Below, in pieces: positions 1-64,000 of a stretch of 64,000 nucleotides of DNA; position 1 is the stretch's first letter, and every line of letters starts with the position of its first letter. The notes under the pieces are model-generated. The model saw only the letters and a program-made list of their open reading frames with translations. It did not search any database and had not been told where the DNA came from. Source of the DNA: Macrolepiota albuminosa (Eukaryota > Basidiomycota > Agaricomycetes > Agaricales > Agaricaceae); the NCBI GenBank assembly GCA_027475525.1, contig JAMWFC010000065.1:376188-440187 (forward strand), in the 5' to 3' direction. The translations under genes were made by a program, and so were the position numbers.

Positions 1-1335
1 TACGGTAGGGATTACAATAAAACCACTTCACCCACGGCGTGTATGGAGTCGTGGCGTATATTACTGCACATAGCGGCAACGGAGGGCTGGGATGTGACAC
101 AGATAGACGTGAAGACAGCATTCCTCTATGGGATCTTACCAGACAACAAAATTCAATACATGGAACAACCCAAAGGCTTCATAGAACCGGGAAAGGAGGG
201 CTGGATATGTGAACTAATGAGAGGCTTATACGGAATGAAACAAGCTGGGAGGATCTGGAACCAAACCCTCAATGAATGGATGATGTCATGGGGATTCACG
301 CGCCTTGCATGTGAGTCATGCATTTACTACAGAAAGACGTCTACAGGTACTACTATTGCTGCCGTGCATGTCGACGACTTCCTATTGATCGCAAGCTCCA
401 AGGCCAAAAACAAACGCTTCAAGACCCAGATGCGCGAAGCGTGAACCATATCAGACCTTGGAACCCCACGGTACATCGTTGGTGTGTCAGTAGAGTGGGA
501 CAGATCCAACCGCACAGTAGCCCTGTCACAGTCCGCCTTCATTGAGCGCGTGGTCCAGCAGTTCAGCCAAAAGGATGCCCATCCACTATCGCTGCCCATG
601 GATCCAGGCCTAAAATTGAGATGACCTAAACGAGACGACCAATCTCAGGAGGAGAAAGACAAAATCAGCAAACTGCCATACCGGTCCCTAGTAGAATGCC
701 TCCTATATATTGCGATCGTCACACGGCCAGACATAGCATTCGCTGTACAACAACTTTCACAATTCCTCGACAACTTCAACAGGTCTCACTGGAACGCAGG
801 CATTCATCTATTGTGCTACCTAAAGGGCACAAAAGACCTCAGACTACGACTAGGCGGCACTCCTATCACACTACGAGGATTCACCAATGCGGATTGGGCG
901 AGCTGTTTGGACACAAGACGCAGTACAGGCAGCTATGCCTGGTCCCTAGGCACAGAAGCAGTATCATGGTCCGTCAGAAAGCAAAGAACTGTCGCGACCT
1001 CATCATGCGAGCCCAAATACATGGCCGCCTATGAATCGACTCAAGAATGTATCTGGCTCCATATGCTAATGAAATCTTTGGGCTGGGACTTCTCACTCAA
1101 GCTGACTACCCTTTTCTGCGATAACAAGGCCGCCATCATGCTCTCAGAAGACCCGACCACGCACGCAAGGGTCAAACACTTTGACATAAAATACCACTTC
1201 ATTTGAGAACGTGCACAGTCTGGCAAAATCACCATTAAGTACGTCCATACAAAAGACAATGTCGCAGATATGTTCACGAAGCCTCTCCCAAAACCTTTGT
1301 TCGTCCGCCTTCACCATATCCTAGGGATCTCTTAG
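1..1335 (+). pseudogene. Ty1/copia pol, reverse transcriptase and RNase H, 5'-truncated by window edge
   Basis: One reading frame runs from the window edge to a TAG at 1333. It encodes the second half of a copia polyprotein: RVT_2 reverse transcriptase with the QIDVKTAFLYG motif (about 100-130) and VHVDDFLLIA (about 365-395), then copia RNase H (TNADWASC, about 886-910; CDNKAAIML, about 1120). The frame is broken by TGA at 442, 622 and 1204. The last lies where family members have Arg, which suggests CGA to TGA. Integrase, protease and gag would lie upstream, outside the window. The polypurine tract and LTR follow directly, so this is the 3' end of an element that could not make an intact polyprotein. 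Confidence 0.93.
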
Positions 1336-1383
1336 GCATCACGCTCCATACGCAAGGAGGAGAACTAGTAAACGGTTCATGGT

Positions 1384-1743
1384 AAGGAGGAGTGTTGGGA
1401 TGTGACAATGTGAAGAGTACCACGAACCATTGTTAGGGCCATGGACCATTGTTAGGGCCACCATCTAAGCGTGACTGCTTTGTCCGCAGGAGCTTATAAC
1501 GGTGCATACAGCTATCAGTACCCTCAGTTCTGTTTATACACGCTGAGGGTACGTTGCGCTCACCTAATGTACATAGACCCACGCTAATCGCATTAACGTA
1601 CCTAGATTATCCACTTACAGTGTATCTCATCTAGGTACTCAAATATAGTTCTGTTTATACACGCTGAGGATTATCCACTTACAGTGTATCTCATCTAGGT
1701 GTAGACGACGGTCTACATATTGCTGCCAGTTCTAGTTCTAACA
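1384..1743 (+). repeat. Copia polypurine tract and 3' LTR
   Basis: The purine run AAGGAGGAG (1384-1392) directly precedes TGTTGGGATG at 1393, the expected LTR start. The LTR appears to end in CA at 1743 (TG...CA, about 351 bp). Inside it a block around 1605-1640 recurs at 1669-1700 (period 64), and a piece of 1526-1548 recurs at 1647-1669. The right boundary is inferred from the CA end and from where decayed DIRS coding sequence resumes. The 5' LTR needed to confirm it is outside the window. Confidence 0.7.
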
Positions 1744-2468
1744 CGACCAATGGGGTATGATCGTGGAATTGAAATTACGCTCTCAGGGAGGGAGGAACTT
1801 GCCCAGCTGAATCTGGCCCCACAGTGCTGTCGTAGCAACTGCCTATACACATGTGTGTAATGAGTTATTCAGATCGAGGTTGGACCTGACACACTGCATC
1901 ATTTCCAGACTGATGGGAGGACGCTCTTTTTGGAAGGACTCCGGTGGTTGCAGGTTTTCAATGCCTCACACAGTGTGCCTCAGACGAGCAGATGCTGGCC
2001 AGGGCATATTTTGCTGAATGTGCCAAGAACGGAGACCAGACAACTTATTCTGACTGCACCCCCCGATAATGTACCCGCCATCGACACTGCATACAAACAC
2101 AAAAGTTCTCCGGCAGCAGGCAAACGAAGTTCTGTGGGGATACCTATTTGATTGCAGAACCTGAGGAAGTGTCTGACTGCTGAAGAATACCTTTTGGTCG
2201 TGGACGGCATCCAAGAATGTGAAATCACGCGATCAACAAGGGTGTTATCCTCCACAGATAAGATGTCAGAACAACTAGATTGATGAGCAGTCCCAGTTGA
2301 AAGGTTGTTGGCATTGTGGGTGATTTGTTCTGAAGGAGCAGTGGGGTAACGACAAGAATGCAGTGATATTAACATTAGTGATCCCAATCCTGCCATGCAA
2401 GGGTGGAAATGATGGTCCCTTGACATGGAAAGGGGCCGCTCAGGGATCAAAGATAGATGAATAGGCAT
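1744..2468 (-). pseudogene. Tyrosine recombinase of DIRS-like element 1, C-terminus missing
   Basis: The open part (1980-2468) carries a core-binding (SAM-like) region, with a segment around AVRHFLRFCNQIGIP. After in-frame stops a minus-strand reading of 1744-1960 still shows the start of the catalytic domain, around AVATTALWGQIQLGKFLP. Family members have the first catalytic Arg near GxxRLGE; here the aligned position reads Gln. The HxxR and Tyr motifs are absent because the copia LTR begins at 1743. Such an enzyme would integrate a circular cDNA, but this copy is dead. Confidence 0.65.
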
Positions 2469-2640
2469 TGTAACATTAAGTTCAGAAACAAGTGTAATGT
2501 CGTGCTTTCACCAGGCACACAAAACCAAATACATGGAAAGACCATGGATTGGATTTACAAACAAAGATTGACGTACACGGAGTGGTTCGATACACAGAAG
2601 GTTTGATTTACAGAGAGTAACATTACATGAAAAGAATAGC

Positions 2641-4403
2641 TTAACTGGCCAGAACACGATGCTCAACAGCACGAAGTACAAAGGGAGTCAAATAAAAGGG
2701 CATACGAGGGGGGAAAGGAAAAAGCTGTTTACGAGCAAGAAAGATACCACAAGAAGGTGCATCCGCTTTATTGTTTTCAGAAGGCACCCATACAATAGAG
2801 ACCCAAAGCAAATGAGATTGGAAAATGTCCACTATTCAGCGTAAAATGGTGTTCTGCTGTGTGTTTCAAGATCGGCCTGCTGACAATGGGCCCACGACTC
2901 CCGAATTGTCTGATTTCAAGATTAAGTGACAATGTGAGAAACCCGCAGTTACCAAAGCACGGATAGATAAATCGACTGCCACCATTTCAGCCCATCCAAT
3001 GTCCCAACCATCATTCTTCCAACCAGGCCGCAATTTCCAAGCCAGCCACTTTCCATTAACAACAAAGCTGATACCCCATGAAGTTGATGCATCAACAAAA
3101 ATATTCAGGTCAAGGGGATCTGGAGGGCACACAACGTGCGAGCCACACCAACTGTTTTGTAATGAGGATTGCCACTACATGACATCCTTTTTGACAGCGT
3201 TGTTTGGTGTAAGTCGGACAAAGCTGCTTGGAGACCATGCAAAACGAGCATGCAAAGTAAACAGAGATGGGAGGTGAGATCTGCCTGCAGGCAGAACAAG
3301 GCAGACATGATTGAGAGTGCCAATTAAGGATTCCGTCATCTTGAGTGTAACGGCATCATTCATCTCCCATTTGTCAAGCTTTAAGAGATACTTAGAGATC
3401 TTTTTATCAGGGAGTTCAATGGTTTTCGCAGACAAAGACCATAGGAAACCAATATAGACAAAGGAGTCAGAGAAAGGGGAATGCTTGTCTGGTAACTAAG
3501 GCCAGCCGAGTTTGTCTGCGACATTGTGAATAAGGGTTTTGTCAAAGGAATAGGAGTAAGAAGGAGAAGAGGACAGTGGGTATCTGAAAAATATGAAATC
3601 ATCCACCCATTTCAGAACATTGTCCATGCCTTGATGTTTGAAAATGCATGCAGCAGCGTCTGCGACTCAACTGAATACACCCAGAGCAGAAGATGCACTG
3701 AAATTAAGTCGGAAATCATAATGTACAACACCATCAATGACTACTGCAAGTTTTGGCCAATTCTGCAGACATGTGGGGATGATGCAGAAGGCAAATTGAC
3801 GTTGAAAACGGCAACCTGAGTTCCAGTGGGGCTGTTGGCCACCAAGAGCCAACACACGGAAAAGGTACCCCAATCACAGGAGAAATTATCGGAGTTGATG
3901 TAAGAATTTATTGATGATTGATCCGGATCATGTTGAGGATAAGAGAGATTGAGAGTGATTCTAAGCTTGCCTTCAGAACTGGTGATGACATTAAGCAGTG
4001 CAGAGCAGAAAGGTCCAAAAAGTTGTTTGGCAATATGGGGATAGAACCCCGGAGAAACTCTAGTTAATGCCACTTCAGCAGAATATTTAGACACAATAAA
4101 AGTTTGAGCTTCAGAGGAACAAAAATGATTCAAAGGAGAGAAAGAGTGATCAAGATTGCAGAAACCAATGCCAATATTGAATCCAGAGCAGAGGCCTTTC
4201 AGCACCTCCACGAAGCAGTCCAGCACCCTAGCATCTTGTAAGGAGAACTCCCAACAATCTGCATTCAGAGGTGTGGACACAGGAAAAAGCTCTTCAAGCA
4301 GCACACGTTTGTGTGCCATAAGCCAAAGCTCTGCATAGGGAGCAAACATAGGAATGTGCACACTTTGTCCCTCTGTCACAGGAGGAGACACCATTGAAGG
4401 CAA
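2641..4403 (-). pseudogene. Reverse transcriptase and RNase H of DIRS-like element 1
   Basis: Minus-strand pieces in order: an N-terminal RT region (4403-3741), a frameshift near 3741-3870, then RT with a WVDD catalytic box (KWVDDFIFF, about 3590-3625), and a linker reading LPDKKISKYLLKLDKW (about 3400). RNase H follows with VDASTSWGI (about 3090) and LKSDNSGVVG (about 2890), and a tail VPSENNKADAPSCG (about 2760) where relatives have ADAxSRG. Stops include one in the frame just before the WVDD box. Fragment order and motifs fit DIRS-type RT-RH; no single ORF remains. Confidence 0.75.
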
Positions 4404-5072
4404 AGCACACTGTTCCCCCTGAGGGGTGTGCCAAGTTCTGTTCTCTCAACGGAGAAATCAGGGAGCAATGCAATAGGAAGAAAGCTTATGATCAAGAGAT
4501 CCACAGGACAAACATTTGAAATGGACGGACAAGAACGAGAAGGATCCAGATTTTGCAGGGGCAGATTTAGACCATACCAGAAAGGACTCCATTTCTGCCA
4601 AATGATGATCAAGACTAGAGACTCGCTGGGCATGCATAGTAGCAACATATTCCTCCCAAACATCAGTGTAGAAAGTATCCATACAAAAGGAAAAGGATTC
4701 ACGCAGAAATAAAGCATGCAAACGCTGGTCATAGTCCATGATGATATTGAATTTGACCCAAGCGTTGGGACAATATTTGAGCCATTTGAAGTGAGCCACA
4801 AACAAATCAGCGATTGCATTAGCAACCTGACTCCCAGAGCCACCATCTGAACCTGCACAAAGATGAACCTGCATGGCACCAACAAGGTTGTCCAATGCAG
4901 CTGACCAATCATTAAAACTAAGCTTTGACTCTTTGGAAATGTCAAAAGAAGCGCTGGGCAGGTGAAGCTTGCTGTTTGCAAAAACAAAGAAAGAATCTGG
5001 AGGGGGGGGTTCCTGAGTCACTTGCTGACATGCCTTGTCAGTCAAAAGATCAAGAGGAATGTATTCTAGCAT
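4376..5072 (-). pseudogene. Gag-like ORF of DIRS-like element 1
   Basis: An ORF of about 200 codons (5072-4458) upstream of the RT. It contains PPPPDSFFVFANSKLHLPSA near the start and a C-terminal zinc-knuckle-like pattern (CLSCGSLDHKLSSYC: C-x2-C-x4-H-x5-C). Position and knuckle suggest a nucleocapsid-type gag. A second frame overlaps across the whole region, so the exact frame near the RT junction is uncertain. No ATG context or upstream domain could be confirmed. Confidence 0.5.
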
Positions 5073-5700
5073 GCCCTGCTCCAGCGCTCACACATCCTTA
5101 TGAGGGTAGACTTTGTCTGCTGAGGACAACAACCGACTGACCACAGGGGGTGGCCCATGTAAAACACAGCCAGAAGTAGCACTGAAAGATGAGTGAATTG
5201 CACGGGGAGTGGGGTCTGCCAACAAAATACCCAGGGGTCAGTGAGAAGATGCGTTGGAGGGTGGGAGGCCAGCTGAGGGAGCCATCTGGGGAGCAACGGC
5301 CCCTATAATGTGAGGGGGGGTTGCCTGCAATATTCCCAAGTGCTCTGGCTGCTGGCACCAGAACAGTGTTGTGCAACGCAGGAGAATTTGGGACTTCACC
5401 AAGGGCGATGCCCCAAACAGGGGCAGACATGAGAGGAGCAATGTTACCCACATGTGTTGCAAGAGTTCTATATGAACAAAGGTCAATATTGAAACTTCTG
5501 AGCAAGAATGGGTACAGAACAAAAAGAAACAAGGCAAAGGTGCGTAATAAAAGGAAAGGCATGTGAAAGATGCTGAGGCCTGTGTGCAAGGCAATGGTTG
5601 GAGGCATGGTGTGCATTTTGAAAGTGCACCCACACCAAACAATATGCGTACTACACGAAAAAGATGCACACTGCACCAACAAATCATGCAATGTGCCAAC
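5073..5700. other. Gene-free stretch, possible leader of DIRS-like element 1
   Basis: No supported gene. Long minus-strand frames exist (5098-5718) but show no recognisable domain. The last 100 bases contain irregular short repeats of the type TGCACCAAC and GTGCAATG. These continue on the other side of the solo LTR (6189-6330), so the LTR inserted into that repeat. Confidence 0.4.
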
Positions 5701-6188
5701 TGTCAGGGGACTCCTCATTTCTTCCTTTTCTCACTCCTTATCTCTTCACTCTCCCTTCATTCATTCTCTTATTTCTTCTGACATTATTTCATTTTACTGT
5801 TTCTATTCTTTTAACACTATCTGTTAGTACTACTCTCAGCCCTTGAGGTGCTCTGGTTCTTTAGCTACCATTCAGACAAGTGTGGGCCCCTCAGCATCGC
5901 TTCCAGACTGCTTATATAAGCCAGAGTTTGCCCCTTACTTGTGCAATTGTTTGTATAGGCAATTTTCAAGTTTTTAAGGTTTTGTTATATTGTACAGTTG
6001 TTTCCCATGCTTCAGAGGCCCCAGAAGCATCCAACCTGGCATAGAGAATCTCTAGATTTGTTCTTTTTGGATCTCCCTCTGCCAGGTGAGTAGTTATTAT
6101 GATATTGTCAGTACATACTCTAATATACTTTGGATCTCCCTCTGCCAGCTGTGTAACTGAGCCACAGCCTCTAGAGGTTGCTTTTACA
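5701..6188 (+). repeat. Solo LTR, family A, copy 1
   Basis: It starts TGTCAGGGGACTCC and ends TTACA. It is flanked by CCAAC (5696-5700) and TCAAC (6189-6193), a 5-bp target duplication with one mismatch. It matches the LTR at 29938-30392 along its length. It is longer because about 63 bp lie between two copies of TTTGGATCTCCCTCTGCCAG (about 6068 and 6130). No internal region or second LTR is nearby, so it is a solo LTR left by recombination. Confidence 0.85.
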
Positions 6189-6483
6189 TCAACAAAAGTG
6201 TGCAATGCACCAACAATAGTGCGCATCATGCTAATAAAGCACCAAAACATGCATAGCGCCAATCAAAAGTGCACTGCACTAAATGTGCATTGTGCCTTGC
6301 ACCATGTGAAAGCTGACAGTATGCAAAGAACACGGCAAAGGCAGGAAAAGAAGCTCACCACTGCGATTGAGCTCCAGGCCATATGCCTGAAAGAGCTGTA
6401 ACAAAATAGAGTCTGTCATAGTAATGACTCACTCCTTGTCACTCATGATTCCTGGTTGCTGAGAACTGGGGAAAGCTGTATAA
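6189..6483. other. Host sequence left of Helitron A
   Basis: No gene seen. The first 140 bases are irregular GTGCA/TGCACCAA repeats continuing from before the solo LTR. The rest is ordinary sequence up to the A at 6483, the left insertion base of the Helitron pair. Confidence 0.4.
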
Positions 6484-7640
6484 TCTATATATTCATGTGA
6501 ACTTGACCCTTTTTTGACACTGCTGATCTAAGATTTGTCAGAATATCAAAATCTTAGCTAATCTTTGTCAGCAGCTTATCAAATAAGCTGACTTTGAATT
6601 TGTGGCTGTGCAATTTTCGGAGTCCATCAAATCCATCAAACTACCCGTTGATTATCTACATCTTTCATCCCTGTCTTCCTTTCAACAAACACACTATACT
6701 CTTGCTCTATTCTGTAAGGATGCTTACTGATCTTTGATGATGTGTACTTTCTGATAACTTTTAAAGGTTTTTGTTGCTCATTTTTGTTGTGTATGGATTT
6801 TCTATTAAATATGTGGCTGATCTGAAATTGATAAGCTGAAAACACTTTCAGATTCACCTATCTATTCTGTCAGGACTGTTTTTTTGGAGGTTTACTGGCT
6901 TTTTGACTTGAAAGTATGCATTTTGAATAGGATTGTATAGCTGATCTTTATAATTTTAGAATTTAAATTTATATTCAAAAAATTGCTGAGAAATATATAT
7001 TTTTTGGAGGAGATTTTGTAAGTATGATTAGTGTTCTACTTGATTTATAATTTTTAATAACTTTTCAAGATTTTTGCTTCTTACTTTTATCTGAAGATTT
7101 ACTGGCTTTTTGAATTGAAAGTGAGTATTTAATAATTGATCTTTATAAATATTCATTAATTAAGCCTTTTATTTGAGAAATTGCTAACTTTTTTTTATTG
7201 AACTGTTGAAAAGTAGGTATTTATCATTTTTCTTCATAACTGATATTCATAGTTTTATAGTAATCTTCTTATTTTCCAAGTTTCAATTTGAAAATTCTCT
7301 TTTTTCAACATCTTTAAGGTTTTTTTTTGCTTTAAAAGTATGCATTTATATTTATATATATACAAACTGATATTCAGTGTTTTTCAGTCAATTTTTTTTG
7401 GCTAAAAATTATATTTTCAATTGTTAAGCTTTATTTTTTTTAAAGTATGTATGAATTTTTATTATATTCAATTTCTATTCTAATGTTAATATATAGAATA
7501 TCACATCATTTTTATAACTGCTATTTTTTTAATATATTTGTAAATTGCTTAGTAAGTAGCATTTTTATATTCTTTTAAATATATATTTAATCTATATTAT
7601 TAGACACAATCATGTAAGTTTCTTCCTTTTTGCTTTTTAA
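6484..7640 (+). other. Helitron A 5' non-coding region
   Basis: The first 130 bases are shared with the 5' end of Helitron B (27365-27500), including TTTTTTGRCACTGCTGATC and the following inverted GCTTAT/ATAAGC segment. The remainder is very AT-rich with T-tracts and several GTAAGT sites (for example 7018 and 7613), which could be introns of the Rep transcript. No coding region was recognised. Confidence 0.6.
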
Positions 7641-10600
7641 ATTTCTATATTAAAAATTAAATTTAGGTCATTTTCTACCAATCAAAATCAAGTTCCTACT
7701 ACTCCTGAAAGTCAAAGACAGCAATCTCGCACTCAGAGTTGACTTCAGCAACTTCAAATGACTGATCCTGATAATTGTCGTGCAAATAGAAGTAACAGAT
7801 CTCTAAATAGTGGTGCTATATCTATAGCACCTTTTCATTTTGAGCCAATTGCACAAAATAATCGTGTTTCTAATTCTGTAATTACTGCTTCTGAAACTTC
7901 TGAGAGGCTTAATATTCCTATTAGATAGCCTGCTGCTGTCAATGATCCTTTTTCCTTTAATATACCTGAGACTCATTTACCTGAGAACTGGGGTGCTTCT
8001 TTGCAGAATCCTATTCCTCAATATGTGCCACCTGCACCTGTACCTTTAAGAAACAGAAAACAAAGACAAATTAATCAACCTGCTCAGTCTACATCTACAT
8101 CTATTCCTCATGCTCCTATTGCAAATATTTCATCTGCTAGACAATCTTTTAATGCTGCCTCTACATCTTCTTCAAGACTTAGAGGTCCATTACATGATAT
8201 ATCCAGTGGACATGCAGATCCTGCACTTAATAATTTAACACAAGGAGATATTGCATATAGAGAGATGGCATCTAATCATGAACAAAGACTGAATTATTTT
8301 TATGAGCAAGAAAGTCAAAGAAATGCTGCTGAGCGACAGCAAGCACTTCTTGCATTATCACAACAACAAAGGATGAGACATGTTGCAGCACAACAACAAG
8401 CATTAGCTGTTGCACAAGAGCAAGAAAAACAGGGAATTGTAGCTAATTTACAAGAACAAGAAAGATTAAGACAAGATGAAATACAAAGCAGGCTCAAAAT
8501 GCTGCTATAGCTGAGTTGAGAGCTCAACAAGCAAATATGAATTATGATCCAGAATATAGACCTTTGAATGAAGTTGTAGCTCAAAGAATCTTGCATTTTT
8601 GGGAACATGAACATGCAGCTGAATTAGAAGAAAATGTTAATGATGTTAATGATCATGATCAGCAAAATCTTGCTTTTCAAGAAGATATTGAGTTGATAAA
8701 TATTCAAGCAGCTTGGAATCAATTGATGCAAAATCCTCTTGAATACTTTGAAGAACCTATGCAAAATATAAATAATTTTGAAGAACAAAATTTAAATAAT
8801 CACAATCCTGCAATGCATATACCAGAAGAACAAAATATATTACAAGAAGTTGAAGTTGAAAATCAACCAGTTCAAAGACCAAATCGTCGAGGTTAACAAA
8901 GAAATGCTTTGCTTCTACAAGGAAGACAACCTTATATAAATGAACCTGAAAAGCATACTATTGGATCTATGAATATTTCATGCCCACACTGTCAAGCTTT
9001 ACATTTTGATTCTGAAAAACTTAGTAAATCTACTCAAAATAATCCAAAATTTGGCATATGTTGCTTACAAGGTCAAATTGTTTTACCCAAATTGAAAAAT
9101 GCTCCACATGAACTTCTTGATTTATTACATGGCCGTCATCTTCTTTCTCAAGCTTTTAAAGCACATATTCGTCAATATAATGCAGCATTTGCATTTACTT
9201 CTTTAGGTGTAAAAATTGATCATGCTATTTTTTTAAAGCACATATTCGTCAATATAATGCAGCATTTGCATTTACTTCTTTAGGTGTAAAAATTGATCAT
9301 GCTATTATAAATGCTCCAGGCCCATATAGTTTTCAAATTAATGGAGAACTTCATCATCTTACAGGCACTTTACTTCCTACTGAAGATCATAATCCTATAT
9401 ATGCACAATTATACTTTTATGATCATAATGAACAATTAGCTTTACGACAATATAATAATTCTGGATTAGATCCAGCACTTATGGCAATTTTGCAAGATAT
9501 GATTTGGCATGTCAATCCATATATTGGTTTATATAAACAAGCTTATCAAATTATGAGAGATGTTCCAGAAAATCAGCCACAAAAAATTCATATCAAACTT
9601 TGAGCTGATTTTGAAGATCATAGAAGGTATAATAATCCAAATAAACAAGAAGGAGTAGCTGCTGTTATTCCTGAAGATAGTTCTGAAGAGCGTTCTGATC
9701 ATCGAGACATAATTTTGCATTTGCATGGTGGTCAGCTAAAACAAATTAGTCATTTACACTTAGCATATACACCATTACACTATACACTTATATTTCCAAC
9801 TGGAGAACATGGATTTCATTTGAATATTCCTTTTCAGTCTGGACCACAAGGTCAGTGCAGAACACAATATATTACTGAAACTGCTTATTATGCTTATCGG
9901 CTTCAACAAAGAACTTCAGAAGCCAATGCTGCTTTACTTTGGAGTGGTAAATTATTTCAGCAATATATTGTTGATGCATGGGCTTCAATTGAACAAACCA
10001 AACTTAATTGGGTTAGACATAATCAAAAAAAAATTAGAGCTGAAGTGTATCAAGGTGTTGTTGATGCTGCTGCTGGAGATGAACAATTACTACATCAAAG
10101 CCATCGTGTTATTCTTCCTGCATTTCATACTGGAAGTGAAAGACAAATGCAACAACTTTTTCAAGATTCTATGGCTATTTGTAGACATTTTCGAAAACCT
10201 GATATTTTTATGACTATAACTGCAAATCCAAAGTGGACTGAAATTGAAGAAGCTCTTTTGAAAGAACCTACTATTAATGGAAAAAAACAAACAGCTGCTG
10301 ATCGACCTGATATTGTTGCATATGTTTTTGAACTAAAGAAAAATGCTATTCTAAAAGAACTTAAAGATGGTATTTTTGGAAATATAGTAGCACATGTGCA
10401 CACTATTGAATTTCAGAAAAGAGGTTTACCACATATGCATATTTTAATATTTCTTTATGAACAGCATAAAATTAAAGATGCAACACAAGTTGATTCTATA
10501 GTTTCAGCTCAAATTCCTGATCCAGTTACTCAGCCTGAACTTTATAAAGTTATTACTACAAATATGGTTCATGGTCCATGTGTAAATATAAAACCAGATG

Positions 10601-11987
10601 CTAAATGTATGGTAGATGGAAAATGTTCAAAAAGATATCCAAAAGAATTTCGAGAAACAACTCATTTTGGTGACAATGGATATCCTCAATATGCTCGACC
10701 TAACAATGGTCGTCATTTTATAAAAAATGGTCATCATTATGATAATCGTGATGTTGTACCATATAATCCTTATCTTTCAGCAAAATATCAATGCCATATT
10801 AATGTTGAAATATGTGCTTCAGTTGAAGCAATTAAATATATTCATAAATATATTTATAAAAGACATGATCGTACTACATTAGAAATTTCCAGAGAGCCAA
10901 ATCAAAAAGATGAAATTAAAGAACATTTAAATGCTCGATATATCTCAGCTCCTGAGGCATGCTGGCATATTTTTGAATTTAATATGCATGCTGAAGAGCC
11001 TTTTGTTTATTGTCTTCCTGTACATTTAGAAGGTCAATATAAAGTTTTTTATCAAGATAATGAATCTTTGGAAGCTGTTGCTGCTAGAGAAAATTTAGAA
11101 CAAACTGCTTTGACTGCTTGGTTTGAAGCTAATTAAAAATTTTCCAATAATAATACTATTTATCAAAATTTTCCTATAAAATTTGTTTATGAAGCAAAAA
11201 CACGAAGTTGAAAAAATGGGCAAAGAGGATATGCAATTGGAAGAATGTATTTTGCTTCACTTTTTCAAGGAGAGAGATTTTATCTTTGAATGCTTCTAAC
11301 TATTATAATGAATGCTACATCATGGATTGAATTAAAAACAGTTAATGATATTGAATATAGAACATATAAAGAAGCATGTAATGCCCGTAGTCTTTTAGAA
11401 GATGATGCAGAATGGATTCAATGTCTAAGTGAAGCTGCTCCAATACAAACAGGAACAACTCTTCGATTACTTTTTTGTACTATTTTACTTCACTGTGCTC
11501 CTACTATTCTTGAAGATCTTTGGAATCGCTTTAAACAATATATTTGTAATGATCTTTAACGCAGATTAGAAAGAATGAGACAATATAGAGGTGGGCATTT
11601 TGAAGAAGAAAAAATATATGAGTATGGTCTTTATTTTATTAATGAAAAATTAATACAGTCAGGAAAAACTTTAAAAGATTTTTCAAATATGCCATTACCT
11701 ACAGGACCTTCTGAAAATGAAATGTGGAATGATATTTCTGATAATTGGCTATTACAAGATGAGTTAAGTTATGATGTTGAAGCATTGAAAACAACTGTTA
11801 ACAAAAACAAAGCCAAGTTTAATATTGAACAGTTAGATATTTTCAATGCTGTTATAAATTCTGTAAATAACAATTCTGGAAAAATGATTTTTCTTCACAG
11901 TGCAGGTGAATGTGGAAAGACTTTTGTTTGCAATACTCTAGCTGCTGCTATTCGTTCTAATAAAAATGTTGCATTATGTGTAGCATC
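7641..11987 (+). pseudogene. Helitron Rep/helicase, part 1 (N-terminus, Rep, helicase start)
   Basis: In order: a Gln-rich N-terminal region (about 7680-8880) with a frameshift at 8510; a CPHC zinc-finger-like segment (about 8980); the Helitron N-terminal domain; the Rep with DIFMTITANPKW (about 10200), the HUH motif GLPHMHIL (about 10425-10448) and the two-tyrosine motif IKYIHKYIYK (about 10835-10862); then the PIF1 helicase start with a Walker A reading SAGECGKTF (about 11900), where relatives have GGTGKT. Stops at 9601, 11134, 11208, 11287 and 11557 are TGA or TAA at positions expected to be Arg, Gln or Trp. Rep nicks and joins DNA for rolling-circle transposition; this copy is inactive. 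Confidence 0.88.
9154..9306. repeat. 77-bp-period direct tandem duplication
   Basis: Two copies 77 bp apart, identical over 76 positions (9154-9229 and 9231-9306). It lies inside the Helitron coding region and shifts the frame by two; removing one copy joins the frame before it to the Rep frame after it. Confidence 0.95.
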
Positions 11988-12762
11988 TGTCAGGTTCCGC
12001 TGAGTCAGGGGCTTTCCAGGAAAGCAATTGCCCTTACAATGCAAACTTGACCTACGGATACTCGGGTGTCTGGAACTCCAGGGCTAGGACTCCGGGGTTC
12101 AAGACGCGGACAGGGGGAATCCTGGGAGAAGGGACTCGGTCCGGGAGTTTTGGGTTGTGAGTAGCTGGGGGATTTCGGGTGGGAGTCGAGTCGTGAACCG
12201 GAGGTTCTAAGACGAGACCAAGTTAGCAAATTAAAGTTGCAAAGTGCGTACCAATCTTAGAGCACGCGAGTATTCAAGCATGCCAGTCAAAGCGTGCCAG
12301 TCAATGCATACCAGTCAAGCAGAGGGCACGCAACAATCCAAGTAATGCAATGTAATATCAAGACTAGCGAATACAGCGGAAAACTATGCTATAAGTACTA
12401 CGGGGCCAGGTCTCAGGTTCCAGAGTGTCTGGGATGAGTTCCAGAAGTCATTGAGTAGCGGGCAGGGACTGTATACCTGAATCGCGTGTGTGGGGACATG
12501 CGATCAATTGGTGCGGAGGGAGCTATGATGCATGATGTGTGATGGCTGAAAGCGAGTTGCGTGATCCGATCGTTGATGGTGGTTAATCCCAGAGTCCGTG
12601 ATGTGGGGTTCCCAGGGAGTTGGCTGATGGCGGTCTTTGATGCGTGTGATAGCGGCGTCGGCAGCTGTGGGGGCAGGGCGTGCTGTGGGGTTGATGAAAG
12701 AGGTTCCTGGATGGGGCTCCGGGGATGTCCCGGGGAGGTTCCGGAGGGGAGGAGTCGTGACA
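11988..12762 (-). repeat. Chromovirus 3' LTR (left LTR)
   Basis: On the plus strand it runs TGTCAGGTTCC...GTCGTGACA, 775 bp, the same length as the right LTR. In the first 200 positions I count about 18 differences between the two LTRs, all but one of them transitions. Confidence 0.93.
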
Positions 12763-12776
12763 TCACCCCCTCTCAG
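12763..12776 (-). other. Chromovirus polypurine tract
   Basis: On the minus strand GAGAGGGGGTGA lies immediately before the LTR start TGTCACGACTCC. A purine tract here fixes the transcription sense of gag-pol as minus. Confidence 0.7.
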
Positions 12777-12889
12777 CGCCGAGACCCTCTGAGGCGCGCG
12801 TAGCCAGAGGTTCGGACCGGGTTACAAGCGTGGGATCCAGCGCCCGTCCTGCCATATAACAAAAAAAAAATTTACCATCAAACTCAACT

Positions 12890-14642
12890 ATGTCGCGTAT
12901 GCCAACGCATTCCCTGACGCCTCCGCAAACTAACGAGGTCGTGCCCTGCATGGCATGGGAAGCCTGGGATGCGCAATACCGAGCTCGCCTCAACCGGAAG
13001 CGTGTGGCGGCGCTCGCTCAACAATGTGAGTGCTCCTGCGCCGTCCGCTTACCGCCACTGACCTTTCTTTTCCAGAACAACACAACATTCCTGCCCCGGA
13101 GGTGGGTCCCAGCCAGTTCTTGGAGCCTGCTCCCAATGCAGGCCCCAGTGTCTCTCCAGAGTCCCGTCCCAGTTGTCCTGCACCCACCTTTGCGTGGATG
13201 ACTGTCCGCCCTCCCCACCCGCAGCCCCCTCTCCGCCCTAGATTGCCTGCCCCCTGTTTTTGTCGTTCCAAAATGGCGATAGAGACCGTGTCAGAAGTCC
13301 TGGAGAGTCAATGTGTTGCGTGGGCGGACGCAACACAGAAGCTGTTTGGGGAGGCCCTGGAGAGGCCCCAGGGTCTCCCTGCCCATGCCTGGTGCGTGAG
13401 CAACGGACCGGCAAGTTGTTTTCTACCTCTGATTGCCCTTGCTGACTTTGGTGCAGTGCCTGCATTGCGCTCGTCGAGGGGTGCTTTGCCTGTTCAAGGT
13501 TCCGGGCCTCTTGTCCCGCTGGGACACGGCTGTGTATGAGGCCTGCTGCCTCAACCACGAGCGTTGTTCCGTGTTGGCGCTGTGGAGGGCGCGTTGTGTT
13601 GCCCAGGAGCAGGGATGGCCACTGGGGGGAGTTACCTGGAGGATGGGGGTCGAGGAGCGGGATTGGGTGGCAGAGCCAGTGGGGGAGGTGGTGGGGCCGG
13701 TGGGGGAGGTGCCTGCAGCGCCCGCGGAGGCACCTAGTGGGGGGTCGGGGGGCCAGGGGGTCGTCCAGGTGGAGGGCCGGGGCCGGCCTGTAGTGCTAAT
13801 CACGTGCCCGGCCACTTGGTCCGACACCCGGGGGCAGGGGGGGCGTTTAGACAAGAGGAAGCAGCAGGCGTCGCCCAGTCCCTCCCTGAGGCCTTCCAAG
13901 AGGGTGCGCCTGCCCGTGGAGACCCCATCCCCGGCCTCCCCAGCATGCCTTTCCCCAGCGGCATTCTCTCCATTGTCCGGGCAACCGCTGAGCGTCGAGG
14001 TGAGGGATCTGCAGGCGCGCTTGGAGCAGGCTGACCAGGAGAGGGAGGAGCGTGAGGAGGCAGCGCTCTGGCAGGGGCTGGAGGAGGATCGCGAGGCGGC
14101 CCTCCAGGAGTTGGGGGAGGCGAGGGTGGCACGGGGGGAGGCTGAGGCCTGGCTGGACGCTATGGAGGCCAGGCTGGAGCAGGGGGTAGGGCTCCCGGGG
14201 CAGGGCCCCCCAGGGTTGGTCGAGACTCTGCGCCGAGACGTAGTGATTGGGCGCATGGCCTTTCTAAGTGAGTACTCCCCTTCTTGTGGCTGGGCCGGCA
14301 CTGATATCCCCAGGCTGGGCTCGGGAGCATCGTCAGCTCCTGAACGGGGTGGCCGCGGCATTCGCTTCTCTGCAAGAGGGGTTGCAGTCTGAGGCGGGGA
14401 ACCCTGGGGTGGAGCGGGGTCTGGACCTGTTGGGGAGGCTGGTGACCGTGCACCGCCAGAGGAACGTCCTGGCCCTGGGGTCATGGTTTGAGCGGGTCCT
14501 GGACAAGGGCAAACTGCTCCCGTCTTGGGACCAGTTGGCCAAGGAGGTGTGGCGGGAGCATGGTCCAGGAGGAGTGGGGGAGGATTTCTGGGGCTGGCCA
14601 AGGGGAGGGGAGGGTGAGGGCGGTTCGGGGCCCCAGCTCTAG
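12890..14642 (+). CDS. Accessory gene antisense to chromovirus gag-pol; Cys-rich and coiled-coil protein
   Basis: A spliced gene starting 128 bp inside the left LTR. Exons by eye: 12890-13025, 13076-13410, 13457-14267, 14314-14642. Intron 2 is a 46-nt GC-AG intron (13411-13456); intron 3 is GTGAGT...CAG (46 nt). The protein has an N-terminal segment rich in Arg/Ala, a Cys cluster (CLHCARRGVLCLF, then CCLNHERC) resembling a degenerate fungal zinc cluster, a basic Pro/Ser stretch (KRKQQASPSPSLRPSKRVRL) and a Glu/Ala-rich coiled coil (about 14030-14200). The C-terminal exon has no known domain. Splicing exon 1 to 2 creates TAA where CAA would be expected, so this copy may be dead. Similar Cys-cluster proteins travel with agaricomycete retroelements as far as I recall; the function is unknown. 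Confidence 0.65.
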
Positions 14643-14917
14643 GGGTCCCTATTTTCTTGCTGTTGTCTATTTTCTGGTACTGCTAACTGTAAAATAGTGT
14701 ACGTATAAAAATGTATATAATTAGTCTCCCGGAGTCAAGAAATAGTGTAAGTAAGGTGGTGGGGAAACTGGAGAGAGTACCTTGTCCAGACTCCGGGGCG
14801 CTACTATGGAGAAGTACTAAAAAAAAGGTGAAATATAGAGAGAAAATATAGAGAGGGAACAGAAAATATACACGGGAGTTGAATCTCTACTGGGCCCAGA
14901 GGCGGGGGTTATGCCCA

Positions 14918-15192
14918 CTACTGCTGTCTGTGGGTCCTGCATCCAGGGGGGTTGTTTCCCGGGTGCCGTTGCTGGAAGTCCCGGAGTTTGTCAGGGGCAC
15001 CTTTGAGGTTTCGACACGGTTCCCAGGTGTCGTCCTCCAGACCGTATCCCTTCCATCGTACAAGAAAGTGGGGTCGTCCACGAATGTTCCGGGAGTCGAG
15101 AATGTCTTCAACCTCGTAGTGGTACTCGTCCTCAATCTCGACCGGAGGAGGGGGTTTGGGCCATTGTTCGGGAAAGGGATCCGGGGGGTGTT
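14918..15192 (-). pseudogene. Chromodomain at the end of chromovirus pol
   Basis: The minus-strand reading carries [19 protein letters not shown], then [14 protein letters not shown] and a final helix around [10 protein letters not shown]. This is the chromodomain pattern (aromatic cage Y/W/W) found at the integrase C-terminus of chromoviruses, where it guides integration to heterochromatin marks. It is separated from the integrase core by the inserted solo LTR. Before the break the reading contains [20 protein letters not shown]. Confidence 0.88.
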
Positions 15193-15930
15193 TGTCACAA
15201 CCCCTCCCCTCCGGATCCACCCCGGGACACCCCTGGAACAACCCCCGGGACTCTCCCTCTGACCCCACAAGACACGCCCCGCCATCATGACCGCCGACAC
15301 CGCCATCACGCGCATCAAGGACCGCCATCAGCCGCCACCAGCCCCAATCAGCGATCGGATCACGCGGATCGTTCCCGGCCATCACGCATCACGCATCACA
15401 ACTCCGTCCACGCCAATTGATCGCACGCCCCACACGCGCGATCCTGGTATACAGCCCCTGCCGCTACTCAATGACCCCTGGAACCCATCCCAGACATCCC
15501 GGAACCCCAAGACCCGGTCCCATAGTACATATAGCACAGTTCCCTGTTGTATTCGGTAGTCTTGATATTACATACACTGTTACTTTGCTTTACTTGGATT
15601 GTTGCGTGCCCTCTATTCGACTGATATGCATTGACTGGCACGCTTGGATATTCGCGTGCTCTAAGACTGGTACGCACTTCGCGACTTTAACTTACTAACT
15701 TGGTCTTGTCTTAGAACCTCCGGTTCACGACCCAACCCCCACCCGAACTCCCCAGTTACCACCACTCAAAACCCCTGGACTAAGTCCCCCCTCCTGGGAT
15801 TTCCCTGTCCACGTCTTGAACCCCGGAGTCCTAGCCCCGGAGTTCCAGACACCCGAGTATCCGTGGGTCAAGTCCGCATTGTAAGGGTGATTGCTTTCCC
15901 GGAAAGCCCCCGACTCAGCGGAACCTGACA
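15193..15930 (+). repeat. Same-family solo LTR inserted in inverted orientation into chromovirus pol
   Basis: It starts TGTCACAACCCCTCCC and ends GAACCTGACA, the reverse complement of the host element's LTRs (738 bp). Flanks are GTGTT (15188-15192) and GTGTC (15931-15935), a 5-bp target duplication with one mismatch. It splits the integrase from its chromodomain. Confidence 0.9.
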
Positions 15931-17138
15931 GTGTCGTTCCAGGAGGTGGACGTGGAATACTGGGCGCAGACCTTTAAGTCCCGGGGGGAGCTCAATCTTG
16001 TAGGCGTGGGATGAGACCTTCTTTAGAATTTTGAACGGGCCAAGGTGCTTGTGATCGAGTTTTGGGGAGGGCCGGCGGGTGAGGAGGTGGCGTCGATCTA
16101 ACCATACCTTTGTCCTGGGGATCTAGTTGGGGGTGTCTTCCCATTTCCGGTCGGCGTGTTTCGCATAGGCCTGGTTCGTGGTGTTGATTTCCTTCTGGAG
16201 AAACTCGTGTAGGGACTGGAGATCCTGGGCAACCTCGTGGGCGGCGTGCGACAGGATGTCCCGGAGCAAGAGTGTCAGTCGGGGATGGTATTCCTTGTTG
16301 GCAAAGAAGGGCGATACCCCGGTGGCGGAGTGCGGCATGTTGTTGTAGGTGAACTTGGCCAGGGGAAGCTCGGTGTGCCAGTTGTCCTGCAAGTAGTTGA
16401 CATACAGTCGGAGGTACTGCTCAAGAGACTGGTTGACCCTTTCGGTTTGACCATCGGTTTTGGGGTGGTAGGCAGTAGAGAGGTTAGTCTTTACTTCAAG
16501 GGCCTTACATAGGGAAGTCCAGAACTTGGACATGAAGAGTGGGCCACGGTCAGAGACAATGTCATCTGGGAGTCCATGTTTGGCAAAGACGTGCTTGAGG
16601 AACAGCCAGGCAAAGTCCGGGGCAGTGTCCATGGTGTGGCAGGGTAGGAACATGCCCTGTTTGGTTAGCCTGCACACAACAACAAGAATGGCATCGAACC
16701 CTTCAGATTCCAGGAGTTCGACGATGTAGTCCAGGGATATGGAGGACCAGGGGCGTCGTCTGACCAGCAGGGGTTTCAGGAGTCCATATGGTCAGTGTCA
16801 GAGGACCTTGGCCCAGAGGCAGAGTTCGCATGATCGAATGTAACGGGTCACGTCCTTCTTCAACCCTGGCCAAAAGTAAGTCCGGGAGATAAGCTAGAGG
16901 ATCTTACATATTCCAGGGTGTCCCCGGAGCTTGTGGTCGTGGTGTTGACGGAGGACATTGTAGCGGAGTCAGGCGTGATCTGGGACGTAGATGTGGCCGT
17001 CCCAGAGGAGGAGTTTTTTGTCAGGGGACAAGGAGAAGGCGGAGTCCTGGTTGGTTCTGTTGGAGGGGTTGCGGGGGTCGTGGTCGGTGAAGTACTTGTC
17101 TCAGGGGGCGCAGCGGATCTGGCCCAGAGTTCCTTCAT
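15931..17138 (-). pseudogene. Integrase of the chromovirus
   Basis: The best frame (16677-16123) shows the retroviral integrase core. The second Asp is in DDIVSDRGPLFMSKFW, and the catalytic Glu in TDGQTERVNQSLEQYLRLYV, followed by YNNMPHSATGVSPFF. Upstream (16680-17138) the zinc-binding N-terminal domain is present only in broken frames. The C-terminal GPY-like region reads through 15940-16120 (LGPFKILKKV) to the LTR insertion. Stops and frameshifts make it inactive. Confidence 0.85.
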
Positions 17139-18700
17139 TGTTTAAGATCAGTACGGCATTCAGATGTTTGGGAGGAATCACCATGCAATGATTGAACACA
17201 TTGTGTTCCACCTTGAATGACTTCTTAGGATAGACGTCCGGTCAACGGGTGAGGGCATCGGGTTTAGCTCCAAGTCGTCCCAGGCGGTACTGGATCGTGA
17301 AGTCATATTCCGAGAGAACCTCGGACCATCGGGCCTGCCGTCAACTAAGTTGCTTGGTCGTGGTGAAGTACTGCAGGTTGTTGTGATCCGAGTAGACCTG
17401 AATCCGGTGCCAGGCTCCTTCGAGGTAGGCTCGCCATTGTTTGAAGGCTTCAACAATGGCGAGAAGCTCCTTGTCGTAGATGTCGTAGTTGAGCTCAGCA
17501 TTGATCATGGACCGGGTGTAGAAGGCGACTGGCCAGGGCTCCCCGCCGTCAGGTCCCATCTGTGAGAGAATTCTGGAAATGGCATAGTCAGAGGTGTCGC
17601 ATTCCAGGATGATTGGGAGGGCCGGGTCATAGTGCTGGAGTACGGGGGCAACTGTGAAAGCCTCCTTGAGCAGGTTAAAGACACTCTGGCACTTACTGTC
17701 CCAGTTCCAGGCGACGTCCTTGTGTGTGAGCTAGTTGAGGAGTTTCGTGATACCGAAGTAGTTGTCTATAAACCTCCAGTAGAAATTAGTGAAACCCAAG
17801 AAGGACTGTACTTCCTTGACGTTCTGGGATTGCGGCCAGTTGACAATGGCCTCGACCTTGTGGGAGTCCATGCAAACGCCATTTGGGGATACTATGACGC
17901 CAAGATACTCAACCTCTTCTGTGTGGAATGAACATTTCTCAGGCTTGGCGTGGAGGTTGTGCTCCCGGAGGCGTTCAAGGACTTGCCAGACGTGCTTCTG
18001 ATGGTCCTCCTTCGAGTCAGAGTAGATGAGGATGTTGTCCAAGTAGACGATCACGAAGACGTTGCTCATGTTGTGGAAGATGTCGTTCATGAAGTATTGG
18101 AACGTGGCGGGGGAGTTAGTTATTCCAAAAGGCATCACAAGATACTCAAACAGACCGTACTGTGTATGGAACACAGTTTTCCACTCATGTCCTGGGGCGA
18201 TGCGGACGTTGTTGTAGCCAGAGCAGAGGTCGATTTTTGTGTAAACCTTGGCACTGCGGAGTTGATCAACCAGATCGCCAATGAGCGGGAGTGGGTAGCG
18301 GTTCTTCTTGGTGATCTTATTGAGTCCCCAGTAGTCGACGCAGAGTTGGAGCGAGCTGTCCTTCTTCTTGGCGAATAGAACCGGGGCTTCGGCGGCGGAG
18401 GCAAAGGGTCGGATGAATCCCTTACCAAGCATTTCATCGAGGTAGTCCTTGAGGGCCCGGAGCTCAACTTCCGACATGTTGTACACCTTGCCAAAAGGGG
18501 GGGCGGCTCCTTCCTTGAGGTCGATAGTATGGTCATAGGGGCGGTGAGGGGGAATCTCCTTGACGTCTCCTTCGGAGAATACATCAGCAAACTTGTGATA
18601 CTCCGGGGGAACTACTTCTCGGAGGATCTGCTCCTTGGTTTTCTTTTCTGGGGGAATAGCATCCCCTCATAGATGTTCTTCCGGAAGAGACGGCGAGGTG
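17139..18700 (-). pseudogene. Reverse transcriptase and RNase H of the chromovirus
   Basis: The RT frame 18486-17731 holds the palm and fingers: KKKDSSLQLCVDYWGLNKIT, YTKIDLCSGYNNVRIA, FEYLVMPFGITNSPATFQ and the catalytic box VYLDNILIYSDS. The canonical box is YLDD, so the second catalytic Asp is Asn here. Arg is replaced by Trp in DYWGLN, by Cys in IDLCSGYNN and by Trp in FYWRFI, all consistent with C-to-T or G-to-A changes. RNase H follows (17559-17341) with VAFYTRSMINAELNYDIYDKE and VYSDHNNLQYF, then stops. Confidence 0.92.
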
Positions 18701-20172
18701 TGTAGCTGAAACGTGGGTGTTCCATCCTTCATGAGGTGGGCGAAGGGGGCGGCTCCAATGATCCTAATGTCGAGTGCGTTCAGGTCGATCGGAGTCACGG
18801 ATGCATCAGCTGGAGCGGGTTTGACACGTGTCTGAGACCGGCCAGGGTAGTTTGGCCCTTTGTACTTGTTCCGAGGAATGTTTGGGGGTCAATCAGGGGC
18901 CTTGCAGGCTCAGACGGGGGTGGGTGGCGCATGTGTGGGGGGCATGGCTGTTGTCCCAGGGGTGTTGGGCATCGGATCGCTCCCTAGGGCCTGGAGGTGC
19001 ATGGCGGTCAAAGGGTGGTCTTCGGGTCCCGGGAAGGTCATGGTGAGTGTCCTCCAATCGATGTCGGGGTTTGTGTCATGCAGCCAGGGTAGTCCCAGCA
19101 CCATCGGGGTTGATTCGTAAAGTCGCATGACCAGGAAGTCAGAGGTGAATTCGTAGTCATTGTCCAGGGTCATGCGTCCCAAGTAAGACCTCTGGATGGG
19201 GCCGGAGGAGGAGGGGGTGCCGTCGAGGCGTTGCAGGTGGAGGGGCTGGTTGAGGGAGAGTAAGACCTCTGGATGGGGCCGGAGGAGGAGGGGGTGCCGT
19301 CGAGGCGTTGCAGGTGGAGGGGCTGGTTGAGGGAGTCGTGGAGGAGGTCGAGGGCGTCGCTGATGAAAACTCCGGTGGCTCCGCTGTTGATGAGGGCCGA
19401 TATCGGTCCCGGGGCACCGTCCAGCCTGGCACTGATGACAAAGGATCAGGACAAGCGGGACTGGAGTCCGGGGGGTGGTGGGGGCCCGTCTGGGGGGTTC
19501 TTCAGGGTAGGGTCCGGAGAGTGAGGGATGTCAAAAGGGAGTTGTTGGTCGTCAGGTGTCAGGTCCCGGGTCAGGCAAAGGGTAAGATGTCACCAATTGA
19601 TGTGGGGGTTGGTGTCTTGGAGCCACGGAAGCCCTAGGACCAGGGGTGTGGAGGGGTGGAGTTTGGTTATCAACATCCAGAGAGTATGAGTCTGTCCGTT
19701 GGTGAAAGTAATGGGCATACATACGAAGTGAGTGATGTCCCCCGCCGTAGAGGCGTCTCTGTCGAAGAGGCAAAGCCACACCAGGACCAGGAGTCGCTGA
19801 GCAGGTTCCGGGGCAAAGGTAGACCATGCTTCGTCAATGAAGTTGTTGGTGGCGCTACTGTCAACGAGGGTGTTGAGGGGGGTTCCAGAGGGGGTGAGGT
19901 GGGTTTTGAGGAGGAGAGAGTGCGAGGAGTGGAAGGGTAGGTAAGCCGTGAGGGTGTCCTGTATGAGTGCCATGGAGCGAAGATGTGAGACCAAGGCGGA
20001 GAAGACGTCGGGGTCGATTCCGCAATTTAGGGCGTCTTCCAGGTCTAAATCGCTGGGTCGTTTTCCGAATACTCGTAGGTGGCGTCCTCCCCTTCGAAGG
20101 TCCAGGTGGCACATCTCATGACCTGTCATTGGGGGCACTCGGAGATGAAATGGTCTTTCTCACCACAGAGTA
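18701..20172 (-). pseudogene. Zinc knuckle and aspartic protease region of the chromovirus
   Basis: Near 20130-20172 the minus strand reads CILCGEKDHFISEC, a CCHC knuckle, followed by a stop. The frame 20138-19590 contains a retropepsin-like segment with NTLVDSSATNNFID, where DSGA would be expected, and VLGLPWLQDTNP. A second protease-like reading lies at about 19100-19440 (ALINSGATGVFIS; MVLGLPWLHDTNPDIDW), suggesting a partial duplication of this region. A 77-bp-period duplication at 19182 adds another frameshift. Confidence 0.7.
19182..19335. repeat. 77-bp-period direct tandem duplication
   Basis: Copies 19182-19258 and 19259-19335 are identical over exactly 77 bp. It lies in the protease region of the chromovirus. 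Confidence 0.96.
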
Positions 20173-22740
20173 TGCAGACACCCTCCCTTCTCCGTCGCTC
20201 CTGCACATCCTTTGAGACCTCAACCCAGGGTTGCCCCTTTTTCGAGAGCCGGTTGGCCTGGAGGGCTTCTTCGTCCTGTTCGTTGGTGAAGTCAGGATCT
20301 TCAGAGTCTTCCAGGGGTTTCTTGGGATTTTGGCGCGTTACCCGGGTCGTTGGCGGCCACGGCAGCGTTGAGTTGGGCCTGGGGGTGGGCGCCGCTGCCA
20401 GGGTTAGTATTGGGCGGGCCGCAACTTACCAAGGGTCGGCCGCCAGAGAACGCGGGGGGACTGGGGTTTTGGTTCTGGGGGTTGGAGGTTTCACCGGAGG
20501 GCCATGGGAGTCCTCCCCTAGGGTTCCAGGGGGGTCAGGAGTTTGAGTACTCGCTGCGGTCTTCCCAGTAGCGTTGGTCGATCTGCATGACGAGGGCCTT
20601 GTATCCGTTGTAGGAGGGTTGTTTTGGGGCGAGTCGGAGGATGTCCTTGATATGTTGCGGCAGGGCGTGGCGGAGGGCGTACCAGAGGGTGCTGTAGTTC
20701 CAACCTGTCTCGTAAGCTTCCTTCTCAAAACGTACAATGAAGGTAGTGAAACGTTGTTCAGAGCGCATCTGGAGGTTGAAGAGGTTGTCCTCGGCTTTGG
20801 CCATGGTGTCGTAGATCCCAAATTTCCCAGAGAACTCGTCGACAAAGGCTTGCCAGCGGGAGAGTGCCGGGTTGTTGAGATCGAACTAGATGAGGGCCGT
20901 GTAATGGTTGAAGGCGATCCCCTGGAGGTACGAGGCGGCGAAGGCCACCCAGGAGCTGTCAACCTGAAACGTGAGTGGTTTTGCCTGGAACGTATTAAGA
21001 CACTGAGTGAGGAATGTACGCCATTTTTGGGGGTCCCAGCCCGTGAATGCATCGGGCTTTTGAATGTCCAGACGTCCTTCATGGGCAAGGGCATTGCGAG
21101 CGTCATCCGGTCCAGTAGCGTTGCGGGGAGGGGGGCCGGCATTGTAGTAGTAGTAGTAATAGTTACCCCCCCCTCCTTGTGGAGGAAAGGCACTAAGGGC
21201 AGGACCCCACTCACCTGGAGGGCCTCCCCCAGGTGAGCCACCTGGGGGTCCGCGCCCGGGAGGTCCGTTGTCCCAGGGGGGTTTGTTCCTGCCGGGGGGA
21301 GGTCCGGGTGTCCACGCAGGGGGTGGCAGGGGTGGGGGGCCTGGGGGTCGTCCTCGAGGTTCGGCTGGAGGTGGCGGAGGCAGTCGAGGAGGGTTCGGTG
21401 GTGTCAGGCCGACCTGAGGGGGGCCAGGTGCTGGGTCGGGTGCCGGGTTGCACGGAGGACGTTCAACCCAGGAGGGCCGTGCCTGCATCGGGGGCCGTGG
21501 GGGGTTCCGCAGATCGAAGTGGGGTGGGGGGTCGTGGCAGAAGTTGGGCTCTGGAGGGGCTGGGGCGGTACTGGGACGGGCATGGGCACGGGACGTTGTT
21601 CGTTGTTGCCGTGCGTGAGCTCGTCAATGTAACACAGCGTATCGTCCGTGCTAGGGGTGTCTGCGCAGGGTCTACCGGGGTTTGCTGGGGCTGGGAGTCG
21701 GGCATTGTCTGTTTGCGGGAGGGGTTCCAGGGGTCTCTGGAGCTGCCCCCAGATCTCGAAGGTGCTAGGAACAGAGTTAGCCCTATGGCAAGTTGACAAG
21801 CCTACCGTGCGGGCAGCGGGCTGATCGAATAGTCCTCCTGTCGGGTTGAGGGACCGTAGTATGGCCGAGGCGTTTTGTCGCTCTTCCCGTTGTCGTTGCT
21901 CCAGAGTGGGGTCTGCGGAGGCTGCCGGGGCCAGTTCTGGGGGCTCCCACCGGATGTGAATCGAGCGGCCTGGGTCTGCGGGGTCGTTGAGGGGTCGAGG
22001 GGAGGGGGACGCGTGGACTTCATTGAGCAGTTGTTGTAATTCTTCATGGAGGATCGTGTTACGCCTATACTTTACCATAGTCTGCTCCGGGAGTTCCCCT
22101 CACGTAAGGCGATCCCCGAATTCAACCAAGCAATGGGCCCAGTCCTCTGGAGTGCCTGCGAAGTCATCATGTCCAAATTCCGTGAGTAGCGCCCTGGCCC
22201 GTTGCGTGAAGTCCTTCGGTGAGATCCTGAGCGAGCGGAGCACTTCGTCCTGTTGTCGTTTGTAGTCCTCAAGACATTGTCGTCCCATTGGCGAGGGGAG
22301 AGTCAGAGCGGGTGGGGCGGCGGTTGGGTAGTGTTGAGGGGGATAGTCATAGTTGAGAGGTCCCCAGAGTTGGGGGGCAGGATGCTGGTAACCATAGTAA
22401 GGGGTGGGTGCAAAGGGGCCCTCGCTGGGGGGTACCGGGCAAGGTCCACTGGAGACTGGTGGTGTCTTTGGTAGGCCCCCGGAGATGCTCCGGTACGTGA
22501 GGGGACCTCCACAAGTTGCGCCATGGCTAGGTTGAGTGGGGGGGCCCAGCTAGCTGAGGGCCCCAGATTGTAGAGAGATGGGTCAGGGGCCCAGTAGCGG
22601 TGGAGGTATTGGGGTTTGTACAGAAGGGGTGGATAGGCAGGGTGAAGGGTTTGTGCAGGGTAGTGGTCGGAGACCGGGCGCCTGTAAGGGTCGGTCTGGT
22701 AGCCCGTGAGGTAGTAGGTATGAGTATACGTAGCCATCAA
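20173..22740 (-). pseudogene. Gag of the chromovirus
   Basis: It begins just downstream of the right LTR at MATYTHTYYLTGYQTDPYRR (about 22737). A Pro/Tyr/Gln-rich N-terminal region continues through broken frames. The frame 21488-20886 holds a very Pro/Gly-rich linker with a run of Tyr (about 21140-21165), then the gag capsid-like segment FTGWDPQKWRTFLTQCLNTF, and 20804-20535 continues with FEKEAYETGWNYSTLWYALR, the Retrotrans_gag pattern. A TAG at 20886 separates the two. Frameshifts and stops leave no intact gag. Confidence 0.8.
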
Positions 22741-22770
22741 AAATGGTGTAAGGAGGGAGTCTTGATATTA

Positions 22771-23545
22771 TGTCAGGTTTCGCTAAGTCGGGGGCTTTCT
22801 GGGAAAGCAATTGCCCTTACAATGCAGACTTGACCTACGGATACTCGGGTGTCTGGAACTCCGGGGCTAGGACTCCGGGGTTCAAGACGCAGACAGGGGC
22901 AATCCCAGAAGAGGGGACTCGGTCCGGGGGTTTTGGGTTGTGAGTAGCTAAGGGATTTCAGGTGGGGGTCGAGTCGTGAAATGGAGGTTCTAAGACGAGA
23001 CCAAGTTAGCAAATTAAAGTCGCGAAGTGTGTACCAATCTTAGAGCACGCGAGTATTCAAGCATGCCAGTCAAAGCGTGCCAGTCAATGCATACCAGTCA
23101 AGCAGAGGGCACGCAACAATCCAAGTAATGCAATGTAATATCAAGACTAGCGAATACAGCGAAGAACTATGCTATAAGTACTACGGGGCCGGGTCTCGGG
23201 TTCTGGGGTGTCTGGGATGAGTTCCGGGAGTCATTGAGTAGCGGGCAGGGACTGTATACCTAGATTGCGCGTGTGGGGACGTGCAATCAATTGGCGCGGA
23301 GGGAGCTATGATGCGTGATGTGTGATGGCTGGAAGCGAGTTGCGTGATCCGATTGTCGATGGCGGTTAATCCCGGGGTCCGTGATGCGGGGTTCCCAGGG
23401 GGTTGGCTGATGGCGGTCTTTGATGCGCATGATGGCGGCGTTGGCAGCTGTGGGGGCGGGGCATGCTGTGGGGTTGACGGAAGAGGTTCCCAGATGGGGC
23501 TCTGGGGATGTCCTGGGGAGGTTCCGGAGGGGAGGGGTCGTGACA
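22771..23545 (-). repeat. Chromovirus 5' LTR (right LTR)
   Basis: 775 bp on the plus strand from TGTCAGGTTTCG to GTCGTGACA, followed by GCATC. In the element's own sense this LTR precedes gag and would hold the promoter. Confidence 0.93.
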
Positions 23546-23795
23546 GCATCATCTGGAATTGCTGCTTTGCTATTAGAAGGTAGTCATACTGCACATTCAC
23601 GCTTTAAAATACCAATTCCTGCTATAGATACTTCTGTTGCAAATATTAAACAGGGAACAAATTTATATCAAGTTATAGTACAAATAAAACTTATAATTTA
23701 GGATGAAATTCCAATGCAACATAAAAATGCTATTGATTCTGTAGATCGTGCTTTAAGAGATGTTTTAAATAATGACAAACCATTTAGTAGAATTA
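23546..23795 (+). pseudogene. Helitron helicase, part 2
   Basis: The helicase resumes after the chromovirus: ASSGIAALLLEGSHTAHSRF, then NLYQVIVQIKLII followed by TAG and DEIPMQHK. The stop replaces Trp of the Walker B region (WDE), a TGG-to-TAG change. The segment ends at the TA where the Tc1 element inserted. Confidence 0.88.
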
Positions 23796-24012
23796 CAGTG
23801 GCTCAAAAAACTATCCCTATGTTTTATACTTTTTGAAAGATGACATTGGCATGAAGGATGGGAAGTATGTAAAGTCCTGATCAAATCATGTAAAATACTA
23901 TGGCATCGTAGCTACAGAATGAATCTAGGTTTATGTAATCAAGATCAAAACTGATGGAGCAATAGCCATTTTAAAATATTCACTCATTGGGACAATTTTT
24001 TGAGCATCTCTA
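23796..24012 (+). repeat. Left terminal inverted repeat of the Tc1 element
   Basis: About 215 bp matching the reverse complement of 25341-25556. Its inner end carries the motif GCTCAAAAAATTGTCCC in the opposite sense to its outer end, so each TIR is bounded by inverted short repeats. The inner part is duplicated at 77-bp period. Confidence 0.85.
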
Positions 24013-24089
24013 TAATCAAGATCAAAACTGATGGAGCAATAGCCATTTTAAAATATTCACTCATTGGGACAATTTTTTGAGCATCTCTA
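23936..24089. repeat. 77-bp-period direct tandem duplication
   Basis: Copies 23936-24012 and 24013-24089 are identical over exactly 77 bp, inside the left TIR. Without it the two TIRs have equal length. Confidence 0.96.
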
Positions 24090-24209
24090 ATTTTTCAAGT
24101 TTATCCTTATTTTACTCAGAAATAAAGAGTAAGTTGCATGTGGGAATATACCCAAAGTCATGTGACCATGTTTAGATATATTTGGGAGTAGTTCAAGCTG
24201 GTTGAACCA

Positions 24210-25329
24210 CATCTTGACCTTCAACCACTATCATGAAACCTATTCCTTCTGCACAACACTCTACTGTTGCTTCTCTTCTTGCTCAAGGGTATTCTCTGGT
24301 CAGATTGGAGCTCAAACTGGTCTAAGGAAGTCTACTACTGGGAGGATTGGTAGAGAGTTGGAGATGGACAAGGAAAACCATCCTGGAGGCCATCCTGCTA
24401 AGCTTACTCCATGTGATAAACAGGCTATTGTTTGACAAATCTCAACTAGGAGACTTGATACAGCTGTCCAGGCCACTAATTTTATCAACAACATCATTTC
24501 CAACCCTGTCTCTTTCAAGACTGTCTGGAATGTGTTGAAGGAGGAGGGGTATTGGTCTGCTACCAAGAGAAAAGTTCCTATGCTCAAAGCTAAACATTGA
24601 CAACTACAGCTTAAATGGGCTCAGAAGCATCAGAACTGGACTATAGAGGACTGGAAAAGGGTGTTGTGGACAGATGAGACAAAGATTAATAGGATTGGGT
24701 CAGATGGGAAGCAGTATGTGTGGAAGCTACAAGAAGAAGACATTTCAAGACCGAACAACTACACCTACTGTGAAGCATGGAGGAGGGAATAATCTCATGG
24801 TATGTACAAGAAGAAGACATTTCAAGACCGAACAACTACACCTACTGTGAAGCATGGAGGAGGGAATAATCTCATGGTATGGGGCTGTATGAGTTGAAAT
24901 GGGGTAGAAAAGCTTGTAGAGGTGGTGGGGATCATGAATGCAGAGCAGTACTGTGAAATTTTAGATGATGGAGCAAAGGAGAACTTTGAGAAGTTGGAGA
25001 TGGAGGAGGGTGCCTACTACTTTCAACAGGACAATAACTCCAAACACAACTCCAAGAGGGCTGACAAGTGGTTTGAGGACAACAACTTTAATGTCCTTTG
25101 GTGGCTAGCCCAATCCCCTGATCTCAACCCTATTGAACATCTCTGGAAGTACCTCAAAGAGCAACTTAGGCAGTATAAAACACCTCCTTATGGTGTGCAT
25201 GAATTATGGGAGAGGGTTGCAAAGGAGTGGGATGAAATACCACCAGAGGTATGCCAAAGACTAATAGAAAGCATGCCTAGAAGGATTCAAGCAGTTATCA
25301 AGGCAAATGGAGGACATACAAAGTACTAG
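24210..25329 (+). pseudogene. Tc1-type DDE transposase, broken
   Basis: An N-terminal helix-turn-helix-like reading (TGLRKSTTGRIGRELEMD and following) is followed by stops at 24433 and 24598. The first catalytic Asp lies in LWTDETKINRIGSDGKQY (about 24665). After the 77-bp duplication and a TGA near 24895, the C-terminal frame (24922-25329) has the second Asp in YYFQQDNNSKHNS and the third acidic residue in QSPDLNPIEHLWKYLKEQL, the DDE/D spacing of Tc1. Inactive as it stands. Confidence 0.9.
24728..24881. repeat. 77-bp-period direct tandem duplication
   Basis: Copies 24728-24804 and 24805-24881, identical over exactly 77 bp, inside the transposase. It shifts the frame between the first and second catalytic Asp. 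Confidence 0.96.
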
Positions 25330-25340
25330 ATACTAAAATT

Positions 25341-25556
25341 AGAGATGCTCAAAAAACTGTCCCAATGAGTGAATATTTTAAAATGGCTATTGCTCCATCA
25401 GTTTTGATCTTGATTATATAAACTTACATTCATTTTGTAGCTGCGATGCCATAGTATTTTACGTGATTTAATCAGGATTTTAAGTACTTTCCATCCTTCA
25501 TGCCAATGTCATCTTTCAAAAAGTGTGAAACATTGGGACAGTTTTTTGAGCCACTG
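25341..25556 (-). repeat. Right terminal inverted repeat of the Tc1 element
   Basis: 216 bp, reverse complement of the left TIR with few differences. The inner end starts AGAGATGCTCAAAAAACTG. Confidence 0.9.
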
Positions 25557-26618
25557 TACTATAGTTTTTGGAGGAGATTTTCGACAAACATTACCAATTA
25601 TTCCAAAAGGATTGAGGCAACAGATTATTGCTGCTTCTTTAAGTAAAGGAAGATTGTGGAAAGAAATTGAAGTATTTTATTTAGAGGATTGAGGCAACAG
25701 ATTATTGCTGCTTCTTTAAGTAAAGGAAGATTGTGGAAAGAAATTGAAGTATTTTATTTAGTTTAAAATATGCGCTTAGAACAAACTCCAGAAAATGTTG
25801 GTCATGCAGCTTGGTTATTGAATATTGGTGCAGGAAAAAATTTAGGGCCTGAAGAAACAATTCAAATTCCAAAAACAATGATGTGCAATGATAACTCAAT
25901 TAAAGGCCTAATTGTATCTATATATCCTGACATTGCACATGCTCATAATGATCAATATTACCTAGATCGAACAATTCTTTCATATACAAATTCTGATGTA
26001 GATGATATCAACTTAAAAGTCCTTAATCAATTTTCAGATGAAGAAAAAATATTGTGGAGTGCAGATTCTGTACACATTGAATCTCATAATAATAATGCAT
26101 TTCCACCATATCCTATGAAATATCTTAATTCCTTAGCTGCAAGTAGATTATCTTTAGCAAAATTAGTTTTAAAAATTGGTGTTCCAGTCATGCTTCTTCG
26201 AAATCTTGATCTATCTAAAGGTCTTTGCAATAAAACAAGAATGATAGTTACAAATATTGGCTGCCGTGTTTTGCAATGTCGAATTATCAGTGGTGATGCT
26301 AAATTTGCAGAATCTTCTGTTTTTATTCCAAGAATCAATCTTGATACATCTGAAGAAGATCTTCCTATTCCATTGCATAGAAGACAATTTCCTGTTCATT
26401 TAGCATTTGCTATGACTATAAACAAATCACAAGGCCAATCAGTCAAACATGTTGGATTAAATCTTCAATCACCAGTTTTTTCATATGGACAGCTTTATAT
26501 GGCACTTTCTCGATGTACATCAGGTAATTGTATCAAAGTTATTTTATTACCAGAAAATACATCACAAAGAAAAACTAATATTGTATATCAAGAAATTTTA
26601 AATGGTTTACAAATGTAA
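25557..26618 (+). pseudogene. Helitron helicase, part 3 (C-terminal PIF1 motifs)
   Basis: It resumes with [20 protein letters not shown], is shifted by the 77-bp duplication at 25608, passes a TAA near 25765 and continues open from 25770 to 26618. Motifs include MLLRNLDLSKGLCNKTRM, FAMTINKSQGQSVKHVGL (motif V) and LYMALSRCTSGNCIKV (motif VI). Its end at LQM marks the C-terminus of the Rep-helicase. With parts 1 and 2 it makes one protein of the usual Helitron order. Confidence 0.92.
25608..25761. repeat. 77-bp-period direct tandem duplication
   Basis: Copies 25608-25684 and 25685-25761, identical over exactly 77 bp, in the helicase coding region. Confidence 0.96.
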
Positions 26619-26718
26619 GTTACTTTTAATAAAATAAACAATATAAACTAATATATCAAAATTATAGCACTTAATAGAATAAATACAAGTAATAGCTGTT
26701 GTTGAAAATATATTATGA

Positions 26719-26872
26719 CAATATATAATATTGAAATTGATTTTAAAATTGAGTTATTTATATATATTTGAAGTTTTAACCAAACAAAGTGAGGTCAATA
26801 TATAATATTGAAATTGATTTTAAAATTGAGTTATTTATATATATTTGAAGTTTTAACCAAACAAAGTGAGGT
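26719..26872. repeat. 77-bp-period direct tandem duplication
   Basis: Copies 26719-26795 and 26796-26872, identical over exactly 77 bp, in the non-coding 3' region of Helitron A. It duplicates one of the hairpin units described in the next entry. Confidence 0.96.
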
Positions 26873-27290
26873 TGAGGCTGAAATTCAGCACTGAGTTTTC
26901 TATGCATATTTGAAGCTCTAACTTCGGTTAGAGTGGAGGTTGAGTGACTTATACATACTTAGAGCTCTAACCAAACGAAGTGAGGTTAGAGTAGAGGCTA
27001 TGTTGGAGAAGGTTTAGAGGCAAAGCTCTTAATGAAATACTAGCTGCATGCCAAAGGCATGTAGCAAAATTGAATTTGAAGCCTTAACCGAACGAAGGGA
27101 GGTTCAGGTAGAAACTAAGTTACTTATATATATTTGGAGCCTTAACCAAATGAAATGAGGTTAAGGTGGATGCTGAGTTACTTATACATATTTGGAGCTC
27201 TAATCGAACAAAGTAAGGTTAGGGTGGAGGCTGAGTTACTTATACATACTTGGAGCCCTAACCGAACGAAGTGAGGTTAGGGTGGAGGCT
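26770..27290 (+). repeat. Subterminal hairpin array of Helitron A
   Basis: About eight units spaced roughly 60-70 bp apart. Each holds a stem of the form YYYTAACC, an 11-nt loop like GAACGAAGTGA, and GGTTARRR. Examples: CTCTAACC/GGTTAGAG (about 26965), CCTTAACC/GGTTAAGG (about 27130), CCCTAACC/GGTTAGGG (about 27257). One unit (about 26917) has lost the loop and reads CTCTAACTTCGGTTAGAG, a UUCG-type tetraloop. Stem positions change together between units, so pairing is kept although sequence varies. Confidence 0.85.
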
Positions 27291-27331
27291 TAGTTGGGGG
27301 GGGGTTGGGGGTGAAGCCCCCAACGAGATGC

Positions 27332-27364
27332 TAGCTGCATGCCGAAGGCACGCGGTGCAGCTTG
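27332..27364 (+). other. Helitron A 3' terminal hairpin and CTTG end
   Basis: The stem GCTGCATGCC pairs with GGCACGCGGTGCAGC around GAA, followed by CTTG. The same structure ends Helitron B. A GCTGCATGCCAAAGGCATGTAGC hairpin-like relic (quoted by its arms GCTGCATGCC and GGCATGTAGC) lies at about 27043-27065 inside the element. Confidence 0.8.
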
Positions 27365-27600
27365 TCTATATATTATGGGACAACCCATATGAACTTCACC
27401 CTTTTTTGGCACTGCTGATCTAAGATTTGTCAGAATATTAAAATCTTAGCTAATCTTTGTCAGCAGCTTATCAAATAAGCTAACTTTGAAATTGTGGCTG
27501 TGCACATCAGATTTTTGGCTCTTTCCATTGTTTAGCATCAATTTGTATGATACACATGTTCTGCAATCATTTTTGTTTTTTTGTTGGTTCTTCTCTTTAT

Positions 27601-27929
27601 CACTGGGTGCAGGAATGATATTTTTTGCCAAAACAATGTAAAAATACAGTAAAAATAATGCAATTAAGTTCAGATTTTTATTTAAATCTTTCTGTCAAAA
27701 TTATTAAAAAAATATTGTAATTAGATTTTGAATGACACTTGATCTAATGCTCTCAAAGGTATTGGAGGGACTATATTGGTCATTTTTAAGCCTAAGAACC
27801 AGAACTAGCTTCCTGTGGCAATTTTTCTTATTTTTCTAAGTTCAGTTAAAATGTTTTTTAACAAAACTATTCAAATCAAATTCTGAAATTAATTGGATTA
27901 CAAAAGAATGTCATTCTCTGCACCCAATG
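27601..27929. mobile_element. MITE-like element inside Helitron B
   Basis: 329 bp. The start CACTGGGTGCAGGAATG and the end CATTCTCTGCACCCAATG are inverted to each other over about 25 bp. TAT precedes and follows, a possible 3-bp target duplication, which with the CACTG start would fit a CACTA/EnSpm-type MITE. It has no coding capacity. A diverged relative is at about 30435-30700. Confidence 0.6.
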
Positions 27930-28340
27930 TATGTATGTCCTGAGCATATTTTATTGAAGATTCATATAGTGCAAAGTTAATAAATTAATGTTTTATATAT
28001 TAAACAATGTAATGTTAATATTTGAATGAGTTGAAGTCAAATTTGAGCTCAATTTCTTGCACTGAAAAAAGTAAGGTTGAGATTGTATTTGAGCTTTTAA
28101 CTACTCAGAACATAAAATATCAACAAATTAATAATAGTATTGAAGTTGAATTTAAGACTTGAGTTGAAAAACAAAAAGATTGAACAAAGAATTGTCTTTT
28201 TAGTATGTTTTCCAGTAGATCTTGGTAGAAAATACTCAAAAACTTCCAGAAAAATCAATGAAAAATCAGAAAAAACTTTCAATTCAGCTTACAATAACAC
28301 TGAGGCCGGAATTGAACACTGAGTTGGGAAATACTGAGGC

Positions 28341-28480
28341 CTTAACCAAACGAAGTGAGGTTGAGGCCAGGATTGAGCACTGAGTTAGGAAATACTGAGG
28401 CCTTAACCAAATGAAGTGAGGTTAAGGTGGAGGCTGAATTACTTATACATACTTGGAGCCCTAACTGAATGAAGTGAGGT
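28341..28480 (+). repeat. Subterminal hairpin units of Helitron B
   Basis: Three units with the same design as in Helitron A: GGCCTTAACC/GGTTGAGGCC (about 28338-28368), CCTTAACC/GGTTAAGG (about 28401-28427) and CCCTAACT/GGTTAGGG (about 28459-28485), each with an 11-nt loop of AAAYGAAGTGA type. The arms again change together, with G-T pairs tolerated. Confidence 0.8.
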
Positions 28481-28567
28481 TAGGGTGGAGGCTTAGTTGG
28501 GGGGAATTTAGAGGTGAAGCCTCCAACAAGATGCTAGCTGCATGCTGAAGGCATGCAGTGCAGCTTG

Positions 28568-29240
28568 TATAAATTATCTGGAGCCACCTCAGAAACCAGA
28601 GAGTTTTTCAAGACTGCAGGAGGAACCTGGCTCAACTGAGGGGCAGGTCCAGAAGTATGAAAATGGCCATTGTTTGCAAATTTAGGGACAGAGGACTGCA
28701 TATATGCTGCAACATCAGTAGTAATAACTACATCTGCAGATGCATCTTCCTCACAATCCTGGCAAACTTGTGATTGCTTTGCTGGCAGAATGGGAGGCAA
28801 ACTGAGGTCAACTGAGTGAGCTGACTGGGAACAATCCCATTGCATGCCCAAATGTGACTCGGAGACAGCTCCAGGTGTGGCCACAACTGGTATCCTAGGA
28901 TCTCTGCTTTGCAGGGGAGGAGAAAGGGAGGAGAAACTCCCTCAGCAAGCTCAGTAAGGCAAGGAGTCTCAAAATGCCCACCTTGCAAGTTCTCAGGAGA
29001 ACTGAGACGTTTGCACTGCCCATGAAGGACAGAAGAGGGGCATAGTGTGTGGGCAATGGGAGAGTTGATAGATCTGGACCCTCATTTGTGAGGATTTTGC
29101 TGACCAGCCATGGAGGAGAGAATAAAAAAGCAAAAACAAATGACAAAGGTATTACTATGTATATGCAAAGAAACAACAAAAGGTAGTCTATAATTGCTAT
29201 GGAGAGTAAAAGCAAAGAAATAATAATGAACATGAAAACA
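28568..29240 (-). pseudogene. Decayed gag-like or unknown coding remnant right of the Helitrons
   Basis: The minus strand shows fragments starting MAGQQNPHK (about 29110) and, in another frame, ADVVITTDVAAYMQSSVPKF and VPPAVLKNSLVSEVAPDNLY (about 28580-28740). Composition and position (host side of the Helitron pair, opposite the DIRS gag at 5.07 kb on the same strand) would allow it to be the 5' part of DIRS-like element 1 split by the Helitron insertion. That is inference only; no motif was recognised. Confidence 0.3.
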
Positions 29241-29937
29241 ACAAGGAGAAATGGTGAAAACTATTGAGATATGCACAGTAAGGAATCCCTGATGGTGGAT
29301 GGAATTTATGAGCTTAGAGTCACACCAACATCACACGTCAAAATATGTTTCTTCTGCATGCAGTGCCTGCCCTTGAACAGGCACTATTTCTGGCTTTGTT
29401 GATGTCTGATCTGACGTCAAACATCACGTGCTTGCTGACTTTGGCAGCATACTTGGATTCTCTTGGCTTCTTGGTGATCTTGCTTCTCAGTCTTGGCTTT
29501 GTTCTTGTTTGTCTCAGCTCTGTTTTTGGTTTGATCAATTGTTCTGGCATTACTGCTGCCTTTATAGCTTATCAGCTTCTCGACATTTCAACTATCTTGA
29601 CCACTTCTGCTCTCTCTTCTCAGTGCTTGATTCATCTTTTCTTGAGGCGACATAACAATTACTCTCTCACTGGGGTCTGTCTGTTCTTGGGATACTCTTT
29701 TTCACTCTCTAGTACTTGTCTGTCGCTGCTCTATGAACTTTTGACATATTACTACGTGTAGTACTCCATGCCTACTCAAAATCTCACATTCCTCCTACCT
29801 AATCCAACTTCTATCCCTACCCTCTGCTTTTAACTCTTTCAACTTTGTTTCCAATCCATCAGTTACTCCATCCCACATCCACACCATAACTATTATGTAA
29901 ATAACCAGTCTAAATACATGTACACAATATGGGCATT
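29241..29937. other. No gene recognised
   Basis: A 138-codon plus-strand frame (29345-29761) codes only Leu/Ser/Phe-rich residues from CT-rich DNA and lacks any domain. I regard it as chance. The remainder is pyrimidine-rich sequence up to the solo LTR. Confidence 0.4.
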
Positions 29938-30392
29938 TGTCAGGGGACTCCTCATTCCTTTCTTCTTTCACTCTTTATTTCTTCACTCTCCTTCCATTCA
30001 CTTCCTTATTTCTTCTATCATTCTCTCATTTTGCTGTTACTACTTTTTCAACACTATCTGTTAGTACTATTCTCAACCTTTGAGGTGCTCTGGTTCTTTA
30101 GCTATCACTCAGACAAGTGTGGGCCCTTCAGCACCGCTCCAGGCTGCTTAGATAAGCCGGAGTTTGCCTTTCTGACTTCTAAAGTCCGGAGTTTTCCTCC
30201 CTTGTTTGCACACTTGTTTGGTTAGTCAATTTTCAAGTTTTTAAGGTTTTGTTGTACTGTACAGTTGTTTCCCACACTTCAGAGGCCCCAGAAGCGTCCA
30301 ACCTGGCATAGGGAATCCCCAGACTTGTTCTCTTTGGATCTCCCTCTGCCAGCTGTGTGACTGAGCCACAGCCTCTAGAGGTCGCCCTTACA
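29938..30392 (+). repeat. Solo LTR, family A, copy 2, with perfect target duplication
   Basis: 455 bp from TGTCAGGGGACTCC to GCCCTTACA, flanked on both sides by GCATT (29933-29937 and 30393-30397). It matches copy 1 at 5701. It contains a short insertion (TTCTGACTTCTAAAGTCC, about 30172) absent from copy 1. Confidence 0.93.
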
Positions 30393-30434
30393 GCATTGAG
30401 CACAGTTCCAAAAACATTACTCCAATAGGGGATA

Positions 30435-30700
30435 CACTGGATGCAGGAAACAACATTCTTTGGCAAAACAATTGAAAAACACAGTCAAAATAATTCAATT
30501 GATTTCTAAATTATATTTGAATATTTTTGTCAAAACCATAGAAAAAATATTGTAATCAAACTTTTAATGGTATTTGATCTGATGCTCTCAAATGCATTAA
30601 AGAAGACAATATTGGTTGTTCTTGGACCTAAAAAGCAAAGCAAGTCTCCTGTGGCAATTTGTCCTCTTATTCTTTTAAATTTAGTTAAAATATTTTTTTC
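30435..30700. repeat. Diverged relative of the Helitron B MITE
   Basis: From CACTGGATGCAGG onward it aligns by eye with 27601-27860 at roughly 70-75 percent, sharing AAAAAATATTGTAAT, GATGCTCTCAAA and CTCCTGTGGCAATTTG-type blocks. The right terminal repeat could not be found, so it is a truncated or older copy. Confidence 0.6.
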
Positions 30701-30819
30701 TATAGTTTTGACCAAGAAAGCATCTGTAATAAAAAATGACACCTGATGTTGGATTTCCATTTAATAACTGAGACCTCATATCCTTTCTCTCTCATGCAGG
30801 GAGCAGCTGCCATCTTGGG

Positions 30820-31366
30820 CTATATTACATCAGCAAATATACCTACATACTTCTCTTGCCTTGTTGTTCTCTCCACCCTATCTCTCAAGTTCTCCCGCAA
30901 ACTGAGCAAATAGATGCAAGTCATCAGCCTTGACAATCGAAGGTGGGAGCTGATGTATTGCCTGCAAAAATGGTCTAGCAATGGAATGTTGGAGACATTA
31001 GCATAAGACTGGACATTGTTGGCTTTTGGCAATGTTGCAAGAGAGGAAGTTACCCAGCTTGGCAAGGGAGTTTCTTGGTCATTGGTGAAGAGGGGAGGCA
31101 TTATGAGGATAGCTACTGGCTCTTTAGGAAGCTGGATGTGAGCTAGTGCTTTCATGGTTGGTGACATGAGCTGGGGACATGGCTAGAAGAATAATGTAAG
31201 GCAGGGCAAATGTGCTTCTGCCTCTGCCTTTTTTCAAGCATCCTTTAGCTTTTGCTTCTTCTTTTTGCATGAGTTGCAGTGATGGTTTTGTGTATAATAA
31301 ATAGTTCATGAATCCTCCGCTCTTCAACTTGATCATTGTCTTGCAGTCTGGACATTTAACTTCATT
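30820..31366 (-). pseudogene. Unknown ORF remnant with a CPDC motif
   Basis: The minus strand reads KCPDCKTMIKLKSGGFMNYL at about 31280-31345, followed by a Lys-rich stretch, then in the next frame LPKEPVAILIMPPLFTNDQE (about 31070-31130) and RVERTTRQEKYVGIFADVI at the end. The CxxC and the Lys-rich spacer suggest half of a zinc-binding domain. Two frames are needed, so it is broken or contains an intron. I do not recognise the family. Confidence 0.35.
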
Positions 31367-32110
31367 CTTTTTATTTGGAACTAGCCTGAGGAGGTTACTA
31401 TCATCCTATAGCTTTCTGTGAGGCCTCTGCTAGGACAGGTATTTGTGTATTCAAAACATACTAGTGGTTTTCTCATTACTGTGGACATGCAGGACAAATG
31501 ATCTATATAAATAGGAGATCTTTAAGAGACTGAATGTCTCGCCCAAAGTGGGCAACTGGCTTCCAAATCAGGAATTTCTCTGACCAATCAACATTAGCAG
31601 CCACAAGAATGGTCTCAAAACAGCATATTTTATTTCCAAACTGCATAATTGAAGTAATAGTAACCATTATAGGCCATAACTATGAGATAAACACCTAATC
31701 TAGCAGCAAAATTATAGCAAAATAATTGACTCATAAATTTTTTCTAAGCTTAGACTAAGAGTAGTATTGAGTAAAGACTTATGCACACATACATCATAGC
31801 ATGAGTTATAAGATATGTTTTTCCTTTTATGGATACTGCTCATATATTTTTACTGCCTCTTGGCTACAGGGACTAGTAATTGTTATTTGCCAGTCTTTGT
31901 GATAAACCTTAATTATTTTTCTCTATTTATATCTATGACACACAGATACCACCCTCAGTTATACATACATTATGCAGTGTGACTGAGGATGAGCTGTCAT
32001 GATATTTACATATAAACTTATATTAATGTGTATCCTGTAGACTAATTACTATATTATTCTACAAGTAGTACCCTCCCTAACCTCTGATATGTGATTCAAC
32101 ATGTGATGCC
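31367..32110. other. AT-rich intergenic sequence, nothing recognised
   Basis: No ORF with a domain, no repeat ends and no RNA gene seen. Confidence 0.5.
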
Positions 32111-32490
32111 AGGTAGAGATCATGAATACAAAGTAGTGTGAAATTTTAAATAATAGAGTGAAGAAGAGCTTTGAGAAGTTGGAGATGGAGAAGAATGCCT
32201 GCTACTTTCAACAGGATAATGACCTCAAACACAACTCCAAAAAAGCTGACAAGTGGTTTGAAGACAACAACTTTGATGTCTTCTGGTAGCCAGCCCAATC
32301 TCCTGATTTCAATCTTATTGAACATCTGTAAAAGTATCTTTGAGGAGCAGCTTAGACAGTATGAAACATCTTTTCATGGTGTGCATGAATTGTGGAAGAG
32401 AGTTGCAAATAAGTAAGATAAAATACCACCAGAAGTATGCCAAAGACTAATGAAAAGCATGCCTAAAAAATTCAACCAGTTACCAAGGCA
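32111..32490 (+). pseudogene. Fragment of a Tc1-type transposase
   Basis: It aligns with the C-terminal half of the transposase at 24922-25300 (AACAGGATAATGACCTC, AAAAAAGCTGACAAGTGG and the PIEHL-coding region) at about 85-90 percent. It has stops (TAG at 32288 and others) and a deletion after the PIEHL region. No terminal repeats are nearby. It is an older copy of the same family. Confidence 0.85.
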
Positions 32491-32724
32491 AACTATTTTT
32501 TATCATGTTGAAAGCACTCTGCTGTATGCAGAGTTTTAACAGCTCCAAGATTGTCATGCTCTTTTGTATCAGACACAAAGATATCCACTTTCTTGGACTT
32601 TCTACATCTTTCCATCCCTCGGAAAATTATATTTAAGACACTATGTATGTGTCAAAGTGTTTGACATACTCAAATATCATACAATTTTTGTTAATTTATT
32701 TCACCGATGATTGATAACCATATA

Positions 32725-33047
32725 AGACTAATCTAAAGTCGGGCATAGGTATGGTAAGAAGGCCCTGGAGACCAGAATAAGAAATACGTGGAAAAATTTC
32801 CTACCAAGGGACAGATCCCCAAGTAAGTCGTGGAGAGTTGCTACTAGTGGGTATTGGCTGAAAGCCCGAGCCCCACACAGCGTGCGTAAATGGCATTTCC
32901 TCCGGCGTGGATCCCGACTTAGACCAGACTTTGTTGTACAATGTGAGACACTCACATACCCATGATTACAGAGGTTGACTATGCGTGAACTGTCCGTAAT
33001 CAACAGTGGTACCACAAAAAAAAAAAAAAAAAAAGACTAACCTAAAG
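32725..33047 (+). mobile_element. SINE-like or LINE-mobilised retroposon with A-tail
   Basis: The body 32739-33033 (295 bp) ends in about 18 A residues. It is flanked by AGACTAATCTAAAG (32725-32738) and AGACTAACCTAAAG (33034-33047), a 14-bp target duplication with one mismatch, typical of target-primed reverse transcription. No clear pol III A or B box or known RNA was recognised, so it could be a SINE, a 5'-truncated LINE tail or a processed transcript. An inverted GTTGACT/GTAATCAAC region lies near its 3' end. Confidence 0.75.
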
Positions 33048-33286
33048 TTTTTGATACGTGTGTGTCTACTATTATGAAAAAAAAAATTCCCTGCCACAGG
33101 CAGACGCGATGCTAAAGCGCGACGAACTCATTGAGGGGCGAAAGTCACAAGGGAAAAGTAATTCCCGTGACTGCACCGTCGCCCTCATTCAAAGACCACA
33201 CCCTTCCCGTTGATCGTGCCTCCCAACTGACAGGCCAACCAACTTTGACGCGATTCTTGAACGTATATCAGAGGAGGAGCTGTAAT

Positions 33287-34990
33287 TTAAATTGCAGATA
33301 CAAAAAGATACCGAAGCGAAAAAAAATTAAGGAGTCTGCGATTCAGGAATCGTCCACCGAGGCAAAGAAACCGAGCAAAGCGGCGTACGGAACTAACGAT
33401 ATCAAACACCCACGGATATAAACAGATCTCGCGAAGAAAACGAATGTGGTATGGAACAGGAGGCTCACGGTAAGCTCCCCATTTGGCGACAAAATCTGGG
33501 TGAAGATACTTCCAGCGATCGTAGTAGTCATATGCCACATATCACGGTAAGCTCCCCATTTGGCGACAAAATCTGGGTGAAGATACTTCCAGCGATCGTA
33601 GTAGTCATATGCCACATATTCAAGGTTCGCTGGTGCTGGTAAAGATAATACGTGCTCGGGTGTCAGGGGAATGACCTGTCCCTCAAAAAATTGCAAAGCT
33701 TCTGAAGCCTTAAACCGCTGTGCGATGTCGCGAGTCGTCATGCGGTCCAACAGGGGCGCTAACATTGGAACAGCGCGCGTCATATGCTGCGAGAATAACA
33801 ATAATGGAATTTGCATCAATAGCAGACGGCTGACAATACACAGACTGATTCACCTGAAATTCTTGGCAAAACATAACACCTAGCATTCCAACGTCAAAGG
33901 GAAAAGGATTGAAATCAAACTCTCCCTGAAACGTATCCCCTGGGACCTGTTCATACAGCGTGTTAAAGGAGATGTGGCTTGGAAGACGACAATCGTCGAG
34001 GGACATAGAAGGCGGAAACATTGTAGAACCATCAAAGTCAAATAAAGCATAGGTCAATTTTCCTTGAGAACGTAAAGACTGGCGGCAGGAGTCTCTGGCG
34101 TCCCAATCATCAGTGTACACATGGCTAACGAGTATATTGCCTGTCTTTATGTCCTGCGATGGCAAAGTTTTCAGAAAAGTCAGGTCCTTAATGTCAGAAA
34201 ACGCACCCCGTGAGCGATGCGATGCTTGTGAAGGTAGGTCAATCCCTGGCGAAGGTGTTAGAGTGAATGGAACTAGGACGGAGAAACAAGGAACCTTCAA
34301 AAGACAATGCATAAAATGGAATACTTCATGTAAATAGTGACATCTGGGTAAGAGAGGGAAAACACCCCATCTAGTTCCATAGCTGTCAGTCGAGGTGAGT
34401 GTTTTTGCAGTAATTGATGCACACCTGGGCATAACAGCCAGCCAATGGCCTTCGCAAGCAAGAACGTCCAGAACAGGTATGACATTGTGAAAATCATCCA
34501 CTGAACGAGGCACTCCCTGATCATGAAGGTATTTTAGAATGCGAAACTCGTCGCTTCCGTCTACAACAGCTTTTACAGCTACGTGCTGTCCTTGGGTATT
34601 CTGAGCAAAAGCAATGTTGCCCTGAAAAGAGCCTGAGCATCTCAAAATTCTCTTTGAAAGTTGCCTTCCTTACACACCATCGAACCAGTGTTTCCAGAAA
34701 GCATTGTCACTCTCTCCAGTTCCTGCCCTTCATGACTTGCAAAGGGAAAGACATGCTCGCCATGTCCCGAGTATACTGGGTACATCCTATCTTCATAATA
34801 TCCTTCAGAAGGAAGTCGGTGATACAAAGTATAGCCCTTTTCCAAGAGCCACGATCGGATACGGTTTGAATCCCACCAAACAAGCCTTCGGCAGGATAAT
34901 TCGTAAAATCCGGTATCATGTGGAAACAAAGGAGTTCGCAGCACAGAATCCAGGGTGTCATCATACTCAGAAGAATCGCATAATGTAAGG
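33287..34990 (-). CDS. Divergent protein-kinase-like protein (basidiomycete family)
   Basis: A spliced gene with exons by eye from about 34990 to 34674, 34632-34295, 34245-34207, 34153 to about 33860, and on to about 33287. Introns are 41-66 nt with GT-AG ends (34633-34673, 34246-34294, 34154-34206 and one near 33790-33860). The kinase core has AVKAVVDGSDEFRILKYL (Lys and helix C region), EVFHFMHCLLK, the catalytic loop HRIAHGDIKTGNILV with HGD in place of HRD, LFDFDGS in place of DFG, and FDVGMLGVMFCQEF. The unusual DFD and HGD make activity doubtful. This matches a kinase-like family expanded in mushroom genomes. The start is unclear. A 77-bp-period duplication breaks the C-terminal part. 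Confidence 0.82.
33465..33619. repeat. 77-bp-period direct tandem duplication
   Basis: Period 77, identical over 78 positions (33465-33542 and 33542-33619). It falls in the kinase-like C-terminus; with one copy removed the frame reads through AYDYYDRWKYLHPDF into REPPVPYHIRFLREICLYPW. Confidence 0.95.
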
Positions 34991-35897
34991 GAGTTATTGT
35001 TCTGTTGTGAATCAGATAGATCTAATTGCTGTTAAGGAGTAAGCTGGATGTCTTGTGACTTGTTATGATGCCACCACACCATCTTGACGCGTGAATAAAT
35101 TAGCAGTCTGCGTGAGTGGTCAAAACAAGTATATCAGTATCACGTGATCGAAAGGAAGCCAGAATAAAAAACCTCTGCTGACTGGTCCGGTGAGTTACGG
35201 GTGATAGAGTATAGCGTATCCAGCCTCGTGAGCGAGACGTGATGGCTAAATACAGTTTCGTATCGCAAGTAGAATGCTAGTTTATCAACAATGAGATATG
35301 GGTGAGGTGGGGTGGGTGGGGTTGATCAATGTAATACAGTACAGGATAAACGATAGAAGAGATATTCGGAGTAGGTTGAGTTGAGATTTATGCAAACCTC
35401 AGTGTCTCCCGAGTAGACGTCGGGGTGTCATACCATGCACCTTCACCTGACCAAGGTTATGGTTCAGGTACAAGTTGCTCCTCATCACCCCGAGGCTCAC
35501 TTTGTCAAGTTAGGACTCAGTAACCCTCAATGGCCTCAACCCTCATTTCATTCGGTTTTGAGGCTTCGGTTTTCGAGCTAGCTTATATATTGCGTCTTTA
35601 ATGCTATCAGCTATTAAACACGCCACGCTGCGAACCGCTGTTCAAAGCCTTACAGCTACTTGTGGCTAAGTAAGTGTAAGTGTACGTGTACGTGAGTGCC
35701 TAATCGTTACATATACATCGCAAGAAAAAACCAAATACCAATTTCGGACAACCGTAGAGAAAGAAAATACAAGCAAGTATCAGTACGTTTTGATAAATCT
35801 ACATATAAATCTACAATCAATGTTATGTTAACGTTAATGAATACACGCTCCACGACTACTACCTCCTCATGTCCAAACCTAACTCACTTCCTCGTCC
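34991..35897. other. Intergenic region with an isolated Helitron-type hairpin
   Basis: No gene recognised. Around 35495-35590 the minus strand carries CCTCAAAACC, loop GAATGAAATGA, GGGTTGAGG, the same design as the Helitron subterminal units, next to GCTAGCT and TATATA. The rest is the 3' flank of CHK1 and the 5' flank of the kinase-like gene. Confidence 0.5.
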
Positions 35898-38210
35898 TCA
35901 CTTCCTCAAAACATACGGCCCAACGACGGGATGCCCCACGAGCGATTTCCACAACTGGCGCCACGACATCGGGTTTCCCTGCGTCACAACGAGTAGCGCG
36001 TGAGCGCATGAGCAAATCAAGAACCAAGGAACCCAAGGCCCCCCCAAAAAAAAACAACAAAAAAAAACAAGAAACCAATGAAACCAAAAACCAAAACTCA
36101 ACCCCCCAAAAAAATAACCCCCCCCTCAAAAAAAAGAGAGAAGAAAAAGAGAGAAAGAGAGAGAGAAGACGCACGACATCACGACTCAAAACGACAAAAC
36201 AACCCTCATGACCGCGGTACGCAAACGGCTCGATATCGACCCATCCTTTAAATGCGACTTTACGCGCGTCGTAGCCTCCGATGCGGACCCGCTGCGGCGC
36301 GTTTTCGTGTCCGTGTCCGTGCGTGCTCGTGTTCGTGCTCGTGCTCATGTTGGTGTCGGTGTATGCGTCGGTGTTTGCGTCGGTGTCTGTATCCGTGCGC
36401 GTGTTGGTGTTCGTGCGCGTGTCGGTGTTAGTATCCGTACAAGCCTCCACATCACCACCCGGAACGACCTTCCTCTTCCACCTAACACCAAGCGCATCCA
36501 ACGCCTCACACACACGCGGCACGAACGCGAACGGCGCGAGCGACGCGTAGAACCGCGTCAGGTGCGGTGTGTACCTCGTTCCAGCTTGTGTTTGGGACTG
36601 CGATACGATACGATACGATACACCGAGGGAGGTAACATAAAAGTAAAAAGGATGAAAAGGCAAGAGGAGAGGAAAGAGGGGGGGACGTACGAAGAGCATG
36701 AGGGACTGTGTGAATTGGGAACTTGAGAGTTGGGAGGGGGACTCGTCGGGTGTAGATGCGGTGGGCCTGGAGAGAGGTTAGTTAGTCTGGGACGAAGACA
36801 GGGACGAGACGAGACGTGCCCGAGGTTCGGCGCGGCGAGGGCCATGTCGCCGTTTGCGCGGAGGGGCGCTGTGAGTTGCTCGGCGAGTACAGACGGCGCT
36901 TGGTTCGCGAGTTGGCTTGGTCTGTGTGGTGCGTGGGGTGTTAGTGCGAGGAAAGGAGAGGAGAGGAGAGGGCGGGCGTACCGGATACACCAGGGGTGCT
37001 GGAACGCGTCTGCGAGTGTGAGTCTGTCGCGCGGGTCGATCGTCAGAAGACCACAGATGAGGGCTGTTGGTGGTGGTGTTGGTGTTGGTGTGTTAGTGTG
37101 TGTTTGGGACGAAGGACGGGGGGCGTACATAGTGCTTCGGCGGAGAAGGTGGACCATGGGGCGTCGTCGAATATTGCGCCGGAGATGTATCGTGCGTATT
37201 CGGGGCTGTGCGTCGTTGGTTCGTCCCAGGGCGTGTCTGGATCGGGTCGGGTTGGGTTGGGTTGGGTTGGGGAGAGAGGGGAAGACGTACTGCCTGCGAG
37301 CATGGCGTACAAGATGACGCCGATGCCCCATACGTCGATCGGCTCGGCGTTGTACGGTTCGTCCGAGTTGAGCTGTGGCGCGTGAGAGTATTATAAGTAA
37401 GCGTGAAGTTACTACCTACCTCTGGAGCGACGTAGGGCAGGCTGCCGCAGCGTTCGGTGAGGAGACGCGTGCGGCCTGATTCTTTGAGCTTGTATACGGC
37501 GGAGAGACCAAAGTCGGAGATTTTGAGGGCGCCTGCTGCGTCGAGGAGGAGGTTCTCGGGCTTGAGGTCGCGGTGGCACACGCCTTGTGTGTGGATGTAG
37601 TCCTGGATTCGGTTAGAACCCAGGTGGCAGAGGGAGAGGCAGAGCAGGATAGGACGCACCATGCCAGAGAGGAGCTGGGTAAAGTAGAGATGGGCGACGT
37701 CGTCTTGGATGCCCTCGTCTGGGACTGCAGAGAGAGAGAGAAAGAGATTACACGTGCGGGCGCGAACGCCAACGCGAGGACGAACCGATTTTATCAAAGA
37801 GGTCGCCGCCGGCTGCGAGTTCGATGAGCATGTATATGCCGGGGACGTATAGATGGGCGTGTTTGGGCTCGACGACGACGGCGTTGAGGAACTCGAGGAC
37901 ACGGGGGTGTTTGAGGACAGCGTGGATGCGCATTTCTTTCTCGGCGGCTTTGCGCGCGGCGGGGTCGGTGACGGTCGTCAGCTTGCACGCGGCGACGCGG
38001 TGGGTGTCGACGTTGACCGCGCGGAAGACGCTGCGGGCGCGCATGAGACGCGGATGAGACCGTGGGAATGGGAATGGGAATGGGACGTACGTGGAGAACC
38101 CGCCACCGCCGATCTGCTGCACCAGCGTGTAGCCTGTTAAACAGTCACACAGCGCACGGGGACACGCGCGAACCAGACGCACCGACGACTTGCGGATACT
38201 TTGTGCTCAT
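35898..38210 (-). CDS. chk1: Checkpoint serine/threonine kinase CHK1
   Basis: ATG at 38210 ([18 protein letters not shown] after splicing 38134-38182). Further introns: 38031-38090, 37725-37785, 37603-37659, 37373-37419, about 37237-37290 and others, all short GT-AG. Kinase motifs: GGGGFST glycine loop, AACKL lysine, [62 protein letters not shown]. The C-terminal regulatory KA1-like region follows with [20 protein letters not shown] and [20 protein letters not shown], ending [20 protein letters not shown]1 relays DNA damage and replication stress to the cell cycle. A Thr/Asp/Asn repeat interrupts the KA1-like region at 36300-36440. The divergent neighbour starts 152 bp away. Confidence 0.92.
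36298..36445 (-). repeat. In-frame hexanucleotide-type repeat in CHK1 C-terminus
   Basis: Degenerate 6-bp units (plus strand GTGTCGGTGTTY type) code a run of Thr alternating with Asp, Asn, Arg and Ser, ending [11 protein letters not shown]. The reading frame stays open, so it is either a translated low-complexity loop or an unspliced intron; no GT-AG pair with a consistent phase was obvious. Confidence 0.75.
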
Positions 38211-38362
38211 GGGCGTAGGCGTGGCCGAGCACGTGCACTTCATTCACGCTTTTTTTTACTCGCGGTCACGTGGTACATCTATGGATACCCGAGTCGCGTG
38301 ATCTATGGTTGAACTTGATCTTTTGTGTGGGTTCCTCCCTCGAGGGACAGAGGCGCGCCACA
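38211..38362. promoter_or_regulatory. Divergent promoter between CHK1 and the large plus-strand gene
   Basis: Only 152 bp separate the two start codons. It contains two CACGTG boxes (38230-38235 and 38267-38272) and a T-tract (about 38249-38257). CACGTG is a bHLH/bZIP-type site; whether it is used here is inference. Confidence 0.6.
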
Positions 38363-45427
<7,065 letters not shown>

Positions 45428-45887
45428 GTCTCGCAATCGTTGCTTTCCCTCTTTGCCCTGCCTTGCAGGTATATCATCTCTAATGTCATGATCATCGCAA
45501 GCTATACACTAGTTTTTTCTCTTTTGCTGTTTTTATAGTTCATACATTTCACGCCCCCCCCACTTCATCTCTACGCTTCTTCATGATCTTGCTACGTAAT
45601 GCTTTACAAAACATGACGCCCTATTACTGACCATTTTTTTGATGCATGACCATTTTCCTTGTTATCATTTGTGCTATATTCTCTTGACACCACCCTATTG
45701 GTCAAGCATTGTGCATAAATCTTTTTGCTACATGTTATGTGCTCAAATCCATAAAGATGTACATCTGATATTCGTACTTAGTTTCGAATAAAGAGACCAG
45801 TTTCGAATAAAGAGACCAGTTTCGAATAAAGAGACCAGTTTCGAATAAAGAGACCATCGCGTTGTACGTTTATTTGTTTAATCCTGC
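45428..45887. other. Convergent intergenic region between the large gene and PEBP
   Basis: 3' flanks of two convergent genes. It contains the 19-bp tandem repeat listed next and otherwise nothing recognised. Confidence 0.6.
45780..45855. repeat. Four tandem copies of a 19-bp unit
   Basis: The unit AGTTTCGAATAAAGAGACC occurs four times without change. The last unit and its right flank recur at 46877-46940, where the decayed PEBP copy begins. Confidence 0.95.
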
Positions 45888-46580
45888 TTACTCTGTTGCC
45901 TGCATCAAGACCAAGTTCGCGCCCACCAACTTCAACCTATGCTTGTTTCCAAACTCCACAGCGTTCCAACTACGCCTTTCTTCGAGCGCTGCTCCATACT
46001 CGGGAGCTCCTGGCGGGATGGAAACCCCAGACTCGGGTTCTTCGAAAAGTAGGAAGGCTAGAAGTAACTGGTGAGTTTCCAGAATGATAAACATTCATCA
46101 GACCAAGTACTGACTGTATCGATGGACTTTACTCCCAGGTGGAGGTCCGGGAGGACGGTATGGTGTAGTTGAGGGCTGTGTCTGCAAGAACGACGAAGAT
46201 TCCGCAAGAGGTGGTATCCTCAAGCCAGTGATCTGCACCATCGTTCAAGCTCTCAAACTAGATGCATGATGGGTTCTACGAACCACCCAATGACGAAATT
46301 GCCTATACTTTGGGTCCGCTCTTGAAGGCGCATCAGGATCGGTCATCACTAGCGTGTATGAGATTGTAGAGGCTTCATCCGACAATCTGGAAGAAAGATG
46401 AATTTGAGGCTCCTCGAGCGTGTCCGTGCGCGTTAAGAAGTTGCCCAAGGTTGCTTCCTTGCCGTCAGGCCAGACGAGTGTAAAGAAGACCGTAGGTTGG
46501 AAATCAGGCACTACATCTGGAATAACACCTTCCCTGAGAAGAACAGAGACGACGTGCGACGGATCCGACATGGAAGTCAA
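45888..46580 (-). CDS. PEBP family protein (phosphatidylethanolamine-binding/carboxypeptidase Y inhibitor type)
   Basis: ATG at 46580 (or Met4 at 46571). Exon 1 codes [20 protein letters not shown] and the anion-binding motif [26 protein letters not shown] short intron (about 46225-46279, GTTCGT...TGCAG) leads to [17 protein letters not shown] and [18 protein letters not shown] second intron (about 46047-46110, ending TTCTAG) leads to [20 protein letters not shown] and [15 protein letters not shown]. DPDxP, HWV and GPPPGSxxHRY are the PEBP signatures. Fungal members bind phospholipids or inhibit carboxypeptidase Y (TFS1). Length about 190 residues is normal. The gene looks intact. Confidence 0.9.
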
Positions 46581-46876
46581 GTTCTTGCAATTACAATTTG
46601 CCTCACGTATAGACCCTCAAAAGACCAAGGCTCGGTCCGATTTTCCACCGGCCCGTCGACCTTCTATGGGTTTCAGTTCTGTCCCGATGCCTTTTTCTGC
46701 CGGTCTTATTGGATGGGGTAAAAGTACTTTCAGTTGTGCGTTCGTTCTCAAGCCCCGGTCTGACCGTAGACCTGCAATAAATGCGTGTCGTAGAGCTTCA
46801 GCAGTCAACCTCCCGATCGTGTATGTGGATCTGGATTATCCAGAAGATGCGAGAAGTTACACATATATGTCTGTGT
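46581..46876. other. 5' flank of PEBP, founder of a repeated segment
   Basis: No gene. A block with CCCCGGTCTGACCGTAGACC (about 46753) and CAGTCAACCTCCCGATCG (about 46801) recurs at about 47545-47620 and 47935-47995, marking repeated copies of this promoter-side sequence. Confidence 0.55.
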
Positions 46877-47420
46877 CGTTCGAATAAAGAGACCATCGCG
46901 TTGTACGTTTAAGCGGCCCTGCTTACTCTGCTGCCTACACAAGATTAAGCTCGAGACTGCGACGCCACTGGTTGACAATTACGTTTCTCGTTACATCTTC
47001 AGCCACAGAGCCGTTCTTGCAGGTTACATACACTGAATACGTTGCATTTCGTGAAAAACGGAACGTATGTCACCTCAAGTTTGTTGGACATACGGATCAA
47101 GACGGATATCTAGAGTAATGATTACAGCGCGTCAGTTGCTCAGAGAAAGACACAAACGGTATGGTACGGTTGTTCGTACAAGACAGCAGTATTGCTCCTA
47201 TATCACGGTTATAGTACGCAACCCTACGCGTTAGGAAGTTGCCCAAAGTTTCTTCTTCGCCGCCAGGCCAGACGAGCGTAAAGAGAAGAGGACTGTAGGT
47301 AGGAAGTCCAGAGGGACAACTTCAGGAATAACGCCTTGTCCTCTTCAAAAAAAAAAGAAACAAAAAACAGAGATCATGAGGCAAGGATCCGACATGGAAG
47401 TCAAATTCTTCCAACTGGTC
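46877..47420 (-). pseudogene. Decayed tandem copy of the PEBP gene
   Basis: 46877-46940 resembles the 3' flank and end of the intact gene (TCGAATAAAGAGACCATCGC onward). 47215-47400 matches exon 1 (minus strand) at about 80 percent with indels and an A-rich insertion near 47348, ending with the same ATCCGACATGGAAGTCAA segment. The middle is lost. It cannot code for PEBP. Confidence 0.75.
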
Positions 47421-50888
<3,468 letters not shown>

Positions 50889-51639
50889 CGGGACCATCAA
50901 CTGTGATTTGCATGGGGAATAGTGTAAATACTTGCATGAGAAGGTGTTCCTATAATCCTTGTGAAATATCAGCACAGTAAACGCAGAATAACTTGAACCA
51001 AGTCCACTTAATGAAGTTCTGCCATTTTTATGTGCTAGTAGTGATGTTCCGACCCGGCTTATTCTGGAAAAGAGAAGTGTAGAAGAAGAGACGACAGTGC
51101 AATGGAAACGGAACGAGAATTTGGTGCACAAAAATATGTTTAATTGACATGTATACTTCATTCTAATGTGCCAGGCCAGTAATTTCACCAAAACAAGAAG
51201 AAGGGAGTACAACACAATTAATAGAAGGCGAGTTGAAAAAAAGACAGAAAAACTTGCCTTGCAAAGACAAAGGCAAAAGGATGGGGACAGATTTGGGAGC
51301 AAATTTTGCAAACACATAAATTCCGAGGATAAGGCTGTGTTAGGAAGGACGAGATAATTAGAGAGATATGTGGGTTTTGGCGGGAGGAACTTGGAAGTTC
51401 CGTACGCAGAAACAGCGGTGGGCGCGGCGGATACCCTGACCAGGCGCAGCTCAACCTCGGCCGCGCCTACCCACCGGAGCTGAGCCTAATCTATAGAGAG
51501 GTCAAGCAGTTTATCGGGAAATATATTATGAAAATTGTTATTGAAATGTATATAATACAGGGGAAAAGAAGCAAGAAATAGAAATATTATTGGAGAATTT
51601 AAGTTTTGTATGAGAGCGGTACCAAGTGTTGTAGTGTAC
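50889..51639. other. Intergenic region between amylase and DIRS-like element 2
   Basis: No gene. Around 51419-51476 GGTGGGCGCGGC and GCCGCGCCTACCC form an inverted pair separated by about 32 bp, which may be part of the DIRS terminal structure or a chance hairpin. Confidence 0.45.
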
Positions 51640-51670
51640 AGAAGGAGTTAAGCGTAATAAGCAGTGGAAG

Positions 51671-53569
51671 TCAAGAAAGTGAGATGTTGAGCAGATCTGA
51701 CCAGTTGGTAGTAAGAATATTCGAGAGGTTGTTTTCTTGAGCAAATTGGCGGCGCGCAGACTCCCAGGCAGAGGCCACTGCATTTGGCACAATAGAGTCC
51801 AATCGTCTCCAGTAGATGAGGAAGCATAGAGAAGACCAATTACCGTGCTTCATAACTATATGTGGAGGCACGCCGTCAGAGAGGAGTTTAACGGAACCGC
51901 CAATGCGGAAACTGTGTCCGTGGATGATGTCAAGATTTTGGGCCGATGATATGCCTGAGAAGTGAAATTTTAGACGAGATACATGGAGAAACGGATATAG
52001 TTACTCTTTATTGTCGAAATGAATTTGTCTTTGGTGAGAAAGAAGAGCGAAAAATTTTTAGAGGAAGGATCTCGGAAAGCAAATAGAGGAGAACCGTCGG
52101 AAGGATGGTTGATAGCCAGGTGATTTGATAGGGCACGAACGGGACAAAAGATATCCTCTCGCTGGGTTAGTGAACAGTCGGCTCCGGCGAAACGAGTCGT
52201 TTTAGTCCAAGGGATGTGAATGGTGACAGCACAACGATCGCGTATGGGAGCAAAGCGGATGTTGCAATTTATAGTAATGTTACGAACAGGATCGAAACTT
52301 TTGTTAGATAAAGGCAAAAGTTCGCCAAGGCATCGACAACCCCAGAAGGCAGTGAGAGCGGCTGCCCAGATAGCGTGGCTTCGGGGCGCTGTGAAATCGA
52401 GAGAGTCATGGAGAGCTCGAAGGTGATGCAGTAAAATGGGATGACGTGGGGGCCGCTTGAAGGCTAAGCCTTGCGAAGCCGCAGAATGTTGTAGTGTCCC
52501 ACGGCTCATCACCCATCCATTCAGCGCGATTGAATAAATGCCAGAGGCGTAGACCATTAATCCAAATTTTGATAGATTGAGCTGAGCAGGTGGCGATGTG
52601 ACTGGCAACGAAGCCTGCGATGAGGACGGGGTCTGCAGGCATGCGTAAATTTTCGGGAACGTGCTCCGAGTCACAGAATTGAGTGAAACGAAGAATACCT
52701 GCACCATAGCATTGGCGAGTCTTTTCCTCAACAGAGGACAGGAGTCCCATGAATATTTTGGTGCACACAGAGAGGGAAAGTTTTTGAGATACGGTGTTAT
52801 CCATGAGGACGCCATGCGGAGTCTTCCAAAGAATGAGACGACGGTCAGCTGGGACAAGGGGTCGGAGATGCGATGGTAAGTAAGAGTTGTTTTGATTTGG
52901 GGCTCGGGGAGAGATGTTGCGTAATGAAGCAACTGCGAGAAATCGAGGATCGTCAGATGGATCACCTGGGGGCCTTTGAGAGAGCGTTGAGGACGATGAA
53001 AGGGTGGAATGTAGTTGATTGGAGTAGTGAATCTGGGAAACCATTTGATGACATGGAGAGTAAATGCTTAATGGGTTGCATTTCGTAGCCATTGTCGATT
53101 TGGGCTTGTAAATATCGCACGATTCGATTGATTTTGAAGACCTTGGTTTATAAATATGATGGGGTTGGACTGCTGTCATAGAAGTGGAATGGGACAAAGG
53201 ATAGAAAGTGTTGTTGGTGGAAGATGAAGGGAGTTTAGGCGGTTTGTCAGTGGAAATGGAAGATGATGAAATGTTCAGGTGACCGGGAATGTAAATGTCT
53301 TGTTTGGCAGGCGTTTTCATGATATAAGGTCTGTAACAGGGTACATAAATGTTTGGAGAAGTGTGAGGATGCTGAAGATTCCCAAGAGAATGAGACTTTT
53401 GGTGGGGTTCGGAGAATGTGGACATTGAAGCACGTGGAGAAACAATGTCGGAGGTGCGCTCTCGCACCTGAGAGGTTTCGTTACTCATGAATAAAAGAAT
53501 TAGCAATATCGTCGGGCAGTTCAAATGCCCGATGAAGACGGATAGAGTTTGGCGGAGCGCACTCCCCAC
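51671..53569 (-). pseudogene. Tyrosine recombinase of DIRS-like element 2
   Basis: The frame 53569-52406 holds a Ser/Pro-rich linker and the core-binding domain (SSVEEKTRQCYGAGILRFTQ, MPADPVLIAGFVASHIATCS). After a frameshift near 52490 the frame 52965-51970 gives the catalytic domain with the first Arg in FWGCRCLGELLPLSNK. A second shift near 51985 leads to SAQNLDIIHGHSFRIGGSVK (HxxR) and MKHGNWSSLCFLIYWRRLDS (W/H and the nucleophilic Tyr). All catalytic residues survive; only two frameshifts separate it from an intact enzyme. Confidence 0.85.
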
Positions 53570-54317
53570 GTGAGAGTGCGTCCGCTGGATTTAAATGTGA
53601 AGGAATATAACAATAAGAAGGCACGATCATGCATTCATTAAGAACAGCATATGAACGTCGGACGCAGAGGTTGAGATGAAACGAACGACTGCGCCCCTTT
53701 TGATGGGCACCGATGGCGCCAGAGTTATCAGAGTGGACGAGAATTCTCCTGAAGAATGAGGCATGAGTGAGAAAGAAAAGAGTGAGAAAAATAAAAGATT
53801 GCCTATTGTGAAAACCAAGTTGGCGCAAGAAATAGAACAAGATTTCGATCGCTATGGATTCGAGCCAACAGATATCTTGCCCAGGATGTTTCCAGTCAGA
53901 CTTCAGGTTTAAAGTATAGTGATGTTGACCAAGCAAGATGCCGATGCCCCAGGATGTCGAGGCATTGACGTAAATACCTAGATTTTCAAGAGGTTGGATT
54001 GGGAAGAGTTGGCGGAAAGCAGAAGTGTCCTGAAGATGGGCTTGCCACCATTTTAAGGAATGCACGAAAGAATTAGTGAGATGATGTTTGACAAATTTGT
54101 TGGCATGGTAAGAGGACATGAAATTCGAAAAGACGGGTAGGTGAGAAGAGCCTTGAGGGAAAACAAAAGAAACGTGAATTAGAGTACCGTGCAAGACCTG
54201 AATGTCTCTGAGTGTAAAGTTGCTGTGATGATTTTCATGAGATTCCAACATCGAGGTCACGCGCAGCAAGTATTTTAAACATTTATTATCCGGCAAGGAG
54301 ACACGTTTACGGGGCAA
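53481..54317 (-). CDS. RNase H region of DIRS-like element 2
   Basis: An open frame of 278 codons: KRVSLPDNKCLKYLLRVTSM (RT connection), QVLHGTLIHVSFVFPQG, then RNase H with IYVNASTSWGIGILLG, WLESIAIEILFYFLRQLG, RILVHSDNSGAIGAHQKGRS and IPSHLNPADALSRGECAP. A hydrophobic insertion around 53745-53800 (FIFLTLFFLTHASFF) interrupts the domain and could be a small intron. The frame overlaps the recombinase start by about 90 bp. Confidence 0.82.
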   Translation of the reverse strand: MPRKRVSLPDNKCLKYLLRVTSMLESHENHHSNFTLRDIQVLHGTLIHVSFVFPQGSSHLPVFSNFMSSYHANKFVKHHLTNSFVHSLKWWQAHLQDTSAFRQLFPIQPLENLGIYVNASTSWGIGILLGQHHYTLNLKSDWKHPGQDICWLESIAIEILFYFLRQLGFHNRQSFIFLTLFFLTHASFFRRILVHSDNSGAIGAHQKGRSRSFHLNLCVRRSYAVLNECMIVPSYCYIPSHLNPADALSRGECAPPNSIRLHRAFELPDDIANSFIHE

Positions 54318-54319
54318 GT

Positions 54320-55700
54320 CCCAGGAAAAACCAATGAATGTAAAGGAATTTGTAAATTCAGTGCCCGATTTATTGGTATGCCAAGGGATATTAAGGCAAG
54401 AAACGAGATCGAGGACAGAATCCCTGTCATGAGCATAGAGAAAACCGTTATGGTGAAAAGGTCCGGATGCATTAGGAAATCAGAGACAATTGATGTCATC
54501 TTCGAATTTGAACAATAAACCGTCGTCTCCTAATTGAGCAGCCCAGATGTCGACCAGGGCATTAGCGATTTGGCCAGCATTACTGCTGGCAGGTCTTGCA
54601 CCGAACGGGTAATTATGGTCGATGTAGAATTTATCTTGGAAGCTGACAACTAGGAAAGGTTTATGCTCTGGCAACACTGGACATGTCCTGTGGAATGACT
54701 TGATGTCGAAGCAACATGCTTGAGTTCCGGGAGGTGATACAGCAATCTGAGGAACGGTATAAGTAACAGCAAAATACAGAGAGAGACTTGAGAAAGACAT
54801 AGAAAGCAGTGGGAGGTGCGAGAAAGAATAAAGAAGGAGTTAAGAAAGGATATAGAAAACACCAGGAGGTGTGAGAAAGGATGTGGAAAGGCTGAGACAA
54901 AGCCACACTGAAATAGCGTAGCAGAAAGGCAGGCACAAAATGACATGAAAGAAAGGCTGGCTGGCATGAAAGAAAAGAAAGGATGTAGAAAGACTGAGAC
55001 AATGCCACACTGAAATAGCATAGCAGAAAGGCAGGCACGAAATGACATGAAAGAAAGGCCGGCTGGCGTGAAAGAAAAGACAGATACGCCGAGTTTACGC
55101 AATGAGAATTATGAAATGGGTAGCGAAATGCATAACCATTTTGACAATTAGTATAAAAGACTTACTTGTTCAGCAACAAGATGTGCAATGTCAAAGCACG
55201 TCGGAAAGTCCCCTTTATCAATAAAACTGTTAACTGAGAAAATGCCAGTAAGAGGATCGTCTTTAGACAGATTCCTACAAACGCGGTATTTTGTGGGTAG
55301 ACTGAGACCTGGGCGCTGGACGGCAACAATCAAGGGTGAGGAGTATATGGGGCCCCTCAAAATATGTTCTGTATGAGATAAAGAAAAGAGGCCAGACATT
55401 TGGTATGCCGTAATCTCATCGTTCAGATATTCTTGAATAACCTCTGGAAATTCAGCAACGGATGGATGATTTCGAATAACAACAGAATCAGCAAGTACAG
55501 GCAGAGTGCCCAAAGGAAAACCTTGTTGCAGATTTAAAACCAGATGAGGACAAAAACTTGATAAATCGTGTTTAAGAAGAAGCCGTTCAAAAGCTTTGGA
55601 GTTATAGAGATGAATCACACGTTCAAATAATTCGATGTCCTGAGGTGATGAAGTGGAAGTCAAAGGCTGAGGGTGCACGTGGGTCGCAAGATCTGGGTAG
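54320..55700 (-). pseudogene. Reverse transcriptase of DIRS-like element 2, with intron
   Basis: The N-terminal part (to 55168) has KYRVCRNLSKDDPLTG and FIDKGDFPTCFDIAHLVAEQ. The RT continues at 54751 with IAVSPPGTQACCFDIKSFHR (catalytic Asp of motif A), FYIDHNYPFGARPASSNAGQ and the FEDD box in LLFKFEDDINCL, where YVDD or WVDD is usual. Below 54480 the frame shifts. The two parts join in phase by the GT-AG intron at 54752-55167. Confidence 0.8.
54752..55167 (-). other. Intron inside the DIRS reverse transcriptase, containing a tandem repeat
   Basis: Donor GTAAGTCTTTTATAC at 55167 and acceptor TTCCTCAG at about 54752 join GCTGAACAA to ATTGCTGTATCA, giving VAEQ-IAVSPPGT in frame. Inside (54876-55080) two copies of a unit of about 102 bp differ at several positions, so this is a genuine diverged repeat, unlike the 77-bp ones. 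At 416 nt it is far longer than other introns here. Confidence 0.7.
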
Positions 55701-55745
55701 CGAAGCATTTTAGGAGGTGGACGTCGACGGGGTTCAGGCGCAGAT

Positions 55746-57068
55746 TCACCCATTTTGAACGCACAGACATGCTCGTGAACGTGCAAAGGCAGGGTGGTCT
55801 CCTCCACAGAGTGAGCATACGTGAATAGCTTCATTGCCGTGTCTGTTGTCGCAAGGTCGGTTGAGATTGTAGACTCCGCAAATCCTTTGAGGCCGTTCCC
55901 CTTGTGGATTTTTGGCTGAGACGAGCTGATTTCTGATAAGCCTGGCATACAAGGGCTTCCCATCTTCAAAGGAGGTGGTATTGGCAGGATGTTCAGTGAA
56001 CCGGTGTCCTCTTCCGCAAAGTAGGCACGCCGGTGCAGTCTCTCGAAAAAATGACGTATTATTTTTAGGAGCAGACCTAAACGAAGTGGCGTCAGAGGCA
56101 TAAGAAGAACGTGGCACCTTATATTCAGACATCCTCCTACGATCCTCCACAAGCACATGATGAGATTGAAGAATGATGTCCACACGGGATGCATACTTAG
56201 ACCAGTCAAAGACGACATTGGCCATGAGAATATCTAGACGCGCTTCACGCTCGAACTTATACCAAAGAGGGTAAGTATCCTTGAAGTTTTCAATCTGTTG
56301 AAAGAAGTTCAGATGTTTATCGTACTCGATTGCGTGATTTGTAGAGAGTGATGCTGGATCATCAGCAGGATCTGACTGCAAAGGCTTTTTGGAGAGCAGA
56401 TTGAGAGCTTCCTGAAGATTCTTAGAGGCCTCGATGAAGCGCATTGGAGTGAGGCATGTATGCGTGTCATCATTGCCCCAGGCCAGAATCATCTTGGCAA
56501 CATCGAGGAGGAGAACCTTATCTGTGGATCTGTCATCTGAATTGAATGAGCGCACTACCTTTGTGTGAACAGTCTGGGGAGAATTGTTGACTAAGTCTAT
56601 ATGATGATTAGTAAAGAAATGAAGAGGTGGAGGGAAACGATTTTGAATGTTGAGTAGGTAGATGGTGGGGATGACTACCTCACGAGATTTACCCAAAGAA
56701 CGCTTAATCGGATTGGGCATCTCCATGCTACCCAACAGATTCGCTCGAATCGTGCCATCAGCTTCCTTGTCCTTTTATTTAGAGGCCTGTCGTTCATGCT
56801 CAGCTTGTTTCTTGCACTGAATCTGAGTAGCCGAGATGTCCCGGAGTAGTGATGGAGGTAAAGGAGACAGAAGAGCACAGAGAGCCTCACTATCAATTAG
56901 GTCTTGGATCTCTTCTTTAGTATAGAGGTAAATGGCTTTAAGGAGAGGACTGATATCTAAGTCTCGGGGTCGAGGAACCGGAGTATTTTTGACATTGACG
57001 GTCTGAAGAACACTAGCATCATTGAACTCCTCTGCGGCAGCATTTTGATGGACTCTGACAGCCAGCAA
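55746..57068 (-). pseudogene. Gag/nucleocapsid-like ORF of DIRS-like element 2
   Basis: Upstream piece (57068-56775) with RPRDLDISPLLKAIYLYTKE; after a stop near 56775 the frame 56735-55746 runs through LLLDVAKMILAWGNDDTHTC and YDKHLNFFQQIENFKDTYPLWY to a Cys/His region: CLLCGRGHRFTEH and CGVYNLNRPCDNRHGNEAIH, VCSLCGGDHPAFARSRAC. Such CCHC- and CCCH-like pairs occur in the ORF preceding RT in basidiomycete DIRS-like elements. It overlaps the RT frame (56218 on) in another frame. Confidence 0.75.
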
Positions 57069-57596
57069 CAGCTCGAAGCGACTTGTACGTTGCTGCTCTG
57101 TAAGCTGTTGCTCCAGCTATGGTTTATATAAGCCATCGCTCCAGCTGCTGTTGTTTATGTAAGCCCTTGCAGTTGTTTGTTTGTGATGTTGCAGTTGCAG
57201 GCAAATACAGTTTATTTGGTAATATAATGATGCGGTAATACTATAAAAGCGACAGAAAGGAGAAGGATCGGTGGATGAGGGAGAAACAAAATACGGGTCC
57301 AGTGGACTCGTTAGGGAAGGAAGCAGGACAACAATATAGTCAGACCCAAACAAGTGTCTGTGAATCGTAGTCGAAACTATATGCGATTGGCAAAGATCAA
57401 CGAGACCGTTATTGACAATGTGACAAAGTGAGCAATTGAAGGCTTTTTGATCAATGTAATCATTGGTTGCCGTTGTCCGATGCGTCTACATCTATTCTGT
57501 TCTGGCCCTTGTCTGAAATGTCTCTCAGCTTTCTCTTCAGTTTGTTCTTGGTCCCTTCGTTGGATACTACGTTCTGTGGGGTGTTTATTAGTGTGT
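57069..57596. other. Region with short GCTCCAGC-type direct repeats
   Basis: 57095-57185 contains two to three units like TAAGCTGTTGCTCCAGC followed by TATGGTTTATATAAGCC. Closely related units occur at 62935-63020 in the same orientation and a piece at the right edge (about 63985). No gene recognised. Confidence 0.6.
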
Positions 57597-58680
57597 TTAC
57601 TGTGTTGCTTTGTCACTCACTTTCATGAAGCTAGACCGGTGCTTGATAAGAGTCATGGATCTCAATACGAGAAGCATTTTGAGTTTCCCACCCACCAGAT
57701 TAACAACCTGGAACGATAGCTGGACAGAAACGAGGTCTCCTACTCGGAATCTTTCCGGCTTGTAATGTTCGTATCTTAAGTTTTCCTTCAGTTTTGTTTG
57801 TTGCTCTATTGAGTTGTACTTACGTTGTCCTGTTCCCTTCATTTACCTTCATCTTTGAAAATTGGACCACGTTGTCTTTGCTCTATTGAGTTGTACTTAC
57901 GTTGTCCTGTTCCCTTCATTTACCTTCATCTTTGAAAATTGGACCACGTTGTCTTTGGTAATCATGAACCCTTTCTGCGTTATTTTCTCTGTGAGCTTGT
58001 ACAGGTCTAGTTCCCTGTCCATGGGAATGTGTTGTTCGTTCTTCTCCACATCGAATGTCGGTGTAAATATCCTGTTTGCGATGTCTAGTGATCTTTCTTG
58101 CTGTCCGAGGAACACGTTGTACCAGCATTCGAGACGGCCTTCTGAAAATTCAAGTTCGAAGTGCTTGTTAATCTCCATTGCTCCTATCATTGCATCGTCA
58201 AAATGTTTTGTTCCTAGGCCGTCCAGCTTCACGTATTGCTTCATGTATTTCAGTCGTCTGTAGTCGCTGCTTTATGTGATTAGACTCTGTTCTGTTGGAT
58301 CTCATTGAACGCACCTCATGCGTATTTCTCTTTTCAGTGGCAGGAGATCCTTTTTGCTTATGGCTCCGTATACCGTGAAAACCAACTCCTTGTCTGATAT
58401 GTTTCTCTTTTCAGTGGCAGGAGATCCTTTTTGCTTATGGCTCCGTATACCGTGAAAACCAACTCCTTGTCTGATATATTGCCATCTTCATGGACGTACA
58501 CTAGTCACCATGAGTGAGGCTTATTTACTTCTTTTGTCTTAATGGCTTCTGCCCATCTTGGTTCCTGTTATGTCTTGTGTGTTGACAGTCCGACATATGG
58601 TGTGCAGTTTGGTTACTTACATGTGCGACGCTGGTCAACATAACATTGTTTTCTTCTTCTCCTTTGCATATGGCTTTCTC
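57597..58680 (-). CDS. Conserved protein of unknown function, divergent partner of the JmjC-like gene
   Basis: Minus-strand exons: PRWAEAIKTKEVNKPHSW then TGA and LVYVHEDGNISDKELVFTVY (about 58565-58460), an intron near 58265-58315, then MKQYVKLDGLGTKHFDDAMI, FLGQQERSLDIANRIFTPTF, DNVVQFSKMKVNEG, and, with the 77-bp repeat collapsed, KGTGQRKYNSIEQQTKLKEN, FRVGDLVSVQLSFQVVNLVG and GKLKMLLVLRSMTLIKHR to a stop at 57597. The wording is familiar from mushroom hypothetical proteins; no catalytic motif seen. The in-frame TGA suggests a damaged copy. Upstream exons are not resolved. Confidence 0.6.
57801..57957. repeat. 77-bp-period direct tandem duplication
   Basis: Period 77, copies starting 57801 and 57878, identical over 80 positions. 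In the minus-strand gene it separates KMKVNEG from KGTGQRKYNS, which join in frame when one copy is removed. Confidence 0.95.
58325..58477. repeat. 77-bp-period direct tandem duplication
   Basis: Period 77, copies starting 58325 and 58402, identical over 76 positions, in the exon coding LPLKREIRM. Confidence 0.95.
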
Positions 58681-58823
58681 AATCGCAGTTTCTTGATTGT
58701 GTGATGAGTCTACTGATGTTGAGGTGTCTGTAAACGTTGCTTACTTATGGCTTTCTCAATCGCAGTTTCTTGATTGTGTGATGAGTCTACTGATGTTGAG
58801 GTGTCTGTAAACGTTGCTTACTT
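58669..58823. repeat. 77-bp-period direct tandem duplication
   Basis: Period 77, copies starting 58669 and 58746, identical over 78 positions, in pyrimidine-rich sequence without a recognised gene. Confidence 0.95.
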
Positions 58824-59583
58824 GCTGCTTCTGTGTCGTAATCTGCTCCTAAGGTTATTTTTGTTATGATATATCTACTGTGGCTCTGTCAGTATAATAC
58901 ACCTGTCGGACAGTGGCTAGACGTACATTGTATTGCTGCTGTGTCTTGATATCCTTCTAGTCTGTTGTGCTATCTGTGTATTCTTTATAGTATCAGGAAG
59001 TGATCAGTGAGTGCCTCGACTGTTTTCCTGTGTATGACATGATGTATCTTGGTTTACCTATCGCATATCCAACTCGTTTCCTTCCTATCGGCTTCGTCTT
59101 TTTTGGTATATGCATTTCGGTTGTTTAGTACCTTCTGTGCCTGTCATCTTGATGCTTCCCGTAGTCTGTTTCCAGTGGTACATTAATTTCTGGCTTCGTT
59201 TTATCATCCTCAACTGTTTAGGAACAGACCTTATGATATTCCTCTGTCTCTCTTTCTTTGTCCTCTCATTAGTGAATCTCTAGTGTGTTGCCCTTCTGAG
59301 GTTACGGCTATTAAGGTACAACATTACGAGTTGTGGATCTGCAATGCTTGTGTTCTATCTAAAAGGTCCCACTGTGCCTTCTGTGAATCTTGTCTTACTG
59401 AATTTTTCATTCTACTTAATTTTATTTTGTTCAAAGAAAGGGATACACCGTTCTTTACGTTATACTGTCTTTCCCTCCTTGATGCAACGTGCAGCTTGCT
59501 GCTCTATATAAGTGTCCTTTGTCCACTGTCCTTGATAATCCTCCTCTTTTTTCTCTGTGTGTTTTGTGTCACTATACGAACCC
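58681..59583. other. CT-rich intergenic region between divergent genes
   Basis: T- and CT-rich sequence, possibly holding upstream exons of the minus-strand gene. No motif or RNA gene recognised. A plus-strand frame at 59283 with several Cys (CNACVLSKRSHCAFCESC) is translated from the same CT-rich DNA and is not supported. Confidence 0.4.
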
Positions 59584-62500
59584 ATGCCCCCTCACAAGAT
59601 AAAGTCTGAAGAGAATAAGGCTCAGACACTTGTTGACCAACTCAAGACCATGTGTGTTTTATATTGGTGTCTTTGATTTTTTTTTTTAAAGAAAAAAACT
59701 TGTTGTCCTCGGTGCAGGAGTGCGGATAGGTTGCAAGCGTGTGTACAGCTCTTTCAGTTCCGGTCGGTCTTGCTAATTTACACCCGTAGTTACCGGTATT
59801 GGTTCATTAACTTTGGTCAACGCCTCCGAGACAACAGTTAACAATGACCTGCCTTCTTCCAAACCGGTGGTGACTGTCAGCCCTGCTAAGACTTCTAAAA
59901 ACAACCAGAGAAAATCTGCACGTATTGCAGCTAAAAACAAGCGACATAGTATGGTACCCTTGACACCTAGGAAGAGGAAAAGAAACTTTATGAGTAAGGC
60001 GCACATTGACTCAGATAGCGCAAGCGAGTCTCCCATGTTGGACTCGGATGGCGCTAGCAATTCCTCCAACGACTCTGCTGAGGTAACAGCAGTTGCTTCA
60101 CCCCTTGAAAATGTTGAGACAGATCAGGGTTATATTGACCTGACCCTTGAGTCTACGGTGAGTGACTGTCTATGTATTGGTCAACTGGTTGTGATTCTGG
60201 GTTTAGAATGATGAGGATAGCCATATGGTCAAAAATCCAAATCGTCTCAATCTCTCAGAATCATGAATCCTCCGTAAAGGGGATGCCGTACAAATATCTT
60301 TGACTGGCAGCAATGGGATATTTGAATACACGCCAAAATTTCACGTGCATATATATTCTATTCCATTATAGTAGCCTTCCATTCACTGCTCTGTAGCTTG
60401 ACAGGGACCTTGTTTGGTTTTGCAGAATGTATGCCGCATCTATTGCTCGTCGGGATCGACCCTCGTCCGTGAAGGTGATGACTCAAACCGAGTATCACTC
60501 TTCATCTCCGCTTGCTCTCTCGAAAATATTGGCATCGCAATCATGCATTCTTGTTATTGGGAACCAGCATATTGACCCGGGCTTCAATGCGCGCTCCTTA
60601 TCAGACGTATGTGTCCTGGACAATGTTATCCAGGTGCATGGTACGTTCTCCTTTGTTTTATTATTATTATTATTGTTGTTGTATTTAATTTAATTCAATT
60701 TGTTTTATTTTTTCCTGCAGATTTCACCATATCTGGTACCGAACACTTGAAGCATGCAACCCCTCGGGATCTTCTAAGGACACTGGAATCTTCGTACCCA
60801 AGATCATTAAGTGCTTTGGATATCCCTGCTTCTCTAGAAACTTTCATCTTCTAAGGACACTGGAATCTTCGTACCCAAGATCATTAAGTGCTTTGGATAT
60901 CCCTGCTTCTCTAGAAACTTTCCTGTGCCTCCCATTCTCAAGCGACTCGGCTGTCTGGGGAAAAGTTCAAGGTCATGGGTACTGTAAAGTGGAGGATTTT
61001 TATCCAATTTTGGATATGCGATGGAATCTTGCATCTACCAGCAGAACCCACCATTACTGGCACATAGATGCCAATGGTTTTGCTACCTTTGTCTTCATCG
61101 AGACTGGCACAAAGTTGTGGTTTGTGGCGTTGCCCAAATCTGGAAATTATAATGACTTTGGAGCCTGGGATCTTTATGTTAACAATTTTTACACCAAAAA
61201 GCCAAACGATGAAAAGTGGGACGTCGAGCTACTTGTTCTGCAGCCAGGTTCCATGCTGTTTGTCCACTGGTTATTTCTTTTCCTTATATTATTTACTGAT
61301 AATATATTATTACAGCATTATGCGCCCGTGTCTACCTCACGCCGTAGTTACTCCCATACCAACAATATGCCGTAGGGGTCATTTCTACAACACATCGACT
61401 CTCGCTGCCTCGATAATTGGCTTATATCACCATTACGTTGCTTCCACATCAATATCCAACACCGACCACGCCTCCGCCTCATACACGGTGCTAATGCGCC
61501 TCCTCACCTATTTTGTACTTGTTCTCATCAACTCTGTGACCAAACACGGTACGTGTAGTCACCATCACATCTGTTTATACTGTTCATGTATGTGCAGATT
61601 ATGACCATGGTCATGTTCTGGACACAAACTCATGGGACGGTGTGCTGATCCTTCTTTATCTATGCAACTATTTTGAGTTGCATGATGCACTTGCGTCTAC
61701 AAACTATGCTTGGAGCAGCGACCTTTGATCCTTTGAGGTGTCCATCAAAAACTGGGTCCGCGCAAAGGCTTATGTACTGGTTCTTCTCCAATCACAAATT
61801 TGAAAGTAAGTCCGATGGCAGTGTCATAACAGGTCTGCCTGCGCTTGAATACATATCGTCTTGATTCCTGGCTACACATGCTTGTGTACTTATGCACTAC
61901 AAAAAGCTGGTCTGCCTGCGCTTGAATACATATCGTCTTGATTCCTGGCTACACATGCTTGTGTACTTATGCACTACAAAAAGCTTGCATGGCTGAATAA
62001 TTTACGCGGGTCTGACGCAAACACCCCACCGTCAACAACTTGTATCAACATTCAATCCGTCCTCCGCGATGGACCTGCCTGGAAGGCATACACCCTCGTC
62101 CGTCCGCGTCTTGGTGCTTCCGATGTCGATCCTGCCGAATTGACGTTTGCCTGGAGGGGAAGCCGATACATTGTTCGCAGAGTTCCTACAGTTGACTTTT
62201 GTGAGTGTTTTCTGCATTGACGTTTGCCTGGAGGGGAAGCCAATACATTGTTCGCAGAGTTCCTACAGTTGACTTTTGTGAGTGTTTTCTGCATCTAAGT
62301 CCTGATATTTCTCATCCTTCCTCAGCTTATCCATACATCAACGGTTATGTTTGGCGTGACTTCACAATTGCATGCCAACTTGGCGTCACGCTCACAAATG
62401 CCAATCCCCAACACGACGAGGACGCTGACTTGTCTTGCTGAGTCAAATTTTCTGTTGATGAATTGAAATCTTACAATGCCTGCCCCAAGGCCGGTTATAT

Positions 62501-62690
62501 CAGCAACACCCCCCCCCGAATCTCCTGTACTTGCTCCTACAAACACACCCCCCGTAGTCCCAGCCCCCGTAGTCCCAGCCAAAGTGATACTTTGAGTAGC
62601 TCAAGCAGTGATGACGAATCATCGGACAGGCCTGGTGAGTTGCTCTGTACAGATCTCAATATTGTACTCATTCACGTAATCTAGCTGCTA
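59584..62690 (+). CDS. JmjC-like protein of a basidiomycete-expanded family
   Basis: Tentative ATG at 59584 (MPPHKIKSEENKAQTLVDQL). The basic nuclear-type region follows (SKNNQRKSARIAAKNKRHSM, about 59895-59960), then an acidic Ser stretch. After introns: RRDRPSSVKVMTQTEYHSSS, QSCILVIGNQHIDPGFNARS, the segment LLRTLESSYPRSLSALDIPA, and the JmjC-like core KVEDFYPILDMRWNLASTSR, THHYWHIDANGFATFVFIET with the iron-binding HxD, GTKLWFVALPK, then RPCLPHAVVTPIPTICRRGH with a candidate distal His. A C-terminal Ser-rich tail ends near 62690. JmjC proteins are Fe(II)/2-oxoglutarate oxygenases; this subfamily's substrate is unknown. Three 77-bp-period duplications disturb it, and exon borders are approximate. 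Confidence 0.72.
60769..60922. repeat. 77-bp-period direct tandem duplication
   Basis: Copies 60769-60845 and 60846-60922, identical over exactly 77 bp, in an exon of the JmjC-like gene (the LLRTLESSYPRS segment appears twice). Confidence 0.96.
61832..61985. repeat. 77-bp-period direct tandem duplication
   Basis: Copies 61832-61908 and 61909-61985, identical over exactly 77 bp, within the JmjC-like gene. Confidence 0.96.
62139..62294. repeat. 77-bp-period direct tandem duplication
   Basis: Period 77, copies starting 62139 and 62216, identical over 79 positions, in the JmjC-like gene (the RGSRYIVRRVPTVDF segment twice). Confidence 0.95.
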
Positions 62691-63030
62691 AGCAAATCCG
62701 GCGGTCCTAGCGGTATTTTTAATATATATTGTAGTTTATCTCGCGGCGCTGTTGTTTATTTTTTTTTTCTTTTGTAAACTTAATATCGTGTAGACCATCA
62801 AATAAGATGGTATATCCAGTGTCTCCAGTGCTTCAAAAGATTAAGATTGTTAAGTTATTTACCACACAGTAGCCTATAAAAACGCTTGAGCCAGTGTTTG
62901 TATTTATCTCAAGCTATAGTACCCTGCTGCTGTAAGCTATCGCTCTAGCTATGGTTTACATAAGCTGTTGCTACAGCAATATTTTATATAAGCGGTTGCT
63001 CCAGCAATGATTTATGTAATCTGCCACTCC
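62691..63030. other. 3' flank of the JmjC-like gene with GCTCCAGC-type direct repeats
   Basis: 62935-63020 holds about three units related to 57095-57185 (GCTATGGTTTACATAAGC, TGTTGCTACAGCAATATTTT and GGTTGCTCCAGCAATGATTT). No gene recognised. Confidence 0.55.
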
Positions 63031-63559
63031 GTTGATACGATGCTGTACCAGCAGTCAGGGACACACCATGCACCAGAAGTCAAAATAAACATTTAATTAT
63101 GGGCTGAAAACTGTAAGCCTCCTGGTAGCAGTCTCAACAAATTATATCTCCAAAAACACCCCAATAAATACACAGACAGTACAGAACAAAGGGCAGGGAC
63201 CAGCTCAAGCTATCAACTCAACAATAGTCCAACCACTGTTATGGGGAGGGGAAGCATGGAAGCTGGCAGAGGTGACAAAAGGGGATCAAATTGTGATGAT
63301 CTAGATCAAGATCTGATCTGACAATGCCCAATTTGATATGACTGAAAGGGGAAAGGGAAAGAAGCATGGAGGGATGTCAAAAGAGATGAATAGAATGGTG
63401 GCACATGCATTGAATGGAGGAAGGGAGGGATGAATGGAATGGTGGCACTGAAACATGCATCACCAAAATGGAAAATGGAACAACAAATTAGGTCAGGAAT
63501 GCTGGGAGGTCAAGAGCAAAAAGTCATGTGATTGGGTGGTCTGTGCACTGGAAAATTAG

Positions 63560-63567
63560 TATAAATA
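63560..63567 (+). promoter_or_regulatory. TATA box candidate
   Basis: TATAAATA in AGTATAAATAGTCC, about 45 bp upstream of the repeated leader-like block at 63604. It is the clearest TATA element in the right-hand region. Confidence 0.45.
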
Positions 63568-63603
63568 GTCCAAGTAGAGTAGAGAATGACCAGGCAATTG
63601 ATA

Positions 63604-63759
63604 GGCAAAGGCTTGGTGGTTCCCAGGGAGTGAATCACTTAGGCTAGAGTTTATTGAACACCTCTCATTGGAAGTCTATTGGCAAAGGCTTGGTGGTTCC
63701 CAGGGAGTGAATCACTTAGGCTAGAGTTTATTGAACACCTCTCATTGGAAGTCTATTGG
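63604..63759. repeat. 77-bp-period direct tandem duplication
   Basis: Period 77, copies starting 63604 and 63681, identical over 79 positions, in the leader-like region. Confidence 0.95.
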
Positions 63760-64000
63760 TAAACAAAGGCTTGGTGGTTCCCAGGGAGTGAACTGCTTAG
63801 GCTGGAGTTTATTGAGAACCTTCTTCTGCCCATCAGGATATTTGATATTCTGTGAAGCACCCAATACATCAAGTTTTTATCATCAAGCACCAGTGTGGAT
63901 TAGAGGTCACTTTCTAAGACTTCAAGAAAGCCCCAGAACTATCAGTACTACTTGCAACCAAGTACTACACCGTTATATTTTATGCAAGCTCCAGCAATGA

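Follow-up and report, generated by a model that had tools for sequence, protein, structure and literature searches.

Results

Fifteen doublings of one length in unrelated DNA

The window, by which we mean the whole 64-kb stretch of DNA analyzed here (G000; C11:376188-440187, from an assembly of 100.1 Mb in 129 contigs), holds Helitron DNA, a DDE_3 element that we take to be Tc1-like, a putative kinase-like gene, a conserved agaric gene at 38-45 kb, and high-copy repeats. Scattered among these are 15 sites at which a stretch of sequence is immediately followed by a second copy of itself. All 15 are direct, gapless doublings with a period of 77. In the mobile elements, one lies upstream of the Helitron_like_N domain (9154..9307), one at the PIF1 helicase part of the Helitron (25608..25761), and one just upstream of the DDE_3 domain (24728..24881). 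Five fall in high-copy repeats (19182..19335, 57801..57957, 58325..58478, 58669..58823, and 62139..62294), and one in A+T-rich DNA (26719..26872). The gene sites are 33465..33619, in what the preliminary description labeled a kinase-like gene, and 40637..40790, in an exon of the conserved agaric gene. The exact-run scan placed the other four at 23936..24089, 60769..60922, 61832..61985, and 63604..63759. The element names given in the preliminary description held for the Helitron with its PIF1 part and for DDE_3, whose domains were found with Pfam; a chromovirus domain was absent from the pieces scanned. Pfam reported no domain in four pieces at 57.9-61.6 kb or in one piece at 53.5-54.3 kb.

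The exact-run scan of the window covered all periods from 10 to 999 with exact runs of at least 30 and gave 19 rows, 15 of them with period 77 (the row at 62166 was assigned to the site at 62139). The other four rows had periods of 19, 24, 38, and 64, with runs of 58, 33, 39, and 32, respectively. TRF returned the same 15 period-77 arrays, so that both methods agree with the starts first reported. TRF also listed less exact repeats in the window, for example, a 102-base duplication at 54874-55080 (93%).

The preliminary description had called the copies free of divergence, which is true of 12 of the 15 sites, exact over at least 77 positions; the other three carry a single mismatch each. At 9154 (T/A between copies) and 58325 (G/A), the mismatch falls on the final base of the unit; at 62139, it is at offset 26. 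Exact runs extend beyond 77 at four sites (78 at 33465 and at 58669, 79 at 63604, and 80 at 57801), and these look like chance extensions. The period-77 runs themselves are not of chance origin, the chance expectation for runs of at least 70 at one period being about 6e-38.

The units proved as unrelated as had been claimed: the longest word common to any two of the 15 is 10 bases. Across the 15 window sites, the unit edges lack any fixed base and any common target motif. Each site holds two copies, with a partial third at 63604 in the TRF output. We rejected a minisatellite or tandem repeat family, as the units are unrelated and present in two copies each.

The same stretches in related genes

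For the gene at 38-45 kb, we aligned six homologous proteins, out of 120 listed, to the window. In five of these six agaric proteins, one stretch of residues aligns to both copies at 40637, to the first in frame 2 and to the second in frame 1; the sixth matches the first copy only. The preliminary description had proposed that collapsing one copy restores the reading frame in several genes and in the Helitron; homologous proteins back this at 40637. The large gene of the window has its best relative in Termitomyces.

A second gene outside the window gave a similar picture. For RPB2 (L034), 5 of 120 listed proteins were aligned, and in all five homologues residues 443-462 (P0121 numbering) match twice in two frames. 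Here the doubled unit includes the 3' end of an intron with its splice acceptor. Because the unit carries this intron end, splicing to the second acceptor could yield an intact message, and for that reason we dropped the doubling, which had at first seemed to break the gene, as proof of lethality. In these alignments, both genes hold the stretch once in other fungi and twice here, in two frames. RPB2 has its best relatives in Arthromyces matolae (96%), Lyophyllum atratum (95%), and Tricholoma furcatifolium (94%), and the genome is thus that of an agaric close to Arthromyces and Lyophyllum, probably a member of the Lyophyllaceae.

An allele-like contig

Another contig of the assembly, C29, has a counterpart of the window near 40 kb at 93-98% identity and a close counterpart at 33.5 kb as well, and it would fit a second haplotype. 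At 40637, C29 contains the unit once, and the two halves of the window site overlap there by exactly 77 bases. The base directly before this unit is T in the C29 counterpart and C in the window. The site at 33465 has three close copies, two of them on C29 and one more on C11; each gives an overlap of 78, which is the length of the local run. The reverse case was found too: C29 (L039) has two period-77 doublings where the window is single copy. RPB2 was located at one place only in the assembly, so both haplotypes need not be present throughout it.

Copies of the repeat families

At 9154, six other copies of the family (L003 to L008) have the 76-mer once, followed by A and then C; the window has A and then T. 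At 25608, most matches of other copies, among those listed, begin at or near the unit edge. For the repeat at 57.6-59.0 kb, most copies among the matches listed break at the edges of the three units; a few continue across one or two of these edges. Taken together, most repeat copies among the matches listed for the Helitron, 25608, 62139, and 57.6-59.0 kb, though not all, carry the stretch once.

Copies that run through a doubling were seen at the Helitron, 25608, 62139, 33465, and 19182 as well, and at first sight a match on C73 and the copies at 19182 seemed to reflect a doubling inherited by a repeat family, which would have favored a biological origin. We read the sequence of five run-through copies (L002 and L041 to L044). 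L002, the C73 match (91%) from the Helitron search, has a 77-base doubling of its own at a shifted place. Two of its doublings (L002:1497 and L002:2417) lie in a Helitron family that has additional copies beyond the 42 sequences of the branch test described below. At 19182, more than 30 copies run through among the 40 candidates scored out of 621, a list biased toward copies with the doubling, which score best. The four copies read there, L041 to L044, all show period 77, and each has its own variants in both halves. L043 and L044 have clearly different phases, with runs that end at the ends of the pieces (69 and 65 positions seen). The phases of L041 (run of 78) and L042 (run of 77) are a few bases at most from that of the window. 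Inheritance would produce this too, but in each of the two, both halves carry variants specific to that copy. We therefore rejected an inherited family doubling for both the C73 match and the copies at 19182. The remaining run-through copies presumably carry doublings of their own.

Frequency and dispersion outside the window

A scan of the whole assembly for such duplications had been proposed, and we carried it out on a sample of 25 stretches of 10 kb from 14 other contigs (250 kb of 100 Mb, or 0.25%). We chose these stretches by hand, at round coordinates and on contigs from the Helitron search, and they are thus nonrandom. A duplication was counted as near-exact if its period was 40 to 499 and it had at most 3 mismatches. 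On this basis, the sample contained 36 period-77 doublings outside the window. At least one was present in 14 of the 25 stretches and none in the other 11; 10 of the 14 sampled contigs were positive. The doublings were clustered, with a maximum of 7 in one 10-kb stretch. In the window and sample combined (314 kb), 51 of 53 near-exact duplications had period 77, and the two exceptions had periods of 81 and 50. One further period-77 run (L020:2801, 70 matching positions) fell outside the near-exact criterion. As proposed, then, the doublings are dispersed in the sample and almost exclusively of length 77. Copies with one or two mismatched bases occurred at 3 of the 36 sites. The spacing between successive sites was never below 78 (K+1) in the 36 cases, with a minimum of 133, and few spacings below 78 would be expected anyway. 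Extrapolated roughly from this small, nonrandom sample, the assembly would contain on the order of 14,000 false 77-base insertions, or about 1% of its 100 Mb.

Bases adjoining the doubled units

If a doubled unit is a vertex of a de Bruijn graph with K=77, some other copy of the same 77-mer should differ at the adjacent base, on one side or the other. We examined this in 42 sequences (347,506 bases) with 65 doublings, 59 of them exact. We left out L001 and L038 because they lie within the window, L040 because it covers the place of L039, and L036 and L037 because they overlap L035, along with the six mismatched doublings. An exact doubling was considered testable if the set held another copy of its unit outside any doubling, which was the case for 11 of the 59 and not for the other 48.

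In 8 of the 11 testable doublings, another copy departs exactly at the base adjoining the 77-mer. At control positions in the same sequences, such an adjacent departure occurred in 227 of 9,421 cases (2.4%). The binomial tail is about 4e-9, with the control rate doubled on account of runs longer than 77 and with the 11 doublings counted as if independent. Two of them, L003:2214 and L008:776, are the same 77-mer, so that 7 of 10 distinct units pass, and the hit in L013 depends on an inverted copy within the same locus. For L002:1497, L002:2417, and L039:564, there was no adjacent variant among the copies in the 42-sequence set; other copies of these three sequences may exist beyond it. The site at 9154, which stood outside the test owing to its mismatch, has the same form, with C in six copies and T in the window directly after the 77-mer. 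A variant at the adjacent base is characteristic of branch vertices when K is 77 in a de Bruijn graph.

Discussion

The doublings are almost certainly an assembly artefact, in which the 77 bases shared by two joined pieces were left in at the join. This is the reading of the preliminary description, that of untrimmed k-mer overlaps, and it is borne out by the fixed length, the spread over the sampled contigs, the single copies elsewhere, and the adjoining bases in 8 of 11 cases. On this explanation, short reads would have been assembled as a de Bruijn graph, in which neighboring edges share a K-mer of 77 bases. A later step, probably joining or scaffolding guided by long reads, would have strung the edges together, and if the shared K bases were kept, each join would contain the K-mer twice. 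The joins would sit at branches of the graph, where haplotypes or repeat copies differ, which would explain both the clustering of the doublings and the unit ends beside variant bases. The long contigs and a 100-N gap in L010 suggest a hybrid or scaffolded assembly. It is important to note that mismatches at 3 sites in the window and 3 of the 36 in the sample call for a second step such as polishing, and later polishing is probably their source. Most de Bruijn assemblers, according to the available part of PMC7379835, produce adjacent edges that overlap by K, and Unicycler strips the overlapping contig ends made by SPAdes (PMC5481147, available part).

The direct, head-to-tail, and mostly identical copies would also be expected of recent real tandem duplications, arising by replication slippage, microhomology-mediated repair, or polymerase theta and accumulating in the lineage. 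These processes yield a range of duplication lengths, whereas a single length accounts for 51 of the 53 duplications observed here. Moreover, the unit edges have no fixed base, and the ends of most testable units coincide with bases at which copies in the genome differ. We regard real duplication as highly improbable. Another explanation would be target-site duplications, which typically have a fixed length, excision scars, or a mobile element whose footprint is always 77 bp. Known target-site duplications are far shorter than 77 bp, however, and at 15 of 15 window sites the copies are adjacent with no insert between them and no common motif; we give this explanation even less credence. Least probable of all is a real fungal process that doubles exactly 77 bases beside heterozygous or repeat-variant positions, for instance, a repair nuclease with a fixed 77-nt stagger at mismatches.

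The artefact itself could have arisen in a somewhat different way, from a 77-base overlap put in by a program for gap filling or polishing, or from a graph with k=78 and overlaps of k-1. We consider this variant, which falls within the artefact reading and is not additional to it, rather unlikely. An odd K of 77 is a common assembler setting and fits common settings better, and sequence alone cannot separate the programs. The same fixed length would be expected from the variant, the 100-N gap indicates that scaffolding was done, and the definition and naming of k vary between programs (PMC5368935, in the part available). Since the naming varies, SPAdes with K=77 and SOAPdenovo2 with -K 77, the likely candidates for the program used, are inseparable here.

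If the doublings are untrimmed overlaps left by the assembly, they have no biology, and they would corrupt many gene models. Because 77 is not a multiple of 3, an insertion inside an exon fakes a frameshift. Care is therefore needed with gene models, pseudogene counts, duplication counts, and variant calls from this assembly. As a technical artefact, the doublings are of low biological interest and of real practical weight as a quality warning. The test of adjoining bases offers a way to recognize such joins in other assemblies without reads.

Our literature search, which fell short of most subscription journals, returned related papers and no report of a duplication artefact of length K. The doublings resemble the K-overlap of de Bruijn assemblers such as SPAdes in their fixed length, their independence of sequence, and their position at branching K-mers. 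They differ from what ordinary de Bruijn assemblies contain in that the overlaps were apparently left in, inside contigs of up to megabase size. The closest published effect that we found, as far as the available part of PMC5368935 goes, is a positional bias of false variant calls in draft assemblies, and not inserted duplicate sequence; like the doublings, it has a fixed length scale, the calls lying at the k of the assembler from the contig ends, and it is attributed there to unresolved repeats.

Repeats in the window and their counterparts in the assembly

The doublings (direct, gapless duplications of period 77) also occur in other pieces of the same assembly, including RPB2, in which a doubling at positions 3538 to 3691 of the piece L034 spans an intron-exon border. 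Because RPB2 carries a doubling, marker genes are not spared from possible effects in this assembly. Among other copies of the window's Helitron family, an identical 77-mer is doubled in two separate copies (L003 at 2214 and L008 at 776) and is single in L004 to L007. A period-77 run at position 2801 of the piece L020 has just 70 matching positions and is perhaps a doubling changed by subsequent polishing. In the piece L013 (608 to 848, position derived by hand), a 77-base doubling is followed a short way downstream by the same 77-mer, inverted; this inverted copy may represent a terminal inverted repeat or stem from a further error in joining.

Sequence comparison of the kinase-like gene segment (33300 to 33800) across the assembly returned three close relatives at 94 to 99% (C29:252243-252664, C29:198194-198624, and C11:501991-502421, on contigs of this assembly). 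Judged from these sequences, the gene and its three relatives look like a gene pair on two haplotypes. Further, more diverged copies exist, many of them on contig C65.

The top-scoring tandem repeat of the window in TRF is a 102-base unit present twice at 93% identity (54874 to 55080). The exact-period scan and TRF both identified a perfect 19-base tandem repeat of ∼4 copies (45780 to 45856), which is unrelated to the 77-base doublings.
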